Assembly: GCA_017744495.1 (NCBI GenBank)
Contig: JAGIBE010000111.1
Span: 1-64,000 of the forward strand
Length of the DNA stretch: 64,000 nucleotides
Direction: 5' to 3'
Source: Caulobacter sp.
Lineage (GTDB): Bacteria; Pseudomonadota; Alphaproteobacteria; Caulobacterales; Caulobacteraceae
Positions 1 through 64,000 of the stretch are shown piece by piece. Made by a program: the position numbers and the translations under genes. The notes under the pieces were generated by a model that had not been told where the DNA came from, did not search any database, and saw only the letters and a program-made list of their open reading frames with translations. Numbering within the stretch: position 1 is the first letter of the stretch; every line of letters starts with the position of its first letter.

Positions 1-107
1 CGGCTCAGGAGCGCGACCTGGCCGACAGCTTGACGAACCAGCCCGAAGGCGGCCTGAAGGACGCCCTGCTGAAGCTGGGACGCGGCGTGCTGCGCGATCC
101 GCGCTAG
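1..107 (+). CDS. C-terminal fragment of a probable DUF721 (DciA-like) protein
   Basis: An open frame runs from the left edge to the TAG at 105-107 and encodes about 34 residues ending in GRGVLRDPR. The start lies outside the window. The fragment is too short to identify by itself. I infer a DUF721/DciA-like protein because alphaproteobacterial genomes commonly order mutY, a DUF721 gene, dsbA-like gene(s) and smc, and the next three genes here are two dsbA-like genes and smc. DciA-like proteins are linked to replicative helicase loading, but nothing in this fragment proves that role. Confidence 0.4.
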   Translation, partial: AQERDLADSLTNQPEGGLKDALLKLGRGVLRDPR

Positions 108-122
108 AACCGCCTCTCTTTA

Positions 123-151
123 TTGACAACCGCGCGTTCGATAGGCTGATG
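123..151 (+). promoter_or_regulatory. possible promoter upstream of the dsbA pair
   Basis: A TTGACA hexamer lies at 123-128 in the 126-bp gap after the DUF721-like gene. It is followed by a weak -10-like stretch around 145-151 (GCTGAT). It would transcribe the lipoprotein DsbA gene that starts at 234. The -35 match is good and the -10 match is poor. Confidence 0.3.
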
Positions 152-233
152 CCACGCCTTATCCGCGCCCTTTTCACGCGACTAAAGAATCGCGCTTAAC
201 TTCACTGTTCACGCCTCTTCCAGGGAAGATCAC

Positions 234-869
234 ATGCGTCCGCTGACCCGCCGGCTCCTGACCGTCGCCGCCCTCTCCGCCACCTTGGGCATGACGCTCG
301 CCGGCTGCGACAAGAAGCAGGCGGCCTCCGCCGACGACATGACCCTGGGCAACGCCAACGCCAAGGTCACCGTCGTCGAGTACGCCTCGACGGCCTGCCC
401 GCACTGCGCCCGGTGGAACGCCGACGTCTTCCCCGCCTTCAAGACCAAGTACATCGACACCGGCCGCGTCCACTACGTGGCCCGCGAATCCCTGACCGGC
501 GACCCGCGCCTGGCCGCCGCCGGCTTCCTGATCGCCCGCTGCGCCGGCAAGGACAAATACTTCCAGGTCGTGGACGCTCTCTATCGCGCCCAGGAACGCA
601 TCTACCAAAGCGGCGACATCCGCGGCGAACTGCAGGGCGTGGCCCTGGCCGCCGGCCTGAACGAGGCCCAGTTCAACGCCTGCGTCAACGATGAGAAGGC
701 GCTGAAGGCCCTGAACGACCGCATCGAGCGCCAGGGCAAGGAAGACAAGATCACCGGCACCCCGACCTTCATCATCAACGGCAAGAAGGTCCATGGCGAT
801 GACGGCGGCGAGGCCTCGCTGGCCGAGTTGGACGCGGCCATCGCCCAAGCCGAAGCCGCCGCGAAATGA
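234..869 (+). CDS. DsbA-family thiol-disulfide oxidoreductase, lipoprotein
   Basis: A 211-aa thioredoxin-fold protein of the DsbA type. The N-terminus is a lipoprotein signal with lipobox LAGC (Cys25), so the mature protein should be lipid-anchored facing the periplasm. The redox motif CPHC sits at residues 55-58, and the cis-Pro loop GTPTFIING lies near residue 178, as expected for DsbA-like enzymes that oxidise or handle disulfides in exported proteins. Its stop overlaps the start of a second DsbA-like gene (ATGA at 866-869), so the two are translationally coupled. Family assignment is firm. Whether it acts as oxidase, isomerase or a BdbD/ScsC-like protein cannot be read from sequence. Confidence 0.9.
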   Translation: MRPLTRRLLTVAALSATLGMTLAGCDKKQAASADDMTLGNANAKVTVVEYASTACPHCARWNADVFPAFKTKYIDTGRVHYVARESLTGDPRLAAAGFLIARCAGKDKYFQVVDALYRAQERIYQSGDIRGELQGVALAAGLNEAQFNACVNDEKALKALNDRIERQGKEDKITGTPTFIINGKKVHGDDGGEASLAELDAAIAQAEAAAK

Positions 870-1543
870 CCCTGGACCGGCGCGCCCTGATCGGAACGGG
901 CCTGGCGGCGGGCGCGACCCTCGTCGTGGCGCCGACGATCGTGCGCGCCGCGCCCTTGCCGCCTGCCGAGGGCGACATGATCCTGGGTTCGCCCAAGGCT
1001 CCGGTGCAGGTGGTGGAATACGCCTCGCTGTCCTGCTCGCACTGCGCCCACTGGAACAACGAGGTGTTCCCGGCCTTCAAGACGCGGTTCATCGACACCG
1101 GCAAGGTCCGGTACGTGTTCCGCGAATACCTGACCCAGCCCTACGAGTTCGCCGCCGCCGGCTATCTTCTGGCCCGGCGGGTGGGTCCGGCTCGCTATTT
1201 CGAGGTCATCGACGCGATCTTCAAACAGCAGAGCGTCATCTTCGCCAGCCAGGATCTGTGGGGCGGCCTGCTGAAGATCGGCGAGAGCTTCGGCCTGACC
1301 GAGGCCCAGTTCACCGCCGCCCTGCAGGACAAGAAGGCCCTGGACCTCGTCAACGCTCGGGTCGAGAAGGCCAACGCGCGCGACCAGATCGAGGCCACCC
1401 CGACCTTCTTCGTCAACGGCGAGCGGATCGAGGGCGGCGAGCCGATCGAGGTCTTCGCCGCCGCCATCGCCAGGGCGACGCCCAAGGCGGGCGCCCCTAA
1501 GTCGGCTGCCCCTAAGTCGGCTGCGAAGCCGGCCAAGGGCTAG
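866..1543 (+). CDS. DsbA-family thiol-disulfide oxidoreductase, probable Tat substrate
   Basis: A 225-aa protein paralogous to the preceding gene. It begins with a twin-arginine-like leader (DRRALIG, Arg5-Arg6, then a hydrophobic stretch and a likely AxA site near VRAAP), so it may be exported folded by Tat. The redox motif is CSHC at residues 57-60, with a cis-Pro loop ATPTFFVNG. The C-terminus carries a low-complexity Lys/Ala/Pro tail with a duplicated [13 protein letters not shown] unit. The start overlaps the upstream stop by 4 bp. A pair of DsbA-like genes directly before smc fits common alphaproteobacterial gene order. Tat dependence is inferred only from the RR motif. Confidence 0.88.
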
Positions 1544-1557
1544 AAGGCGGGCGCGCC

Positions 1558-4500
1558 GTGCAATTCCAGCGCCTGCGCCTTTCGGGATTCAAATCCTTCG
1601 TCGAGCCGACCGAGTTCCGGATCGAGCCCGGCCTGACGGGCATCGTCGGGCCCAACGGCTGCGGCAAGTCCAACCTGCTGGAAGCGCTACGCTGGGTGAT
1701 GGGCGCCAATTCCGCCAAGGCCATGCGCGCGGGCGGCATGGACGACGTGATCTTCGCCGGCAGCGGCAATCGCCCCGCCCGCAACCACGCCGACGTCACC
1801 CTGACGATCGACAATACCGACCGCACCGCGCCCGCCCAGTTCAACGACGACCCGACCCTGGAGGTGGTGCGCCGCATCGACCGGGGCGAGGGCTCGACCT
1901 ACCGCATCAACGGCCGCGAGGTCCGGGCGCGGGACGTGCAGCTGCTGTTCGCCGACGCCTCGACCGGCGCCAACTCGCCGGCGCTGGTCCGCCAGGGCCA
2001 GATCAGCGAGCTGATCGGCGCCAAGCCGCAGAACCGCCGCCGCATCCTGGAAGAGGCGGCCGGGGTCTCGGGCCTGCACACTCGCCGCCACGAGGCCGAG
2101 CTGCGCCTGCGGGCCGCCGAGGCCAATCTCTCCCGTCTGGAGGACGTGGCCCGGGAACTCGAAACCGCCCTGGGCCGCCTTCGTCGCGAAGCCCGCCAGG
2201 CCGAGAAGTACAAGCGCCTGTCGGCCGAGATCCGCGCCGTGCAGGGGGCCGTGCTCTACGCCCGCTGGACCGAAGCGCGTGACATGCTGGAGCGCACCCA
2301 GTCCGAGGCGACCCAGGCCGCCCGCGCCGTCGAGGAGACCGCCCGCGCCGCCGCCACGGCCCAGACCGCGATCCTGGCGGCCGAAACCGCCATGCCGCCG
2401 CTGCGCGAGGAGGCCTCGATCGCCCAGGCCATTCTGGGCCAGTTGGCCATCCAGAAGGACCGGGCCGAGCGCGAGGCCGAGGCCGCCCAGGCCGAGTTCG
2501 AGCGGCTGTCGGCCGACCTGACCCGCATCGACGACGACCGGGCCCGCGAGGCGCAGGGGCTGCAGGACGCCGTCCAGGCCCTGGCTCGCGCCGACGCCGA
2601 ACTGGTCGAACTGCGCGCCCAGATCGCCGCAGCGCCTGCCCGGGGTCCGGAACTGGCCGCCGCCGCCAAGGCCGCCGAGGAGGCCCGCGCCAAGGCCGAC
2701 GCCGAGGTCGAGCAATTGGCCGCCCGCGCCGCCGCCGAGGAGGCCCGCGCTCGCGCCGCCGCCCAGCGTCTGGCCGAGGCCGAGGGCCGCCTGGCCCGCA
2801 CCGTCCGCGCCTTGGACCAGGCCAAGTCCGAGCGGGCGGCCGTCGGTCCCGTAGTCGATCCGGCCGCCGCCGAGGCCCGCCAGCGCTTCGCCAACGCCGA
2901 GGCCGGCCTGGCCGCCGCCCGCGCCGCCCTTGAGGAGGCGGAGAATGTCCGCGTCAAGGCCGCCCAGGCCGAGGCCCAGTCGCGAGACCTCGCCCGCAAG
3001 GTCGAGGACCAGCTGGGCCGCCTGCGCACCGAGGCCCGGGGCTTGGCCCAACTGACCGCCCCGCGCGCCAAGAGCGGCTTCTCGCCCGCCCTGGATGCGG
3101 TGACGCCGGAGAAGGGCTACGGCGCCGCGCTGGCCGCCGCCCTGGGTGACGACCTGGAAGCGGCCCTCGACGCCCGCGCGCCCTCGTATTGGGCCGGCGG
3201 CGAAGCCAAGTCCGTGTCCTGGCCGGAGGGCGCTCAGCCCCTGGCCCCGCTGATCAAGGCCCCGCCCGAGCTGGCCGCCCGTCTTTCGCACGTGGCCGTG
3301 GTCGAGCGGGCCGACGGCGACCGCATGGCCAAGAGCTTGCCGGTCGGCGCGCGCCTGGTGTCCAAGGAAGGCGACCTATGGCGCTGGGACGGCTTCGTGG
3401 CCCGCGCCGACGCCCCTAAGCCCGCCGCCGTGCGGTTGGAGCAGCGCACGCGCCTGGCCGAGGTCGAGGCCGAGATCGACCAGGTCGCCCCGCGCGCCGA
3501 GGCCGCGACCGCCGCCCTGAAGACCGCCGCCGACGCCCTGCGGGTCGCGGAGGAAACGCTGCGCGACAAGCGGCGGGGTCCGCCCGAGGCCGAGCGCCTG
3601 CTGACCGGAGCTCGCGAGCAGGTGGCCCGCTTCGAGCGCGAGGCCGCCCAGCGCGAGGCTCGCGCCCAGTCGCTGGACGACACCATCGCCCGTTTCGAGG
3701 CCGAGCGCGCCGAGGCCGAGACCGCCCTTGAGGCCGTCCGGGCCGAGAGCGCCGGGGCCGAGAGCGCCGAGGACCTAGCCCCGCGCCTGGCCGCGGCCCG
3801 CCAGGCCGCCACGGCCGCCCGCGAGGCCGCCGCCGCCGCCCGCTCGGCCCTGGACCAGGAGACCCGCGAGACCGCCGGTCGCCAGCGCCGCCTGGAGAGC
3901 CTGGAGCGCGACCACGCCGACTGGACCAAGCGCCGCGAGGCCTCGGCCAGGCGCGAGACCAGTCTGGACGCCGACCGGATCAAGGCCGCCGCCGCCCTGG
4001 AGGCCGCCCGCGAGGCGCCGACCGTGTTGGCCGAGAAGCTGGTGATCATCGTCGAGCAGTTCGCCGCCGCCGAGGACCGCCGGGCCAAGGCCTCGGACGC
4101 CCTGGAGGCCGCCGAGACCGCCCGCCTCAACGCCGACCGCGCCGCCCGCGCCGCTGAACAGGCCGCGTCGGAAGCCCGCGAGAAGCGCGCCGGCCTGGTC
4201 GCCACCCTGGACGCCGCCCGCGACCGCTTCGCCGAGGTGGCCACGGCCATCCGGGAGCAGGCCCGGATGGAGCCGGAGGAGCTGGGCCGCCACGTGGCCG
4301 GCGAGGCCGTGGCCGTGCCGAAGGACGCCGCCGGGGTCGAGGCGCACCTCTTCAACCTGGAGCGCGAGCGCGACGCCATCGGTCCGGTCAACCTGCGCGC
4401 CGAGGAGGAGGCCAACGAATACGCCGCCCGCCTGGAGACCATGCGCACCGAGCGGGCCGACCTGTCGGGCGCCGTCGGCAAGCTGCGGGCCGGCATCGAG

Positions 4501-5004
4501 GAGCTGAACGCCGAGGGCCGTGAACGTCTCTTGGCCGCGTTCGAGGTGATCAACGCCCACTTCCAGACGCTCTTCCAGGCCCTGTTCGGCGGCGGTCAGG
4601 CCGAGCTGCGGCTGATCGAGAGCGACGATCCGCTGGAGGCCGGCCTGGAGATCTTCGCCTGCCCGCCCGGCAAGCGCATGGCCAGCATGAGCCTGATGAG
4701 CGGCGGCGAGCAGGCCCTGACCGCCAGCGCCCTGATCTTCGGCGTCTTCCTGGCCAATCCCGCCCCGATCTGCGTGCTGGACGAAGTCGACGCGCCGCTG
4801 GATGACGCCAATGTCGACCGCTACTGCAACATGCTGGACGAGATGCGCCGGCGGACGCGGACGCGGTTCATCGCCATCACCCACAACCCGGTGACGATGA
4901 GCCGGATGGACAGGTTGTTCGGAGTGACCATGGCCGAGCGGGGGGTAAGCCAGCTGGTGAGCGTGGACCTGTCGACGGCGGAGCAGTTGGTGGCGGCGCA
5001 GTAG
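1558..5004 (+). CDS. smc: chromosome segregation ATPase SMC
   Basis: A 1148-aa SMC protein with GTG start at 1558, chosen because the protein then begins [14 protein letters not shown] as SMC proteins do. It has the N-terminal Walker A GPNGCGKS (residues 31-38), a long Ala/Glu/Arg-rich coiled coil, a hinge region at roughly 500-620, and a second coiled coil. The ABC signature MSGGEQ lies near residue 1048 and the Walker B core [11 protein letters not shown] around 1073-1083. SMC dimers with ScpA/ScpB compact and align replicated chromosomes. Neither scp gene is adjacent. Length is normal for the family. It lies 14 bp after the second dsbA-like gene and is followed by a palindromic element before the convergent transporter gene. 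Confidence 0.98.
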
Positions 5005-5017
5005 GTCGGCGGCTCAG

Positions 5018-5146
5018 CACTTGTCCCCTACGGATCGCTTCGCGATCGTCTTCCCCCATAGGGAAGAGCCGCGCTAGCCGGCGGCCAGCTCTAGGCTCCG
5101 CCCCCTCGCCGCGACAGACCGCGAAGCGGTCAGGTGGGGGCAAGTG
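5018..5146. repeat. family A-like inverted-repeat element (variant) in convergent gap
   Basis: The 142-bp gap between the converging stops of smc and the TauE gene is almost entirely an imperfect palindrome. The outer arms CACTTGTCCCC (5018-5028) and GGGGCAAGTG (5137-5146) pair. Inside each arm is a small hairpin: GATCGC-TTC-GCGATC near 5033-5047 and GACCGC-GAA-GCGGTC near 5117-5131. The layout (long outer stem plus two inner hairpins) matches the family A elements elsewhere in the window, though the sequence differs. It probably acts as a bidirectional terminator. Confidence 0.7.
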
Positions 5147-5941
5147 TCAGCCCCCGAACATTCCGACGACCGCATGCCTCAACGGATTCCCCGGATCGCT
5201 CAGCAGCTTCACCGCCATGGCGCACGACATCACCACCAAGAGCGGCCGGATCAGCCGGGCCCCGAACCGCATCGCCAGGCGCGAGCCCACCTGCGCCCCG
5301 ATGAAAGCCCCGGCCGCCATGGTCAGCCCCACCGGCCAGACCACCGCGCCCTTCAGAATGAACAGCGCGAGACTCCCCAGGTTCGACGCCGCGTTGGCCA
5401 GCTTGGTATGGGCCGTGGCCTTCAGCGCGCCGTAGCCCAGCAGGGTGACGATGGCCACCATGTAGAAGGCCCCCGCCCCGGGGCCGAAGATCCCGTCATA
5501 GAAGCCGATCAGCGGCGCGACGCAGAAGGCGAAGACCGGCACGGTCAGGCGCGGATGCACGTCCTCGCCCTTAAGCCCCTTCGAGAAGCCGAAATAGAGG
5601 GCGATGACGATCAGCAGGATCGGGACCAGGGCGGCCAGGACGCGCGGCGACAGAAGGCTGGCGCACAGGGCGCCGCACAGGCCGGCGACCGCGGCCGCCC
5701 CGGCGACCGGCAGGGCCGTCTTCCAGTCGATCAGGCCGCGACGGGCGAAGGCCGTGGTGGAGGAGATGGCGCTGACCGCGCCCTGCAGCTTGTTGGTGCC
5801 CAGGGCCGCGACGGGGTTCATGCCGGTCAGCAGCAGGGCCGGCACGGTCAGCAGGCCGCCCCCGCCGGCGATGGCGTCGAACGCCCCGGCGATCGCGGCC
5901 ACGGCGAACATGGTGGCCAGCAGGGCTAGATCGACGTGCAT
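5147..5941 (-). CDS. TauE/SafE (UPF0721/YfcA-like) membrane transporter
   Basis: A 264-aa polytopic membrane protein with about eight hydrophobic segments. It shows the N-terminal AGAFDAIAGGGGLLTVPALL and the mid-protein FYDGIFGPGAGAF repeat typical of the TauE/SafE sulfite/organosulfur exporter family (YfcA branch). I use the ATG at 5941 (MHVDLALL) rather than an upstream in-frame start, because family members begin just before the first membrane helix. The substrate is unknown; the family handles sulfite, sulfoacetate and related anions. It converges on smc, and its stop abuts the palindromic element. Confidence 0.88.
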   Translation of the reverse strand: MHVDLALLATMFAVAAIAGAFDAIAGGGGLLTVPALLLTGMNPVAALGTNKLQGAVSAISSTTAFARRGLIDWKTALPVAGAAAVAGLCGALCASLLSPRVLAALVPILLIVIALYFGFSKGLKGEDVHPRLTVPVFAFCVAPLIGFYDGIFGPGAGAFYMVAIVTLLGYGALKATAHTKLANAASNLGSLALFILKGAVVWPVGLTMAAGAFIGAQVGSRLAMRFGARLIRPLLVVMSCAMAVKLLSDPGNPLRHAVVGMFGG

Positions 5942-6014
5942 AGACTCAAGCCTCGCGTGGTCAGCCCTAAAGCAGGGCCGGGACCACGCGTAGAGCAAGC
6001 GTTAGTTCAGTGGA

Positions 6015-6344
6015 TTACTTCTGGCGCGCCTTGCGGGCGGCGTATTTGGCGTCGCGAGCGGCCTTCTGCTCGGCGGCGGTCAGGGCCTTGCGCTCCTTGC
6101 GCTGGGCGCGCTTCTCGGCGAGGGCCTCTTCTTCCTTGGCCAGGGCGGCCTGGCGGACGGCTTCCTTGGCCGCGGCGCGCTCGGCGCGGACGCGCTCCAG
6201 TTCGGCGTCGCGCTCGGCGTGGCGCTGCTCGAAGTTGGGATCCTGAACGGTGGGCTTCACCTTCATCTTGGCCAGCAAGGCCTTCTTGGCTTCGGCGGCG
6301 GCGGAGATGCGATCGGCGAAGCCGGTGTTCTTCAGATGCGACAT
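6015..6344 (-). CDS. small basic coiled-coil protein, DUF6481-like
   Basis: A 109-aa, highly charged, Ala/Lys/Arg/Glu-rich, predicted all-helical protein. The N-terminus (MSHLKNTGFADRISAAAEAK) followed by KKALLAKMKVKPTVQDPNF resembles the DUF6481 family of small alphaproteobacterial proteins. It has no signal peptide or membrane segment. Family function is unknown; the basic, disordered/helical composition suggests nucleic-acid or ribosome contact, but this is inference. It is a separate unit, 73 bp upstream of the TauE gene on the same strand. Confidence 0.75.
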   Translation of the reverse strand: MSHLKNTGFADRISAAAEAKKALLAKMKVKPTVQDPNFEQRHAERDAELERVRAERAAAKEAVRQAALAKEEEALAEKRAQRKERKALTAAEQKAARDAKYAARKARQK

Positions 6345-6458
6345 GAATCTTCTGGTTGGTGGAAAGTGCGCTCCTAAGACCCCAAAACGCCCCGAAAAGC
6401 AATCGGTGATCCCCGACGCAAAAGGACACAGGTCTCCTCGCGCCGGGGTTTCGAGCCG

Positions 6459-8429
6459 TTATTTCTCGATCCGGTAGACCGCATAGCTGTGCGGGGCGAC
6501 CCGGGCGGCGAACTCGGTGCGGGCCGGGGCGCCCTGGCGGCGCCAGGCGTCGGCCTTGCCGTCGGCCGGCTTGGCCTCGACCACCTGGCCGGTGGAGAGG
6601 TTGCGCAGCTTCACCCCCGACCCCAGCAGCGACAGGTTCACGTCCGTGTCGTCGTCGCGGAACGACTGCACCACGAAGGTCCCGTTGTCGTAGGCGAACA
6701 GGCTGACCCGGTCGGGCGCATCCAGTCGCACCGGGAAGTCGCGCTGCAGGTAGCGCTTGATCTCGGTCGTGACGCCCTGGGGCAGGTTGTAGAGGTCGCC
6801 GGGGTTCTCCGGCATGGTGATCACATAGAGGATCCCGCCGCCGTAGCGGTTCATCAGCAGGATGGGGAAGCCCTTGGCGTTGGCCACGCCCCGGATGATG
6901 CCCCAGCTGTCGTTGGTGTAGAAAGTCAGCTCCGGGAACAGCACCGCCGGGGTCTCGCGCTTGGGATCGTTCAGGCTCTCGCCGTTGCCCGCGCCGTAGC
7001 CGTTCAGGAAGTCGTGCAGGGCCACCTTGCGGCCGGTGTCGCGCACCTCGAGGATGTCCTCGATCCCCTTGCCCTGCAGCGCCGACAGCAGGCCCGAGGT
7101 GATGAACACCGTCTTGCCGGCCGTCAGGTTGCCCTTGATCTCCTCGACGATCCTGGGGTCCTTGGCCGCGGCTTCCGTCAGCAGGGCCACGTCCGCGCCC
7201 TTGGGGAAGTTGGGCGACAGCTCGATGGGAATGCCGACATTGCCCAGATAGTTGTGCAGGAAGTCCTCGCCCGACGACTGGTAGGGCTTATAGCTGGCGA
7301 TCCCGATCGGCTTGCCGAGGTAGCCCAGGTCCTTGTCGATCTTCTCCAGCGACCAGCCGGCCGCGCGGCCCCAGCCGGGACCCGGGTCGTCGGCCTTGCC
7401 GGAGCTCCTGTAGCTGGCGGCCATGGCCTTCCAGTCGAAGCTGGTGGCCTTGTCCTTCCACGGCCGCGCGCCCGGCTCGACCGCCTTGGGCTCGTTCATC
7501 GGCCGCCAGTTGAACAGGGTGATCTCCGGCGCCTTGGCCAACAGGGTGTCCCACAGCTGCTCGGCGTAGCGGTCGACATAGAGGGTGGAGAAGGTGTCGA
7601 CCCAGCCGCCGCCGTTGCCCGGCCCGCCGTTCGATCCCGTGGGCCGGATGTTGTCGTAGTAGCGGATGATCGAATAGCTCTCGTACTGCTGCAGCAGCTG
7701 GTCAGTGATCACCGGATCGCGGGTCTCGGTGCCGGTGTAGATGCCGTCGAACATCTGCGACTGCTTTTCCAGGTCGTAGCCCAGGCCTTGGAAGTGCTCG
7801 TACCAGTTGGGGTACTTGATGATCATCCGGACCTTGGGATTGACCTGCTTGGCCGGGCCCAAGACCAGGTCCTGGCTGACCTTGCGCATGGTCTCCAGGC
7901 GATACTGGGTCCAGGAGCGGTCGCCCTTGGCGGCGATGTCGGCGGGGCTCTTGGACGTGTAGAAGAAGAAGTCGTCGAGGATCACCTCGTCGAAATGCTT
8001 GGCGGCCAGGCGCACGGCCTTCTCGCACTCGGCCCGGTGGGCCGGATTCTCGTAGTCGAAGGTGCCGAACTGGCCGCCCTCGCCGCCGGTCGCCAGGGTG
8101 ATCCCGCCGGCCACCTGCACGCCGCGCGCCTCGAACCAGCCCTTGACCCGCTCGATCTGCTCGTCGGTGGCGAAGTTGCTGCCGCGATAGACCTCCAGAT
8201 AGACCTTGTCGAAGCGTAGCTGGCGGCTGGACCGCTCGAACTGGGCGTCGAACACGGCCTTGTCCGACAGGGCCTTGGCGTCGTTGACGGCGATGTAGAT
8301 GGCCGCGCGGAAGTTCTTGTAGGCGGGCGCCGGCTGGGGCTTGACGGGCGCGGCTTCGGCGAAGGCGGCGGGCGCGAGCAAGGCGCACAGCGCAGCGGCG
8401 CCGAACAGACTGCGGGTGACGTGGATCAT
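6459..8429 (-). CDS. secreted glycosidase-like protein of unknown substrate
   Basis: A 656-aa exported protein. The start at 8429 (MIHVTRSLFG) is chosen because it opens a clean Sec signal peptide cleaved after AFA (residue 24); longer in-frame extensions read through a palindromic repeat and are rejected. The mature N-terminal half has a TIM-barrel feel, with FDEVILDDFFFY, IIKYPNWYEHFQ, FDGIYTGTETRD and FNWRPMNEP blocks, including acidic residues at strand ends as in retaining glycoside hydrolases. The C-terminal half looks like a glutamine-amidotransferase/beta-sandwich tail. I do not recognise a named family. Periplasmic or extracellular polysaccharide processing is a guess. No polysaccharide genes are nearby. 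Confidence 0.6.
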   Translation of the reverse strand: MIHVTRSLFGAAALCALLAPAAFAEAAPVKPQPAPAYKNFRAAIYIAVNDAKALSDKAVFDAQFERSSRQLRFDKVYLEVYRGSNFATDEQIERVKGWFEARGVQVAGGITLATGGEGGQFGTFDYENPAHRAECEKAVRLAAKHFDEVILDDFFFYTSKSPADIAAKGDRSWTQYRLETMRKVSQDLVLGPAKQVNPKVRMIIKYPNWYEHFQGLGYDLEKQSQMFDGIYTGTETRDPVITDQLLQQYESYSIIRYYDNIRPTGSNGGPGNGGGWVDTFSTLYVDRYAEQLWDTLLAKAPEITLFNWRPMNEPKAVEPGARPWKDKATSFDWKAMAASYRSSGKADDPGPGWGRAAGWSLEKIDKDLGYLGKPIGIASYKPYQSSGEDFLHNYLGNVGIPIELSPNFPKGADVALLTEAAAKDPRIVEEIKGNLTAGKTVFITSGLLSALQGKGIEDILEVRDTGRKVALHDFLNGYGAGNGESLNDPKRETPAVLFPELTFYTNDSWGIIRGVANAKGFPILLMNRYGGGILYVITMPENPGDLYNLPQGVTTEIKRYLQRDFPVRLDAPDRVSLFAYDNGTFVVQSFRDDDTDVNLSLLGSGVKLRNLSTGQVVEAKPADGKADAWRRQGAPARTEFAARVAPHSYAVYRIEK

Positions 8430-8534
8430 GACTGGTTTCTTCCCTCGATAGGCCCGCCGACGCGTCGAGGCGACCGGTCCTGGTTGCGGTACCATAGGGT
8501 TGGTATGACAAATGAAGCGAGGGGAATCTTCTGT

Positions 8535-8669
8535 CCCTCCCCCTGTGGGGGAGGTGATCGCGCGGCGATCGGTGGGGGGCGTTAAGGATCGATCGATCCG
8601 AGTTGTGGCCGCCTGCCGATCACTCCCCCCTCCGTCGGCTTCGCCGACACCTCCCCCACAGGGGGAGGA
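8535..8669. repeat. family A inverted-repeat element
   Basis: Outer arms CTCCCCCTGTGGGGGAGG (near 8537) and CACCTCCCCCACAGGGGG (near 8648) are inverted copies, each itself a hairpin. An inner GTCGGC-TTC-GCCGAC hairpin precedes the right arm. This copy lies in the 466-bp gap between divergent genes (secreted protein and atpI), not at a 3' end. The rest of the gap holds the likely atp promoter near 8793-8819 and nothing else I can name. Confidence 0.85.
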
Positions 8670-8792
8670 CCTCGGCTCCCCCAACGGAACCCGGCTTCCC
8701 CGATCACGTAAGGGCGCGCCGATTCCAGGTCGCGCTTCGAAAAACCCCAAAATCCCTTATAAAACCGCCACTTGAGAGTATACCGCCCAGCC

Positions 8793-8819
8793 TTGACGCA
8801 CCGCAGCGCGCCCTATAGG
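8793..8819 (+). promoter_or_regulatory. probable housekeeping promoter of the atp F0 operon
   Basis: TTGACG at 8793-8798 and TATAGG at 8814-8819 are separated by 15 bp. This resembles the Caulobacter housekeeping consensus (TTGACGS, short spacer, then a GCTANAWC-type -10). It lies 77 bp upstream of the atpI start and is the best promoter candidate in this gap. Confidence 0.5.
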
Positions 8820-8895
8820 TTCCGCCGCGATCAAGCCGGCCGGAAATCCGCCTCTATTGGGGCGGCCGCGGGCGTTTTCGGACCTGACCGCACCC

Positions 8896-9288
8896 ATGCC
8901 CAAGGCCGACGAACCGAACGACAAGGCTCCGCAGAGCCTCGACGCTCGGATCGCCGCCTTCGAGGCGCGGAAAGCGGCGGAGCAGCCGGGACGCGCCGAG
9001 CACGAGAAATCGTCCCAGGACGGCTATCGTCTTCTGGCGGATCTGATCGGGGGCGTTCTGGTGGGGCTCGGCTTCGGCTGGCTGCTCGACCGTTACGCCG
9101 GCACGGGGCCTTGGGGCATGGTCGGCGGTCTGCTGATCGGCATGGGGTCCTCGATCTACATCGTCGTCCGCAAGGCGACAAAACTGAGCGCGCAGGCGTC
9201 GTCCCAGGTCCCGGGCAAGGCCCCGGGGGCTTCGGGCGACGAGAACACGGGAGGCGGGTCCACCGCCCCCAAGCAGAAGAGAGACTAG
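8896..9288 (+). CDS. atpI: AtpI-like ATP synthase assembly protein
   Basis: A 130-aa protein with a charged, coiled-coil-like N-terminus (SLDARIAAFEARKAAEQ) followed by two membrane helices (LIGGVLVGLGFGWLLDRYAG and WGMVGGLLIGMGSSIYIVV). This is the AtpI pattern found at the head of F0 operons, where it helps assemble the c-ring. The ATG at 8896 is preferred over an upstream TTG at 8857. It is the first gene of atpI-atpB-atpE-b'-b, with 4 bp to atpB. The F1 genes are not in the window, as is usual in alphaproteobacteria, where F0 and F1 are separate operons. Confidence 0.9.
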   Translation: MPKADEPNDKAPQSLDARIAAFEARKAAEQPGRAEHEKSSQDGYRLLADLIGGVLVGLGFGWLLDRYAGTGPWGMVGGLLIGMGSSIYIVVRKATKLSAQASSQVPGKAPGASGDENTGGGSTAPKQKRD

Positions 9289-9292
9289 GGCC

Positions 9293-10084
9293 TTGGCCAC
9301 GCCGATCGACCCGATGCACCAGTTCATGATCCAGAAGATCGTGGAGCTGCCGTCCGTGACTGTCCCGGGCCTGGGCGCGATCGATCTGTCGATCACCAAC
9401 TCGATCGCCGCCATGCTGCTGTCGGCGTTCCTGATCATCACCTTCTACGCCTTCGCGGGCAAAGGCGCCGTGGTTCCCGGCCGCCTGCAGACCGTGGGCG
9501 AGATGCTCTATGGCATCGTCGACGGCCTCACGAGCTCGATCATCGGCCACGACGGCAAGAAGTACCTGCCGTTCGTCTTCAGCCTGTTCGCCTTCGTGCT
9601 GTTCGCCAACCTGCAGGGCATGCTGTTCGGCTGGACCGGCAACTTCCTGGGCTTCACCTCGACCTCGCAGCTGGCCGTGACCCTGACGCTGGGCATCATG
9701 GTCATCCTGACCGTGATCGCCGTCGGCTTCGCCAAGAACGGCCTGAAGTTCTTCAAGCTCTTCGCCCCGTCGGGCGTGCCGTGGCCCCTGCTGTTCCTGC
9801 TGGTGCCGATCGAGTTCATCTCGTTCCTGATCCGCCCGATCACCCTGGCGCTCCGTCTGTTCGGCAACATGCTGGGCGGCCACGTGGTGCTGAAGATCTT
9901 CGCGACCTTCGTGGCCATCCTGCTGGCCATGGCCCCGGCCTACTGGCTGGTGGGCATCCTGTCGCTGACCTCCGTCGTCGCCCTGACGGCCCTAGAGTTC
10001 ATGGTGGCCTTCCTTCAGGCCTTCGTGTTCGCGGTGCTCACCTGCGTCTATCTGAACGACGTCGTGCACCTCGACAGCCACTGA
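9293..10084 (+). CDS. atpB: ATP synthase F0 subunit a
   Basis: A 263-aa polytopic inner-membrane protein forming the proton half-channels of F0. It carries the hallmark LALRLFGNMLGGH segment with the essential Arg (residue 188 with the TTG start). A glutamine-containing final helix (FLQAFVFAVLTCVYL) is also present. The start is taken as TTG at 9293 because the reading then begins (M)ATPIDPMHQF, the expected N-terminus; an ATG at 9314 would shorten it by seven residues. It lies 4 bp after atpI and 51 bp before atpE. Confidence 0.96.
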   Translation: MATPIDPMHQFMIQKIVELPSVTVPGLGAIDLSITNSIAAMLLSAFLIITFYAFAGKGAVVPGRLQTVGEMLYGIVDGLTSSIIGHDGKKYLPFVFSLFAFVLFANLQGMLFGWTGNFLGFTSTSQLAVTLTLGIMVILTVIAVGFAKNGLKFFKLFAPSGVPWPLLFLLVPIEFISFLIRPITLALRLFGNMLGGHVVLKIFATFVAILLAMAPAYWLVGILSLTSVVALTALEFMVAFLQAFVFAVLTCVYLNDVVHLDSH

Positions 10085-10135
10085 TCACCCTTTAGTCTTC
10101 CAACCAACACAGCCTTCTCTACAGGAGTTTCAACT

Positions 10136-10363
10136 ATGGACGCTTCCGCCGCTAAGTTCATCGGCGCCGGCCTGGCCATGCTCGGCATGATCGGCGCGGG
10201 CATCGGCCTCGGCATCATGTTCGGCAACTACTTCCAAGGCGCCCTGCGCAACCCGACCGCGGCCGCTCAAGAGCGTCCGATGCTGTTCCTGGGCATGGCT
10301 CTGACCGAAGCCCTGGGCATCTTCGCCCTGGTCATCGCCTTCCTGATCCTGTTCTCGAAGTGA
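10136..10363 (+). CDS. atpE: ATP synthase F0 subunit c
   Basis: A 75-aa proteolipid hairpin of two membrane helices. The first has the glycine-rich packing motif (MIGAGIGLGIMFG). The polar loop is RNP (38-40). The second has the proton-carrying carboxylate Glu58 (ALTEALGIFALVIAF). It forms the c-ring rotor. A strong SD (ACAGGAG) sits 9 bp upstream. It is directly followed by a 17-bp perfect hairpin before the b' gene, which may boost or stabilise atpE relative to the downstream b genes, in line with the higher copy number of subunit c. Confidence 0.98.
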   Translation: MDASAAKFIGAGLAMLGMIGAGIGLGIMFGNYFQGALRNPTAAAQERPMLFLGMALTEALGIFALVIAFLILFSK

Positions 10364-10368
10364 TAACC

Positions 10369-10406
10369 CTGGGGCGCGGCGGTCCTGAAGGACCGCCGCG
10401 CCCCAG
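10369..10406 (+). terminator. strong intercistronic hairpin after atpE
   Basis: A perfect 17-bp stem with a TGAA tetraloop starts 5 bp after the atpE stop (left arm 10369-10385, loop 10386-10389, right arm 10390-10406; core GGGGCGCGGCGG). No U-tract follows, and the b' gene starts 60 bp later. It is therefore more likely an mRNA-stabilising or attenuating structure than a full terminator. Confidence 0.75.
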
Positions 10407-10465
10407 AACCGTTCTTCGAGCCTTCCCGTCCGGTGAAGGCTCCAAACTAAGAGGCTTCTTCGCCC

Positions 10466-11002
10466 ATGGCGACGGAACATCACGGCACGGTCGAGTCGAC
10501 CGAAGCCGCTCACGGGCAGGAAAGCGGCGGGCTTCCCCAGCTGCAGTTCCAGCACTGGGGCGGCCAGATCGTCTGGCTTGTGCTCATCTTCGCCGTTCTC
10601 TATGCGGTGCTGTCCAAGGCGCTCCTGCCTCGGGTCAGCGGCGCGATCGAGACCCGCGGGGCCAAGATCGCCGGCGACATCGCCGACGCCCGTCGTCTGA
10701 AGGACGAAGCCGAGGTGCAGGCGCGCGCGGCCGCCGCCGAGGTGGCCGAGGCTCGCGCCAAGGCCCAGAAGACCGCGGCGGACGCCAAGGCCAAGGCTTC
10801 GGCCGAAGCCGCCGAGCGTCAGGCGAAGGAAGAGGCCGCGCTGGCTGAGAAGCTGGCCGCCGCCGAAGGCCGCATCCAGGCCGCTCGCGACGAGGCCATG
10901 AGCCACGTCCGCGTAGTGGCTTCGGAAACGGCCGGCGCCATCGTCGAGAAGCTGACGGGCAAGGCGGCTTCGGCCGCCGAGCTCAAGGCCTCGCTGGCCT
11001 AA
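10466..11002 (+). CDS. atpF2: ATP synthase F0 subunit b' (second b-type subunit)
   Basis: A 178-aa peripheral-stalk subunit. An N-terminal hydrophilic lead of about 28 residues is followed by one membrane helix (IVWLVLIFAVLYAVLSKALLPRV) and a long Ala/Lys/Glu-rich helix that pairs with subunit b. Photosynthetic bacteria and alphaproteobacteria carry two different b-type genes in tandem, and the first is b'. The next gene (b) starts 12 bp downstream. Name usage varies (atpF', atpG, atpX). Confidence 0.93.
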   Translation: MATEHHGTVESTEAAHGQESGGLPQLQFQHWGGQIVWLVLIFAVLYAVLSKALLPRVSGAIETRGAKIAGDIADARRLKDEAEVQARAAAAEVAEARAKAQKTAADAKAKASAEAAERQAKEEAALAEKLAAAEGRIQAARDEAMSHVRVVASETAGAIVEKLTGKAASAAELKASLA

Positions 11003-11014
11003 GGAGAGACGACG

Positions 11015-11524
11015 ATGGAACACGAAGCCCTCTTCGATCTCGCCAATCCCGAGCTGTGGGTCCTGATCGGCCTGGCCCTGTTCATCGGCCTGCTGGTCGT
11101 GCTCAAGGTCTTGCCGGGCGCGCTCTTCAAGGCGCTGGACGCCCACGCCGAGAAGATCCAGGCGGAACTCGACGAAGCCCACCAATTGCGGGAAGAGGCC
11201 CAGGCCCTGCTCGCCGAGGTGAAGGCCCAGCGCGACGAAGCCGAACGCCAGGCGGCCGGCATGCTGGAAGCCGCCAAGGCCGACGCCGCGCTGATCGCGT
11301 CGGAAGCCAAGGCCAAGCTGGAAGAGCAGATCGCCCGCCGCGCCGAAATGGCCGAGCGCAAGATCGCCCAGGCCGAGGCCCAGGCCGCCGCCGACGTCAA
11401 GTCGGCCGCTGTCGACCTCGCCGCCCAGGCCGCCGAACAGGTCCTGGTCGCCCGCCTCGCGGCCGGCGCCTCGGACGGCCTCGTCGACACGGCGATCGGC
11501 CAGATCGGTTCGAAGCTGCAATAG
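11015..11524 (+). CDS. atpF: ATP synthase F0 subunit b
   Basis: A 169-aa peripheral-stalk subunit. It has a short N-terminus, one membrane helix ([19 protein letters not shown]), then a charged coiled-coil domain ending in a small delta-contacting tail. It is the last gene of the F0 operon, preceded by an SD (AAGGAGA) and followed within 30 bp by a good intrinsic terminator. Together with b' it forms the heterodimeric stator. Confidence 0.95.
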
Positions 11525-11549
11525 CGGTTTCGGATACGGCGAAAGACAG

Positions 11550-11587
11550 AAGGGCGCGCTCCTCACGGGGCGCGCCCTTTTCTCTTC
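11550..11587 (+). terminator. intrinsic terminator of the atp F0 operon
   Basis: A GC-rich hairpin (AGGGCGCG ... CGCGCCCT) is followed by TTTTCTCTT, 26 bp after the atpF stop. This is a classic Rho-independent terminator. A family A element follows immediately. Confidence 0.85.
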
Positions 11588-11756
11588 GCCCTCTCCCAGG
11601 GGGAGAGGGAGGGACCTAAGCGAAGCTTGGGAGGGTGAGGGGGTAAAACGTCCGACGGCGTGCCGGCAGGGCGTCTGCGAGACATCGGCGAGGGTGTAAC
11701 CCCTCACCCTCCCACCGCTACGCGGCGGGCCCCGCCCTCTCCCTCTGGGAGAGGGT
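11588..11756. repeat. family A inverted-repeat element
   Basis: Left arm CCCTCTCCCAGGGGGAGAGG (near 11590) and right arm CCCTCTCCCTCTGGGAGAGG (near 11735) are inverted copies. Each is internally palindromic, with GGGAGGGTGAGGGG and CCCCTCACCCTCCC inner arms. It fills most of the gap between the convergent atpF and the downstream minus-strand gene, ending six bases before that gene's stop. Confidence 0.88.
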
Positions 11757-11762
11757 TTCAAG

Positions 11763-12206
11763 CTACGCCGGCTGTCGCTTCAGCCACCGTCGCTTCAGGT
11801 GTTTCCGCCCGCGCTTCAGCACCCGCCACTTGGCCTTGCGCAGGAACAGCTTCTCCGACCGCAGCAGCTGCTGCCAGGCCACCAGCATGATCTCCGGCTC
11901 GCGGCGCATCAGCCTCCGGATCGGGAAGATCAGCTTGGGGTGACGCCGCTGCCAGCGGAGGAAGCGGCGCTTGGCCTGGAACGAGTTGCGCAGCACGATC
12001 ATCAGGCCGACGACCAGCAGCGGCAGGCCCAGGTGTCCCGGCAGGGGCGTCAGAATCACCCCGGCCAGCAGGACGAGCACGCCGAAGGCCAGCGCCGCCC
12101 AGCGGGCGACGCGGCCCGCGGTTTCACGCAGGACCAGGGCCAGACGGCGGCGACGGCGGTAGAGCCTCGAAGGCAGTCTGGCGAGCGTCTCGGCCGGCGA
12201 GTTCAC
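11763..12206 (-). CDS. small membrane protein, tandem paralogue 2
   Basis: A 147-aa protein. It has a basic N-terminus, two closely spaced membrane segments (ALAFGVLVLLAGVILTPLPG and LGLPLLVVGLMIVLRNS) and a very basic C-terminal tail (Arg/Lys-rich, WRRHPKLIFPIRRLMRREPE). It is clearly homologous to the upstream neighbour (LPGxLGxPLxVxGLMxVLRNSF, RRHPKLxFPxRRLxRREPE, AWQQxLR). Its start overlaps the neighbour's stop (ATGA at 12203-12206). Topology recalls the PGPGW membrane family, but I cannot assign it. Function unknown. Confidence 0.75.
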   Translation of the reverse strand: MNSPAETLARLPSRLYRRRRRLALVLRETAGRVARWAALAFGVLVLLAGVILTPLPGHLGLPLLVVGLMIVLRNSFQAKRRFLRWQRRHPKLIFPIRRLMRREPEIMLVAWQQLLRSEKLFLRKAKWRVLKRGRKHLKRRWLKRQPA

Positions 12207-12607
12207 GGCCGCTTCTTGAAGAGGGACTTGCGCCAGCGCTTGGCCACGCGCCAGCGGCGCGGAAGGACCAGGCGCTCCATGCGCAGGACCTGCTGCCAGG
12301 CCACCGGGAACACCTCCGGCTCGCGGCGCAGCAGGCGGCGCAGCGGGAACAGCAGCTTGGGATGGGCGTGCTGGAAGCGGACGAACTGCTTGCGGGCCCG
12401 GAACGAGTTGCGCAGCACCAGCATCAGGCCGGCCACGGTCAGCGGCACGCCCAACGGACCGGGCAGCGGCGCGATCAGGAAGCCCGCCACGATCAGGATC
12501 AGGCCCAGGGTCACCAGAACGACGCGCGAAATCCGCCCGAGGAGCTCGCGGGCGAGTTCATCGGCGACGGAGAAGCGCACGGGCGGCATGGCGAGGGCGA
12601 GGTTCAT
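12203..12607 (-). CDS. small membrane protein, tandem paralogue 1
   Basis: A 134-aa protein with two membrane segments around LPGPLGVPLTVAGLMLVLRN and a strongly basic C-terminus (WRVAKRWRKSLFKKRP). It is paralogous to the next gene, with which it is translationally coupled, implying a tandem duplication kept as a pair and perhaps forming a heteromer. The basic cytosolic tails could bind membrane lipids or nucleic acid; this is inference. No named family is recognised with certainty. It lies downstream of gcvPB but behind a terminator, so it is probably its own unit. Confidence 0.75.
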   Translation of the reverse strand: MNLALAMPPVRFSVADELARELLGRISRVVLVTLGLILIVAGFLIAPLPGPLGVPLTVAGLMLVLRNSFRARKQFVRFQHAHPKLLFPLRRLLRREPEVFPVAWQQVLRMERLVLPRRWRVAKRWRKSLFKKRP

Positions 12608-12684
12608 AGCGAGGGCAAACGGTTCCGTGGTCCGTTCGATCCCGGCGAAGACCGGCCACCTCGGCTCACAGAACCCGATATGAG

Positions 12685-12716
12685 AACGGGGCGCCCTTCC
12701 GTAAAGGCGCCCCGTT
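12685..12716 (-). terminator. terminator after gcvPB
   Basis: A perfect 11-bp stem (AACGGGGCGCC at 12685-12695 with GGCGCCCCGTT at 12706-12716) has a 10-nt loop. It lies about 24 bp beyond the gcvPB stop on the minus strand and is followed there by a short T-containing stretch. It probably ends the glycine-cleavage operon. Confidence 0.7.
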
Positions 12717-12739
12717 GTCGCTTTGCCCGACTGTGTCGT

Positions 12740-14314
12740 CTATTCCGCAGCCAGTGGCGCGGGGGCCACAGGTTTCCACCTCAGACGTGGTTTACGCGCC
12801 GCCTGGGTCTCGTCCAGGCGCTTGAGCGGCGCGTGGTAAGGCGCGCCCTTGAAGCGCTCGACGTCGCCACCTTTCGCCGCGCCCGCCAGAGCCCGCAGGG
12901 CGGTGACGAAGCGGTCCAGCTCCTGCTTGGACTCGGTCTCGGTCGGCTCGATCAGCATCGCCCCGTGGACCACCAGCGGGAAGTACATGGTCATCGGGTG
13001 GAAGCCCTCGTCGATCATCGCCTTGGCGAAGTCTAGCGTGGTCACGCCGGTGCCTTCCAGCCAGGCGTCGTCGAACAGGGCCTCGTGCATGCACGGGCCG
13101 TTCGGGAAAGCCGGGCTCATCAGGTCCGACAGGCGGGCCTTGATGTAGTTGGCGTTGAGGACGGCGTCCTCGGCCACCTGCTTGAGGCCGTCGGCGCCGT
13201 GGCTGAGCATGTAGGCGTAGGCCCGCACGAACATGCCCATCTGGCCGTGGAAGGCGCTCATCCGGCCGAAGGCCTGGGCGGCCGGGCCCTTGGCTTCTTC
13301 CACCAGCTTGAAGGTGTGTTCGTGGCTGACCACCCAGGGGGTTGGGGCGAACGGGGCCAGGGCCGCCGACAGCACCACCGGACCCGCGCCCGGACCACCG
13401 CCGCCGTGCGGCGTCGAGAAGGTCTTGTGCAGGTTGATGTGCATGGCGTCGACGCCGAGGTCGCCCGGGCGCACCCGGCCGACGATGGCGTTGAAGTTGG
13501 CGCCGTCGCAGTAGAAGTACGCGCCCGCCGCGTGGGTCAGGCGGGCGATCTCGACCACGTCGCGCTCGAACAGGCCGCAGGTGTTGGGGTTGGTGACCAT
13601 AATGGCGGCCACGTGGTCGCCGAGCTTGGCCTCCAGGTCGGCCAGGTCCACGCGGCCGTCGTCGGTCTGGGCGATCTCGACGACCGTATAGCCGCAGAAG
13701 GCCGCCGTGGCTGGGTTGGTGCCGTGGGCGCTGGTGGGAGCCAGCACGGTCTTGCGGTGGCCGTTGCCGGCCGCCTCGTGGGCGGCGCGGATGGCCAGCA
13801 GGCCGCAGAGCTCGCCGTGGGCGCCGGCCTTGGGCGAGAGGGCCACGGCCGGCATGCCGGTCAGGGTCTTCAGCCAGTGGGCTAGGCGGTCCATCAGCTC
13901 GATCGCGCCCTGCACCGTCGACTGCGGCTGCAGCGGGTGGATGTCGGAGAAGCCCGGCAGGCGCGCCATCTTCTCGTTCAGGCGCGGGTTGTGCTTCATC
14001 GTGCACGACCCCAGCGGATAGAGCGCCAGGTCGATGGCGTGGTTCTTCTGCGACAGGCGCACGTAGTGGCGCACCGCTTCCGGCTCGGACAGGCCCGGCA
14101 GGCCGATCGCCGAAGTGCGGACGAGATCGCCGAGGTCATCGGCGGCCGGAGCCTCCGGCAGGTCTACGCCGGTCTTGTCCCAGGCGTTCAGTTCGAAGAT
14201 CAGCGCCTCGTCCTGCAGCAGGCCGCGAGCCCCGGTCAGGGTCGGGTGGACGTAGTCGTTGGCGTCGCCAGCGGCTTCAGGACGGGTGGGCCGTCCAACA
14301 TTGTTCATGCTCAT
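12740..14314 (-). CDS. gcvPB: glycine dehydrogenase (decarboxylating) subunit 2, P-protein
   Basis: A 524-aa C-terminal half of the split P-protein of the glycine cleavage system. It holds the PLP-binding lysine in the [14 protein letters not shown] block (Lys297). Other P-protein blocks are [27 protein letters not shown] and CDGANFNAI. With GcvPA it decarboxylates glycine and passes the aminomethyl group to lipoyl-GcvH. Its start overlaps the gcvPA stop (ATGA at 14311-14314). Size and motifs are normal for the two-subunit form. Confidence 0.97.
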
Positions 14315-15657
14315 TGGGCCAGCACCTTGGTCAGGGCCTTGGAGAAGAGGGCGATGTCGGTGTCAGGCGTGGTCTCGGTGACCGCGACCAGCAGCACGTC
14401 GTCCAGGCCGGCGGCCGGGTCGAGGCGCGAGAACGGCACGCCGGCGATGACGCCGTTGGCGGCGAGGGTCTCGACCAGCTCGGCGGCGTCGCCCGGGACC
14501 TTGATCGCGAACTCGTTGAAGAAGCGCGGGGTCAGCACCTGCACGCCCGGCACGGCGGCCAGGGCGTCGCGCAGCTTCACGGCCTTCTGGTGGTTGACCA
14601 GGGCCAGTTGGCGTAGGCCCTTCTCGCCCAGCAGGCTCATGTGGATGCTGAACGCCAGGGCGCACAGGCCGCTGTTGGTGCAGATGTTCGAGGTCGCCTT
14701 ATCCCGGCGGATGTGCTGCTCGCGGGTCGACAGGGTCAGGACGAAGCCGCGGCGGCCCTCGGCGTCCACGGTCTCGCCGCAGAGGCGGCCGGGCGCCTGG
14801 CGGACGTACTTTTCCTTGCAGGCGAAGAGGCCGACATAGGGACCGCCGAAGTTCAGGCCGTTGCCGATCGACTGGCCCTCGGCCACGACGATGTCGGCGC
14901 CCATCTCGCCGGGCGACTTCAGCAGGCCGTACGACACGGCTTCCGTGGTGACCACGATCAGCAGGGCGCCGGCGGCCTGGGCCGCCGCGGCGATCTTGCT
15001 GACGTCGGTAGCGGTGCCGAAGACGTTCGGGGTCTGGACGACCACGCAGGCGGTGTCGGCGTCGATGGCGGCGATCACCGCGTCCTCGGCGTCGATGGCG
15101 GCCGTCAGGCGATCGGTGGCGACGCCAGCGGCGTGGGCCAGGGTCTCGACGGTGCCGACATACTGCGGGTGCACGCCGCCCGACAGCACCGCCTTGTTCC
15201 GGCGGGTGACGCGGGTCGCCATCATCACCGCCTCGGCGGCGGCGGTGGAGCCGTCATAGAGCGAGGCGTTGGCCACTTCCATGCCGGTCAGGGCCGCGAC
15301 CTGAGTCTGAAACTCGAACAGGACCTGCAGGGTGCCCTGGGCGATTTCCGGCTGGTAGGGCGTGTAGCTGGTCAGGAATTCCGACCGCTGGATGATGTGG
15401 TCGACCGTGGCCGGCACATGGTGGCGATAGGCCCCCGCCCCCACGAAGAACGGACCTTCCGAGGCCGCGCGGTTGCGGCGCGACAGGCCCAGCATCTCAC
15501 GCTCGACCTCCAGCTCACCGGCGTGGAACGGCAGATCGACCGGCTGAGCGCGGCGGGCGACGGCGGGGACGTCGACGAACAGATCGTCGATCGACTCCGC
15601 GCCGATGACGCCGAGCATGTCGGCGCGATCTTCGGGTGTGAGGGGGAGGTAGCGCAT
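14311..15657 (-). CDS. gcvPA: glycine dehydrogenase (decarboxylating) subunit 1, P-protein
   Basis: A 448-aa N-terminal half of the split P-protein. It begins [15 protein letters not shown] and carries [31 protein letters not shown] and [20 protein letters not shown] blocks (here [16 protein letters not shown]). It pairs with GcvPB to form the PLP enzyme. It lies third in gcvT-gcvH-gcvPA-gcvPB, 60 bp after gcvH, and is coupled to gcvPB by a 4-bp overlap. Confidence 0.97.
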
Positions 15658-15717
15658 GGGCGGTCCTGATACGGGACGTCCCGGACCGCGAACGATCCGG
15701 GACGGAAAAGAAGAAGG

Positions 15718-16083
15718 TTAGAGGGTGCCGAGGAACGCTTCGTACGCGTCGCGGTCCATCAGGGCGTTCAGCTCGGCCGGATTGTTGAGCTTGACCTTGG
15801 CGAACCAGCCGCCGGCTTCAGGCGCGGCGTTGACGGTCTCGGGGCTGTCGCCCAGCGTCTCGTTGGCCTCGACCACCTCGCCCGACACCGGGGCGTAGAC
15901 GTCGGAGGCGGCCTTGACGCTCTCGACCACCGCCAGGGCTTCGCCCTGCTTCACGGTCTTGCCGACTTCCGGCACCTCGACGAACACCACATCGCCCAGT
16001 TGCTCGGCGGCGTAGGCGGTGATGCCGACCGTGGCGACGTCGCCGGCGACTTCGACCCACTCGTGGTCCTTGGTGAACTTCAT
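15718..16083 (-). CDS. gcvH: glycine cleavage system H protein
   Basis: A 121-aa lipoyl carrier protein. The lipoylation lysine is Lys57 in [14 protein letters not shown]. The N-terminus KFTKDHEWV and the end block [20 protein letters not shown] are typical. It shuttles the aminomethyl group among the P, T and L proteins. It lies 21 bp after gcvT on the same transcript. Confidence 0.98.
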
Positions 16084-16104
16084 GATCTTGGCCCTTGGTT
16101 GGAT

Positions 16105-17217
16105 CTAGAGTTTGCGCACGTAGCGGGTGGGGACGAACGGCGAGGTGACGACCTCGGCTTTCTGCGGCTTGCCGCGGACAATGACTTTCAGCTCCGAGCC
16201 GACCACGTTGTATTGCGGCGGCACGAAGCCGATCGCGATGGCGCCGCCGAAGCTGGGGCCGAAGCCGCCACTGGTGACCTTGCCGATGACGGCGCCGTCG
16301 GCGTCGGCGATCTCGGCGCCTTCACGGGCCGGGGCGCCTTCCAGCACCTTCAGATTGACGCGGACGCGCTTGAGGTCTCCGGCCAGCTCCTTGCCGATGC
16401 GGTCGGCGCCCAGATAGTCGCCGGCCTCGCGGCGGCTCTTGCCGACGGCGAACGGCATGCCGGCCTCGATCGGCGAGACCGTCTCGTCCATGTCGTGGCC
16501 GTACAGCGGCAGGCCGGCCTCCAGGCGCAGGCTGTCGCGGGCGCCCAGGCCGATGGCCTTGACCCGCTCGTCTTCCAGCAGGGTGTTCCAGATGCGCGCA
16601 GCCTCCGTGGACGGCACGGAAATCTCATAGCCGTCCTCGCCGGTATAGCCCGAGCGCGAGATGAGGACGTCGGTCCCGAAGGCGGTCACGGCGGCGCTGT
16701 CCATGAACACCATGTTCGCCGCTTCGGGGATGTGCGCGGCCAACACGGGGGCGGCCTCGGGGCCCTGCAGGGCCAGCAGGGCGCGGTCTTCCAGGCGCTC
16801 GACGGTCGCTTCGCCCGCCAGGGCCTCGGCGATGATCTTGTAGTCGTTGTCCTTGCAGGCGCCGTTGACGACGATGAACAGCCCGTCGTCGTCGGGACGG
16901 GCGGTCATCAGGTCGTCGATCACCCCGCCCTCGGCGTTCAGCAGCACGGCGTAGCGCTGCTTGCCGGGCTTGAGCCCTTGATAGTCGGCCGAGACCAGCT
17001 TCTCGAAGCTCTTGGCCGGATTGTCGCCGCGCAGGCGCGCCTGGCCCATATGCGAGACGTCGAACAGGCCCGCGTGCTCGCGGGTCCACAGGTGCTCCTT
17101 CAACACCCCGTCCTTGTACTGGACCGGCATGTGGTAGCCCGCGAACGGGACCATGCGGGCGCCGGCCGCGACGTGCGCGTCGTACAGCGGGGTCTTCTTG
17201 AGGTCTTGCTCGGACAC
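16105..17217 (-). CDS. gcvT: aminomethyltransferase (glycine cleavage T protein)
   Basis: A 370-aa T protein that releases ammonia and forms methylene-tetrahydrofolate from aminomethyl-lipoyl-GcvH. Blocks include KKTPLYDAHVAAGARMVPFAG, GLFDVSHMGQ, SRSGYTGEDGYEI and GLGARDSLRLEAGLPLYGHD. The start is a GTG at 17217 (VSEQDLKKTPL). The open frame continues upstream through the riboswitch, but that part is non-coding by position and family length. It is the first gene of the gcv operon, directly downstream of a tandem glycine riboswitch. Confidence 0.97.
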   Translation of the reverse strand: MSEQDLKKTPLYDAHVAAGARMVPFAGYHMPVQYKDGVLKEHLWTREHAGLFDVSHMGQARLRGDNPAKSFEKLVSADYQGLKPGKQRYAVLLNAEGGVIDDLMTARPDDDGLFIVVNGACKDNDYKIIAEALAGEATVERLEDRALLALQGPEAAPVLAAHIPEAANMVFMDSAAVTAFGTDVLISRSGYTGEDGYEISVPSTEAARIWNTLLEDERVKAIGLGARDSLRLEAGLPLYGHDMDETVSPIEAGMPFAVGKSRREAGDYLGADRIGKELAGDLKRVRVNLKVLEGAPAREGAEIADADGAVIGKVTSGGFGPSFGGAIAIGFVPPQYNVVGSELKVIVRGKPQKAEVVTSPFVPTRYVRKL

Positions 17218-17264
17218 GCTTTGGGCTCCAATCGGGGTCGGCGACGCCGCCCGGCTTTCGCCAG

Positions 17265-17458
17265 GTGGTCTCGCCCCCGCTGTCCCTTTGACCTGAGAGA
17301 TTCCGGCCTTCCGCGAAGAGGGCCTTGCTCCTTCGGCGGGCAGCCGTTCCCGACTGCCTCTTTCCAGCGTTCCTAAACCCGCGCGGTCCTTTTGCCTGAG
17401 CGTTTCCGGGGCGGTTGCGCCTTCGGCCTCGGGACCAGAATCCCGATGTCTCCCGCGG
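17265..17458 (-). promoter_or_regulatory. tandem glycine riboswitch upstream of gcvT
   Basis: On the minus strand the leader holds two glycine-aptamer cores in tandem. The first is CGCTCAGGCAAAAGGACCG (about 17383-17401), the second AATCTCTCAGGTCAAAGGGA (about 17282-17301). They are joined by a short linker and flanked by GC-rich P1 stems (GGGAGAC near 17450). This arrangement is the classic cooperative glycine riboswitch, which turns on gcv expression when glycine is abundant. It fills the 311-bp interval between ispH and gcvT. I cannot tell from sequence whether control is at transcription or translation. Confidence 0.93.
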
Positions 17459-17469
17459 GGGTCGAGGCG

Positions 17470-17498
17470 TGTTTGGGCGACGGTGCGGGCGGAGTCAA
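17470..17498 (-). promoter_or_regulatory. possible promoter of the gcv operon
   Basis: On the minus strand a TTGACT hexamer (plus-strand 17493-17498) precedes the first aptamer by about 40 bp. The matching -10 region is weak (CAAACA near 17470-17475). It is placed correctly for the riboswitch leader. Confidence 0.35.
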
Positions 17499-17528
17499 CG
17501 GGGAAGGCGTCGGCCCGCCGACGAAGCC

Positions 17529-18500
17529 CTACGCCGTCAGCAGCCGAGGCAGTTTGAAGGTCACCGTCTCGCGGGCTTCGACCAGTTCGGCGACGGTCAC
17601 GTCGTAGCGCGAGGTGAGGGCGTCGATGACCCCCTGGACCAGGTCTTCCGGGGCCGAGGCGCCGGCGGTGAGCCCCACCGTCTTCACGCCCTCGAACCAC
17701 GACCAGTCGATGCCGCGGGCGTCGTCGATCAGCCGGGCGTCCCGGGCCCCGGCTCGTTTGCCGACCTCCATCAGCCGCACCGAGTTGGAGGAGTTCCTCG
17801 AGCCGACCACCAGGATCAAGTCCGACGCCTCGGCCAACAACTTCACCGCCTCCTGGCGGTTGGTGGTCGCGTAGCAGATGTCTTCCTTGTGCGGGGCGGC
17901 TATGCCGGGGAAACGCTCTTTGAGCAGCGCGACCATTTCGGCCGTATCATCGACCGACAGGGTGGTCTGGGTCAGGAAGGCCACGTTGGCCGGATCCTTA
18001 GGGACCCAGGCGCGGGCGTCCTCGATATGCTCGATCAGGGTGACGGTCCCCTCGGGCAGCTGGCCCATGGTGCCCACCACCTCGGGGTGACCGGCGTGGC
18101 CGATCAGTACGATTTCCCGCCCGGCGTCATAGTGCTTCTGGGCTTCGACGTGGACCTTGGAGACCAGCGGGCAGGTGGCGTCCAGATAGACCATCTCGCG
18201 CGCCTTGGCCGCCGCCGGCACGGCTTTGGGCACGCCGTGGGCCGAGAACACCACCGGACGGTCGTCCGGCGCCTCGTCCAGCTCCTCGATGAACACCGCG
18301 CCCAGGGCCTTGAGCCGGTCGACCACGTGACGGTTGTGGACGATCTCGTGACGCACATAGACCGGCGCGCCGAACTTCTCGATCGTGCGCTCGACGATCT
18401 GGATCGCCCGGTCGACGCCCGCGCAGAAACCGCGCGGACTGGCCAGGACCACGCGGAGTTCGCGGCGGCCGGAACTGGAGATGGGCGAATGGGCGTTCAT
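17529..18500 (-). CDS. ispH: 4-hydroxy-3-methylbut-2-enyl diphosphate reductase
   Basis: A 323-aa [4Fe-4S] enzyme of the last step of the MEP isoprenoid pathway, yielding IPP and DMAPP. The three cluster cysteines are in [11 protein letters not shown] (Cys26), [11 protein letters not shown] and [11 protein letters not shown]. Substrate-binding blocks [24 protein letters not shown] and [10 protein letters not shown] are intact. Length is normal. It lies upstream of the glycine riboswitch as its own unit and is divergent from a secreted-protein gene at 18683. Confidence 0.97.
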
Positions 18501-18682
18501 GGCCCCGAACCTAAGGGTTTCGCGCCCCCCGCGCCAGCGCCGGACCGGTCCCTGCGCGAAAAGACCGCCGCATCCTGTTGAAACCTGCTGTACATTGCGA
18601 CGTCACGCATATGCCTTTATCAGGCTCCATGACGCTGGCGGGGATTTCCCGCTCAAGCTTTCCATCTCGAACCGGACGTTTC

Positions 18683-19381
18683 ATGCGCCGCAACCTTTCC
18701 GTCGCCCTCAGCGCTCTGATGGCCCTCTCGATCGCCGCCACGGCGACGACCGTCCACGCCCAGCAGGGCGGACGTCCCGGCCAGGGTCAGGGCGACGACG
18801 ACCAGGCCGCCAAGAAGAAGAAGCGCGACGACGAGTGGAACCAGCCCAAGGCTCCGCTGGCCCAGCTGCGCAACGCCGGTCCCTGCCCCTATGTGAAGGT
18901 GCTGTACGACGCCAGCCGCTATGTCGAATTCAAGGACGGCAAGGAATCGGCCGCCCAGGCGCTCTATACCGGCGAGGTCCAGGGCCTGTCGTCGGGCTGC
19001 GCCTACAAAAGCAACGACCCGATCAAGATGCAGGTCCAGATTCTGTTCGAACTGGGCAAGGGTCCCCAGGCGACCGGCGACCAGAAGACCTACCGCTATT
19101 GGGTCGCGGTGACCGAGCGCAACAAGAGCGTCCTGGCCAAGGAATATTTCGACCTGCCGGTGAAGTTCGCGCCGGGCCAGGACCGCGTCTACGTGACCCA
19201 GAACCTGAAGACCATCACCATCCCGCGCGCCGACGAGAAGGTCAGCGGCGGTAATTTCGAAGTCCTGGTCGGCTTCGACGTCACCCCGGAAATGGCCGCC
19301 TTCAACCGCGACGGCAAGCGCTTCCGCGTCAACGCCGGCCAGACCCAGCAAGCCCAAACCGGAAACACCCCCAAACCATGA
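18683..19381 (+). CDS. secreted protein of unknown function upstream of argS
   Basis: A 232-aa exported protein. The ATG at 18683 is chosen because it opens a good Sec signal peptide ([20 protein letters not shown], cleavage near VHA|QQ). After a Gln/Gly/Asp-rich and Lys-rich linker, the mature domain contains Cys residues ([29 protein letters not shown]) and beta-rich blocks ([20 protein letters not shown]). No named family is recognised, though similar proteins precede argS in relatives. The stop overlaps the argS start by 4 bp (ATGA). A periplasmic role is likely; function is unknown. Confidence 0.7.
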
Positions 19382-21219
19382 GTGATTTGAAGCGGTCCCT
19401 GAGCGAGGCGGCCGCGGCCGCCTTCCAGGCCGCCGGACTGTCTCCCGACTTCGGGCGCGTCACCGCGTCCGACCGGCCCGACCTGGCCGACTTCCAATGC
19501 AACGGGGCCCTGGCGGCCGCCAAGAGCGCCAAGCGCAATCCGCGCGAGATCGCCGTGCAGGTCGTCGACATCCTGAAGACCGACCCACGCCTGGCCTCCG
19601 TCGAGATCGCCGGCGTCGGCTTCATCAATATGCGCGTCAGCGACGACGCCCTGGCCGCCCGCGCCAACGAGATCGCCGCCGATCCGCGCGCCGGGGCCGA
19701 GCCGCTCGCCAACCCGCGCCGGGTGCTGGTCGACTACGCCGGCCCGAACGTGGCCAAGCCGATGCACGTGGGCCACCTGCGCGCCTCGATCATCGGCGAG
19801 TCGGTCAAGCGGCTGTACCGCTTCCGCGGCGACGACGTGGTGGGCGACGCCCACTTCGGCGATTGGGGCTTCCAGATGGGCCTGCTGATCAGCGCCATCA
19901 TGGAGGAGGACGCCTTCATCCGCGCCCTGCTCGAGCGCCTGGTCGAGGCCCCGCGCGGCTTCTCCAAGGCCGACGAAGAAAAGGTGATGGCCGAGTTCGC
20001 CCAGCGTGTGACGCTGGAGGACCTGGACCGCATCTATCCCGCCGCCTCGGCGCGCCAGAAGGAAGACCCCGAGTTCAAGGAGCGGGCCCGCAAGGCCACC
20101 GCGGAACTGCAGAACGGCCGCTTCGGCTACCGGCTGCTGTGGCGTCACTTCGTCAACATCAGCCGAGTGGCCCTGGAGCGCGAGTTCCACGCCCTGGGCG
20201 TCGATTTCGACCTGTGGAAGGGCGAGAGCGACGTGCAGGACCTGATCGCGCCGATGGTCAGCCAGCTGGAGGCCAAGGGCCTGCTGGTCGACGACCAGGG
20301 CGCCCGCATCGTCCGCGTGGCCCGCCCCGGCGAGACCAAGAAGAAGAAGCTGGCCGACGGCACGGTGGTCGAGGTCGAGAGCCCCGACCCTCTGCTGGTC
20401 GTCTCGTCGGAAGGCTCGGCCATGTACGGCACGACCGACCTGGCCACGATCCTGGACCGCCGCAAGTCGTTCGACCCGCACCTGATCCTCTACGCCGTGG
20501 ACCAGCGCCAGGCCGACCACTTCGAGCAGGTGTTCCGCGCCGCCTATCTGGCCGGCTACGCGACGCCGGGCGGGCTGGAGCACATCGGCTTCGGCACCAT
20601 GAACGGCAGCGACGGCAAGCCCTTCAAGACCCGCGCCGGCGGCGTCCTGAAGCTGCACGACCTGATCGAGATGGCCCGCGAGAAAGCCCGCGAGCGCCTG
20701 CGCGAAGCCGGCCTGGGCGCCGAGCTGTCGGACGAGGCCTTCGAGGACATCGCCCACAAGGTGGGCGTGGCGGCCCTGAAGTTCGCCGACCTGCAGAACT
20801 TCCGCGGCACCTCCTACGTCTTCGACCTCGACCGCTTCACCAGCTTCGAGGGCAAGACCGGCCCGTACCTGCTGTACCAGTCGGTGCGCATCAAGAGCAT
20901 CCTGCGCAAGGCGGCCGAGCAGGGCCTGACCTCGGGCCAAGTGATCGTCGGCGAACAGGCCGAGCGTGACCTGACGCTGCTGCTGGACGCGTTCGAAGGC
21001 GCGCTCTCCGAGGCCTACGACAAGAAGGCCCCCAACTTCATCGCCGAGCACGCGTACAAGCTGGCCCAGACCTTCTCGAAGTTCTACGCCGCCTGCCCGA
21101 TCCTGGGCGCGGACGACGTAGCGATCCGGGCCTCGCGCCTGGCACTGGCTGAGACGACGCTGAAGCAGCTGGAACTGGCCCTGAACCTGCTGGGCATCGA
21201 GGCTCCGGAGCGGATGTAG
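19378..21219 (+). CDS. argS: arginyl-tRNA synthetase
   Basis: A 613-aa class I synthetase charging tRNA-Arg. The HIGH signature is HVGH (130-133) within [15 protein letters not shown]. The degenerate second signature is [14 protein letters not shown]. The N-terminal Add1 domain and the C-terminal anticodon-binding DALR domain ([24 protein letters not shown]) are both present. It is coupled to the upstream secreted-protein gene by an ATGA overlap and followed by a terminator hairpin. Confidence 0.98.
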
Positions 21220-21227
21220 CCCCCGCC

Positions 21228-21254
21228 GGGACGCTCGAGTTTCTTGAGCGTCCC
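21228..21254 (+). terminator. terminator after argS
   Basis: Stem GGGACGCTC (21228-21236) and GAGCGTCCC (21246-21254) form a perfect 9-bp hairpin 8 bp after the argS stop. The downstream U-tract is weak (CTTTTC about 15 bp later), so efficiency is uncertain. Confidence 0.6.
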
Positions 21255-21344
21255 GAGCGAACTTCAGCTTTTCTCGGGGACGACCGACGAAAAGCACGCC
21301 TCCGCGCTCTTGACCGCCAGCGCCCGGTCCCGCATCCCCGCGCC

Positions 21345-22307
21345 ATGGCCGTCTATACCGACATCACCGACGACGAACTCGCCGCCTTCCTGGCCGACTA
21401 CGACCTGGGACAGGCCGTGGCGTTCAAGGGTATCGCCGAGGGGGTGGAGAACTCCAACTTCCTGCTGGAGACCGAGACCGGCCGGTACATCCTCACGGTC
21501 TACGAGCGGCGCGCCAAGCCCGAGGACCTGCCCTATTTCCTGAACCTGCTGACCTGGCTGGCCGATCGCGGCTATCCCAGCGCCAAGCCGATCGCCGACC
21601 GTTCGGGCGCCACGCTGAAGACCATCCGGGGCAAGCCGGCGGCCCTGGTCGAGTTCCTGCCCGGCCTGTCGGCCCGCCGCCCGACCATCGCCCACTGCCG
21701 CGAGGCCGGCGAGGGCCTGGCCTGGCTGCACCTGGCCGGCGAGGGCTATCCGGCCCGCCGCGCCAACGACCTGGGCCAGCCGCACTGGGCCCCGCTGTTC
21801 TCCAAGCACCGCAAGGCCGCCGAAGGTCTCAAGCCGGGCCTCTCCGCCGTCATCGACAACGACCTGGCCGAGCTCGCCCTGGTCTGGCCCAAGACCCTGC
21901 CCTCGGGCGTGATCCATGCCGACTATTTCCCGGACAACGTCTTCTTCAAGCCGGACGGCAGGTTCGCGGCGGCCATCGACTTCTACTTCGCCTGCGACGA
22001 CGCCTACGCCTACGACATCGCGGTGACCCTGAACGCCTGGTGCTTCGAGGCCGACGGCAGCTTCAACATCACCGCCGCCCGGGCCCTGATCGCCGGCTAT
22101 GAGCGCCGCCGGCCGTTGAGCCCGGCCGAGCGCGACGCTATCCCGATCCTGGCGCGCGGCGCGGCCATGCGCTTCTTCCTGACCCGTCTGGCCGACTGGG
22201 GCGCGACCCCGGCCGGGGCCTTGGTCAAGCCGAAGGACCCGCTGGAGTACGAGCGCAAGCTGGCCGTGCACCGCGAGGGTCTCAGCCTGTTCGGGGCCGG
22301 CGCGTGA
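21345..22307 (+). CDS. thrB: homoserine kinase, aminoglycoside-phosphotransferase type
   Basis: A 320-aa kinase of the ThrB2 type used by alphaproteobacteria. It has N-terminal [20 protein letters not shown], catalytic loop [13 protein letters not shown] with the Asp base, and the Mg-binding AIDFYFA block (Asp). It phosphorylates homoserine for threonine synthesis; thrC lies at the far end of this window, not next to it. The GTG of rnhA overlaps its stop (GTGA at 22304-22307), so the two are co-translated. Confidence 0.95.
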
Positions 22308-22753
22308 CCCCGAGGCTTGTGATCTATACCGACGGCGCCTGCCGCGGGAATCCCGGCCCGGGCGGCTGGGGCGCCCTCCTGATGTACGGCGACAAGAAGA
22401 AGGAAATCTGTGGCGGCGAGCTGGCCACGACCAACAACCGCATGGAGCTGATGGCCGCCATCCAGGCCCTGGAAGCGCTGAACAAGCCGACCAAGGCCGA
22501 GCTGCACACCGACAGCCAGTATGTGATGAAGGGCGTCACCCAGTGGATCCACGGCTGGAAGGCCAAGGGCTGGAAGACCGCCGACAAGAGCCCGGTAAAA
22601 AACGAGGATTTGTGGCGGCGCCTGGACGCCGCCCGCGCCCGGCACGAGGTTGATTGGCGCTGGGTGAAGGGCCACGCGGGCCACGTCCACAACGAACGCG
22701 CGGACGAGCTGGCGCGGCTGGGCATGTTGAAGGCGCTGGGCGAGCGGGCCTAG
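22304..22753 (+). CDS. rnhA: ribonuclease HI
   Basis: A 149-aa enzyme that cuts RNA in RNA-DNA hybrids. The complete catalytic set is present at positions matching E. coli: Asp10, Glu48, Asp70 and Asp134, plus the mobile His124 (KGHAGH). The start is GTG at 22304, overlapping the thrB stop. It is followed 8 bp after its stop by a family B element. Confidence 0.98.
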
Positions 22754-22761
22754 CTACCGCT

Positions 22762-22839
22762 GGGGACATGCCCTTGCGGCGTGTCCCCATCCGCTACGCC
22801 ACGCCCAGACTTGGGGACACGCCGCGAGGGCATGTCCCC
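22762..22839. repeat. family B inverted-repeat element, copy 1
   Basis: Two 27-bp arms (22762-22788 and 22813-22839) are inverted copies with one mismatch around a 24-bp loop. Each arm starts GGGGACA and ends TGTCCCC, so each can also fold on itself. The arm reads GGGGACATGCCC, then TTGCGG, then CGTGTCCCC. It lies 8 bp after the rnhA stop. Confidence 0.93.
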
Positions 22840-22895
22840 GTTCTAGGAACATTTCGGCCGGTTCACGGATTCGCTTCGACACAGGAGGTGAACCC

Positions 22896-23081
22896 ATGTC
22901 CAAGCGTGAACTGATCGAACCCAATCCCGGCGACAAGCGCTACGTCCGGCGCGACGACCAGGGCCGCTTCAGCGAGTCCGACGATGTCGGCCGCTCGCTG
23001 GCCGCCGATCGCCGCCAGCACTCCAGCCACGACGCCGGCCCCGGCCAAGGCGACAAGGGCGACCGCAAGAAGAAGCACTAG
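22896..23081 (+). CDS. conserved 61-aa hydrophilic protein
   Basis: A 61-aa, very polar protein (KRELIEPNPGDKRYVRRDDQ, then DVGRSLAADRRQ and a Gly/Asp/Lys tail). I remember the DKRYVRRDDxGRF ... DVGRSL pattern as a small protein family of unknown function spread through proteobacteria. It has a very strong SD (AGGAGGTG, 6 bp before the ATG). A GGAAC at 22846-22850 could be an ECF15-type -35 element, but the expected -10 is not clear. The KTSC gene follows 7 bp later. Confidence 0.8.
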   Translation: MSKRELIEPNPGDKRYVRRDDQGRFSESDDVGRSLAADRRQHSSHDAGPGQGDKGDRKKKH

Positions 23082-23088
23082 GCCCGCC

Positions 23089-23310
23089 ATGCCCTCATCG
23101 GTCATCAAGGCTTGGCGCTATGACTCGGAGGGCGCGGTCCTGACGATCACCTTCGTCAGTGGCCGCGCCTACGCGTACCAGGCCGTGCCCGCCGATGTCG
23201 CCGAGGGCTTCCGCCTGGCCTTCGCCAAGGGCGAGTACTTCAACCGGGCGATCCGCGACCGCTATCCGGCCATCCGGACCGTGGAGCCCGAGCAACTGCC
23301 CTTGCTCTAG
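23089..23310 (+). CDS. KTSC-domain protein
   Basis: A 73-aa protein matching the KTSC domain over its full length: SSVIKAWRYDSEG, then LTITFVSGRAYAYQAVP, and the end block AFAKGEYFNRAIRDRYP. KTSC domains are small beta-rich modules found alone or fused to nuclease/synthetase-like proteins; role unknown. It lies 7 bp after the 61-aa gene, likely co-transcribed, and its stop is 2 bp before a family B element. Confidence 0.88.
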   Translation: MPSSVIKAWRYDSEGAVLTITFVSGRAYAYQAVPADVAEGFRLAFAKGEYFNRAIRDRYPAIRTVEPEQLPLL

Positions 23311-23312
23311 CC

Positions 23313-23392
23313 GGGGACATGTCCTTGCGGCGTGTCCCCAACAGCTAGCGCCGGGGCCTGGACCTGGGGACACGCCGCAAGGGCATGTCCCC
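23313..23392. repeat. family B inverted-repeat element, copy 2
   Basis: The 27-bp arms at 23313-23339 and 23366-23392 are separated by a loop containing AGCTAGCGCCGGGGCCTGGA. The element starts immediately after the KTSC gene stop. The left arm has one substitution (ATGTCC for ATGCCC) relative to the consensus. Confidence 0.93.
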
Positions 23393-23449
23393 TCCGCGCG
23401 CCCATCCGTCGCATGCCGCCCCCCGGGGACGGCTCCCCATATGTAGGTG

Positions 23450-23821
23450 ATGGCCAAGACAGCGCGAGTCGTCACCGAACCCGTCGAAACCGAATCCCGG
23501 ACCGCCGACATCCTCGAACTCGAAGACGTCGCCGCGCGGCGTGAGCGGTTCCTGGCCCATGCCGAGGCCTCCAGCCGGGTCGCTGCCTACTGGCTCCAAA
23601 TCCCCGAAGGCGCGACCGTCGCGTCGTTGGCCGATCCCGCCGTGCAGCGCGACGCCGCCGATCAACTGCACTTGGTCACGGCCATGATCGGCGGGAGCCT
23701 GGGCAGGACGCCCGGCGGCGTGGTCGTGCGCGTGCCCTTGTCGGCCCACGAACGGTTCGAAGCCCTGGCCCGGCCCATCCTCGACGCCTGGCTCGTCGCC
23801 TTCCATCGCGAGGCGTGCTAG
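23450..23821 (+). CDS. hypothetical protein upstream of the DUF763 gene
   Basis: A 123-aa protein with no recognised family. An acidic/helical N-terminus (ILELEDVAARRERFLAHAEA) is followed by a mixed domain (RVAAYWLQIPEGATVASLAD ... GVVVRVPLSAHERFEALARP). No signal peptide or membrane helix is seen. The start could be GTG 23447 or ATG 23450; the ATG is used. It lies 27 bp before the DUF763 gene, on the same strand and between the same pair of family B elements, so the two may be functionally linked. Confidence 0.55.
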   Translation: MAKTARVVTEPVETESRTADILELEDVAARRERFLAHAEASSRVAAYWLQIPEGATVASLADPAVQRDAADQLHLVTAMIGGSLGRTPGGVVVRVPLSAHERFEALARPILDAWLVAFHREAC

Positions 23822-23848
23822 AACAATCACGGAACATCCGGAGTCGAC

Positions 23849-25114
23849 ATGGCCAGACGCGCGGGCAGCGCCGACCTTCCTTTGCACAGCGGACACGTGC
23901 CGCCCTGGCTGGCCCAGCGGATGACGCGGCTGGGGGCGGTGATCAGCCAGGCCATCGTCCACCACTACGGCCGCGACGAGCTGCTGAGCCGCCTGGCCCA
24001 TCCGTTCTGGTTCCAGTCGTTCGGGGCGGTGATGGGCATGGATTGGCACTCCTCCGGCATCACCACGAGCGTGCTGGGTTCGCTCAAGCGGGGCCTCGCC
24101 CCTCTGTCGGGTGAGCTGGGGATCCATGTCTGCGGCGGACGCGGCAAGCATTCGCGCCAGACCCCGGCCGAGCTGATCGCGGTGGGCGAGCGCGTCGGCC
24201 TGGACGGCGCGGCCCTGGCCCAGGCCAGCCGGCTGGTGGCCAAGGTCGACAGCGCCGCCGTCCAAGACGGCTTCGACCTCTATCTGCATGGCTTCATCGT
24301 CGCCGACGACGGCCAGTGGGTGGTGGTCCAGCAGGGCATGAACGATGAACGCCGCCAGGCGCGGCGCTACCACTGGAGCTCGCGCGAGCTGAAGAGCTTC
24401 GTCGACGCCCCGCACGCGGCGATCGAGGGGCGCGGACATGGCGAGATCGTCAACCTGACTGACCGCCGGGCCGACGCCTCGCGAGCGGCCCAGATCCACA
24501 TGCTGCAGGCGCTGGGTCCCGACGGCGTGGCGCGCGAGGCCGTCAAGCTGGCCGCCGCCGAGGCGCCGCCGCCGGCCCAGGCGACGCTGCCTCACCTGGT
24601 CATGCCCGACCATCACGACGTCCGGCCCGAGGACGTCGTCACGCGCCGGCTCCACGGCGCGTTGGCGGCCGCCGCCGAGCAGGGGCCCAAGGATTTCTCC
24701 GATCTGTTGATGGTTCCGGGCGTCGGCGCCCGCACGGTGCGGACCCTGGCCATGGTCGCCGAGGTCGTGCACGGCGCGCCCTGCCGGTTCAGCGACCCGG
24801 CCCGCTTCTCCCTGGCCCTGGGCGGCAAGGACCGGCATCCGTTCCCGGTGCCGACCAAGGTCTATGACGAGACCATCCGTGTGCTGAAGGCCGCCGTGGA
24901 GAGCGCCAAGCTGGGCCACGAGGAGACCCTGGGCGCCATCCGCCGCCTGGACGACCAAGCCCGCCGCCTGGAACGCGTGGCCGACGGTCCGTCGGTCAAG
25001 GCCTATATCGCCCAGGAGCGCGCCGCCTCGCCCTCGTACGGCGGCCGCAGCGTGTTCGGCTGGGAGAGCGACTTGGTCGGGGACATGCCCTCGCGGCGTG
25101 TCCCCGACCGCTAG
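23849..25114 (+). CDS. DUF763 protein with helix-hairpin-helix-like motif
   Basis: A 421-aa protein matching DUF763 along its length: RAGSADLPLHSGHVPPWLA, FGAVMGMDWHSSGITTSVLG, CGGRGKHSRQTP and VVVQQGMNDERRQARRYHW. Around residues 285-310 lies VPGVGARTVRTLAMVAEVV, which looks like a helix-hairpin-helix DNA-contact motif. The family occurs in bacteria and archaea, and its activity is unknown; a nucleic-acid-linked role is my inference. The last 11 residues (GDMPSRRVPDR) and the stop come from a family B palindrome, so the natural C-terminus has been replaced or extended. Confidence 0.88.
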   Translation: MARRAGSADLPLHSGHVPPWLAQRMTRLGAVISQAIVHHYGRDELLSRLAHPFWFQSFGAVMGMDWHSSGITTSVLGSLKRGLAPLSGELGIHVCGGRGKHSRQTPAELIAVGERVGLDGAALAQASRLVAKVDSAAVQDGFDLYLHGFIVADDGQWVVVQQGMNDERRQARRYHWSSRELKSFVDAPHAAIEGRGHGEIVNLTDRRADASRAAQIHMLQALGPDGVAREAVKLAAAEAPPPAQATLPHLVMPDHHDVRPEDVVTRRLHGALAAAAEQGPKDFSDLLMVPGVGARTVRTLAMVAEVVHGAPCRFSDPARFSLALGGKDRHPFPVPTKVYDETIRVLKAAVESAKLGHEETLGAIRRLDDQARRLERVADGPSVKAYIAQERAASPSYGGRSVFGWESDLVGDMPSRRVPDR

Positions 25115-25157
25115 CGCCGCGCCTGGACTTGGGGACACGCCGCAAGGGCATGTCCCC
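25079..25157. repeat. family B inverted-repeat element, copy 3 (overlaps DUF763 3' end)
   Basis: Arms at 25079-25105 and 25131-25157. The left arm is translated as the end of the DUF763 protein, whose TAG (25112-25114) sits in the loop (CTAGCGCCG). The right arm ends 13 bp before the stop of the converging rhodanese gene. Confidence 0.93.
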
Positions 25158-25170
25158 GGCAGCACCCAGC

Positions 25171-25590
25171 TTAAGCCGCCAACCGCCCCGGCTCTTCCCC
25201 CTGGGCGAACGGCAGACCCTCGTCGGCCCAGCCCGTGACGCCGCCGATCATCAGCTTCACGGGACGGCCCAGCATCGCCAGCTTCAGCGCCGCGCGATCG
25301 GCGCCGTTGCAGTGCGGACCGGCGCAATAGACCACGAACAGGGTGTCGGCAGGCCATTCGGCCATCCGCTCGGCGCTCATCTCGGCGTGGCGCAGGTGGA
25401 TCGCGCCCGGCACGTGCCGGCGGGCATAGGCCTCCGGCGAGCCCACCACGTGCAGCAGGACGAAGTCGATCTCGCCCGCCTTCATGGACGCGGCGACGTC
25501 GGCGCAGTCGGTCTCCAGGCTCAGCCGGGCGGCGAAGTGGGCGGCCGCGACGGACGACGCGGCGGCGGGGATGTCGGACACAAAGCTCAT
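25171..25590 (-). CDS. rhodanese-like domain protein
   Basis: A 139-aa single-domain rhodanese. Blocks are DFVLLHVVGSPEAYARRHVP, GAIHLRH and the active loop VVYCAGPHCNGADRA with the expected catalytic Cys89 and a second Cys94. Such proteins transfer sulfur or handle thiol persulfides. It is divergent from the FtrA-like activator at 25676 (85-bp shared promoter region), a pairing seen in many bacteria, which suggests the activator regulates it. Confidence 0.9.
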   Translation of the reverse strand: MSFVSDIPAAASSVAAAHFAARLSLETDCADVAASMKAGEIDFVLLHVVGSPEAYARRHVPGAIHLRHAEMSAERMAEWPADTLFVVYCAGPHCNGADRAALKLAMLGRPVKLMIGGVTGWADEGLPFAQGEEPGRLAA

Positions 25591-25675
25591 GACGGCCTCC
25601 TCTGTTGGCGAGGAAGACTTGCCCCAGGCGGCGCTTCGGCGTTAGCTGGCAGAATAGACATCGACCGTAAAGATC

Positions 25676-26632
25676 ATGCCAAACCGCAACCTCAACGTCG
25701 TCGCCCTGGCCTATGACGGCCTGTGCACCTTCGAGTTCGGGGTGGCGGTCGAGCTGTTCGGTTTGCCCCGGCCGGAGATGGGTCCGGACTGGTATCGCTT
25801 CGCCACCGCCGCCATCGAACCCGGCCCCCTGCGCGGCCTGGGCGGGGTCCAGGTCGTCGCCGACGGCGGGCTGGACCTGGTCGAGGCGGCCGGCACGATC
25901 ATCGCCCCGGGCTGGCGCGAGGCCGACACGCCCGTGCCGCAGCCGCTGATCGACGCTCTCCGGACAGCCCACGCCAAGGGCGCGCGGGTGATGTCGATCT
26001 GCTCGGGCGTCTTCGTGCTGGCGGCGGCGGGCCTGCTGGCAGGTCGGCGGGCCACCACCCACTGGCGCTATGTCGACAAGCTGCGGGCGCTCTATCCTGA
26101 CATCGATGTGCTGCCCGACGTGCTCTATGTCGACGAGGGCGACGTCATGACCTCGGCCGGCAGCGCCGCCGGCCTGGACCTGGGCCTGCACCTGGTGCGC
26201 CGCGATTTCGGGCCCGAAGCGGCCAACACCGTGGCCCGGCGTCTTGTGATCCCGCCCCACCGCGACGGCGGCCAGGCCCAGTTCATCCAGCGGCCCGTGC
26301 CTACGGCGCACGAGGCCTCGCGCCTGTCGCCGATCCTGGACCGCATGCGCGCCGACCTCGCCCGCGAGCATACCGTGAAGGCCCTGGCCGACGCCGCCGG
26401 CATGAGCCCCCGCACCTTCCTGCGCCGCTTCGAGGCCGCCACAGGCACGACGCCCGCCCGCTGGCTGCTGGCCGAGCGCCTGGCCCGGGCCCGCGACCTG
26501 CTGGAGACCACCCCCTTCGGCGTCGAACAGATCGCCCAGGCCGTCGGCTTCGGCGCCCCCGCCCTGCGCCACCACTTCCGCAAGTCCCTGGCCACCACGC
26601 CCCAGGCCTATCGGGCGCGGTTCGCGGGCTGA
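25676..26632 (+). CDS. ftrA: FtrA-like transcriptional activator (DJ-1/PfpI + AraC HTH)
   Basis: A 318-aa regulator. The N-terminal DJ-1/PfpI-type domain (NVVALAYDGLCTFEFGVAVE ... SICSGVFVLAAAGLL with the Cys elbow) is followed by a C-terminal AraC-type double helix-turn-helix (LADAAGMSPRTFLRRFEAAT and IAQAVGFGAPALRHHFRKSL). The architecture and divergent rhodanese neighbour match the FtrA group. The ligand is unknown. The ftrA name is by resemblance only. Confidence 0.85.
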   Translation: MPNRNLNVVALAYDGLCTFEFGVAVELFGLPRPEMGPDWYRFATAAIEPGPLRGLGGVQVVADGGLDLVEAAGTIIAPGWREADTPVPQPLIDALRTAHAKGARVMSICSGVFVLAAAGLLAGRRATTHWRYVDKLRALYPDIDVLPDVLYVDEGDVMTSAGSAAGLDLGLHLVRRDFGPEAANTVARRLVIPPHRDGGQAQFIQRPVPTAHEASRLSPILDRMRADLAREHTVKALADAAGMSPRTFLRRFEAATGTTPARWLLAERLARARDLLETTPFGVEQIAQAVGFGAPALRHHFRKSLATTPQAYRARFAG

Positions 26633-26786
26633 GGCGCCTTCCCGACACAACATCACCCGTCCGTAACGAACCCGCCGCGAAATGACCTTGGTCGCGCCGT
26701 TGCGCCGCCGGGTTCGGATCCCAATCTCTTCTTCGACGCGGACAACCCGGCTCCTCCCCCCGGCCGGCCCCAGCGTCCTGTAAGCG

Positions 26787-26826
26787 CAGCGTCCGTGCCT
26801 TCCCCCTCTCGGCACGGACGCTGTTT
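26787..26826 (+). terminator. orphan intrinsic terminator in the 336-bp gap after ftrA
   Basis: A perfect 13-bp stem (CAGCGTCCGTGCC at 26787-26799 with its complement at 26811-26823) is followed by TTTGCGTT. It lies 155 bp beyond the ftrA stop, too far to look like a simple ftrA terminator. Between them is a C/T-rich tract and a second possible stem (CCGGGTT ... AACCCGG near 26707-26752). This 26640-26826 stretch may encode a small RNA. The remaining gap to the VOC gene holds nothing I can name. Confidence 0.7.
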
Positions 26827-26968
26827 GCGTTAAGGGCCCGTCTCGCCGCTCAACAAGCCCGACCTTCGTCGGCCCCTATTTGCGCTGGTAACGCTAACAC
26901 CTCGCGCTATCCTGTCGCCCGACACCTTCGCTCGCCTCAAGAGCGGAGGGTCGCGCGGGAGTGAGACG

Positions 26969-27898
26969 ATGAAGCGCGCCGTGGCTTGCGCCCTGATCCT
27001 GCTGTCCGGCGGAACTCCGTGCGTCGCCTGGGCCCAGGCGTCCCGCCCGCCCATCGTCTCGGTCTCGCACCTGGCGGTCCACGCGGCCGATCCGGCCAAG
27101 AGCGAGGCGTTCTACGTCCACGGCCTGGGCGCGGTGAAGGGCGCCGATCCGGAGAACCCCGCCGGCGCGCGCTACTATTTCAGCCCCACCCAGTTCGTCG
27201 AGGTGCTGCCCCTGCCGCCCGGCCCGTCCAAGATCGACCGGCTTGACCACGCCGCCTTCAACACGACCGATGCGGAGGCGCTGCGTCTCTACCTGGCCGC
27301 CAAGAGCGTGGCCGTCCCCGCCAAGGTCGAGACCGGCGCCGACGGCGGCCGCTGGTTCGACGTGGTCGATCCCGAGGGCGTGCGCGTCCAGTTCGTCCAG
27401 CCACCGGCAAAGCCGCCCGCCGTCGCCGTCAACCCGCTGTCCAGCCGGATCATCCATGTGGGCTTCATCGTCCACGACCGGGCCAAGGCCGACGCCTTCT
27501 ACCGGGGCGTCCTGGGCTTCCGCCCCTATTGGTACGGCGGCATGACCGACGACGCCGCCAGCTGGGTGTCGCTGCAGGTTCCAGATGGGTCGGACTGGCT
27601 GGAATACATGCTGGTCGCCCCGCCCGACGGCCGGGGTCCGCCGCCCGGCATGAGCCAGGCCACGGCCGGGGTGCTGGACCACTTCTCTCTGGGCGTGCCC
27701 GACACGCGGCTGGCCTACACCCTGCTGTGGAACGGCGACCGCCTGGAGGGCCAGAAGGAAACGCCGAAGATCGGTCGCGACGCCAAGTGGCAGCTGAACC
27801 TCTATGACCCCGACGGCACGCGCGCCGAGATCATGGAGTTCAAGGCCGTCGGCAAGCCCTGCTGCTCCGCATTCACCGCCGACGATCCGAAGCCATGA
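26969..27898 (+). CDS. exported two-domain VOC (glyoxalase-like) protein
   Basis: A 309-aa protein. The Sec signal peptide (MKRAVACALILLSGGTPCVA ... AWA) is followed by two vicinal-oxygen-chelate modules: VSHLAVHAADPAKSEAFYVH to VVDPEGVRVQFV, and RIIHVGFIVHDRAKADAFYR to YDPDGTRAEIMEF. Conserved His/Glu metal-ligand positions appear (His in VSHLAV and IIHVGF, Glu in AEIMEF). VOC enzymes include glyoxalases, dioxygenases and epimerases; export is unusual for the family, and substrate is unknown. It is followed by a single-hairpin repeat and an exported oxidoreductase. Confidence 0.85.
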   Translation: MKRAVACALILLSGGTPCVAWAQASRPPIVSVSHLAVHAADPAKSEAFYVHGLGAVKGADPENPAGARYYFSPTQFVEVLPLPPGPSKIDRLDHAAFNTTDAEALRLYLAAKSVAVPAKVETGADGGRWFDVVDPEGVRVQFVQPPAKPPAVAVNPLSSRIIHVGFIVHDRAKADAFYRGVLGFRPYWYGGMTDDAASWVSLQVPDGSDWLEYMLVAPPDGRGPPPGMSQATAGVLDHFSLGVPDTRLAYTLLWNGDRLEGQKETPKIGRDAKWQLNLYDPDGTRAEIMEFKAVGKPCCSAFTADDPKP

Positions 27899-27910
27899 AC
27901 CCCTCTCGCC

Positions 27911-27943
27911 CCGTCATCCTCGGACTTGTTCCGAGGATGACGG
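27911..27943. repeat. family C single-hairpin repeat
   Basis: A perfect 14-bp stem (CCGTCATCCTCGGA at 27911-27924, its complement at 27930-27943) with a CTTGT loop, 12 bp after the VOC gene stop. It is the basic unit of the larger family C elements. Confidence 0.9.
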
Positions 27944-27985
27944 AGGTGGGAGAAACGCAACGCTAGTTCCGAGGACCAGAGAGTC

Positions 27986-29173
27986 ATGCCGAAACGTCCC
28001 TCCCGACGCGATCTGATCGCCGCCGCCGGCGTCACCGCGGCCCTGGCCACCACCGCCAAGGCCCAACCGAAAGCCAAGGAGACCGCCATGCCCGCCTCCG
28101 ACCACGTCGGTTTCGCCATCGTGGGCCTGGGCAAGCTGAGCCTGACCCAGCTGATCCCGGCCCTGAAGAAGACCAAGAGCGCCAAGCTGGTCGCCGTGGT
28201 CAGCGGCCATCCCGAGAAGGCCAGAAAGGTGGCCGCCGAGAACGGCCTGCCGGCGGACGCGGTCTACGGCTATGACGACTACGACCGCATCGCCAAGGAC
28301 CCGCGCATCCAGGTCGTCTACATCGTGCTGCCCAACGCCCTGCACGCCGAACACACGATCAAGGCCTTCAAGGCCGGCAAGCACGTGCTGTGCGAAAAGC
28401 CGATGGCCACGACGATCGCCGACGCCGAGGCGATGATCGCCGCCGCCAAGGCCGCTCAGCGCCAGCTGATGATCGCCTATCGCTGCCACTACGAGCCGAT
28501 GAACCTGGACGTCATGCGTCGGCTACGGTCCCAGTCTCTGGGCAAGGTCCGGCAGATCAACACCACCATGGGGCGGCAGGCCGATCCCTCCGACCCGTCG
28601 GACGCCTGGCGGCTGGACCTGAAGCTCTCCGGCAACGGGGCCTTGGGCGACATGGGCGTCTACGGCGTCAGCGCCGCGCGCTATCTGCTGAACGAGGAGC
28701 CGATCGCGGTGCAGGCCTGGGCCCAGACCGACCGGAGCGATCCCCGCTTCAAAGAGACCGAAGACCTGATCAACTGGCAGTTCCGCTTCCTCTCGGGCGT
28801 GATCGCCAACGGTTCGACCTCGTTCAACTATGCCGCGACCATGGCCTTCGAGGCGATCTGCGAGCAGGGCCGGCTGGTGGCCGACCCCGCGGCCTTCTAC
28901 GGCGGCAACCGCCTGACCGTGGTCGAGGGCGGCCAGGCTCAGCCGCCGGTCCCCGCCCCGGCCGGCGACCAGTTCGCCCGCGAGATGGACTGGATGGCCG
29001 ACGTCGTGCGTGGCAAGGCGCCCATGGTCTCGCCCGGCGAGGAGGGTCTGCAGGACATGCGGCTGATGGAGGCGATCCTGGAGTCGGCGGCCAAGGACGG
29101 GGCGACAGTGAAGACCGACTGGGGCTACCGGCGGGCGGTGGACCCGGCGAAGGTGGTGGACGCAAAGGCGTGA
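27986..29173 (+). CDS. Tat-exported Gfo/Idh/MocA-family oxidoreductase
   Basis: A 395-aa NAD(P)-dependent sugar oxidoreductase. The N-terminus has a twin-arginine motif (SRRDLIAAAG, Arg7-Arg8), so it is probably exported with bound cofactor, as known for Zymomonas glucose-fructose oxidoreductase. Rossmann motif FAIVGLGKLS, cofactor-domain motif VLCEKPMATT and the catalytic-region GDMGVYGVSAARYLLN are present. The substrate is unknown. It lies 42 bp after the family C hairpin and converges on a TetR gene across a family A element. Confidence 0.9.
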   Translation: MPKRPSRRDLIAAAGVTAALATTAKAQPKAKETAMPASDHVGFAIVGLGKLSLTQLIPALKKTKSAKLVAVVSGHPEKARKVAAENGLPADAVYGYDDYDRIAKDPRIQVVYIVLPNALHAEHTIKAFKAGKHVLCEKPMATTIADAEAMIAAAKAAQRQLMIAYRCHYEPMNLDVMRRLRSQSLGKVRQINTTMGRQADPSDPSDAWRLDLKLSGNGALGDMGVYGVSAARYLLNEEPIAVQAWAQTDRSDPRFKETEDLINWQFRFLSGVIANGSTSFNYAATMAFEAICEQGRLVADPAAFYGGNRLTVVEGGQAQPPVPAPAGDQFAREMDWMADVVRGKAPMVSPGEEGLQDMRLMEAILESAAKDGATVKTDWGYRRAVDPAKVVDAKA

Positions 29174-29175
29174 GA

Positions 29176-29307
29176 TCCTCCCCCTGTGGGGGAGGCGTCG
29201 GCGAAGCCGACGGAGGGGTGAGTGATCTGCAGGCGGCGACAACCCGGATCGCCGATCCGGATACTCCCCCCACCGGTCTTCGGCCACCTCCCCCACAAGG
29301 GGGGACC
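29176..29307. repeat. family A inverted-repeat element
   Basis: Left arm TCCTCCCCCTGTGGGGGAGG (29176-29195) and right arm near 29287-29307 are inverted copies. GTCGGC-GAA-GCCGAC is an inner hairpin. It fills the 140-bp gap between the converging oxidoreductase and TetR genes. Confidence 0.9.
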
Positions 29308-29313
29308 TAGTCC

Positions 29314-29934
29314 CTACTTCCCCGTCAGCAACCGCCACCAGCTCCGCGCCAGTTCGTCCAGCAACGGCTCCAACGGCGCCGAGGCCCGTTGGACCACCAT
29401 CACGTAGGACAGCCGCTCGAACTGGACGAGCTGCATAAGCATCCGCGTGCGCGCCGCCGGCAGCTCTTCCGGCGAGAACCGGCCCAGATAGTTGGGCATG
29501 GCGTCGATGAACAGGTTGATGAAGCGCAGGTAGTCGTCGGCAAGGTCGGGGTCGGCGACGTTAGCCTCGGTGGCCACGGCCAGCAGGTTGCGGCGCTCGT
29601 CGGTCTGCTCGGCCATGCCCTGGGCCAGCCAGGCGCGGACATCCTCAAGGGTCGGGTCCGGGATGGCGTCCAGGGCCGCGAAGGTGGCCTGGATGTTGGG
29701 GACCAGCCGGTCGCCGATGGCGTTGGCCACGTCCTCCTTGTTGCGGAAGTGCAGGTAGAAGGTGGCGCGGTTCGCGCCGGCCTCGGCGGCGATCTGCTCA
29801 ATGGTTACGGCCCGGAAGCCCCGGCGGCCGAACAGGGCGACGGCGGCGTCGATCAGCCGCTCGCGCGTCAGCTGGCGCTGGGCCTCGCGCAGGCCTCCGG
29901 TACGCTCCGCCGTCTTCGCCAAATCGCCCTCCAT
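29314..29934 (-). CDS. TetR-family regulator of the P450 operon
   Basis: A 206-aa regulator. The N-terminal TetR HTH is clear (RERLIDAAVALFGRRGFRAV, TIEQIAAEAGANRATFYLHF, RNKEDV). The C-terminal ligand domain is helical and unassigned. It is divergent from the cytochrome P450 operon, and a perfect 14-bp palindrome sits in the 125-bp shared region, so it probably represses the P450 operon and perhaps itself in response to a hydrophobic substrate. That target is inferred from layout. Confidence 0.9.
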   Translation of the reverse strand: MEGDLAKTAERTGGLREAQRQLTRERLIDAAVALFGRRGFRAVTIEQIAAEAGANRATFYLHFRNKEDVANAIGDRLVPNIQATFAALDAIPDPTLEDVRAWLAQGMAEQTDERRNLLAVATEANVADPDLADDYLRFINLFIDAMPNYLGRFSPEELPAARTRMLMQLVQFERLSYVMVVQRASAPLEPLLDELARSWWRLLTGK

Positions 29935-29980
29935 TCGTCCAGGCCGTTTCTGCCACGACGGCCGATTTAACGCCAGTCGA

Positions 29981-30001
29981 TTGACACGACACGTGTCGTC
30001 T
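29981..30001. promoter_or_regulatory. palindromic operator between tetR and P450 genes
   Basis: ACGACACGTGTCGT (29986-29999) is a perfect palindrome overlapping a TTGACA -35-like hexamer (29981-29986) that faces the P450 gene. This is the layout of a TetR operator blocking RNA polymerase. Confidence 0.75.
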
Positions 30002-30059
30002 GAACTACTTCGCCCGACCCAAGCGGCGGAAGTCCGCGGGGCGCAAAGGGAGGAAGCGC

Positions 30060-31403
30060 ATGGCCATGCAGCTCGTCAGCGAAACCGCCATGGACGGGAT
30101 CGAGGGGCCCGGCGCCCCCACCTTGTTCCCCACCCTCGACGGGGTGGACCTGTCCAACATCGAGCAGTTCACCCGCGGCCAGCCCTATGGCGACTTCGCA
30201 CGCCTGCGGGCCCAGGCGCCGGTGATGTGGCACCCCGAGCCCTATGGCGGCCCGGGCTTCTGGGCGATCACCCGTCACGCCGACATCATGGCGGTCGAGG
30301 CCGATCCCCAGACCTTCTCGTCGCGCAAGGGCGGCATCCTGATGGCGCACGGCGATCCGCAGAAGCGCCACGCCCTGCTCTACCGCGCCTCGATGGACAC
30401 CATGATCAATCTCGACGGCGCCGAGCACATTCAGCTGCGCCGCGAGCACATGCCCTATTTCACCCCGGCCTATCTACGCGCCCTGACCGAAAACGTCCGC
30501 GCCGAGATCGGCCGGCTGCTGGACGAGATGGCCCCGCTGGGCCGCTGCGACCTGGTCGAGATGTTCTCGTCCAAGCTGCCGCTGTTCACCCTGTGCGAGA
30601 TCCTGGGCGTGCCGGCCGAGGATCGCGGCAAGTTCCTCAAGTGGATGCACTTCCTGGAGATGGCCCAGGATCTGGCCCTGAAGCAGGCCCTCGCGCCCAT
30701 CACCCCGACGCTCGAGCTCATGCAGTTCGTCCAGGACTTCAACACCAACGTCGAGGAGATGTTCGAGTACGGCCGCGCCATGCTGCTCAAGCGGCGGGCC
30801 GATCCCCAGAACGACCTGATGAGCGCCATCGCCCGCGCCCAGGTGGACGGCACCTTGCTCAGCGACGAGTACCTGGACGGCTCGTGGCTGCTGATCGTCT
30901 TCGCCGGCAACGACACCACCCGCAACACCCTGTCGGGCACGATGAAGCTCTTGACCGAGTTCCCCGACCAGAAGGCCCGGCTGATCGCCGACCCGTCGCT
31001 GCTGGGCGGGGCGGTCAATGAGTTCATCCGCATGGTCAGCCCGGTGATCTACATGCGCCGCACGGCCACCCGCGACGCGCAGATCGCCGGCCAGGCCATC
31101 CGCGAGGGCGAGAAGGTGGTCATGTACTACGGCGCGGCCAACCGCGACGAGGCGGTGTTCGACAACCCCGATCAATTGGACGTCACCCGGCCCAACGCCG
31201 ACAAGCACATCGCCTTCGGCTACGGCCCGCACGTCTGCATCGGCAAGCGCGTGGCCCAGATCCAGCTGGAGGAGGCCTATCGCCAGATCCTGGGCCGCTT
31301 CCCCGACATCCGCTGGACCGGCGAGATCGACATCGCGCCCAACAACTTCGTCCACGCGATCAGCAAGCTGGAGGTCGAGTTCACCCCGGGCGGGCGGGCC
31401 TGA
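30060..31403 (+). CDS. cytochrome P450
   Basis: A 447-aa soluble bacterial P450. The I-helix oxygen motif is FAGNDTTRN, the K-helix ExxR is EFIRM, and the heme loop FGYGPHVCIGKRVA places the proximal ligand at Cys393. No membrane anchor is seen, so it depends on ferredoxin or similar electron donors, none of which is adjacent. It is the first gene of a four-gene set with very tight spacing, under a divergent TetR regulator. Such sets usually oxidise terpenoids, steroids or other lipophilic carbon sources; the exact substrate is unknown. Confidence 0.96.
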   Translation: MAMQLVSETAMDGIEGPGAPTLFPTLDGVDLSNIEQFTRGQPYGDFARLRAQAPVMWHPEPYGGPGFWAITRHADIMAVEADPQTFSSRKGGILMAHGDPQKRHALLYRASMDTMINLDGAEHIQLRREHMPYFTPAYLRALTENVRAEIGRLLDEMAPLGRCDLVEMFSSKLPLFTLCEILGVPAEDRGKFLKWMHFLEMAQDLALKQALAPITPTLELMQFVQDFNTNVEEMFEYGRAMLLKRRADPQNDLMSAIARAQVDGTLLSDEYLDGSWLLIVFAGNDTTRNTLSGTMKLLTEFPDQKARLIADPSLLGGAVNEFIRMVSPVIYMRRTATRDAQIAGQAIREGEKVVMYYGAANRDEAVFDNPDQLDVTRPNADKHIAFGYGPHVCIGKRVAQIQLEEAYRQILGRFPDIRWTGEIDIAPNNFVHAISKLEVEFTPGGRA

Positions 31404-31406
31404 GCC

Positions 31407-32507
31407 ATGGCCCTGACGCGCGGCGACGACTTCCCGATCCACCAGACGGCCGAGCCGGTGGCCTATGCCGGCACCGACCGCAATTTCTACGACCGGTACT
31501 TCTTCAACGGCTATGAGGCTGAAGGCGATGGCGACGCCATGTTCGCCGCCGCCTTCGGGGTCTATCCGCACCTGAACATCGCCGACGCCGCCTTCTGCTG
31601 GATGAAGGACGGCCGCCAGGTGAACCTGCACGCCAGCCGCTGGCTGGAGGACCGGCTGGACCTGTCCGTCGGACCGATCCGCGTCGAGGTGCTGGAGCCG
31701 CTGCAACGGCTGAAGGTGAGTGTCGAGGCGCCCGACCAGGGCGTCCGCGCCGAGGTGGTGTTCGAAGGCCGATCGTTCCCGATCGAAGAGCCGCGCTTCA
31801 CCCGCCGGATCGGGCCGCGCACCCTGCTGGACTACACCCGCCTGACCCAGAACGGGGCGTACAGCGGCTGGGTCGAGGTGGACGGCGTACGCCACGACGT
31901 CTCCAGTTTCGTCGGTACGCGGGACCGCTCGTGGGGCGTACGGCCGGTGGGCGCGCGCGATCCGCAGGAGCCGGCCCCGCAGGCGGCGCCGCAGTTCTTC
32001 TGGCTGTGGAGCCCGTGCGTCTTCCCGGACGGCGACCTCTTCTTCCATACCAATGACGACGAGCACGGCCGGGCCTGGAACCGGCGGGCGGTCTGGGCGC
32101 CGCTGGGCTCGGGCCGGGATGGGACGACCGACTTCGACGCGGTGGATTACGGCGTCGACTGGCGCTCGGGCGCCCGCCACGCCACGCGTGGGACGATCCG
32201 CCTGCCGGACGGCGGCGAGGTCGACATCGCGCCCCAGGCCGAGTTCTTCATGCTGGGCCTGGGCTACGGCCATCCGGTCTGGGGCCATGGGCTGAACCAC
32301 GGCAAGCTGAAGGTCGAGCGCGAGGACCTGGTCCTGGCCGACCTCGACCGGGCCCTGCCCTTCCACCTGCACGTCCAGGCCCTGTCGAAAGTGACCTGGC
32401 GACGGCCAGACGGCTCGACCCAGGTCGGGCGCGGGGTGTTCGAGCAACTGGCCCTGGGTCCGCACGCGCCGTCGGGCTTCAAGTCCATCCTGGACATGGC
32501 GCCGTGA
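31407..32507 (+). CDS. conserved hypothetical, beta-rich (possible lipocalin/CrtC-like fold)
   Basis: A 366-aa protein with no signal peptide. It is rich in aromatic residues and beta-prone strands (YFFNGYEAEGDGDAMFAAAF, QFFWLWSPCVFPDGDLFFH, and a C-terminal GLGYGHPVWGHGL). It reminds me of proteins with tandem calycin-like barrels (hydroxyneurosporene-synthase-like), often found beside P450 or acyl-CoA genes; this is a weak resemblance. It lies 3 bp after the P450 gene, and its stop overlaps the next start (GTGA), so it is surely in the same operon. Confidence 0.6.
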   Translation: MALTRGDDFPIHQTAEPVAYAGTDRNFYDRYFFNGYEAEGDGDAMFAAAFGVYPHLNIADAAFCWMKDGRQVNLHASRWLEDRLDLSVGPIRVEVLEPLQRLKVSVEAPDQGVRAEVVFEGRSFPIEEPRFTRRIGPRTLLDYTRLTQNGAYSGWVEVDGVRHDVSSFVGTRDRSWGVRPVGARDPQEPAPQAAPQFFWLWSPCVFPDGDLFFHTNDDEHGRAWNRRAVWAPLGSGRDGTTDFDAVDYGVDWRSGARHATRGTIRLPDGGEVDIAPQAEFFMLGLGYGHPVWGHGLNHGKLKVEREDLVLADLDRALPFHLHVQALSKVTWRRPDGSTQVGRGVFEQLALGPHAPSGFKSILDMAP

Positions 32508-33514
32508 GCGACCTCAAGGCCGGGCTGGAGGCCTATCTCAGCGACCTGTGGGGCGCGCCGACCTCGGTCAGCAACCTCTCGCGCATCCCCGGCGGAGCCA
32601 GCCGCGAGACCTATCGCCTGGACGCCGATACCGGCGGGGTCACGCGCGGCATGATCCTGCGCCGCGACCCGCCCGGCAGCCTGATCGAGACCGATCGCCG
32701 GCTGGAGTTCCTGGCCTACCGCACCGTCCACGGCCACGTGCCGGTCCCCCAGGCCATCGCCCTGGAGGCGGACGGCGGACCGCTGGACCGGCCGTTCTTC
32801 CTGATGGAGCGCATCGACGGCGGGACCGTGCCGTCGCCGTTCGTGTTCGATCCCTATGGCGAGCACGCGGCGGCCCTGGGCCGGCAGTTCTTCACCACCC
32901 TGGGCAAGCTGGCGGCCCTGCCGCACGAGGGGACACCGATCCGCCAGGTCGCCGAGGCGCCCGCGCCGGAGGACTGCTGGCGCATCGCGCTCGACCACTG
33001 GTCCGGCGTGATCGAGGCCGACGAGCAGCATCCGCAGCCCATCGTCCGCGCCGCCATCCGCTGGCTCCGCCGCCACCCGCCGCCGCCGGCCCAGCGGGTG
33101 TCGATCGTCCACGGCGACTACCGCACCGGCAACTTCATGCACGACGGGGCCGGGACGATCCTGGCGATCCTCGACTGGGAGATGGCCCATCTGGGCGACC
33201 CGATCGAGGACCTGGGCTGGGCCTTCGACCCGCTGTGGAACCACTTCGACGAGGGCAAGGTCGCGGGCCTTATTCCTCCCGCCGAGGCTGTCGCCCTGTG
33301 GGAGGCGGCCAGCGGCCTGACCGTCGATGCCAAGGCCCTGGCCTGGTGGTCGCTGTTCAACGCCGTGAAGGGCCAGGCGATCTGGACCTCGGCGGCCAAG
33401 GAATATCGCGACGGCGGCTTCATCGACCCCATCCTGGCGATCTCGGGCTGGTACACGGCTCGGCGGCACGACGTGATCCTGGCCAAGCGGCTGGCCCAGC
33501 TGGAGGGAATCTGA
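32504..33514 (+). CDS. aminoglycoside-phosphotransferase-like kinase
   Basis: A 336-aa APH/choline-kinase-fold protein. It has a glycine-rich N-terminal loop (LSRIPGGASRETYRLD), catalytic loop VSIVHGDYRTGNFMHD with the Asp base, and metal motif AILDWEMAHLGDP. It belongs to the ACAD10/11 N-domain-like group often encoded beside acyl-CoA dehydrogenases and P450s in degradation clusters, where it may phosphorylate a hydroxylated intermediate. GTG start at 32504 overlaps the previous stop. The next ATG overlaps its own stop (TGATG). Confidence 0.88.
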   Translation: MSDLKAGLEAYLSDLWGAPTSVSNLSRIPGGASRETYRLDADTGGVTRGMILRRDPPGSLIETDRRLEFLAYRTVHGHVPVPQAIALEADGGPLDRPFFLMERIDGGTVPSPFVFDPYGEHAAALGRQFFTTLGKLAALPHEGTPIRQVAEAPAPEDCWRIALDHWSGVIEADEQHPQPIVRAAIRWLRRHPPPPAQRVSIVHGDYRTGNFMHDGAGTILAILDWEMAHLGDPIEDLGWAFDPLWNHFDEGKVAGLIPPAEAVALWEAASGLTVDAKALAWWSLFNAVKGQAIWTSAAKEYRDGGFIDPILAISGWYTARRHDVILAKRLAQLEGI

Positions 33515-33945
33515 TGACCCCGGCCCTGCCCGACATCCTGCGCGGAAACTTCATGAGCCTGGCCATTCCCGGCCCGCCCGAGCAGCAGGGCGAGTTCATG
33601 ACCGGCCGCGTCGGAGTCATCGCCCTGCTCTCGCTGCTGGCCGCCCAGGAGGTGGAGCGCGGGACCCAGGCCCGGGTCTGGGAGAACGCCGCCATCGCCG
33701 CCGTCCTGGCCGAGGCCGCCGACGCCTACGGCGTCCAGTACGCCGAGATCGCCGCGATCGAAGCCGCCGACCTGTCGCTGGAAGCCCTGGACCGCGCCAA
33801 CGCCGCCCTGCGCCGAGGCCTCATCGCCCTGCACGAGGCGGTGGAGGCGGCGGGCGATCTGCTGCGCCACAGGATGATCGTGGGGCTGTACGGCCAGATG
33901 GCCGAGAAGCGGAACCTGGAGCTGCCGCCGCTGCCGGCGCGGTAG
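33514..33945 (+). CDS. small helical protein of the P450 operon
   Basis: A 143-aa mostly helical protein (GVIALLSLLAAQEVERGTQA, ALRRGLIALHEAVEAAGDLL). The ATG at 33514 overlaps the APH stop by one base. No named family is recognised. The fixed coupling to the APH gene suggests a partner or chaperone role for that kinase; this is inference. The operon ends here, 11 bp before a family C element. Confidence 0.7.
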   Translation: MTPALPDILRGNFMSLAIPGPPEQQGEFMTGRVGVIALLSLLAAQEVERGTQARVWENAAIAAVLAEAADAYGVQYAEIAAIEAADLSLEALDRANAALRRGLIALHEAVEAAGDLLRHRMIVGLYGQMAEKRNLELPPLPAR

Positions 33946-33956
33946 TTTCCCAACGC

Positions 33957-34096
33957 CCCGTCATCCTCGGACTTGTTCCGAGGACCCCTCTATCCGTTGG
34001 TTTGCCGCTGGGGTTGGTCCGCGACCTCAACGCTCCACGGATCATCCTTCTTCTCGGCTGAAACAGGGGTCCTCGGAACAAGTCCGAGGATGACGG
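33957..34096. repeat. family C inverted-repeat element
   Basis: Left arm (from 33957: CCCGTCATCCTCGGACTTGT, then TCCGAGGACCCC) and right arm (34065-34096) are inverted copies, each a hairpin. The middle holds no gene. The gap to the ABC transporter gene (287 bp) contains otherwise only a short possible leader. Confidence 0.92.
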
Positions 34097-34232
34097 AGCG
34101 TAGGGTGAGCATGGTGGGAAACCACAAACTTCCGCTCATACCGCTCATGAGCCCTAGCCAAGTCAGCTTAACCGCCCCATCTGCGACGCGCGGCTTCGCT
34201 CCGGGAGGGGGCGGACGCAGCCCAGGACAGCC

Positions 34233-35914
<1,682 letters not shown>

Positions 35915-35924
35915 GCATAAGAAA

Positions 35925-36076
35925 TCCTCTCCCCGAGGGAGAGGGCGAGACCCGCCGCGAAGCGGTGGGAGGGTGAGGGGTTACACCCTCACCAACTTCG
36001 TGCCGGCTCTCCGGCTGACATTGTAGCCCCTCACCCGACCCGCTTCGCGGGCCACCCTCCCCCTCTGGGAGAGGGA
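35925..36076. repeat. family A inverted-repeat element
   Basis: Left arm CCTCTCCCCGAGGGAGAGG (near 35926) and right arm CCCTCCCCCTCTGGGAGAGG (near 36055). Inner arms are CCGCCGCGAAGCGGTGGGAG and CCCGACCCGCTTCGCGGGCC. It fills the gap between the converging ABC permease and NfeD genes. Confidence 0.9.
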
Positions 36077-36081
36077 TTAGG

Positions 36082-36534
36082 TTACCGCACCGTCAGCACC
36101 GCGCCGTCGATGCCCACCACCAACACCTTTTGACCGGCCGCCGGCGGGTCGCCGTCGGGCGCCACGGCGGCCCATTCCTTGCCGTCGACGAACACCCGGC
36201 CCTTGCCGTTCTCGAAGCCGGCGAGGGCCTCGCCGTCGCGGCCGACCAGGCGCAGGGACGGATCGTTGAGGTCGGGATTGCCGGCCTCCAGCACCGGCCG
36301 CAGGAAGCGCCGGGCAAGGGCCGTGGTGGCGATGGCCAACACCGCGAACAGGCCCAGCTCCACCGGCAGGCCCGGCTGGACCACCAGGGTCAGCAGGCCC
36401 ACCAACAGGGCGCTCGCGGCCGGCCACAGCAGCCAGCCGGTGCCGGTGGCCAGCTCGACCGCCAGGAACACGGCCCCGATCGCCAGCCAGACCCAGAACG
36501 GGTGGGTGACGTAGAACTGCATCAGGCCGTCCAT
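36082..36534 (-). CDS. NfeD-family membrane protein (short form)
   Basis: A 150-aa protein. Two or three membrane helices (PFWVWLAIGAVFLAVELATG, LLWPAASALLVGLLTLVV, LGLFAVLAIATTALARRFL) precede a soluble OB-fold domain (LVGRDGEALAGFENGKGRVF ... VLVVGIDGAVLTVR). It lacks the serine-protease domain of long NfeD. Short NfeD proteins work with SPFH proteins; its gene starts 4 bp after the QmcA-like gene ends. Confidence 0.9.
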   Translation of the reverse strand: MDGLMQFYVTHPFWVWLAIGAVFLAVELATGTGWLLWPAASALLVGLLTLVVQPGLPVELGLFAVLAIATTALARRFLRPVLEAGNPDLNDPSLRLVGRDGEALAGFENGKGRVFVDGKEWAAVAPDGDPPAAGQKVLVVGIDGAVLTVR

Positions 36535-36538
36535 CGCG

Positions 36539-37495
36539 TCAGCCTCCGCGCTTCGGGGTCGGCGGCACGGCCGGACGCGAGGGGCCGTCGTCGCCGCCCA
36601 GGGTCTTCACCAGCTGGGCCACGCCCGCCACCGTGCCGGTCAGGCCGGCGAAGTCGGCGGGGACGATGACCGTCTTCTGCTGTGGGCTCTTGGCCAGTTC
36701 GGCGAAGGCCTCGACATACTTCTGGGCCACGAAATAGTTGATGGCGTTGACGTCGCCCTTGGAGATGGCCTCCGACACGAAGGCCGTCGCCTTGGCTTCG
36801 GCTTCGGCTTCGCGCTCGCGAGCCTCGGCGTCGCGGAAGGCGGCCTCGCGCCGGCCCTCGGCCTGCAGGATGGCCGACTGCTTCTGGCCCTCGGCGCGGG
36901 CGATCTGGGCCTGCTTCTCGCCCTCGGCCTCGGTGATCACCGCGCGACGCTCGCGCTCGGCCTTCATCTGTCGGGCCATGGCGTTGGTGATGTCGGACGG
37001 CGGCGACAGGTCCTTGATCTCGATCCGCGCCACCTTCACGCCCCAGGGGCCGGTGGCGTGGTCGATGGTCGACAGCAGCCGGGTGTTGATCTGGTCGCGC
37101 TGGCTGAGCACCTCGTCCAGCTCCAGCGAGCCGACCACCGTGCGTAGGTTGGTCTGGGCCAGCTGGGTGATGGCGTACATCAGGTTGTCGACCCGATAGG
37201 CGGCCGCCGCGGCGTCCATCACCTGGATGAAGACGATGGCGTCGACCTTCACCGAGACGTTGTCCTTGGTGATGACCTCCTGCTGGGGGACCTCCAGCAC
37301 CTGCTCCATCATGTTCACGCGCCGGCCCACGGACTCAAGGAACGGGGTCAGGATGGTGATGCCGGGCTTGAGCGTGCGGGTGTAGCGGCCGAACCGTTCG
37401 ACGGTGAACTCACGCCCCTGTGGGACGATCTTGATCGCACTGAAGACGAACACGAGCCCCAGGGCCACCAGGATCAACGCAACGATCAAACCCAT
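36539..37495 (-). CDS. SPFH/stomatin-like membrane protein (QmcA-like)
   Basis: A 318-aa protein. One N-terminal membrane helix (LIVALILVALGLVFVFSAIK) is followed by the SPFH/band-7 domain (IVPQGREFTVERFGRYTRTL, GITILTPFLESV, DAIVFIQV) and a long Ala/Glu/Arg-rich coiled coil. A C-terminal domain forms oligomers in the family. Start at 37495 (MGLIVALIL) rather than the upstream TTG. It forms a classic stomatin-NfeD pair, thought to organise membrane microdomains and proteolysis. Confidence 0.93.
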   Translation of the reverse strand: MGLIVALILVALGLVFVFSAIKIVPQGREFTVERFGRYTRTLKPGITILTPFLESVGRRVNMMEQVLEVPQQEVITKDNVSVKVDAIVFIQVMDAAAAAYRVDNLMYAITQLAQTNLRTVVGSLELDEVLSQRDQINTRLLSTIDHATGPWGVKVARIEIKDLSPPSDITNAMARQMKAERERRAVITEAEGEKQAQIARAEGQKQSAILQAEGRREAAFRDAEAREREAEAEAKATAFVSEAISKGDVNAINYFVAQKYVEAFAELAKSPQQKTVIVPADFAGLTGTVAGVAQLVKTLGGDDGPSRPAVPPTPKRGG

Positions 37496-37540
37496 AGTCC
37501 ATGCCTCCCACAACGCGTGAGGGCGACACTAGCGCGCCCC

Positions 37541-37972
37541 CTAGTTGTTCGCCACGCTTTCCGGCGACGCTTGGTCGGACGGCGCGGCTGCGGTGGTGCG
37601 CATGGACTTGGACAGCTTGTTCGCCAGGGCCTGGCCCTTGCGGGCAACCTGCTGCTCGGCCTCGCGGCTGGCCTCGTCGCACTGCGGGAACTGGCCCTGG
37701 CGGGCGGCGTAGCCGGTGTTGAACCGCTCGCGCAGCTGGGCGTCGAAGGCTTGGTCGGCCTTCTCCACCTCGGTCAGCCGCACCATGCGCGAGCGCCAGT
37801 ACTGGTCGCCCGCCCCTTCGCAGACCTGTCGTAGGGCATGGCTCTCGCCCAGGGTGAAGGCCAGGTCCAGCAGCGACTGGCGCTCGGCCGGTCCCCGGTC
37901 CTGAGCCAAGGCCGGCCCAGCCCCGCACAGGACGGCCAGAGCGATCAGGACGTTGAGCGGCAAGCGTTTCAT
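37541..37972 (-). CDS. TIGR02301-type exported protein
   Basis: A 143-aa protein with a Sec signal peptide (MKRLPLNVLIALAVLCGAGP ALA). The conserved core matches the alphaproteobacterial TIGR02301 family as I remember it: RQSLLDLAFTLGESHALRQV, YWRSRMVRLTEVEKADQAFD and FNTGYAARQGQFPQC. Two conserved Cys probably form a periplasmic disulfide. Function is unknown. The start at 37972 is set by the signal peptide. Confidence 0.85.
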   Translation of the reverse strand: MKRLPLNVLIALAVLCGAGPALAQDRGPAERQSLLDLAFTLGESHALRQVCEGAGDQYWRSRMVRLTEVEKADQAFDAQLRERFNTGYAARQGQFPQCDEASREAEQQVARKGQALANKLSKSMRTTAAAPSDQASPESVANN

Positions 37973-38033
37973 GGCCGTCACTATCTCCGCTGGCCGAGCG
38001 CTTGTCACGGTTCCGCGCGTCTGGGGCGAACCG

Positions 38034-38099
38034 TGTGGATACACAAAAGACTCGGACAGGCCTTGCGAAGGCCACGGATCGGAGCGACCCTGTGGATAA
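38034..38099. promoter_or_regulatory. DnaA-box-like pair
   Basis: TGTGGATAC (38034-38042) and TGTGGATAA (38091-38099) lie in the divergent region between the TIGR02301 gene and the 69-aa gene. The second is an exact DnaA box (complement of TTATCCACA), the first differs by one base. Spacing is 57 bp. They may be chance or mark DnaA-responsive expression. Confidence 0.4.
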
Positions 38100-38130
38100 C
38101 GTGGGGAACAACACGCGCAGGGAGGTCGTC

Positions 38131-38340
38131 ATGACTGAAGTGCACTACGGCGTAGTCCGCGTGGGAGACACCTGGGCCATCATCGGCGACCAGCTGAGGG
38201 TCGGCGCCTACGCCTCCCGCAGGCAGGCCGAGGACGCGGCCCGACGCCTGGCCGAACAGGTCACCGGCGTGGGCCTCCCCGTCCGCATCCACCTGCAGGA
38301 CGACATGGGCCAGCTGCATCAGCCGACGCTGCTGAGCTAA
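38131..38340 (+). CDS. small conserved hypothetical protein
   Basis: A 69-aa protein (MTEVHYGVVRVGDTWAIIGD, then ASRRQAEDAARRLAEQ, ending PVRIHLQDDMGQLHQP). It has the look of a small alpha/beta domain. The SD GGGAGG lies 6 bp before the ATG. No signal peptide. Family not named with confidence (DUF2188-like at best). Its stop overlaps the converging membrane-protein stop (38337-38340, CTAA). Confidence 0.75.
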   Translation: MTEVHYGVVRVGDTWAIIGDQLRVGAYASRRQAEDAARRLAEQVTGVGLPVRIHLQDDMGQLHQPTLLS

Positions 38341-38882
38341 GCGGCCTCCACGTCCCCATCGTCGCCGCCGTACAGGAAGCCCCGCACGGCCTTCAGCACC
38401 TGCACCGCCGAGGCCAGGAAGCCGATCACCGACGCGACGACCTGGAACATCGCCCACACCGCCGTGGCCAACGGGCTCTGCGTGAACAGCGAGACCAGCG
38501 GATAGATGATCTGGCTGACCGCGATGCGGAAGCCGGCATAGGCGGTGGAATATTCGATCACCGCCCCGCCGATCGCCGCCACGACCAGCACCGCCAGGAC
38601 CGGGGCCCACAGCAGCGGCAGGGTCAGCAGCAGGCCCAGGGCCGTGACCAGACTCTTGGTCGCCAGGCCCGCGCGGGACAAGGCCGTAGCGCCGACCCCG
38701 TAAGCCATGGCCGCGCCCAACAGCACGAAAGCCGTCGGCAGCACCCAGTCGGCCACGTCGACCAGGTCGAGCCCCGCCACCAGGCTGGCCCCGGCAGTAA
38801 CAATAAGCACAACCAGGAACGCGCCCAGCCAAACGGCGCTGTACTGGCTCAAACGATGCCGAATGATGGCGCGATCCCGCAT
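38337..38882 (-). CDS. polytopic membrane protein of unknown function
   Basis: A 181-aa protein with about five hydrophobic segments (AVWLGAFLVVLIVTAGASLV, WVLPTAFVLLGAAMAYGV, SLVTALGLLLTLPLLWAPVL, FRIAVSQIIYPLVSLFT, and a last helix near AMFQVVASVIGFLASAV) and an acidic C-terminus (GGDDGDVEAA). No family is recognised. The start at 38882 (MRDRAIIRHRLSQ) is preferred over a long upstream extension lying opposite the Crp gene. Confidence 0.65.
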   Translation of the reverse strand: MRDRAIIRHRLSQYSAVWLGAFLVVLIVTAGASLVAGLDLVDVADWVLPTAFVLLGAAMAYGVGATALSRAGLATKSLVTALGLLLTLPLLWAPVLAVLVVAAIGGAVIEYSTAYAGFRIAVSQIIYPLVSLFTQSPLATAVWAMFQVVASVIGFLASAVQVLKAVRGFLYGGDDGDVEAA

Positions 38883-39012
38883 GGCCTTTTCCCCCGAGCC
38901 AAAAGCGTCGCTGGACGGTGACTCCGAACACGCTCGGCGTCGACAGGAAACTGAACCGCCCGTCGCGCGCTTTGTTAACGAGGAAGCTGAGCTTTCTTTC
39001 GAGGAGGCGAAC

Positions 39013-39765
39013 ATGGCCGACACCGCCGAAATGGCCGTCGTCAATACGATCCCGCCGCCGGGCTGCGCGGGCAACCGCCTGCTGACCGCGCTGCGGCCGC
39101 ACGACCTGGCGTTGCTGACGCCGCACCTGACGCCGATGACCCTGGCCGTCGGCCAGGTGCTGTTCGACGCCGGCGAGGACGTCGTGACCACGGTCCTGCC
39201 CTGCTACTCGACCATGGTCTCGCTGCTGGTCGTCACCCGCGACGGCGACGAGATCGAGGTCGCCTCGATCGGCCGCGAGGGCGCCGCCGGCGGCATTGTC
39301 AGCGCCGGCTTCAAGCCCGCCTACGGCCGGGCCGTGGTCCGCATCCCGGGCGCGGCCCTGGGCATCCCGACCAACCGGCTGGAGGAGGCCAAGCTGCGCT
39401 CGCCGGCCTTGGCGGACCTGTTCGCCCGCTACGCCGACGTGCTGCTGGCCCAGATGATGCAGTCCTCGGCCTGCAACGCGTTGCACAGCATCGACCAGCG
39501 CATGTGCCGCTGGCTGCTGTCGACCCACGACCGGGCCAACGACGCCACCATCCGCCTGACCCAGGAGACCCTGGCCGACATGCTGGGCGTCCAGCGGACG
39601 ACGGTCACGGCCGTGGCCAAGGCGCTGCAGGATGAGGGCCTGATCCGCACCGGGCGGGGCCGGATCGAGATCCTGGACCAGCCGAGACTGGAGCGCCGGG
39701 CGTGCGAGTGCCATGCGCAGGTCGAGGCGCATTTCCAGCGCATGCTGCCCGAGGTGAAGACCTGA
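39013..39765 (+). CDS. Crp/Fnr-family transcriptional regulator
   Basis: A 250-aa regulator. A cyclic-nucleotide-binding-like barrel (LAVGQVLFDAGEDVVTTVLP, VASIGREGAAGGIVSAGF) is followed by a dimer helix and a winged HTH (LTQETLADMLGVQRTTVTAV). The Fe-S cysteine cluster of Fnr is absent, so it is not an oxygen sensor of that type. The start ATG at 39013 has an excellent SD (GAGGAGG, 5 bp away). The effector is unknown. It converges on a flavin enzyme gene across a family A element. Confidence 0.9.
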   Translation: MADTAEMAVVNTIPPPGCAGNRLLTALRPHDLALLTPHLTPMTLAVGQVLFDAGEDVVTTVLPCYSTMVSLLVVTRDGDEIEVASIGREGAAGGIVSAGFKPAYGRAVVRIPGAALGIPTNRLEEAKLRSPALADLFARYADVLLAQMMQSSACNALHSIDQRMCRWLLSTHDRANDATIRLTQETLADMLGVQRTTVTAVAKALQDEGLIRTGRGRIEILDQPRLERRACECHAQVEAHFQRMLPEVKT

Positions 39766-39772
39766 TCTGCCT

Positions 39773-39886
39773 TCCCTCCCCCTTGTGGGGAGGGGGGACC
39801 AGCGAAGCTGGTGGGTGGGGCCTGCTGACTCAGAACACCTCACCCGACCCGCTACGCGGGCCACCCTCCCCACAAGGGGGAGGGAC
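39773..39886. repeat. family A inverted-repeat element
   Basis: Left arm CCCTCCCCCTTGTGGGGAGG (near 39774) and right arm CCCTCCCCACAAGGGGGAGG (near 39863), with CCAGCGAAGCTGG and CCCGCTACGCGGG inner hairpins. It fills the gap between converging crp-like and nitronate monooxygenase genes. Confidence 0.9.
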
Positions 39887-39897
39887 AAGACGGATTT

Positions 39898-40863
39898 CTA
39901 GCCCCTCAGTTTCGCCACCCTTCCGATCGCCGCCTCCGCCTCGCTCATCACCCGCCGCACGATCTCCCCCGCCGGCAGCACCTCCCGCACGCCCCCGGCG
40001 CTCTGGCCCATGGCGAAGCACGACCGGTCCGGGTCCAGGCCTTCGATCTGACCGCCGATGCCGCCCATGGCCCCGGCCTGGATCGAGGCGATGGCCTGTT
40101 GCGGGAAGGGCAAGATGTCGGCCGGACGGGACTCCCAGTCCTCGACCCAGGCGTTCTTGCGCACCCGCATCGGCTTGCCGGAATAGGAGCGGGTGCGGAC
40201 GGTGTCCTCGTCGGACGCCTCGACCACCGCCTGGCGATAGAGGTCGCCGGCATGGGCTTCGATCGAGGCGATGAAGCGCGTGCCCATCCAGACGCCCTGA
40301 GCGCCCAGGGCCAGGGCGGCCGCCAGGCCGCGCCCGTCGAACAGGCCGCCGGCCGCCACCACCGGGATATCGACCGCGTCCACCGCCTGAGCCACCAACG
40401 GCAGCGTCCCGACCAGGCCCGTATGGCCGCCGCCCTCGCCGCCCTGGCAGATCACCGCGTCGCAGCCGGCGGCTTGCGCCTTCACCGCGTGCTTCACCGC
40501 TCCGCAGACGACCATGACCTTCAGACCGGCTCCCTTCAGCTTTTCGATGATCGGCAGCGGCACGCCCAGGCCGGCGATGAAGGACGAGGCCCCGCCCTGG
40601 ATGATGGCGTCGACCGAAGCGGTCAGGGCGTCGGGCGTGGCGGCCAGCAGATCGACGCCGAACGGCTTGTCGGTCAGATCGCGGACCTGGGCCATCTGCA
40701 GGCGGATGAAGTCGGGGCTGGTGCCCGCCATGCCCAACACGCCGTAGCCGCCGGCGTTGGACACGGCCGCGGCCAGATGGGCGTAGGACACCCCGCCCAT
40801 GCCGGCCAGCAGGATCGGATGCTCGACGCCGAGCAAGTCGCACAGCGGGGTGTGCAGGGTCAT
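39898..40863 (-). CDS. nitronate monooxygenase-like flavoprotein
   Basis: A 321-aa FMN TIM-barrel enzyme of the NMO/2-nitropropane dioxygenase family. Landmarks are the N-terminal HPILLAGMGGVSYAHLAAAV, the catalytic-His block ICQGGEGGGHTG, and the FMN phosphate motif AAGGLFDGRGLAAAL, then GAQGVWMGTRF. It oxidises alkyl nitronates or, in some members, acts as an enoyl reductase-like enzyme. The start at 40863 (MTLHTPLCDLLGV) fits family length. A family D element lies upstream. Confidence 0.9.
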   Translation of the reverse strand: MTLHTPLCDLLGVEHPILLAGMGGVSYAHLAAAVSNAGGYGVLGMAGTSPDFIRLQMAQVRDLTDKPFGVDLLAATPDALTASVDAIIQGGASSFIAGLGVPLPIIEKLKGAGLKVMVVCGAVKHAVKAQAAGCDAVICQGGEGGGHTGLVGTLPLVAQAVDAVDIPVVAAGGLFDGRGLAAALALGAQGVWMGTRFIASIEAHAGDLYRQAVVEASDEDTVRTRSYSGKPMRVRKNAWVEDWESRPADILPFPQQAIASIQAGAMGGIGGQIEGLDPDRSCFAMGQSAGGVREVLPAGEIVRRVMSEAEAAIGRVAKLRG

Positions 40864-40973
40864 GGGGTCTCCTCCCAGGCTTTTCGGGCTGGTGTCTCGG
40901 GGAGGATGAGCGCTGTTCCGGAGGGCGGAAAGCGTGCCGCGAGGGCAGGCCGAAAACCTCTCCAAACTCATTC

Positions 40974-41100
40974 GTCATTCCGGGCCTTGTGCCCGGAAGC
41001 CCTCTGTCCGCCGCAAGTGCGGATGGGTGGCGCGCTTGCGCGCCAAAGCGCTGCACATGCGAGCTGAACGAGGGGTTCCGGGCACAAGGCCCGGAATGAC
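40974..41100. repeat. family D inverted-repeat element
   Basis: Left arm GTCATTCCGGGCCTTGTGCC (from 40974) and right arm (41072-41100) are inverted copies, each a hairpin. An internal GCGCGCTTGCGCGCC hairpin lies between. It is related to family C (same GTCATyC..CTTGT layout) and sits in the 287-bp gap between the NMO gene and a small ORF, which holds nothing else I can name. Confidence 0.9.
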
Positions 41101-41150
41101 GGCCGTTGAATGTGGAAATTCCATCGACCGATCAGGTGAGCGCGAAGAGA

Positions 41151-41288
41151 TCAGTCCCGTCGCAGCACGTCCGGCTGGGCCTCGGCTTCCGACGTCCAGA
41201 AGCAGGACGCCATCGAGGTCAGGATCATCGCGATCAGGGCCAACAAGCCTCTGGGCGGGGTCAGGCCCACGATGTCTTGCGGGGTCAT
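41151..41288 (-). CDS. 45-aa putative single-span membrane protein
   Basis: A 45-codon frame, shorter than usual gene-finder cut-offs. A hydrophilic start (MTPQDIVGLTPPR) is followed by one hydrophobic segment (GLLALIAMILTSMASCFWTS) and a polar tail ending LRRD. The SD is strong (GGAGG, 9 bp before the ATG), and the 138-bp upstream region has an AT-rich tract (TTATAAATAAGG on the minus strand) that could be a promoter. Function unknown. Coding is supported by SD, composition and position, not by homology. Confidence 0.55.
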   Translation of the reverse strand: MTPQDIVGLTPPRGLLALIAMILTSMASCFWTSEAEAQPDVLRRD

Positions 41289-41426
41289 CTCTCGTTTCCT
41301 CCGGCGACGCCCGGGTCTGCTGCCCAGGCTGTCGACAGGGAAAGCTTCTCACCGGCCCGAAGGTTGCGCAAGTCCCTTATTTATAACGAGAATTCGTGGA
41401 CCCGGCCGTCCAGTTTTCGTCTGACC

Positions 41427-42209
41427 TCAGAAGATCGAATAGGCTCCGTCGATCACGAAGGTGTCGCCCGAATGGTAGCTGGAGGCGTCCGAAGCCAGGT
41501 AGACGGCCACGCCGCCGAAATCGGCCGGCTGGCCCCAGCGGCGGGCGGGAACGCGCGGGATGACCTTCTCGGCGAAGGCCGGGTTGTCCTGGGCGCCCTG
41601 GGTCATGTCGGTGGCGATCCAGCCGGGCAGGATGGCGTTGGCGCGCACGCCCCAGCGGGCGTGCTCGACGGCGACAGACTTCATCATCGAGATCACCGCG
41701 CCCTTGGTCGCCGCGTAGGCCTCGTTGCGGGCCGCGCCCTCGATGGCGGCCAGCGAGGCGACGCCCACGATCGAGCCGCCCGGATCGCCGCCCTTGGCCC
41801 GCTCCACCATGTGGCGGCAGGCCTCGCGGAAGGTGAAGAACACCCCGTCCAGATTGACCGCCAGGGTCTTGCGATAGACCTCGGTCTTCATCTCCACGAA
41901 GCTGGGCGCGCCGTAGCCGACCCCGGCGTTGGCGAAGACGGCGTCCACCCGCCCCAGCGCCGCCACGGCCTCCTCCATGCCCTCGCGGACCTGGTCCTCT
42001 TGCGAGACGTCCACTACCTGGGCCTTCACGCGGGCGCCGTACTGGAGCAGCTCGGCCTCGGCGGTCTGGTTGCGCTCGGCGTTGGAGCCCCAGATGACGA
42101 TGTCCGCGCCCGCTTGAGCCATGGCAGTGGCCATCCCCAGCCCGATCCCGCGATTGCCGCCCGTCACCAGGACCACGCGGCCGGTCAGGTCGAAGGGTTT
42201 GTAGGCCAT
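41427..42209 (-). CDS. short-chain dehydrogenase/reductase
   Basis: A 260-aa classical SDR. The cofactor loop is VTGGNRGIGLG (17-24 region), the NAG motif AVFANAGVGYG, and the catalytic tetrad has Ser in VGVASLAA and the YAATK motif. The end SGDTFVIDGAYSIF is typical of FabG/2-deoxy-gluconate-dehydrogenase-like SDRs. Its alcohol/ketone substrate is unknown. It stands as a single gene with an 80-bp gap to the DUF1993 gene upstream. Confidence 0.92.
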   Translation of the reverse strand: MAYKPFDLTGRVVLVTGGNRGIGLGMATAMAQAGADIVIWGSNAERNQTAEAELLQYGARVKAQVVDVSQEDQVREGMEEAVAALGRVDAVFANAGVGYGAPSFVEMKTEVYRKTLAVNLDGVFFTFREACRHMVERAKGGDPGGSIVGVASLAAIEGAARNEAYAATKGAVISMMKSVAVEHARWGVRANAILPGWIATDMTQGAQDNPAFAEKVIPRVPARRWGQPADFGGVAVYLASDASSYHSGDTFVIDGAYSIF

Positions 42210-42288
42210 GCGCGTCTCACTCCCGAACGTTTGTTTTAATGGGAGCGGTTACGGGGCTCGACGTCAAGGCCGAGGGCGCTCGGGCGTC

Positions 42289-42828
42289 TTACCGCCCCGG
42301 CATCGTCCCCGGCCTGACATAGGGCAGCACGTGCGCCACATAGTCCGGCTTGCCCAGGGCCACGCCCTTGTGGCGCAGGATGTCGTAGGCGGTGACCAGG
42401 TGGAAATAGAACTGGGGCAAGGCCCAGTCGCGCAGGTACTGCTCGCCGGTCATGTCGAAGACGATGCCGTTGGGCATGACCAGTTCGATCGCCCGTTCGG
42501 CCGCCCCGTCGAAGGCGGCGGCGGGGGTGGCCTCCAGCTTGGCGACCGTGGCGGCGACCAGGCCCTTCAGCGCCGCGAAGCTGGGCTCGACCTCGACCAG
42601 GTCCGGCGGCGTTTGGCCGGTCAGCCGCGCCGTCGCCTCGGCGGCCTGGCGGCAGGTGAACCGCACCTGGTCCGACAGTGGGAACATGTCCGGCGCCAGC
42701 CGCGCCGCGATCAGCTCGGCCGGATCCAGCCCCTGGACCTCCGTGAACGCCGCGCCCTTGTCGAGCTGGGCCGACAGATTGCGCAGCATCTGGATGTAGG
42801 TCGTGACGGCGAGGGCGTGGAGATTCAT
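42289..42828 (-). CDS. DUF1993-domain protein
   Basis: A 179-aa helical protein matching DUF1993: TYIQMLRNLSAQLDKGAAF, RLAPDMFPLSDQVRFTCRQA, and the end block FYFHLVTAYDILRHKGVALG then KPDYV. The family has a DinB-like four-helix bundle; function is unknown. The ATG at 42828 (MNLHALAV) is preferred to a start two codons upstream. Confidence 0.88.
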   Translation of the reverse strand: MNLHALAVTTYIQMLRNLSAQLDKGAAFTEVQGLDPAELIAARLAPDMFPLSDQVRFTCRQAAEATARLTGQTPPDLVEVEPSFAALKGLVAATVAKLEATPAAAFDGAAERAIELVMPNGIVFDMTGEQYLRDWALPQFYFHLVTAYDILRHKGVALGKPDYVAHVLPYVRPGTMPGR

Positions 42829-42865
42829 GGTCAAGCTTTCGGTTTGTCAGACCCCAAGCCTAGCC

Positions 42866-43189
42866 CTACCGCAGGCTCATCCGATAGGGCGAGCTGATGA
42901 TCGCAGAGGTCATCAGCATCAGCAGGACAAAGAGCAGAGCGGTCAGCCGGGTCAGCCAGAACAGCGCTCGCAGCGGCCTGTCCTCGGTGCTTCCGAACAG
43001 GACCATCCCGACATAACCCCGGATCATCTCCGGACGGGACGCCTTCGGATCGAGGCGATATCCCCGCCTGATGTTGTCGAGGCCGACGATCCGGGCCCGC
43101 CACAGCGCCATGGCAAAGAAAGCGAAATAGAGCGTCGCGGTCGCCCAGATCATGCCGTCCAGCGGCAATTTGACGATTTCAGCCAGCAC
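42866..43189 (-). CDS. small membrane protein of unknown function
   Basis: A 107-aa protein with two clear membrane helices (GMIWATATLYFAFFAMALWR and LFWLTRLTALLFVLLMLMTS) and a polar middle (GYRLDPKASRPEMIRGYVGM). GTG start at 43189, 11 bp after the Nudix gene stop, so it is probably cotranscribed with it. No family recognised. Confidence 0.65.
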   Translation of the reverse strand: MLAEIVKLPLDGMIWATATLYFAFFAMALWRARIVGLDNIRRGYRLDPKASRPEMIRGYVGMVLFGSTEDRPLRALFWLTRLTALLFVLLMLMTSAIISSPYRMSLR

Positions 43190-43200
43190 GGCGCGTCCCC

Positions 43201-43653
43201 TTACCGCCCGAACCGCGCGAACGTCTCGCTGATCACCTGCCGCGTCACGTCCCACTCGACCATGGCCAGGGCCTCGTCCAGCGAGACGAACCGCGCCTCG
43301 GCCGCGTCGTCGCCGGCCACCGGCTCACCGCTGACCCAGCGGGCGGCGTAGTCGATCATCAGGTAGTGGTGGGTGATCTCGCCGGTCGTGCGCGAGGTGA
43401 TCAGGCCATCGAGCACGTCGACCAGGCCCAGCAACTCGGCTTGCACGCCCGTCTCCTCGGCCAATTCGCGCAGGGCGGCCTCGACCGTGGTCTCGCCGCG
43501 CTCCAGCCGGCCGCCGGGCAGGCTCCATTGGCCGAGCCTGGGCGGGTTGCCGCGCTTGATCAACAGCACCTGGTCGCCGCGCAGGCAGATCACGCCGACG
43601 GTGGGCACGGGATAGTTGGAGACGACGGGCTGAACGGCGGCGGAAGCGGACAT
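43201..43653 (-). CDS. Nudix hydrolase
   Basis: A 150-aa Nudix-fold pyrophosphohydrolase. The Nudix box is complete: GRLERGETTVEAALRELAEE followed by TGV (GX5EX7REUXEEXGU). PTVGVICLRGDQVLLIKRG and WSLPGG precede it. This resembles the ADP-ribose/MutT-like group. The start at 43653 (MSASAAVQPVV) suits family length. Confidence 0.93.
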   Translation of the reverse strand: MSASAAVQPVVSNYPVPTVGVICLRGDQVLLIKRGNPPRLGQWSLPGGRLERGETTVEAALRELAEETGVQAELLGLVDVLDGLITSRTTGEITHHYLMIDYAARWVSGEPVAGDDAAEARFVSLDEALAMVEWDVTRQVISETFARFGR

Positions 43654-43679
43654 GGGGGTCAGATACGCTCCCTCCCGCC

Positions 43680-44741
43680 TCAAGGGAACCCGACCCTCAG
43701 GTCCAGGCTCGAACTCACCCCCACCTGGGTCAGGCAATGGCCCAGCCAGGCGTCGGCCGCCTTGCGACCGCGTTCGCGCAGGTCGGTCAGGAAGCTCCAT
43801 TCGGTGTCGAACTTGCTGCCCAGCGACAGGTCGGCCAGGGCCTTGTCGGCGGTGATGGCGTGCATCAGCATCCTGCGGTAACGGCCGCGGGCGTTGTCTT
43901 TCAGCAGTCCTTCGTCCAGCAGCTTCTGCACGAAACCGATGGCCCGCAGCTCACTGGCCAGGGCGGCGTTGAAGGTGATCTCGTTCAGCCGGTCCATGAT
44001 CTCGCCCGGCGTCTTGGGCGTCTCGTCGCGGACGAAGGGGTTGAGGCTGACCAGCAGGATGTCGTCGGGGGTGTCGTCGTAGAACAGCGGCCACAGGGGC
44101 GGATTGGCCAGGAAGCCGCCGTCCCAATAGGGTTCGCCGTCGATCTCCACGGCCTGGAACACCTGGGGCAGGCAGGCGCTGGCCATGATGTGGCGGGCGG
44201 TCAGCTCGGTCTCGCGAAACACCTTGGCCCTGCTGGTCCGCACCTGGGTGGCGGCGACGTAGAGCTTGATCGGCGAGCGCTCGCGCAGGGCCTTGAAGTC
44301 GATCTCGCCTTCCAGGGCGTCGTGCAGCGGGTTCAGGTTGAACGGGTTGAACTCGTAGGGGCTCATCGACAGGGCGAAGGTCTCGGCCAGCCGCCAGCCG
44401 GGACTGTTCTTGATCCAGTCGGCCCCGCCGGCGAAGGCGCTGGTCCATATGCTGGTGTCGCCGAAGACGTTGCGGCCGCCGTTGCGGTTGACCTGTTTCC
44501 AGAACCGCTCCAGCCGCGCCTTGGCCCCGTCACGGCCGCCGTCGATCAGGCCCTGGGCCAGGCACACCGCGTTCATCGCCCCGGCCGAGGCGGCGGTCAC
44601 CGCCAGGATGTCGAGGCCCTCCTCCTCAAGCAGGCGGTCCAGCACGCCCCACTCGAACGCCCCGTGCGACCCGCCGCCCTGCAGGGCCAGGCTGATGGGC
44701 CGGGGACCGGCCGGCTTCTTCTTGAACGGAGGGATGGGCAT
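43680..44741 (-). CDS. patatin-like phospholipase
   Basis: A 353-aa lipid acyl hydrolase. The oxyanion motif is LQGGGSHGAFEWGVLD, the nucleophile Ser lies in TAASAGAMNAV (a variant of GxSxG), and the catalytic Asp is in YWDGGFLANPP. The cytosolic patatin domain covers the N-terminal 220 residues, and the C-terminal part is helical. Start at 44741 (MPIPPFKK), just outside the family B palindrome. Next to 3-hydroxybutyrate dehydrogenase, it could serve polyhydroxybutyrate or lipid turnover; this is inference. Confidence 0.92.
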   Translation of the reverse strand: MPIPPFKKKPAGPRPISLALQGGGSHGAFEWGVLDRLLEEEGLDILAVTAASAGAMNAVCLAQGLIDGGRDGAKARLERFWKQVNRNGGRNVFGDTSIWTSAFAGGADWIKNSPGWRLAETFALSMSPYEFNPFNLNPLHDALEGEIDFKALRERSPIKLYVAATQVRTSRAKVFRETELTARHIMASACLPQVFQAVEIDGEPYWDGGFLANPPLWPLFYDDTPDDILLVSLNPFVRDETPKTPGEIMDRLNEITFNAALASELRAIGFVQKLLDEGLLKDNARGRYRRMLMHAITADKALADLSLGSKFDTEWSFLTDLRERGRKAADAWLGHCLTQVGVSSSLDLRVGFP

Positions 44742-44757
44742 GCGGACTCCCACGACC

Positions 44758-44836
44758 GGGGACATGCCCTTGCGGCGTGTCCCCATCAGCTAGCACCGAG
44801 CCAAGACTTGGGGACACGCCGCGAAGGCATGTCCCC
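44758..44836. repeat. family B inverted-repeat element, copy 4
   Basis: Arms at 44758-44784 and 44810-44836, 27 bp each, with loop ATCAGCTAGCACCGAGCCAA then GACTT. It lies 8 bp past the 3-hydroxybutyrate dehydrogenase stop and 17 bp before the patatin start (both minus strand). Confidence 0.93.
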
Positions 44837-44844
44837 GGCCGGAC

Positions 44845-45642
44845 CTACTGCGCCGTCCAGCCGCCGTCGATGCTGAAGGCCGCGCCGTTGGCCGAGGCGC
44901 CGGCGTCGGACACCAGGTACAGCAGAATGCCGTTCAGCTGGTCGAAGGTGACGAACTGCTTGGTCGGCTGGGCGGCCAGGATCACGTCCTTCATCACCGC
45001 CTCTTCCGAGATCCCCCGGGCCTTGGCCTGGTCGACGATCTGGGCCTCGACCAGCGGGGTCTTCACGAAGCCCGGGCAGATGGCGTTGCAGGTGACGCCG
45101 AAGGTGGCGGTCTCCAGGGCGACGGTCTTGGTCAGGCCCAGGATGCCGTGCTTGGCGGCCACGTAGGCGGACTTGAACGGCGAGGCGACCAGGCCGTGCG
45201 CCGAGGCGATGTTGACGATCCGTCCGCGCCCCTGCTCCTTCATGATCGGCACGGCCGCGCGAGTGGCGTGGAACGCCGAGCTGAGATTGATCGCGATGAT
45301 CAGGTCCCACTGGTCGATCGGGAAGTCCTCGATCGGGGCCACGTGCTGGACGCCGGCGTTGTTGACCAGGATGTCCAGTTCGCCGAACTCGGCCTTGGCG
45401 GCCTTGACCATGTCGGCGATCTGGTCGGGCTTGGTCATGTCGGCGCCGTGGTAGAGCACCTCGACCCCGTGCTTCTCGGCCAGCTCGGCGCGGGTCTTCT
45501 CGATGGCGTTCATCTCGCCCAGGCCGTTCAGGACGATGTTGACGCCCTGGGCGGCCAGCGCGTCGGCCAAGGCGTGGCCGATGCCGCTGGTCGAGCCGGT
45601 CACGATGGCGACCTGCCCCTGCAAACCGAAATCCACGGCCAT
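44845..45642 (-). CDS. bdhA: 3-hydroxybutyrate dehydrogenase
   Basis: A 265-aa SDR that interconverts 3-hydroxybutyrate and acetoacetate in polyhydroxybutyrate/ketone-body use. Cofactor motif VTGSTSGIGHAL, NNAGVQHVAPIEDFP, catalytic Ser in NIASAHGLVASP and YVAAK are present. The stretch KSAYVAAKHGILGLTKTVAL and the C-terminal GWTAQ are close to known BdhA proteins. A CTGC-N3-GCAG palindrome 40 bp upstream suggests control by PhaR. Confidence 0.92.
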   Translation of the reverse strand: MAVDFGLQGQVAIVTGSTSGIGHALADALAAQGVNIVLNGLGEMNAIEKTRAELAEKHGVEVLYHGADMTKPDQIADMVKAAKAEFGELDILVNNAGVQHVAPIEDFPIDQWDLIIAINLSSAFHATRAAVPIMKEQGRGRIVNIASAHGLVASPFKSAYVAAKHGILGLTKTVALETATFGVTCNAICPGFVKTPLVEAQIVDQAKARGISEEAVMKDVILAAQPTKQFVTFDQLNGILLYLVSDAGASANGAAFSIDGGWTAQ

Positions 45643-45681
45643 CGGCGTCTCCCTGCGTTCAGCGCCCCGTCATGCCTTAGC

Positions 45682-45698
45682 ATGCTGCAACGCAGCAT
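45682..45698. promoter_or_regulatory. putative PhaR operator upstream of bdhA
   Basis: ATGCTGCAACGCAGCAT is a 7-3-7 perfect palindrome with core CTGC-AAC-GCAG (45685-45695), 40 bp upstream of bdhA. PhaR of alphaproteobacterial PHB systems is known to bind CTGC-N3/4-GCAG, and bdhA is a natural target. The phaR gene is not in the window. Confidence 0.6.
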
Positions 45699-45750
45699 AC
45701 ATCTCGCTGTTGCGATCAGCGAGGGTTTATAAATTCATCGGTAGATGAAT

Positions 45751-46518
45751 TCAGGGCTGAAGGCGAGCGAAAACCCAGTCGGCGGGAGACGAGAGGTCGG
45801 GGCGGAACTTGTAACCGTCCAGGTCGAAGGCCTTCAGCCCTTCGACGCGGTCGATGCGGTTGTCGATAGCGTAGCGGGCCATGCGCCCGCGGGCCTTCTT
45901 GGCGAAGAAGCCCAGCACTCGCAGGGTGTTGCCCTTCTCTTCCTTGAAGTGGCAGGTGACGGTCGGCAGCTTCAGGGCCTTGGCGTCGACGGCGCCGAAA
46001 TATTCCTGGCTGGCCAGGTTCACCAGGGTCGGATCGGCGTGGCCCTCGGCGGCCTGGTTGAGCGTCTTGGAGATGGTCTCGCCCCAGAAGTCGTAAAGGT
46101 TGGAGCCCTTCTTGGTCTTCAGCCGCGTGCCCATCTCCAGGCGATAAGCCTGCAGGGCGTCCAGCGGCCGCAGCACGCCGTAGAGACCCGACAGGATGCG
46201 CAGATGGTCCTGGGCCCAGTCCAAGGCGGGACGGTCCAGCTCCCGCGCGTTGAGGCCGGCATAGACGTCGCCGTTGAAGGCGATCACGGCCTGGAGCCCC
46301 TCTTCGACCTGCGGATCGAAGTGCTGGAAGCGCTCGCGGTTCAGCTCGGCCAGCTTCTCGGAGATGTGCATCAGCCGGCGCAGGTCGGCCACGGTCAGCT
46401 TGCGGGTCACCTTGGCCAGCTCGGCGATCTGCGGCTTCAGCTCGGGCGTGGTGAGCGGCAGCACCTGATCGGGGGCGGTGAAGTCCAGCGACTTGGCGGG
46501 GGAGATGACCATCAGCAT
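45751..46518 (-). CDS. yaaA: YaaA (DUF328) peroxide-stress protein
   Basis: A 255-aa protein of the YaaA family, which in E. coli limits free iron and DNA damage during peroxide stress. Blocks are MLMVISPAKSLDF, IAFNGDVYAGLNA, ILSGLYGVLRPLD, MGTRL and the C-terminal VTCHFKEEKGNTLRVLG then FFAKKARGRMARY. The start at 46518 begins exactly at the family N-terminus. It is divergent from the membrane-protein/HTH_34 pair across an operator-rich 151-bp region. Confidence 0.95.
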   Translation of the reverse strand: MLMVISPAKSLDFTAPDQVLPLTTPELKPQIAELAKVTRKLTVADLRRLMHISEKLAELNRERFQHFDPQVEEGLQAVIAFNGDVYAGLNARELDRPALDWAQDHLRILSGLYGVLRPLDALQAYRLEMGTRLKTKKGSNLYDFWGETISKTLNQAAEGHADPTLVNLASQEYFGAVDAKALKLPTVTCHFKEEKGNTLRVLGFFAKKARGRMARYAIDNRIDRVEGLKAFDLDGYKFRPDLSSPADWVFARLQP

Positions 46519-46588
46519 GCGGGCCAGATAGGCCGACTGGACCTGAAACGCCAGTGTCGACGGGATGCGTAAGGAGGCGCCCATGTCG

Positions 46589-46657
46589 ACTTTCCAACAT
46601 GGAAAGTTTCGACTTGACGATATGGAAAGTCACTGGCAACTTTCCACTATGGAAAGT
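46589..46657. promoter_or_regulatory. multi-site operator in the yaaA/membrane-protein divergent region
   Basis: Two identical palindromes ACTTTCCA-N3-TGGAAAGT lie at 46589-46607 and 46639-46657, centres 50 bp apart. A fifth half-site TGGAAAGT (46623-46630) lies between and pairs with the next ACTTTCCA at 8-bp spacing. A TTGACG -35-like hexamer (46614-46619) is embedded. The right palindrome ends 12 bp before the membrane-protein start. Confidence 0.85.
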
Positions 46658-46669
46658 GAGGTTCTACCG

Positions 46670-47122
46670 ATGTCCCCTAATGACGACGCGGCCCGGATGA
46701 TGGCCGAGATCCAGGCCGCCAACGCCGAGTTGGCCCGCAGGGCCGTGGCGCCCGGCTGGTACCATGCCGCCCTGGGCCTGCTGATGGGCGGGCTCATCGC
46801 CGTCCAGGGCGCGCCCGTGCCCGCCATCTTCGGCTACTACCTGGTCTTCGGCCTGGGATGCTGGCTGTTGTTCCAGGCCTATCGCCGCCGCACGGGGATG
46901 TGGATCAACGGCTATCGCGCCGGCCGCACGCGCTGGGTGGCCATCGGACTGGCGGTGCTGTTCGGCCTGATCATGGTGAGCAGCGTCCATCTGCTGCGCG
47001 AACGCGGCCTGATCTGGGCGCCATGGGCCGGCGGCGCGATCGCGGCGGTCGTGGTGACCCTCGGCGGCTATGTCTGGGAAGCGGCCTTCCGCCGGGACCT
47101 GCGCGACGGCGGTTCGCTTTGA
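46670..47122 (+). CDS. integral membrane protein partnered with HTH_34 regulator
   Basis: A 150-aa protein. A hydrophilic helical N-terminus (DDAARMMAEIQAANAELARR) is followed by four membrane segments in two pairs (WYHAALGLLMGGLIAVQG, IFGYYLVFGLGCWLLFQAY, WVAIGLAVLFGLIMVSSVH, WAPWAGGAIAAVVVTLGGYV). No enzyme motif. The ATG at 46670 is chosen because earlier in-frame starts lie inside the operator palindromes. It is translationally coupled (TTGA) to a winged-helix gene, which is a common bacterial pairing of a membrane protein with its own repressor. Confidence 0.75.
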   Translation: MSPNDDAARMMAEIQAANAELARRAVAPGWYHAALGLLMGGLIAVQGAPVPAIFGYYLVFGLGCWLLFQAYRRRTGMWINGYRAGRTRWVAIGLAVLFGLIMVSSVHLLRERGLIWAPWAGGAIAAVVVTLGGYVWEAAFRRDLRDGGSL

Positions 47123-47415
47123 GCGCCGGGCTCGACCCGGTGATCCACGCCCCCAACCGCCTGCAGATGTGCTGCATGCTGGCGGCGGTGGACACCATCG
47201 ACTTCGCCACGATCCGCGAAGCCCTGGACGTCAGCGAGTCGGTGCTGAGCAAGCACATCAAGACCCTGGAGGAGACCGCCTATGTCACGGTGCGCAAGAC
47301 GCCCCTGGACGGCCGGGTCCGCACCTGGGTCGGCCTGACCGCCGCCGGGCGCAAGGCGCTGAAGGGCCACCTGGCGGCCTTGAAGGCGATGATGGCCGGC
47401 GCGGAGGGGCTGTAG
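47119..47415 (+). CDS. winged-helix (HTH_34, MarR-like) regulator
   Basis: A 98-aa single-domain winged helix protein: HAPNRLQMCCMLAAVDTIDF, then IREALDVSESVLSKHIKTLE (recognition helix) and YVTVRKTPLDGRVRTWVGLT (wing). It matches the HTH_34 family of small autoregulators. TTG start at 47119 overlaps the previous stop (TTGA). It is the obvious candidate to bind the repeated ACTTTCCA-N3-TGGAAAGT operator upstream of its operon. Confidence 0.9.
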   Translation: MSAGLDPVIHAPNRLQMCCMLAAVDTIDFATIREALDVSESVLSKHIKTLEETAYVTVRKTPLDGRVRTWVGLTAAGRKALKGHLAALKAMMAGAEGL

Positions 47416-47474
47416 GCTGGACTTTCGAGGCGCGCTCGACGACGTTGCGCGCCTCGTTTTTCCGGCGGAACCAC

Positions 47475-47819
47475 ATGTCTCCCCAAATCCTCGGCCTGAC
47501 CGCCGCCCTCCTCTGCCCGCTGGTGATGTTCGTGGGGCTGTTCCTGGTTCTGCGCACCCCGGGCCTCAAGTGGCGCATCGCCTGGGCGGTGGCGTGCTTC
47601 ATCGGCGTCGGGGCCTTCTGGATGCGGGCGGCGGACGGCGCCTGGGGCTTCGTGCCGGCGGCGATCAACATCCTGGGACCTGGCCAGCAGCCCGGCTACT
47701 TCAAGGCCACCCTGCCGCTGGGGGCTATCGCCGCGATGTTCGTCTGCGTCAGCGTCCGCCGCGTCCAGAAGGCGACGGCGGCGCGGCGGGAGGCCGACCA
47801 GGCCTCCGGCCAGGGCTAG
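47475..47819 (+). CDS. small membrane protein of unknown function
   Basis: A 114-aa protein with three membrane segments (ILGLTAALLCPLVMFVGLFL, WRIAWAVACFIGVGAFWM, LPLGAIAAMFVCVSVRRV). It starts 59 bp after the HTH_34 gene and may belong to the same operon. No family recognised. Its stop overlaps the converging FAD-dehydrogenase stop (47816-47819). Confidence 0.7.
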   Translation: MSPQILGLTAALLCPLVMFVGLFLVLRTPGLKWRIAWAVACFIGVGAFWMRAADGAWGFVPAAINILGPGQQPGYFKATLPLGAIAAMFVCVSVRRVQKATAARREADQASGQG

Positions 47820-49225
47820 AACAGAACTCTGGGATTCATGATCCGCTTGGGGTCGAGGGCCGCGCGGACGGCGCGCAGGGCCTCGACCTCGACCGGGCTC
47901 TTGTAGCGCAGGGCCTCGACCGACTTCATCGCCCCCAGGCCGTGCTCGGCGCTGATCGAGCCGTTCATCGACGCGACGATGTCGTGGACGATCCGCGCGC
48001 CCTCGTCGCGCCGGGCGTCATGGGCGTCGTCGGAGCCCCCCTCGGCCCGCAGGACGTCATAGTGCACATTGCCGTCGCCGACGTGGCCGAACGCCACCAC
48101 CTGCACGCCGGGCGACAGCCGTTCGACCGCCGCCGTGGCCTGGTCGATGAAGTCGGCGACCTTGGAGACCGGGACCGAGACGTCGTGCTTCCAGGCCGCG
48201 CCCTCGGGCTTCTGGCCGCCGGACTGGTTTTCGCGCACAGCCCAGAAGGCGTGGGCCTGGGCCTCGGTCTGGGCCACGGCGGCGTCCTGGATCAGGCCGC
48301 TCTCCAGCGCCCCGGCCAGCAGCCGCTCCATGGCCGCCTCGGCCGCGCCGGGCTCGCCCGAGGCGGTCTCGATCAACACGTACCAAGGATGGACGGCCTC
48401 CAGCGGCTCGCGCAGACCCGGGATGTTCTTCAGCGCGAAAGCGACGCCCAAGCGGCCCATCAGCTCGAAGGCCTCGACCGCCCCGCCGGTCTCGTCCTTG
48501 GCCTTGGCGAGCAGGGCGATGGCGTCGTGCGGCGTCGCCACGGCCGCGATCGCCACGCAGCGCGAGGCCAGCAGCGGATAGAGCTTCAAGCTGGCGGCCG
48601 TGATGATCCCCAGCGTGCCCTCGGCCCCGATCAGCAGGTGCTTGAGGTCGTAACCGGTGTTGTCCTTGCGCAGGCGCTTGAGGCCGTTCCAGACCTCGCC
48701 GTTGGGCAGCACCGCCTCGATCCCCAGGATCTGGTCGCGCATGACGCCGTAGCGCAGCACCGCCGTGCCGCCGGCGTTGGTCGAGGCCAGGCCCCCGATC
48801 GTGCACGAGCCTTCCGAGGCGAGGCTCAACGGGAAGCGGCGGTTGACCGACAGGGCGACCTCGTGGGCCTTGGCCAGGGTGACCCCGGCCTCCAGCACCA
48901 TCACGTCGTCGAAGGCGTCGACGTCGCGGACGGCGGTCAGCTTCTCGGTGGAGAGCAGGATCTCGCCCTGCGGGATCTGGCCGGCGACCAGGCCGGTGTT
49001 GCCGCCCTGCGGGGTGATCGCCACGCCCTCGGCGGCGCAGATGCCGACCACCGCCGAGACCTGCTCCACGGTGCGCGGCAGCGCCAACAGCGGCGTCTGG
49101 CCGGACCACCGCCCGCGCCACTCGTTCAGCTTGGGCGCCAGCCGGTCGGGGTCCTGGCTCCATCCGCTCTCGCCGAGCACGGCCTTGAGGCGGGAAACGA
49201 CATCGGCGGGAACGGGCTTGGTCAT
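47816..49225 (-). CDS. FAD-linked D-2-hydroxyacid dehydrogenase (GlcD/D2HGDH-like)
   Basis: A 469-aa flavoenzyme. The N-terminal PCMH FAD domain shows ITPQGGNTGLVAGQIPQG, FPLSLASEGSCTIGGLAST then NAGG, and DNTGYDLKHLLIGAEGTLG. The C-terminal FAD-oxidase domain has the metal-binding GHVGDGNVHYDVL and EHGLGAMK. This group oxidises D-2-hydroxyglutarate or D-lactate. The start at 49225 (MTKPVPADVV) avoids an extension that would run into the vapB promoter. Confidence 0.92.
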   Translation of the reverse strand: MTKPVPADVVSRLKAVLGESGWSQDPDRLAPKLNEWRGRWSGQTPLLALPRTVEQVSAVVGICAAEGVAITPQGGNTGLVAGQIPQGEILLSTEKLTAVRDVDAFDDVMVLEAGVTLAKAHEVALSVNRRFPLSLASEGSCTIGGLASTNAGGTAVLRYGVMRDQILGIEAVLPNGEVWNGLKRLRKDNTGYDLKHLLIGAEGTLGIITAASLKLYPLLASRCVAIAAVATPHDAIALLAKAKDETGGAVEAFELMGRLGVAFALKNIPGLREPLEAVHPWYVLIETASGEPGAAEAAMERLLAGALESGLIQDAAVAQTEAQAHAFWAVRENQSGGQKPEGAAWKHDVSVPVSKVADFIDQATAAVERLSPGVQVVAFGHVGDGNVHYDVLRAEGGSDDAHDARRDEGARIVHDIVASMNGSISAEHGLGAMKSVEALRYKSPVEVEALRAVRAALDPKRIMNPRVLF

Positions 49226-49262
49226 GGGCGCGGAGGATACGCTTCTGGGCGACCCGAGAACA

Positions 49263-49281
49263 GTATATACTGGGTATATAC
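49263..49281. promoter_or_regulatory. paired palindromes in the vapB promoter
   Basis: GTATATAC occurs twice (49263-49270 and 49274-49281), each a perfect palindrome, with centres 11 bp (one helix turn) apart, 12 bp before the vapB start. This suits cooperative binding by a VapB or VapBC autorepressor. Confidence 0.7.
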
Positions 49282-49292
49282 CGGAGGCCGTT

Positions 49293-49574
49293 ATGGGCAT
49301 CTTCATCAAGAACCCCGAGACCGAGCGCAAGGCGCGAGAACTGGCGCATCGTCGGGGCTCGAGCCTGACCGCCGCAGTGGATCAGGCCCTGGACGAGGCT
49401 CTGAAGTCCGAGAAGTCCGCCCCCCACCGGAAGCGCAGTCTCGAAGAAATCCGTGCGGCCACCGACCGGTTTCGCAAGGCCACAGGCTTGGATCAATTGC
49501 CCTCGACGCCGATCACCAAGGCTGAATGGGACGCCCTATGGCCAACCGGCATCCCTGAGATCGACAATCTATGA
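49293..49574 (+). CDS. vapB: VapB-type antitoxin (PSK-family)
   Basis: A 93-aa protein. The N-terminal DNA-binding ribbon and helix (MGIFIKNPETERKARELAHR, then RGSSLTAAVDQALDEAL) match the Rv0623/PSK-type VapB antitoxins. The C-terminal part, which would wrap the toxin, ends GIPEIDNL. The SD GGAGG lies 7 bp before the ATG. Its stop overlaps the vapC start (ATGA at 49571-49574). Confidence 0.88.
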   Translation: MGIFIKNPETERKARELAHRRGSSLTAAVDQALDEALKSEKSAPHRKRSLEEIRAATDRFRKATGLDQLPSTPITKAEWDALWPTGIPEIDNL

Positions 49575-49960
49575 TCGTCGTCGATGCGTCGGCGCTGGTC
49601 GCCATGGCTCTCGCCGAGCCTGAACGTTCAGCCTTCGAAGCCGTCATCGCCGACGCCGAGGTCCTACTGGCCACACCAGTGAACTTGATGGAGGCAGGGC
49701 TTGTCCTGGTTCTGCGCGAACGGCGCTTCACGGCGGCGGAATATCACCGCTGGCTGTACGACCTGAACATCGCCTCGTCGGACCTCGTCGGCGAACCCGA
49801 AGCCCTTGATGCGTACATCCGGTGGGGCAAGGGCGTGCATCGTGCGGCGCTCAACATGGGCGACTGCTTCGCCTACGCCCTGGCCAAGCAATTGGACGCC
49901 CCGCTGCTGTACAAGGGCGACGACTTCCCGCTGACCGACGTCCGGTCGGCGCTGGGCTAG
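49571..49960 (+). CDS. vapC: VapC-type PIN ribonuclease toxin
   Basis: A 129-aa PIN-domain RNase. The acidic site includes Asp5 (MIVVDASALVAM), Glu in NLMEAGLVL, the Asp of NMGDCFAYALAK, and the final Asp pair in YKGDDFPLTDV. VapC toxins cut tRNA or rRNA when the antitoxin is lost. Coupled to vapB. Its stop overlaps the converging Sua5 stop. Confidence 0.93.
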   Translation: MIVVDASALVAMALAEPERSAFEAVIADAEVLLATPVNLMEAGLVLVLRERRFTAAEYHRWLYDLNIASSDLVGEPEALDAYIRWGKGVHRAALNMGDCFAYALAKQLDAPLLYKGDDFPLTDVRSALG

Positions 49961-50934
49961 CCTACGAACCCAGCCGCCCGCCTTAGCCGGTCGTTGATCG
50001 CCTCGCCCAGGCCCTCATCCGGGATCGGCGCGACGGCGATGCCGACGGGCTTCGTCCGGTCGGCCGCGCGGAGATAGGCGAAGAGGTTGGCGGCCGCCTG
50101 GGCCAAGTCGCCGGTCGGGCTGAGGTTGAACACGCCCGCCCCCTCCGGCCACGGCCCGAAGGCCAGGAACGCTTCACCCGCCGCCGGCGCCTCGGCGTCG
50201 ATCCGCACCGGGGCGTCGGGGGCGTAGTGCAGGGCGAGGCGGCCGGGCGAGCGCTTGGCGTCGTTGTCGGCCTCGGCCAGGGGACCGACCACGGCCTCCA
50301 ACTGGGCGCGGGTCACCGCGCCGGGGCGCAGCAGGCGGACGGGACCGTCCAGAACGGCGACCACGGTGCTTTCCAGACCGACTTGGCAGGGCCCGCCGTC
50401 CAGAGCGGCGGTGGCCTTGTCGCCGGTCTCGGCGAAGGCGTCTTCGAAGGTGGTCGGGCTGGGCCGGCCCGAGCGGTTGGCCGACGGCGCCACGACCGGG
50501 CCGCCAAAGGCCTCCAGCACCGCCCGCGACAGCGGATGGCCGGGCACGCGGATGGCCACCGTCTCGAGCCCCGCCCGCGCCAGGTCGCAGACGGCGGCGG
50601 CGTTCTGCACGGGCGCCACGATCGTCAGGGGGCCGGGCCAGAAGGCTTCGGCCAAGGCCCGAGCCCGGTCGTCGAAGGCGGCGATGCGGGCGGCGGTCGC
50701 CACGTCGTGGACGTGGGCGATCAGCGGGTTGAAGCGCGGTCGGCCCTTGGCCTCGAAGATCGCGGCCACGGCCGTAGGGTTCGAGGCGTCGGCGCCCAGG
50801 CCGTACACGGTCTCGGTCGGCAGCAGCACCAGGCCGCCATCGCGGAGGGCCCGCGCCGCGGCTTCTATTTCTTCTTGGCCGTGATGGCGAAGCTGACCTT
50901 CACCTTGCCGCCGATCTGATCCGTAGACGCCCAT
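49957..50934 (-). CDS. sua5: L-threonylcarbamoyladenylate synthase (Sua5 type)
   Basis: A 325-aa protein making the t6A precursor threonylcarbamoyl-AMP. The YrdC/TsaC domain shows LLPTETVYGLGADA, KGRPRFNPLIAHV, FWPGPLTIV and PSANRSGRPSPTT. An additional C-terminal Sua5 domain follows (APDAPVRIDAEA, then EGLGEAINDRLRRAAG). The only reasonable start is the ATG at 50934, which overlaps the 3' end of the b561-YceI gene by 70 bp; family members usually start closer to the AALRAGG-like helix, so the first 15-18 residues are an unusual extension. Confidence 0.93.
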   Translation of the reverse strand: MGVYGSDRRQGEGQLRHHGQEEIEAAARALRDGGLVLLPTETVYGLGADASNPTAVAAIFEAKGRPRFNPLIAHVHDVATAARIAAFDDRARALAEAFWPGPLTIVAPVQNAAAVCDLARAGLETVAIRVPGHPLSRAVLEAFGGPVVAPSANRSGRPSPTTFEDAFAETGDKATAALDGGPCQVGLESTVVAVLDGPVRLLRPGAVTRAQLEAVVGPLAEADNDAKRSPGRLALHYAPDAPVRIDAEAPAAGEAFLAFGPWPEGAGVFNLSPTGDLAQAAANLFAYLRAADRTKPVGIAVAPIPDEGLGEAINDRLRRAAGFVG

Positions 50935-52223
50935 TCGCCCTGTCCAACCCCGAACGCCGTCCGGTCCAGGGTGGTTACACCGCGCGCCGTGGCCGTGTCG
51001 CCGTCGATCTTCAGGGTGAAGGGCAGGCTGACCGGCTTCTTGACGCCGCGCAGGTCCAGCGTCCCGTCGGCGACGAACCTGCCCTCGCCGGTCTTGCGGA
51101 ACTTGCTGGCGGTGAACGTCGCCTTCGGATGGGTCGCCGCGGCGAAGAAGTCGTCGCTGGGCAGGCTGGAATCGCGCTGGTCGTCGCCGGTGCTGGCCGA
51201 GGTCATGTCGATGCTGACCGTCAGCTTCGAGCGGTCCAGCGCCTCGGGCGAGAACAGAATGTCGGCGGTCCAGCGCTTGAACTGGCCGTCGATGGCGTCG
51301 CCGGCCCAGGTGGCCGAGAACGACAGGGTCGAGCTCTTGGCCACGGCCCAGGCGACGGGGTCGTTCAAGGCGTTGTCGGACGCGGGCGGAGCGGCGGACT
51401 CGGCAGGAGACGCGGCCCGCGCGGGGACCGGGCCGGGGGCCGCCTCGGCGGGCGCGGCGGTCGGGGACTCTGCGCTGGGTGTCCCCGCCTCGGCGTCGAC
51501 GACGTCCGTCGGCGCGGGCGGAGCCGCCGCCTTGGCCTTGACGGCCGGCTTGTAGGCGTAGCCCCCCGCGATCACCGCCACCAGGGCCAGGACCGCCAGC
51601 CAGAGCCGAGGCTCCTTCCAGCCAGGACGCGCACCGGCCGCCATGTGGCCGAGGACCTCGTCGCGGTCCAGCAGCTGATGCTTGAACACCGCCCCCAGGT
51701 GCAGGACCAGCAGGGCGTAGGTCAGCTTGACCAACAGGCCGTGGCCGACCTCGCCCGCCTCGTGCCAGGCGTGCTTGGGACCGGCGGCCAGTTCGGGCAG
51801 GCCCGGGATGTGCGGCCAGGGGATGGTTCCGTACAGCAGGGTCGGGATGTTCAGCTTGCTGGCCGAGACCATGATCCAGCCGGTCAACGGCAGGCCGATC
51901 ATGATCACGTAGAACCCGGCGTGTACGATCTTGGACGCGACCGTCTCCCAGCGCGGCTGGTTCACCGGATGGGGCGGCGGCTTGTGGAACAGCCGCCAGG
52001 CCAGGCGCGCCAGGCTGAGCAGCAGGATGGTGATGCCGATCGACTTGTGCAGCTGGAAGATGGCGTAGGTCGCCGGGCCCTTGGGCTCATCGCCCATCCG
52101 CCAGCCCAGGATGATCTGGAAGAGGATGGCGGCGGCGATCAGCCAGTGCAGGATGATCGCCACCGTCGTGTAGCGCGCGCGGCCCGCCGCCGAGGCGGTC
52201 TCGGTGGATGTCTCGGCGGTCAT
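50865..52223 (-). CDS. cytochrome b561 - YceI fusion protein
   Basis: A 452-aa fusion. The N-terminal half is a four-helix diheme cytochrome b561 (VAIILHWLIAAAILFQIILG, LHKSIGITILLLSLARLAWR, HAGFYVIMIGLPLTGWIMV, GHGLLVKLTYALLVLHLGAV with the heme His). A fifth hydrophobic helix and a long Ala/Pro linker follow. The C-terminal YceI lipocalin-like domain faces the periplasm (TSASTGDDQRDSSLPSDDFF, GTLDLRGVKKPVSLPFTLKI). YceI binds isoprenoid quinone-like lipids, so a quinol/isoprenoid redox role is likely. A stand-alone YceI gene is next. Confidence 0.9.
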   Translation of the reverse strand: MTAETSTETASAAGRARYTTVAIILHWLIAAAILFQIILGWRMGDEPKGPATYAIFQLHKSIGITILLLSLARLAWRLFHKPPPHPVNQPRWETVASKIVHAGFYVIMIGLPLTGWIMVSASKLNIPTLLYGTIPWPHIPGLPELAAGPKHAWHEAGEVGHGLLVKLTYALLVLHLGAVFKHQLLDRDEVLGHMAAGARPGWKEPRLWLAVLALVAVIAGGYAYKPAVKAKAAAPPAPTDVVDAEAGTPSAESPTAAPAEAAPGPVPARAASPAESAAPPASDNALNDPVAWAVAKSSTLSFSATWAGDAIDGQFKRWTADILFSPEALDRSKLTVSIDMTSASTGDDQRDSSLPSDDFFAAATHPKATFTASKFRKTGEGRFVADGTLDLRGVKKPVSLPFTLKIDGDTATARGVTTLDRTAFGVGQGEWASTDQIGGKVKVSFAITAKKK

Positions 52224-52274
52224 GGTCGTCCTCGTCTCACGCTACGGTCAGGTCCGGTTGGGTCCGGACGGATC

Positions 52275-52892
52275 TTACTTCTTCGGATTGAACTCGGCTT
52301 CGATCAGCAGGTCGACGTCGTCGCTGACCATCGGGACCAGGTGGGTGAAGCCGAAGTCCGAGCGCTTGATCTTGCCGGTGGCCGAGAAGCCCATGATCTG
52401 CGAGCCGAACGGGGTCTTGGCGTAGCCGTTGTACTTGACGTCCAGGGTGACCGGCTTGGTCACGCCGCGGAAGGTCAGGTCGCCGGTCAGCTTGCCCGGC
52501 TCGACCTTGGTCGAGACGAAGGTGATCTTCGGATATTGGCCGGCGTTGAAGAACTTCGGATCCGTGCCGATTTCCTTGTTGAAGTCCGGCAGACCGGTGT
52601 CGACGGCGGCCGCGTCGATGGTGATCGACACCTTGGTGTCCAGCGGCTTGGCGGGGTCGTAGACGTACGAGCCGTCGACGGCGCCCTGGGCGAAGCGGAA
52701 CGTGTAGTGCGACGTGCCGAAGTGCACGACCTTCAGGGTCACGCTGGCGTGACGCTTGTCCAGCGTCCAGGTCCCGGCGGGGGCGGCGGCCGGATCGGTC
52801 GCGACCTGGGCCGAGGCCACGGCCGGCAGGACGGCGAGAGGCGCGGACAGCAGGGCCCCGGCCAGAAGAGCGGAGGCGAAGCGGCGGTTCAT
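52275..52892 (-). CDS. YceI-family periplasmic lipid-binding protein
   Basis: A 205-aa exported YceI protein. The signal peptide (MNRRFASALLAGALLSAPLA ... VASA) sets the start at 52892. The lipocalin-like domain has WTLDKRHASVTLKVVHFGTS, the ITFVSTKVEP and GDLTFRGVTKPVTLDVKYNG strands, and a final DDVDLLIEAEF. It likely binds a polyprenyl ligand. It lies 51 bp upstream of the b561-YceI fusion, whose own YceI domain is a paralogue. Confidence 0.95.
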   Translation of the reverse strand: MNRRFASALLAGALLSAPLAVLPAVASAQVATDPAAAPAGTWTLDKRHASVTLKVVHFGTSHYTFRFAQGAVDGSYVYDPAKPLDTKVSITIDAAAVDTGLPDFNKEIGTDPKFFNAGQYPKITFVSTKVEPGKLTGDLTFRGVTKPVTLDVKYNGYAKTPFGSQIMGFSATGKIKRSDFGFTHLVPMVSDDVDLLIEAEFNPKK

Positions 52893-53066
52893 GGGAACAG
52901 TCTCCAAACTGTAATAGCAGTTGTTGCTGAACCCCCAACTTAGGAAGCTTGGCCCGAGGCGGAAGAGAGCGCGCTTCACGAAGCCGTGATCATCGTGACT
53001 TTGCACCGCGCGCCTCAGCATCTAAACGAAGTTCACTTGCGCCTCCGCCCGATCGGACTCCTGCTC

Positions 53067-54812
53067 ATGACCTACCGCGCCCCCGTTCGCGACCTCGCCT
53101 TCGCCCTCAAGCACGTGGCCGGCTTCGACCGCCTGACGACCGCCTTCCCCGAGGCCGACGCCGACACGGTGGGCGCTGTGCTGGAGGCCGCCGGAGCCTT
53201 CGCCAGCGAGGTCCTGGCCCCGCTGAACCGGGGCGGCGACCTGGTCGGGGCCAAGCTGGAGAACGGCGTGGTTCGCACCGCGCCGGGCTTCGCCGACGCC
53301 TATCGCCGGTTCGCCCAGGACGGCTGGACCAGCCTGGCGGCCGCGCCCGATCACGGCGGCCAGGGCCTGCCCAAGACCCTGGAGGTGGCGGTGCTGGAAA
53401 TGGTCCAGGCGGCCAACATGGCGTTCGGCCTGTGCCCGATGCTGAGCCTTGGAGCCATCGAGGCCCTGACCCATCACGGCTCCGACCGTCAGAAGGCGCT
53501 CTATCTGCCCAAGCTGGTCTCCGGCGAATGGACAGGCACCATGAACCTGACCGAGCCCCAGGCCGGGTCGGACCTGGCGGCCCTGACGACGATGGCCACG
53601 CCGGACGGGAACGGCGGCTACACCCTGTCGGGCCAGAAGATCTTCATCACCTGGGGCGACCACGACGCCGCCGACAACATCCTGCACCTGGTTTTGGCCC
53701 GCACGCCCGACGCGCCTCCGGGCGTGAAGGGCATCTCGCTGTTCCTCGCCCCCAAGGTGATGGTCGCCGAGGATGGGGCCCTGGGCGCGCGCAACGACCT
53801 GCGGGTCGGCGGGCTGGAGCACAAGCTGGGCATCCACGGCTCGCCCACCTGCGTGATGCTGTACGAGGGCGCCAAGGCCGAGTTGGTCGGCCAGCTGGGC
53901 GCGGGCCTGGCTCACATGTTCACGATGATGAACGCCGCCCGCCTGCAGGTGGGCGCCCAAGGGACGGCCATCGCCGAGCGGGCCTATCAGCAGGCCCTGG
54001 ACTTCTCGCTGGAGCGCGTCCAGGGCCGTTCGGCCTGGACCGGCGCCTACCCCTCGCGAATCTACGACCATCCCGACATCCGCAAGACCCTGGTGCTGAT
54101 GAAGGCCAAGATCGAGGCCGCGCGCGGGATCTGCCTGTCCACGGCCGTGGCCGCCGACCTGGCCGCCCACGCCGCCGAAGAGGCCGAGCGCGCGACCGCC
54201 AAGCTGCGCGAGGAGCTGCTGACCCCGATCGCCAAGGCCTGGTCCACCGACGTCGGGGTCGAGGTCGCGTCGCTGGGCGTGCAGGTCCACGGCGGCATGG
54301 GCTTCATCGAGGAGACCGGCGCGGCCCAACACTATCGCGACGCCCGCATCGCCCCGATCTACGAGGGCGCCAACGGCATCCAGGCCATCGACCTGATCGG
54401 CCGCAAGCTGGGTCTTTCGGAAGGCCAGGCGATCGCCGACCTGATGGACGACATGCGCGACACGCAGGAAGCCCTGGAAGCCGCCGGCGGCGACCTGGGC
54501 GGTGTGGCCCTGCGCTTCAAGGCGGCGCTGGACGCGGTGAGCTCGGCCACCGCCTGGCTGATCGAACGCCGCGCCCGCGCCATGCCCGACGCCCTGTCAG
54601 GCGCCACGGCCTATCTGAAGCTGCTGGGCGACACCGTCGGCGGCTGGATGCTGGCCAAGGGCGCGCTGGCCGAGCCGCAGGGCCTGCGGCTGGCCCTGGC
54701 CCGGGTCTATGGCGAGAACGTGCTGGCGGGTGTGCCGGGGCAGGTCGCGGCGGTGACCGGGGGCTCGGAGGATCTGGAGGCAGTGACGCCTGAGATGCTC
54801 GGCGCGCACTGA
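53067..54812 (+). CDS. acyl-CoA dehydrogenase (long, DmdC-like form)
   Basis: A 581-aa FAD acyl-CoA dehydrogenase with the N-terminal extension of the 3-methylmercaptopropionyl-CoA dehydrogenase-like group (TYRAPVRDLAFALKHVAGF). FAD/substrate motifs are MNLTEPQAGSDLAAL, GDHDAADNILHLVLAR, and the catalytic-loop block RIAPIYEGANGIQAIDLIGR. The start at 53067 follows a short non-family stretch. The true acyl substrate is unknown; similar proteins degrade fatty acids. It is divergent from the YceI gene and converges on a peroxiredoxin across a family B element. Confidence 0.93.
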   Translation: MTYRAPVRDLAFALKHVAGFDRLTTAFPEADADTVGAVLEAAGAFASEVLAPLNRGGDLVGAKLENGVVRTAPGFADAYRRFAQDGWTSLAAAPDHGGQGLPKTLEVAVLEMVQAANMAFGLCPMLSLGAIEALTHHGSDRQKALYLPKLVSGEWTGTMNLTEPQAGSDLAALTTMATPDGNGGYTLSGQKIFITWGDHDAADNILHLVLARTPDAPPGVKGISLFLAPKVMVAEDGALGARNDLRVGGLEHKLGIHGSPTCVMLYEGAKAELVGQLGAGLAHMFTMMNAARLQVGAQGTAIAERAYQQALDFSLERVQGRSAWTGAYPSRIYDHPDIRKTLVLMKAKIEAARGICLSTAVAADLAAHAAEEAERATAKLREELLTPIAKAWSTDVGVEVASLGVQVHGGMGFIEETGAAQHYRDARIAPIYEGANGIQAIDLIGRKLGLSEGQAIADLMDDMRDTQEALEAAGGDLGGVALRFKAALDAVSSATAWLIERRARAMPDALSGATAYLKLLGDTVGGWMLAKGALAEPQGLRLALARVYGENVLAGVPGQVAAVTGGSEDLEAVTPEMLGAH

Positions 54813-54844
54813 CTTGCACCAAAGAAATTGGGCCGAGCTTGGCC

Positions 54845-54930
54845 GGGGACATGCCCTTGCGGCGTGTCCCCAGATCCAGGCTCGGCCCCACGGTGCGTCG
54901 GTTGGGGACACGCCGCAAGGGCATGTCCCC
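54845..54930. repeat. family B inverted-repeat element, copy 5
   Basis: Arms at 54845-54871 and 54904-54930 with a 32-bp loop. Between the converging acyl-CoA dehydrogenase and peroxiredoxin stops, 32 and 11 bp from them. Both arms match the consensus. Confidence 0.93.
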
Positions 54931-54941
54931 GGCCCAGAACC

Positions 54942-55424
54942 CTACAGCTGCGCCAGCAGGTAGTCCGCCGACGAAACCTTGAATTCCCCGGCCTCTTCGA
55001 CGTTCAGGCTCTCGACCACGCCGTCCTTGGCGACCAGCGAGTAGCGCTGCGAGCGCGTGCCCATGCCGAACTTGGAGCCGTCGAAGTCCAGGCCGATGGC
55101 GCGGGTGAAGTCGCCGTTGCCGTCGGCCAGCAGCAGGACCTCGTCGGTGATGCCCTGATCGGCCGCCCAGGCCTTCATCACGAAGACGTCGTTGACCGAG
55201 ACGCAGGCGATCACATCCACGCCCTTGGCCTTGAGTTCGGCGGCCTTCTCCTTGAAGCCCGGCAGGTGCTTGGCCGAGCAGGTCGGGGTGAAGGCGCCCG
55301 GCACCGCGAACAGGGCCACGGTCTTGCCCTTGAACAGGTCGTCGGTCGTGACCGGAGCCGGCCCCTCGGCCGTGCTGGTCATGAAAGTGGCCGAAGGAAG
55401 CTTGTCGCCAACCTTGATCGTCAT
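54942..55424 (-). CDS. peroxiredoxin (Prx5/AhpC-TSA type)
   Basis: A 160-aa thiol peroxidase. Catalytic Cys49 is in VPGAFTPTCSAKHLPGF; a second Cys74 lies in VIACVSVND. DLFKGKTVALFAVPG and LLADGNGDFTRAIGLD are typical of Prx5-type (atypical or 1-Cys) enzymes that reduce organic peroxides. The start at 55424 (MTIKVGDKLPSATF) is the family N-terminus. Confidence 0.95.
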   Translation of the reverse strand: MTIKVGDKLPSATFMTSTAEGPAPVTTDDLFKGKTVALFAVPGAFTPTCSAKHLPGFKEKAAELKAKGVDVIACVSVNDVFVMKAWAADQGITDEVLLLADGNGDFTRAIGLDFDGSKFGMGTRSQRYSLVAKDGVVESLNVEEAGEFKVSSADYLLAQL

Positions 55425-55553
55425 GTGCGGTGTCCCTGGATGCGTTGAGGCTTGTATCATTTGTAAGCGCGCCCCCGAGATAAAGGCGTCAAGAGCGATC
55501 GCCAAGGGCAGGTTGGACTTGAAACCGACGCGTTCCGATCCGATCCTCTGATC

Positions 55554-56165
55554 ATGGACATCTATCGCGAGGCTCACCCAACCAAGGATCTATCGGAGAA
55601 CGGGACCGGCTTCCTGGCCGGGCAGATGCTGGTGGCCATGCCGGGCATCGAGGACCCCCGCTTCGAACGCGCCGTGCTCTATGTCTGCGCCCACGACGCC
55701 GAGCAGGCCATGGGACTGGCGGTCAACCGCCCGGTCGAGGGCCTGACCCTTTACGAGCTGCTCAACAATCTGGGGGTCGCCCCGGAGATCGAGACCGGGG
55801 GAGACCTGGTCATGCTGGGCGGGCCGGTCGAGCGCGAGCGGGGTTTCGTGCTGCACACCGACGACTATGTCTCGCCCGACTCCACCGTGCCGGTGGCCGA
55901 CGGCCTGGCCCTGACCGTCACCCGCGACGCCCTGGACGCCCTGGGCAGCAAGATCCGCCGCCCCCGCCACGCCATACTGGCCCTGGGTTATTCGGGCTGG
56001 GGCCCCGGGCAGCTGGAGCAGGAACTGCGCGACAATGTCTGGCTGATCTGCGAGGCCGACGAAGCGCTACTATTCGGCGACGACTACGACAACAAATGGA
56101 CCATGGCCCTGGCCAAGATCGGAATCACCGCCGATCACCTATCGTCGCAAGCGGGTAGAGCTTGA
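55554..56165 (+). CDS. YqgE/AlgH family protein
   Basis: A 203-aa protein matching YqgE/AlgH (DUF179): FLAGQMLVAMPGIEDPRFER, AMGLAVNRPVEGLTLYELL, YGGPVE-type motif (here LGGPVERERGFVLH), and ILALGYSGWGPGQLEQEL. The family is widespread, with unclear biochemical function. The gene is divergent from the peroxiredoxin gene with a 129-bp shared region. Confidence 0.94.
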   Translation: MDIYREAHPTKDLSENGTGFLAGQMLVAMPGIEDPRFERAVLYVCAHDAEQAMGLAVNRPVEGLTLYELLNNLGVAPEIETGGDLVMLGGPVERERGFVLHTDDYVSPDSTVPVADGLALTVTRDALDALGSKIRRPRHAILALGYSGWGPGQLEQELRDNVWLICEADEALLFGDDYDNKWTMALAKIGITADHLSSQAGRA

Positions 56166-56328
56166 GTACTGCTCCAAGAAGACCAGGCCCTAAAAACTAG
56201 TAATCCACCTTATTATTCTGACCAGCGTGGGCGCGTATACTCCGCCATAGTCACGCTGTTGCTTTTCAAGCCGTCATTGGGGACCCGGCTCGCGCGCGCA
56301 TGCGGGACGTGTGGGTCAGGACAGTGGC

Positions 56329-57180
56329 ATGGCTTACCTCCGGCTGACATCCCCGTCGAACGACAACTGGGCGACCCGGGACGATCGCAACCCGCCGCCG
56401 GACAACTGGGGACAGCGCCGCTACGGCGTGATGCCGCCGCCCCGCCGCCCCTTCGCCGGCAACATCCTCTTGGGCATGATCGCCATGCCGATGGGCGTTT
56501 GGGGCCTGTGGCTGATGCTGGGCGCCGGTCCGGCCGAGACCAGCCCCCAGCCGCTGGTCTTTCAGGTGCCGCCGCCGCAGGTTGCCACCCTTGGCGATCC
56601 CTCCGGTGTGTACGGCGAGGCGGCGGCCCCGACCGCCGACGACCGGCGCGGCCTGAAGATCGTGCTCAGCACCGACGCCCGCCCCGTGACCCATCCGGAG
56701 ACCTGGGGCGCCTTGCCGACCGCCGTCGGCGCGCCGGTGGCGGCCGCGCCCCTGGCCGACGCCCTGCCGGCGGCGGACACCGCCGCCTGCCGCGACGCCC
56801 CGACCCTGGCGGCCCAGATGACCTGCATCGACCCCGCCCTGCGCGAGGCCGAGGCGCGGATGGCCCTGGCCTATGAGGCGGTGCTCGCGGCGGGAGTCCC
56901 GCCCTCGGCCCTGGGCCGCTCGCAGGCCCGCTGGCTGGCTGTCCGCGACGCCATGGCCCAGGCCTCGCCCGAGAACCTGCTGACCGCCTACCAGCAGCGC
57001 GAAAGCCAGCTGCGCGGCTACGCCGTGGCGTGGGAGCAGCGGACGGGGTCGGTGGGCTCGGCGCCGCCTCTGCCCGATCCCTCCACGCCCGTCATCCTCG
57101 GACTTGTTCCGAGGACCCCTTCGTCGGCTGCGAAGAAGGTGGACGAGCGGGCGGAGGCGCCGGCGGTCGCTCGGACATGA
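56329..57180 (+). CDS. LprI-like membrane-anchored protein with repeat-encoded C-terminus
   Basis: A 283-aa protein. A Pro-rich cytosolic N-terminus is followed by one membrane helix (NILLGMIAMPMGVWGLWLML) and a Pro/Ala linker. The periplasmic domain matches LprI/DUF1311 (CRDAPTLAAQMTCIDPALRE then AEARMALAYEAVLAAG, RSQARWLAVRDAMAQ), the fold of lysozyme-inhibitor LprI. ATG 56329 is preferred; an in-frame GTG at 56311 is possible. The last 29 or so residues (from [10 protein letters not shown]) and the stop are encoded by a family C repeat, so the tail is not part of the ancestral domain. Confidence 0.8.
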   Translation: MAYLRLTSPSNDNWATRDDRNPPPDNWGQRRYGVMPPPRRPFAGNILLGMIAMPMGVWGLWLMLGAGPAETSPQPLVFQVPPPQVATLGDPSGVYGEAAAPTADDRRGLKIVLSTDARPVTHPETWGALPTAVGAPVAAAPLADALPAADTAACRDAPTLAAQMTCIDPALREAEARMALAYEAVLAAGVPPSALGRSQARWLAVRDAMAQASPENLLTAYQQRESQLRGYAVAWEQRTGSVGSAPPLPDPSTPVILGLVPRTPSSAAKKVDERAEAPAVART

Positions 57181-57226
57181 CATCACGACGGAACGAGGGG
57201 TCCTCGGAACAAGTCCGAGGATGACG
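57089..57226. repeat. family C inverted-repeat element (overlaps LprI-like 3' end)
   Basis: Left arm 57089-57120 and right arm 57196-57226 are inverted copies of the GTCATCCTCGGACTTGTTCC unit. The LprI-like frame enters the left arm and stops at 57178-57180 between the arms. The element lies 30 bp before the converging pdeA stop. Confidence 0.93.
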
Positions 57227-57255
57227 ATCATTTTTGATCGTGAGGGGGGAGAGCG

Positions 57256-58923
57256 TTACCCCCGCGCCTTCACCGGCGCGGCGCCGTCGACATAGGCCTC
57301 GTTCAGATAGACCTCGGCCTCCTGCGGCGACAGGGCCGGCGCATAGCCGAAGCCCTGGCCGTAGTCGCAGCCCAGGGCCTGCAGGGCGCGGGCCATCTCG
57401 GCGTTCTCGACGCCCTCGGCCACGACTTCCAGGTCCAGGTCCTGACCCAGCTTCACCACCGAGCGGACGATCTTGGCCGAGCCGGCGTTGCTGCCCATGG
57501 TCCGCACGAAGTAGCGGTCGATCTTCAGCGTGTCGAACGGCAGGCGGGTCAGGTACGACAGCGACGAGAAGCCGGTGCCGAAGTCGTCCAGCGCCAAGCC
57601 GGCCCCGGCCTCGCGCAGGGAGGTCAGGATCACCGCGGCCCGCTCGGGATCGCGCATGATGTCGCTTTCGGTGACTTCCAGCTTCAGGGCGCCGCGCGGC
57701 AGGCCGTGGGCCTTGAGCACCTGGCGCACGTCGTGGACCAGGCCCGGGCGGTCGATCTCGCCGGTCGACAGGTTGACGCTGACCGTCAGGGCGCCGACGG
57801 CCGGGTGCGAGGCGCGCCAGGCGGCCAGCTGGGCCGCCGAGGTGCGCATCATGTGCTCGCCCAGCTCGCTCATCAGGCCCATCTCCTCCACCAGCGGGAG
57901 GAACTCGTCGGGCGGCAGCATGCCCCGGCGCGGGTGGATCCAGCGGGCCAGGGCCTCGAAGCCCGACAGGGCGCCGGTCGACAGCCGCACCACGGGCTGG
58001 AAGAAGGGGGTGATCTCGCCGCGGCCGATGGCGCCGCGAAGATCCGCCTCGAGGGCCAGTCGCGACAGGCCGTCGGTCTCCATCGAACGGCCGTAGGCGG
58101 CGGCGGAGCCCCGGCCGTTGGCGGCGGCGGCTTCCACGGCCAGCTCGGCACGGCGCAGCAGCTCGGCCGCCTCGGGCGCGTCCTCGCCGCCCTCGGCCGC
58201 CACGGCGCCGATCGACAGGGTCGGATGGATGTCGAAGCCGGCCACCCGCAGGGGCTGCTCCAGGGCGTTGCGCAGCAGGTCGGCGGGCTCGAAACCGGCC
58301 GGGTCGCACAGCACCGCGAACTCGTCCTCGCCGATCCGGCCCAGCAGGGCCTCGGCCGGGAAGGCGGCGGCCAGGCGCGAGCCCAGGGCGGCCAGAACCA
58401 GGTCGGCGCGCTCGTGGCCCAGGGCCTCGTTCAGGCGGCGCAGGCGGTCGACGTCGGCCACGACCAGCTCGTGGACGCCGCTGCGGCTCAGGCGCTCGCG
58501 GGCCTGGGCGATGAAGCTCCTGCGGTCCAGCAGGCCCGTCAGGCTGTCGCGCTCGGTGGCGGCGAACTTGACCTCGGGGACGATGACGCCGGCGGCGCGC
58601 ACGCCGTCCTCCAGCCAGGTCCCGCGCCAGATGCAGATCTCGCCGTTGCGCATGCGCAGGCGGGCGACGATCTCGCTGCCCGGCGGGCGAATTTTCAGGA
58701 TGTCCTCGGCCTGGGCGCGGTCCTGCGGCAGGGTCAGGGCGCGGAAAGCGGCGGAGGAGCAGTCTGGAGCCAGCGGCCCCAAGCCCAAGGCGCGCGAGGC
58801 GCCGTTGACGCGCAGGCGATCGGCCTCGGGTTCCCAGAGCCAAAGCGCGACTTCGGCGGCGCCCAGGGCCTCTAGCGTGGCCGTGGCGTCCCATACGCGT
58901 CGCTGACTGATCTTGAACGACAT
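57256..58923 (-). CDS. pdeA: cyclic-di-GMP phosphodiesterase PdeA (PAS-GGDEF-EAL)
   Basis: A 555-aa protein. The N-terminal PAS-like sensor region (1-120) is followed by a GGDEF domain whose active-site motif is degenerate (GEDEF at 198-202) and an EAL domain with intact EAL (323-325), TESDIM, DDFGTGFSSL and KIDRYFV motifs. It ends in Arg-Gly. This combination matches C. crescentus PdeA, where the GEDEF domain binds GTP to activate c-di-GMP hydrolysis and the terminal Arg-Gly is part of the CpdR-dependent ClpXP degradation signal at the swarmer-to-stalked transition. Orthology is strongly suggested, not proven. Confidence 0.85.
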   Translation of the reverse strand: MSFKISQRRVWDATATLEALGAAEVALWLWEPEADRLRVNGASRALGLGPLAPDCSSAAFRALTLPQDRAQAEDILKIRPPGSEIVARLRMRNGEICIWRGTWLEDGVRAAGVIVPEVKFAATERDSLTGLLDRRSFIAQARERLSRSGVHELVVADVDRLRRLNEALGHERADLVLAALGSRLAAAFPAEALLGRIGEDEFAVLCDPAGFEPADLLRNALEQPLRVAGFDIHPTLSIGAVAAEGGEDAPEAAELLRRAELAVEAAAANGRGSAAAYGRSMETDGLSRLALEADLRGAIGRGEITPFFQPVVRLSTGALSGFEALARWIHPRRGMLPPDEFLPLVEEMGLMSELGEHMMRTSAAQLAAWRASHPAVGALTVSVNLSTGEIDRPGLVHDVRQVLKAHGLPRGALKLEVTESDIMRDPERAAVILTSLREAGAGLALDDFGTGFSSLSYLTRLPFDTLKIDRYFVRTMGSNAGSAKIVRSVVKLGQDLDLEVVAEGVENAEMARALQALGCDYGQGFGYAPALSPQEAEVYLNEAYVDGAAPVKARG

Positions 58924-58966
58924 GCCCTAATCCCACGCCCAAGGGCGCAACGCTCGGGCGAGCGCA

Positions 58967-59578
58967 CTACTCTCCCCGTATAACCGGTCCCGAGGGGACC
59001 GGAGGGGGCGCGACCATCCCGAACAGACGATGATCTCGCCACTCGCCGTTAATTTTCAGATAAGCGGGCGCATATCCCTCTTCTTTGAAGCCGGATTTCA
59101 GCAAAACGGCGGCCGAAGGCTGGTTTTCCGGCATGCAGGCGGCCTCCAGGCGGTGCAGGCCCAACTCGCCGAACGCGAAGACGATCGCCGCCCGAACGCC
59201 GTCCTGCATGTAGCCCTGGCGGGCGTAGGGCTGGCCGATCCAGTAGCCCATCACCCCGCACTGGGCCACGCCCCGCCGGATGTGGAACAGCCGCACCCCG
59301 CCGATCAGCGCTCCGTCGTCGCGGCGGAACATGAAGAACGGGAACGCCTCGCCCGTCTCCAGCTCGCGGGCGTAGGCGTTGAGCCGGGCGCGGAACGCCG
59401 GGCGGGTCAGGTCGTCCTCGGGCCAGGTCGGCTCCCACGGCTTGAGGAACGCCGCCGACTGGGCGCGCAGCTCGGCCCACGGCTTGTAGTCGTGCAGACG
59501 CGGCAGACGCAGGAACACCTTGTCGCCTTCGAGGCGGGGGCCGGGATCAGGCTGGAAGAGGCGCAGGAAAGCGGTCAA
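58967..59578 (-). CDS. GNAT acetyltransferase (RimJ/RimL-like)
   Basis: A 203-aa GNAT protein: RLEGDKVFLRLPRLHDYKPW, GGVRLFHIRRGVAQCGVMGY then WIGQPYARQGYM (acetyl-CoA loop QPYARQGY), and LHRLEAACMPENQPSAAVLL. This is the RimJ-type N-acetyltransferase group, probably acting on protein N-termini. It lies 43 bp upstream of pdeA on the same strand. In many alphaproteobacteria a similar gene follows thrC and an M16 peptidase; here a 2.3-kb block separates them. Confidence 0.9.
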   Translation of the reverse strand: MTAFLRLFQPDPGPRLEGDKVFLRLPRLHDYKPWAELRAQSAAFLKPWEPTWPEDDLTRPAFRARLNAYARELETGEAFPFFMFRRDDGALIGGVRLFHIRRGVAQCGVMGYWIGQPYARQGYMQDGVRAAIVFAFGELGLHRLEAACMPENQPSAAVLLKSGFKEEGYAPAYLKINGEWRDHRLFGMVAPPPVPSGPVIRGE

Positions 59579-59644
59579 GGCAAGCAGGGTCTCGTTGAAG
59601 GGCGCACCTTCGGGGGTTGGGACGACGGAGGCAAGTGGGTGAAG

Positions 59645-59653
59645 TTATCCACA
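59645..59653. promoter_or_regulatory. exact DnaA-box sequence
   Basis: TTATCCACA at 59645-59653 is a perfect consensus DnaA box in the 357-bp divergent gap between the GNAT gene and the 59936 gene. A single box may be chance. The rest of the gap holds the family D element (59682-59809) and no gene. Confidence 0.35.
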
Positions 59654-59681
59654 GGGTCGCGGGTCTCATTCCTTCATCAAT

Positions 59682-59809
59682 CCGTCATCCCGGGCCTCGT
59701 GCCCGGGACCCCTGGTTCAGCCCGCAGGTGAAGCGCCTTGGCGCGCCGGCGCGCCACTCATTCGCACCTGCGGACAGGGAGGTCCCGGGCACAAGGCCCG
59801 GGATGACGG
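59682..59809. repeat. family D inverted-repeat element
   Basis: Left arm CCGTCATCCCGGGCCTCGTG (59682 on) and right arm (59781-59809) are inverted copies with a GCGCGCCGGCGCGCC inner hairpin and matching CGCAGGTG / CACCTGCG pair. This copy is in a divergent gap rather than at a 3' end. Confidence 0.9.
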
Positions 59810-59935
59810 CTGAAGGGTAGGATGATGGACCGTCTATCCCCGCGAATTCCAAACCGACCCTCAGCAAAATCAACGTCCTACACGAAAACGCACGTTTCCC
59901 ATCCTCACCCTCCAGGACGGGCGGATACTAGGGGC

Positions 59936-60367
59936 ATGACCCAGACCCACACCGACGCTTCGCCCCTGCCCCCGGCCACCAGCTGGCGCCAGGCCCTGCA
60001 ACTCAAGCTCATGGCCGCGCTGGACGCCGCCTGGGCGATGATCGAGGACAACACCGATCCCGCCCTGATCCGCGCCGCCCGCGAGCGCGCCAAGGCCATC
60101 GGCGACATCGCCGCCATGGCTCGCAAGGTGGTGCTGCTGGAACCGCCGCCCAAGCCGGGCCCTGGTCCCGACGTCACGGCCCAGGCCGAGCGGCTGGCCC
60201 GGGTGATGGCCCCCGGCCTGGCCGCCGAGGCCCTGACCTCGACGCTCAAGACCGTTCCGGCGGCGGCCGCAACGACGGCGCCGGTGGCCGCCCCAATGGC
60301 GGCTCAAGCCGAGCACGCCCGCCGGGCGCTGGAGAAGTTGAAGGGGGGACGGCGGGGGCGGCTGTGA
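59936..60367 (+). CDS. hypothetical protein, helical with Pro/Ala linker
   Basis: A 143-aa protein: a helix-rich N-terminal half (ALQLKLMAALDAAWAMIEDN, ALIRAARERAKAIGDIAAMA) followed by a Pro-rich linker (PPKPGPGPD) and an Ala/Lys-rich C-terminus ending RRGRL. No family named. It may be a small DNA- or envelope-associated protein, but nothing is diagnostic. The ATG at 59936 has a weak SD. Confidence 0.55.
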   Translation: MTQTHTDASPLPPATSWRQALQLKLMAALDAAWAMIEDNTDPALIRAARERAKAIGDIAAMARKVVLLEPPPKPGPGPDVTAQAERLARVMAPGLAAEALTSTLKTVPAAAATTAPVAAPMAAQAEHARRALEKLKGGRRGRL

Positions 60368-60477
60368 GCGTCTCGCCTGAAGCTGATTTGGGCGTGAAAA
60401 ACTTCAGTTCAAGAATTGGCGACCGGCGAATTATGCGCAGTCTGTAGCGCCCTCACCTCGTAAAAGGGCTTCGATCC

Positions 60478-60894
60478 ATGACCACCGCCGCCACGCCGTT
60501 CGCCCAAACCTTCTTCCACGGAGCCAAGGCCGACCTGAAGGGCCACGACCTGATCACGCCCGGCCACGCCTCCAACTACGGCCGGCGCAAGGCCGCGGCC
60601 TTCGTCTATGTCAGCGCCACCCTGGACGCGGCCGTCTGGGGCGCCGAACTGGCCCAGGGCGACGGGCCAGGCCGCATCTATGTCGTCGAGCCGACCGGTC
60701 CGCTGGAGGACGATCCCAACCTGACCGACCAGAAATTCCCCGGCAACCCGACCCTCTCCTATCGCACCCGCGCACCGCTGCGGATCCTCGGCGAGGTCAC
60801 GGGCTGGACCGGCCATTCGGCACAGCAGCTACAAGCCATGAGAGAGGACCTGGCGCGGCTGGAGGCGGACGGGGTGGAGGCGATCGAGGACTGA
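60478..60894 (+). CDS. arr: NAD+-rifampin ADP-ribosyltransferase
   Basis: A 138-aa enzyme of the Arr family that inactivates rifampin by ADP-ribosylation. Conserved positions agree with characterised Arr proteins: His14 (FFHGAKADL), Tyr44 (AFVYVSATLD) and Asp84 in the EDDPNLTDQKFPGNPT block. SYRTRAPLRILGEV follows. Length is typical. No mobile-element genes flank it, so it is probably an intrinsic chromosomal copy. Confidence 0.95.
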   Translation: MTTAATPFAQTFFHGAKADLKGHDLITPGHASNYGRRKAAAFVYVSATLDAAVWGAELAQGDGPGRIYVVEPTGPLEDDPNLTDQKFPGNPTLSYRTRAPLRILGEVTGWTGHSAQQLQAMREDLARLEADGVEAIED

Positions 60895-60907
60895 GGGCTC
60901 GCCCCTC

Positions 60908-61660
60908 CTACTTCATCCGCTCATACGCATATTGGCCCGACCCGCCCCACTCCTTGGTCCAATGCGGGGCGATGGCCATGATTTGGGCGGCGGTGGGATA
61001 GGCCGAGAACTGCAGGCCGCCCTGGGCGCCCTTGAAGCCCAGGTCGAACTGCACCACCCCGTCGGCGCCGGCCTTCCAATGGCCCGTCCACTGGGGCGTG
61101 TCGGTGATCTTCTCACGATAGGCCACCGCCCCGTCGGTGGTGAAGTTGAGGATCATGTCCCTGTGCTTCTGCTCGATCCATAGGCCCAGGATGTCCTTCT
61201 CGGCCTTGGCCTGGGCGGCTGTCTTGCCGATCCTGATCGGCGGCCGCTGGCTCGCCGTCTGGTCCGCCGCCGGCCCGCCCGTCACGGTTTGACCGGGCGT
61301 CCTCGGCGCCAGCTTGATGACCGCCTTGGGCAGGACCCGGATCGGCTTGATCGGCACGAAGGTGGGCGGGGCGTCCGCCGTGGTGGTCGGGGTCACGCCG
61401 GGCGTCGGCGGGGTGGGCGTGAGCCCCGTCGGATCGACCGTGGCGGACGGGGGCGTGGTGGAAGGGGTGGCGGCGCCCGTGTCGGCCGGGGGCGTGGCCG
61501 GGGCCTCGGTCGGCGGAGCGACCGACGGGGTCGAGGGCGGCGTGGCCGGCGTCTCGGCTTTCGGAGCCGGCGGCTTCTCGGCCGCCTTCTTGTGACAACC
61601 GGCCAGCGCCAGCGCGCACAGGCCCACAGTGATCCCCACAGTGATTTGGCGTCCCGTCAT
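60908..61660 (-). CDS. proline-rich lipoprotein of unknown function
   Basis: A 250-aa lipoprotein (lipobox LALAGC, Cys about residue 22). A long Pro/Thr/Ala-rich stalk (TPSVAPPTEAPATPPADTGA-type repeats) leads to a C-terminal globular part (DILGLWIEQKHRDMILNFTT, WTGHWKAGADGVVQFDLGFK). No family recognised. Start at 61660 set by the lipoprotein signal. It lies between arr (converging, 13-bp gap) and the M16 peptidase. Confidence 0.75.
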   Translation of the reverse strand: MTGRQITVGITVGLCALALAGCHKKAAEKPPAPKAETPATPPSTPSVAPPTEAPATPPADTGAATPSTTPPSATVDPTGLTPTPPTPGVTPTTTADAPPTFVPIKPIRVLPKAVIKLAPRTPGQTVTGGPAADQTASQRPPIRIGKTAAQAKAEKDILGLWIEQKHRDMILNFTTDGAVAYREKITDTPQWTGHWKAGADGVVQFDLGFKGAQGGLQFSAYPTAAQIMAIAPHWTKEWGGSGQYAYERMK

Positions 61661-61777
61661 GTGCGTTCCTCCGAGGCGTTTCCCGCCCTGGATGTCATTC
61701 AAGGCCCGGTGGTTGAGGAACACAAGCACTGATTGAGATATGCACTTTTTGCGCGAGCTCGAATGTAACGCCGTCAA

Positions 61778-61802
61778 AACCCCTCTCTCTTTGAGAGGGG
61801 TT
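61778..61802 (-). terminator. terminator after the M16 peptidase gene
   Basis: A perfect 10-bp stem (AACCCCTCTC at 61778-61787 with GAGAGGGGTT at 61793-61802) has a 5-nt loop. On the minus strand it is followed by a T-run (GGTTTTGACG), 49 bp past the M16 stop, so it is an intrinsic terminator for the thrC-M16 transcript. Confidence 0.75.
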
Positions 61803-61850
61803 CAGGTGGCGCAAACCAACGTCCGCTCAGGGTCGAAGCCGATCTCCGCC

Positions 61851-63119
61851 CTACCCCAACCCCGCCTCGAACCGCTCCCCCGCCTTCAGCGCCGCCTTCG
61901 CCCCCAACACCGCGCTGGCCGCCTTCCCAGGCCCCAGGATCATCCGCCCCAGGCGCTGGAGATCCTCGACCGTGACCGCATCCACCGCCGCCGCCAATTC
62001 GGCGGGGGTGTAGAGCCGGTCGAACATCAGCGCCTGGCCGGCGGCCTGCTCCGCCCGGGACAGGGGCTGTTCGCGGGCCATGAACATGTGGGCCTTCAGC
62101 TGGGCCTTGGCGCGGGCCAGTTCGGCGTCGTCGATGCGGGCGGCCAGCAGGGCGATCTGCTCGGCGCAGACCTTGGCGGTCTCGGCCGCGTCGCCGGCCG
62201 CGCAGCCGGCATAGACCCCCAGGGCGCCTGCGTCGGCATAGGTGTCGGCATAGGCGTCGATGTTGTAGGCCAGCCCGCGCTTCTCGCGGGCCTCCTGGAA
62301 CAGGCGCGACGACATGCCCCCGCCCAGGGCCTCGGCGAAGATGCGCAGGGCGAAATAGGCGTCCTCGCGGGCGCTGACGGCCGGCAGCATGAAGACCAGG
62401 TGGGCCTGCTCCAGCTTGCGCGCCTCGGCCTTGCGGCCGCCGACGAAGCCGGCGGGGTCGGAGGCCAGGGCGCCGGGGGCGGCGGGCATCGAGCCGAATT
62501 CGCGGCGGGCCAGGTCCAGAACCTCGTCCAGCCCGACCGCGCCCGAGGCGCTGACGATCAAACGGTCGGCGGCGTAGAGCTGGCCGCGCCAGTGCGACAG
62601 GCCCTCGGGCGTGGCCGAATTGACGCTGTCGACCGTGCCCAGGATCGGGCGGGCCAGCGGGTGGTCGCCCCAGGCGGCGGCCTGAACCAGGTCGAAGACG
62701 TAGTCGTCGGGCGCGTCGTCGGCCTCGGCGATCTCCTGGGCCACGACCTGCTTCTCGCGGGTCAGGTCGCCGGCGTCGAGGGTGGGGCGCAGGACGAGGT
62801 CGCTGAGGACGCTCATGCCCAGGTCCAGCCCGCCCTTCAGGGCGCGGACCTGGAAGCTGGTGCGCTCATAGCCGGTGGCGGCGTTGATCTGGCCGCCCTG
62901 CGCCTCGATCACCTCGACGATGTCGCGGGCCGAGCGGCCGCCCGCGCCCTTGAAGACCATGTGTTCCAACAGGTGCGACCAGCCCGACCGCGCGGGATCC
63001 TCATAGGCCGCGCCGCGCCCGGCGACGACGGAGAGGGCGATGGTCTCCAGGCCCGGCATCGGGTCGTGGACGACGCGGACGCCGTTTTCGAGGGTGTGGA
63101 GGGTGGTGGCGGTGTTCAT
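61851..63119 (-). CDS. M16-family zinc metallopeptidase (mitochondrial-processing-peptidase-like)
   Basis: A 422-aa M16 protease. The inverted zinc motif HLLEH is at 49-53 (GWSHLLEHMVFKG), with the distal Glu downstream (EVIEAQGGQINAATGYERTS). The second-half block SSRLFQEAREKRGLAYNIDA is the family's R/Y site. It is soluble with no signal peptide. It lies downstream of thrC, a conserved alphaproteobacterial order. Start 63119 (MNTATTLH) is chosen over a start inside the family B repeat. Confidence 0.95.
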   Translation of the reverse strand: MNTATTLHTLENGVRVVHDPMPGLETIALSVVAGRGAAYEDPARSGWSHLLEHMVFKGAGGRSARDIVEVIEAQGGQINAATGYERTSFQVRALKGGLDLGMSVLSDLVLRPTLDAGDLTREKQVVAQEIAEADDAPDDYVFDLVQAAAWGDHPLARPILGTVDSVNSATPEGLSHWRGQLYAADRLIVSASGAVGLDEVLDLARREFGSMPAAPGALASDPAGFVGGRKAEARKLEQAHLVFMLPAVSAREDAYFALRIFAEALGGGMSSRLFQEAREKRGLAYNIDAYADTYADAGALGVYAGCAAGDAAETAKVCAEQIALLAARIDDAELARAKAQLKAHMFMAREQPLSRAEQAAGQALMFDRLYTPAELAAAVDAVTVEDLQRLGRMILGPGKAASAVLGAKAALKAGERFEAGLG

Positions 63120-63176
63120 CTGCCCTCGCACATAGCGGGGCGGGGGGCCGGGCGCCAGTGCGGCGGATCGCCGGAT

Positions 63177-63254
63177 GGGGATAAGCCCTTGCGGCGTGTC
63201 CCCAAGTTCGCACCGAGCCAAGCGGTTGGGGACACGCCGCGAGGGCATGTCCCC
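63177..63254. repeat. family B inverted-repeat element, copy 6
   Basis: Arms at 63177-63203 (two changes: ATAAG for ACATG) and 63228-63254, with a CCGGATGGGG / CCCCATCCGG outer extension. It lies 10 bp past the thrC stop and 57 bp upstream of the M16 start. Confidence 0.93.
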
Positions 63255-63264
63255 ATCCGGCGGA

Positions 63265-64000
63265 TCACTTGGCCGCGAACACCCGGACGAAGGCCTTCAC
63301 CGTCTCTGCGTCGGCCGGGAGGCGGTCGAACTTCTCAGGCTTCTTGGAGAGGTCCGGCGTGGCGCGCGGGGTGGCCGGGGTGACGCCGGCAGCGGCCGCG
63401 ACGGCCTCGGGGAACTTGGCCGGATGGGCGGTGGAGAGCACCACGACCGGGGTCGTGGGGTCGGCCAGGCGCAGGCCGTGGGCGGCCGCGACGCCGACGG
63501 CGGTATGCGGGTCGATGACCTCGCCGGTCTCGTTCAGGGTCGACAGGATGGTCTTGGCGGTGTCGGGCTCGCTGACCGACGCGCCCTGGAACAGCTCGCG
63601 CATCTTGGCGTGGGCGGTGGGCGGGATGTCCAGCACGCCCGTGCCGGCGAAGGCGCGGAAGGCGCGGCCGGTCTCGACGCCATCGCGGCCCACGGCCTCG
63701 AAATAGAGACGCTCGAAGTTGGAGGCCACCTGGATGTCCATGGCCGGGCTCTGGGTGGCGGCCACGGCGCCGCGCGAATAGCGGCCCTCCTCGAAGGCGC
63801 GGGCGAGAATGTCGTTGCTGTTGGTGGCGGCCACGACGCGGGCGACCGGCAGGCCCATGCGGGTGGCGACATAGGCGGCGTAGGCGTCGCCGAAATTGCC
63901 GGTCGGCACCACGAAGGCGACCTTGCGGGCCGGCGCGCCCAGGGCGACGGCGGCGGTGAAGAAATAGACGCTCTGGGCGGCGATCCGCGCCCAGTTGATC
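63265..64000 (-). CDS. thrC: threonine synthase (5' end beyond the window)
   Basis: The C-terminal 245 or so residues of threonine synthase, a PLP enzyme making threonine from phosphohomoserine. The frame reads through the window edge (INWARIAAQSVYFFTA, then VVPTGNFGDAYAAYVATRMG), and the start is missing. Motifs and the following M16 peptidase match the usual alphaproteobacterial arrangement. The partner homoserine kinase gene thrB lies 41 kb away at 21345. Confidence 0.95.
   Translation of the reverse strand, partial: INWARIAAQSVYFFTAAVALGAPARKVAFVVPTGNFGDAYAAYVATRMGLPVARVVAATNSNDILARAFEEGRYSRGAVAATQSPAMDIQVASNFERLYFEAVGRDGVETGRAFRAFAGTGVLDIPPTAHAKMRELFQGASVSEPDTAKTILSTLNETGEVIDPHTAVGVAAAHGLRLADPTTPVVVLSTAHPAKFPEAVAAAAGVTPATPRATPDLSKKPEKFDRLPADAETVKAFVRVFAAK

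What the first reader, a model, noticed from the sequence alone, without database searches (positions are those of the whole stretch)
5018..57226. Every open convergent gap carries a long inverted-repeat element
I count 12 convergent gene pairs. Eight have gaps longer than 20 bp (smc/TauE, atpF/11763, DUF763/rhodanese, MocA/TetR, ABC/NfeD, Crp/NMO, ACAD/Prx, LprI/pdeA). All eight contain an element of family A, B or C. The other four pairs have gaps of 13 bp or less or overlapping stops. The families differ in sequence but share the same layout of paired, self-folding arms. This points to selection for bidirectional transcription termination or collision control, served by interchangeable element families.
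Basis: partly seen in the sequence, partly recalled or inferred. Interest (0 to 1): 0.8.

Follow-up and report, generated by a model that had tools for sequence, protein, structure and literature searches.

The report
Swappable palindromes capping gene ends
In Caulobacter bacteria, many of the open spaces where two genes end facing each other hold one self-folding DNA repeat, and close relatives carry unrelated repeat families in the very same space, so these repeats are likely interchangeable caps that would protect or define the ends of both messages.

Summary
The window (Caulobacter) has 12 convergent pairs; all 8 with gaps over 20 bp hold a long palindromic repeat. The excess is real: outside the window, in about 2.7 Mb from six genomes, repeats lie in 219/310 open convergent, 228/1043 co-directional and 36/430 divergent gaps. 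"Every" is local: 18/37 in the rest sampled of this genome, 12/25 in 400 kb of a relative. Repeats sit a median 10-13 nt from stop codons, at similar rates per gene 3' end in convergent (0.25) and co-directional gaps (0.19-0.21), and the repeat itself opens the gap. The new result is interchange: at conserved convergent gaps 143 of 235 between-species comparisons have a repeat on both sides, of different families in 80, yet two families share a gap in only 6/223 (37 doubles expected if ends were independent). All eight window gaps show swaps, the smc gap only at genus depth. Likely role (inferred, no RNA data): an exchangeable 3'-end hairpin serving both mRNAs. REP-like repeats and their convergent bias were known; my searches found no report of one-per-gap family replacement.

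The parts
5020..5146 (.). family D element in the convergent gap smc/TauE (5005-5146)
   Evidence: D also in G060, G051, G007, G002 at this gap
11589..11756 (.). family C2 element in the convergent gap atpF/11763 (11525-11762), downstream of an intrinsic-terminator-like hairpin
   Evidence: relatives carry C1 or D here
25075..25159 (.). family A element at the convergent gap DUF763/rhodanese (25115-25170); left arm lies inside the called DUF763 gene end
   Evidence: right border of a 4-gene island; orthologous gap holds A, E or H elsewhere
29177..29305 (.). family C1 element in the convergent gap MocA/TetR (29174-29313)
   Evidence: relatives carry A or E
35925..36075 (.). family C2 element in the convergent gap ABC/NfeD (35915-36081)
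   Evidence: relatives carry A
39771..39885 (.). family C2 element in the convergent gap Crp/NMO (39766-39897)
   Evidence: relatives carry D or a 5-bp gap
54838..54937 (.). family A element in the convergent gap ACAD/Prx (54813-54941)
   Evidence: relatives carry A or D
57090..57226 (.). family B (CGTC-tagged) element at the convergent gap LprI/pdeA (57181-57255); left arm inside the called gene end
   Evidence: relatives carry B, E or C1
22759..22840 (.). family A element, co-directional gap, left border of the island
23310..23401 (.). family A element, co-directional gap inside the island
44753..44841 (.). family A element, co-directional gap
63169..63262 (.). family A element, co-directional gap
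27909..27943 (.). single family B hairpin, co-directional gap
33949..34105 (.). family B element, co-directional gap
40968..41101 (.). family B element, co-directional gap
8535..8675 (.). family C1 element, divergent gap
59682..59814 (.). family B element, divergent gap

Best explanation
Palindromic repeats of ten sequence families sit a median of about 10 bases from stop codons, rarely more than one family per convergent gap, and stand in for one another at the same gap in sister species; their transcripts would fold into GC-rich hairpins that likely cap and protect mRNA 3' ends, one symmetric repeat serving both convergent mRNAs. Shown: position after stops, deficit of double occupancy, different families at orthologous gaps, stems better conserved than spacers, scarcity of ordinary terminators beside elements. 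Inferred: that the repeats spread as mobile REP/MITE-like units; that RNA polymerase is released by Rho or another factor and the hairpin then stops 3' exonucleases, as described for E. coli REPs; that selection keeps one cap per gene end but is indifferent to which family supplies it.
For: Elements start a median 10 nt (convergent) or 13 nt (co-directional) from the stop; 127/141 co-directional elements are nearer the upstream stop than the next start. At 63 conserved convergent gaps, 235 comparisons: same family 63, different 80, one-sided 39, none 53, against 15, 97, 101, 23 when states are permuted within genomes; open gaps only 63, 78, 8, 9. Two families in one convergent gap 6/223, 37 doubles expected if the two ends were independent; 3 of 231 element spans exceed 180 bp. 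Same-family orthologous stems diverge 0.049 per site against 0.222 in spacers and 0.286 in flanks (convergent); 0.042, 0.209, 0.251 (co-directional); double stem changes 7 (6 Watson-Crick) vs 2.0 expected, and 7 (7) vs 1.5. Perfect hairpins in 90/91 family D ends despite several stem sequences. Terminator-like sites outside the element: 9/236 co-directional gaps with an element vs 112/744 without; convergent 28/223 vs 21/67. A passage in PMC13289151 describes E. coli REPs as hairpins that stabilise RNA 3' ends without terminating.
Against: No RNA data. Among convergent comparisons the different-family class (80) is not above its permuted value (97); the departure is in one-sided states (39 vs 101) and same-family states (63 vs 15). 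Where one species has the element and the orthologue lacks it, the latter has a terminator no more often (16/99) than gaps without elements in either (115/734, co-directional). After the G049 inversion both new convergent junctions lack elements (65 bp with a terminator, and 11 bp), so they are dispensable. Stem conservation shrinks when the same family is not required (0.128 vs 0.244) and when spacers are limited to 0.25 divergence (0.105 vs 0.151); repeat-to-repeat conversion could also conserve stems.
Confidence: 0.5

Rival explanations
1. Tolerance: the repeats are selfish mobile palindromes that persist only where they do least harm, just after stop codons and away from promoters; convergent gaps offer two such places, and no host function is involved.
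For: Rate per gene 3' end nearly equal in convergent and co-directional gaps; divergent gaps nearly free (36/433); an insertion opens a closed gap (pair 40/41 in G051); the strict family A pattern is abundant in only two of 41 genomes.
Against: Deficit of doubly filled gaps (6 vs 37); among open conserved convergent gaps only 8 one-sided and 9 empty of 158 comparisons; stems conserved and pairing kept.
Confidence: 0.3
2. Bidirectional transcription termination or collision control specific to convergent genes.
For: Convergent gaps are richest in elements per gap (223/453 vs 230/1506); symmetric arms fold on both strands; the elements and canonical terminators tend to exclude one another.
Against: Near-parity per 3' end with co-directional gaps; stem constraint equal in co-directional copies (0.042 vs 0.049); a terminator call that needs the element occurs in 30/223 convergent and 19/236 co-directional gaps, about the level of whole shuffled gaps (29 and 17); many convergent pairs have no room for any element.
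Confidence: 0.13
3. Hairpin landing pads: new repeats insert preferentially into an existing palindrome or terminator hairpin, and the old one is then lost, so the same gap is refilled without any need for function.
For: Insertion sequences that target REPs are known (PMC1525189, passages); at ACAD/Prx the A element of G000/G049 lies where G060 and G051 have an intrinsic terminator, with part of its A-tract retained.
Against: Composite gaps are rare (6/223); element-free orthologues of occupied sites are not enriched for terminators (16/99 vs 115/734).
Confidence: 0.07

Closest known systems
CGTC-tagged REPs (Di Nocera et al. 2013, PMC3733652; abstract, passages and section 15 seen)
   Same: Family B begins CGTCAT, folds as a short hairpin with a 5-base loop, forms inverted dimers; the paper names C. 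crescentus among CGTC-positive species, finds no dedicated transposase, and reports convergent REPs mostly within 20 bp of both stops.
   Different: Families A, C1, C2, D, F, H and I lack the CGTC tag; the paper's text (search for 'orthologous': 0 hits) does not treat swapping at orthologous gaps.
Enterobacterial REP/BIME hairpins at mRNA 3' ends
   Same: GC-rich hairpins without a U-tract near stop codons, described as stabilising RNA 3' ends (PMC13289151, passages); likely works like this.
   Different: Here many families take turns at one gene end; no comparison with E. coli was run.
REPIN/RAYT and TIR-flanked tyrosine transposase systems
   Same: Family I copies flank the only Y1 transposase gene found in G049.
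   Different: No such gene found in G000, G007, G051 or G002; family I arms are one long hairpin rather than two REPs.
Caulobacter CIR repeats (Chen and Shapiro 2003; seen only through passages of PMC2229807)
   Same: About 110 bp, intergenic, two inverted arms with a linker, abundant in Caulobacter.
   Different: The defining GANTC site is absent from most copies here.
General stem-loop bias to convergent gaps (PMC1590033, passages)
   Same: Stem-loops prefer convergent gaps and the 50 bp after stops in all bacteria studied there.
   Different: Not tied to repeat families or to exchange between species.

Membership tests
CGTC-REP (family B) | unpaired CGTC (or TGTC/CCTC) tag at one end | tested here: met
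   B arms begin CGTCAT in the window copies
CGTC-REP (family B) | 8-9 bp stem, 4-5 base loop, short tail | tested here: met
   TCCTCGGA-CTTGT-TCCGAGGA read in the sequence; the published tail consensus CCA is only approximated (CCCCT)
CGTC-REP (family B) | head-to-head dimers | tested here: met
   33949-34105, 40968-41101, 57090-57226, 59682-59814 are inverted pairs; 27909-27943 is single
REPIN/RAYT (family A) | RAYT gene flanked by the same repeat in the genome | tested here: not met
   no PF01797 match in G000 (85% complete) or G007
Y1-transposase-flanking repeat (family I) | copies on both sides of a Y1 transposase gene | tested here: met
   L261 1316-1388 and 2064-2130 around the gene in G049; the match in G060 (L262) has none
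CIR repeat | conserved GANTC site | tested here: not met
   elements with GANTC: A 0/84, B 4/55, C1 10/65, C2 15/68, D 1/54, E 10/64, F 1/31, G 1/44, H 3/24, I 1/17
Intrinsic terminator | stem followed by a U-tract | tested here: not met
   terminator call needing the element in 30/223 convergent and 19/236 co-directional gaps; whole shuffled gaps 29 and 17
RNA 3'-end stabiliser | RNA 3' ends at the element from both sides | not testable with these tools
   no transcript data held

The most novel reading that the evidence does not exclude
Caulobacter gene ends form a lasting set of sockets, each filled by one of at least ten unrelated mobile palindromes; selection keeps the socket filled while the family turns over between sister species, so selfish repeats have jointly become the genus's generic, swappable 3'-end machinery for convergent and single transcription units.
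Probability: 0.4. Interest if true: 0.8.

Novelty: new variant of a known kind. Interest (0 to 1): 0.6.

Why it matters
What REP-like repeats are for is an old open question. Here sister species have already done the exchange experiment: the same gene ends carry unrelated palindromes. That makes 'selfish and tolerated' versus 'useful 3'-end part' directly testable: swap one family for another at a single gap and measure the RNA ends. It also warns that gap length and convergent orientation are largely consequences of the repeat and of counting gaps rather than gene ends, not independent evidence for termination.

Tried and rejected
Collision control specific to convergent genes: rejected as the main cause because the rate per gene 3' end is close in co-directional gaps. 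'Open gaps need an element': reversed, because element length accounts for the gap. Length-matched comparison: kept only as a first look, since the element itself makes the length. Intrinsic terminator: no U-tract excess. CIR membership: GANTC test failed. RAYT as mobiliser of A: none found in G000 or G007. Regex family scan: abandoned, it missed known copies and had shuffled hits; signature-only labels hit 247 of 2463 shuffled gaps and were not used for final counts. The ungapped inverted-repeat scan alone finds 5 of the 8 window convergent elements, so final counts use BLAST to an element library (shuffled gaps with a hit 27 of 2463 at 30 bits, 9 at 34; 32 used). Three window elements were added to that library and match themselves; one search shows that each also matches other copies.

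Limits: genes were called with my own script, not NCBI annotation; gaps over 700 bp (600) were dropped. The six genomes' syntenic regions, and all pairwise comparisons, are not independent. In one search contigs C110, C144, C220, C230, C245 and C268 were picked because they hold family A, and C213 because of a protein match; the G007 1-400 kb block was not picked by content. L181 was fetched but not used; L180 gave no genes. Family labels partly merge under single linkage (A with B; C1, C2, D; F with H), and A/I labels are uncertain in some double-family gaps. For the smc gap, 27 of the 80 fetched loci were examined and 18 classified; the nine left out are more distant, seven without a convergent neighbour called and two (L037, gap 685; L049, gap 192) convergent, in whose gaps I saw no element in the part printed.

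Paper searches that listed nothing on family replacement at orthologous gaps; the library lacks most subscription papers.
Full report
What was checked. The window is contig C111 of a 290-contig, 85%-complete assembly whose SMC protein is 97% identical to that of Caulobacter sp. UNC358MFTsu5.1. My gene calls give 72 genes and 12 convergent pairs; eight gaps exceed 20 bp, the other four are -4, -4, -4 and 13 bp. All eight open gaps hold a long inverted-repeat element; other open gaps do in 10 of 43 (p = 6.9e-5). Family A (GGGGACAYG...CRTGTCCCC arms) lies at 25075 and 54838, B (CGTCAT...) at 57090, C2 at 11589, 35925 and 39771, C1 at 29177, and a further family D at 5020 in the smc gap. Outside convergent gaps there are four A, three B and one weak C2 call in co-directional gaps, and one C1 and one B in divergent gaps.

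Is it a rule? I took stretches of six related genomes (about 2.8 Mb with the window) and examined 2463 gaps of up to 700 bp. 343 have an inverted repeat scoring 14 or more, 321 of them in sequence clusters of two or more. With BLAST to an element library, outside the window, 219/310 open convergent, 228/1043 open co-directional and 36/430 open divergent gaps hold an element; orthologous gaps of different genomes are counted separately here. The rest sampled of G000 gives 18/37, 14/129 and 3/57; G007 1-400 kb gives 12/25, 14/149 and 1/43. So the enrichment is general and large, but 'every' holds only in the window.

What determines position. Elements start a median 10 nt from the stop in convergent gaps and 13 nt in co-directional gaps; 127 of 141 co-directional elements are nearer the upstream stop than the next start. 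Per gene 3' end the rate is 0.246 in convergent gaps and 0.19-0.21 in co-directional gaps, taking as transcription-unit ends those whose residual gap is at least 40, 60, 80 or 100 bp. Subtracting the element leaves convergent gaps with a median of 16 bp, against 12 bp in element-free ones. The unit of interest is therefore the 3' end, and the element opens the gap. A direct case: pair 40/41 has overlapping stops in G000, G049 and G002, but in G051 an entire B element stands between the two stops.

Interchange. Most of the window is syntenic in G049, G060, G051, G007 and G002 (median protein identity to G000 91-95%). States in the order G000/G049/G060/G051/G007/G002: smc/TauE D, rearranged, D, D, D, D. 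atpF C2, rearranged, C1, C1, D, C1. MocA/TetR C1, A, not convergent, E, not convergent, E. ABC/NfeD C2, A, other gene, A, A, A (one arm). Crp/NMO C2, D, other neighbour, 5 bp, other neighbour, D. ACAD/Prx A, A, D, D, other neighbour, D. LprI/pdeA B, E, overlap, B, left gene absent, C1. The eighth gap, DUF763/rhodanese, is the right border of a 4-gene island; without the island the gap between the same outer neighbours holds A in G049, E in G051 and H in G002, and other genes in G060 and G007.

Over 63 conserved convergent gaps, 235 comparisons give same family 63, different 80, one-sided 39, none 53. Permuting states within genomes gives 15, 97, 101 and 23. Open gaps only: 63, 78, 8, 9 against 16, 108, 32, 2. 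So different-family pairs are not in excess of permutation as such. What departs is the scarcity of one-sided states and the inherited same-family ones: leaving same-family pairs aside, 80 of 119 comparisons with an element have one on both sides, against about 97 of 198 permuted (computed). Co-directional gaps show a stronger site effect: 54, 72, 138, 948 against 4, 36, 365, 806. Divergent gaps: 12, 11, 25, 295 against 1, 4, 71, 268. Gaps thus tend to be persistently filled or persistently unfilled, while the family changes.

One per gap. If each 3' end of a convergent pair were filled independently at the rate that gives 223/453, 37 gaps should hold two elements. Six hold two families, and 3 of 231 element spans exceed 180 bp. 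Between G000 and its sister G049, four of the five convergent gaps filled in both differ in family.

Structure. In orthologous same-family copies stems diverge 0.049 (convergent) and 0.042 (co-directional) per site, spacers 0.222 and 0.209, flanks 0.286 and 0.251; divergent copies 0.107, 0.239 and 0.204. Double stem changes are 7 (6 keeping Watson-Crick pairing) against 2.0 expected, and 7 (7) against 1.5. Without requiring the same family the convergent contrast is 0.128 vs 0.244, and with spacers limited to 0.25 divergence 0.105 vs 0.151, so part may be ascertainment. The end hairpins of family D are perfect in 90 of 91 ends while the stem sequence varies.

Terminators. Outside the element, terminator-like hairpins with a T-run occur in 9/236 co-directional gaps with an element and 112/744 without; convergent 28/223 and 21/67 (gaps of 40 bp or more). 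A terminator call that needs the element is found in 30/223 and 19/236, close to whole shuffled gaps (29, 17). Against substitution: where one species has the element and another does not, the latter has a terminator in 16/99 ordered co-directional comparisons, no more than gaps without elements in either (115/734).

Reading. The account I commit to is an exchangeable RNA 3'-end cap: a GC-rich hairpin just after the stop that would protect or define the mRNA end after factor-dependent release, one symmetric element serving both mRNAs of a convergent pair. The description of E. coli REPs in PMC13289151 (passages) fits. That step is inferred. Pure tolerance of selfish palindromes remains a serious rival, since it explains position and per-end rates; it explains less well the rarity of empty and double states among open conserved gaps and the stem conservation.

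Known versus new. CGTC-REPs, the naming of C. crescentus as CGTC-positive, and the nearness of convergent and unidirectional REPs to stops are published (PMC3733652: abstract, passages, section 15). A preference of stem-loops for convergent over divergent gaps in all bacteria studied is published (PMC1590033, passages). REP targeting by insertion sequences is published (PMC1525189, passages). CIR repeats are known to me only through passages of a review (PMC2229807). New, as far as searches show, are the exchange of unrelated families at orthologous gene ends, the deficit of double occupancy, and the link of one Caulobacter family (I) to a Y1 transposase gene.

Noticed in passing
window 5005-11762 versus G049:C5 (L122-L125): The segment TauE to atpF (genes 3-10) is inverted in G049, with both breakpoints in the two convergent gaps that carry elements in G000; both new junctions (65 bp and 11 bp) lack elements.
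   Followed up: partly
window 22759-25159: A 4-gene island (22896-25114, with KTSC and DUF763 proteins) without orthologues at this place in the five relatives is bracketed and split by three family A copies; in G049, G051 and G002 the same place is a plain convergent gap with one element (A, E, H), and in G007 it holds a different set of 11 genes.
   Followed up: partly
L261 1316-2130 (G049:C5 near 262786): The only Y1 transposase (PF01797) gene found in G049 is flanked by two family I repeats, the second of which overlaps the 3' end of the gene.
   Followed up: partly
window 17218-21344: Genes 17-19 are in one orientation in G000 and G049 and inverted in G060, G051, G007 and G002, with co-directional gaps at both ends.
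   Followed up: no
window 54942-59578 versus G007 (L136-L137): Genes 62-66 are inverted in G007, one breakpoint being the ACAD/Prx convergent gap that carries an A element in G000.
   Followed up: no
G000 and G007: The strict family A pattern occurs 35 times in G000 and 29 in G007 but at most 3 times in any of the other 39 genomes searched.
   Followed up: no
window 54813-54941 and G060, G051, G002 orthologues: At ACAD/Prx, the gaps of G000 and G049 start with a short remnant resembling the first bases of family D (CTTGC..CC), where G060, G051 and G002 have D, and their A element lies where G060 and G051 have a two-sided intrinsic terminator.
   Followed up: no
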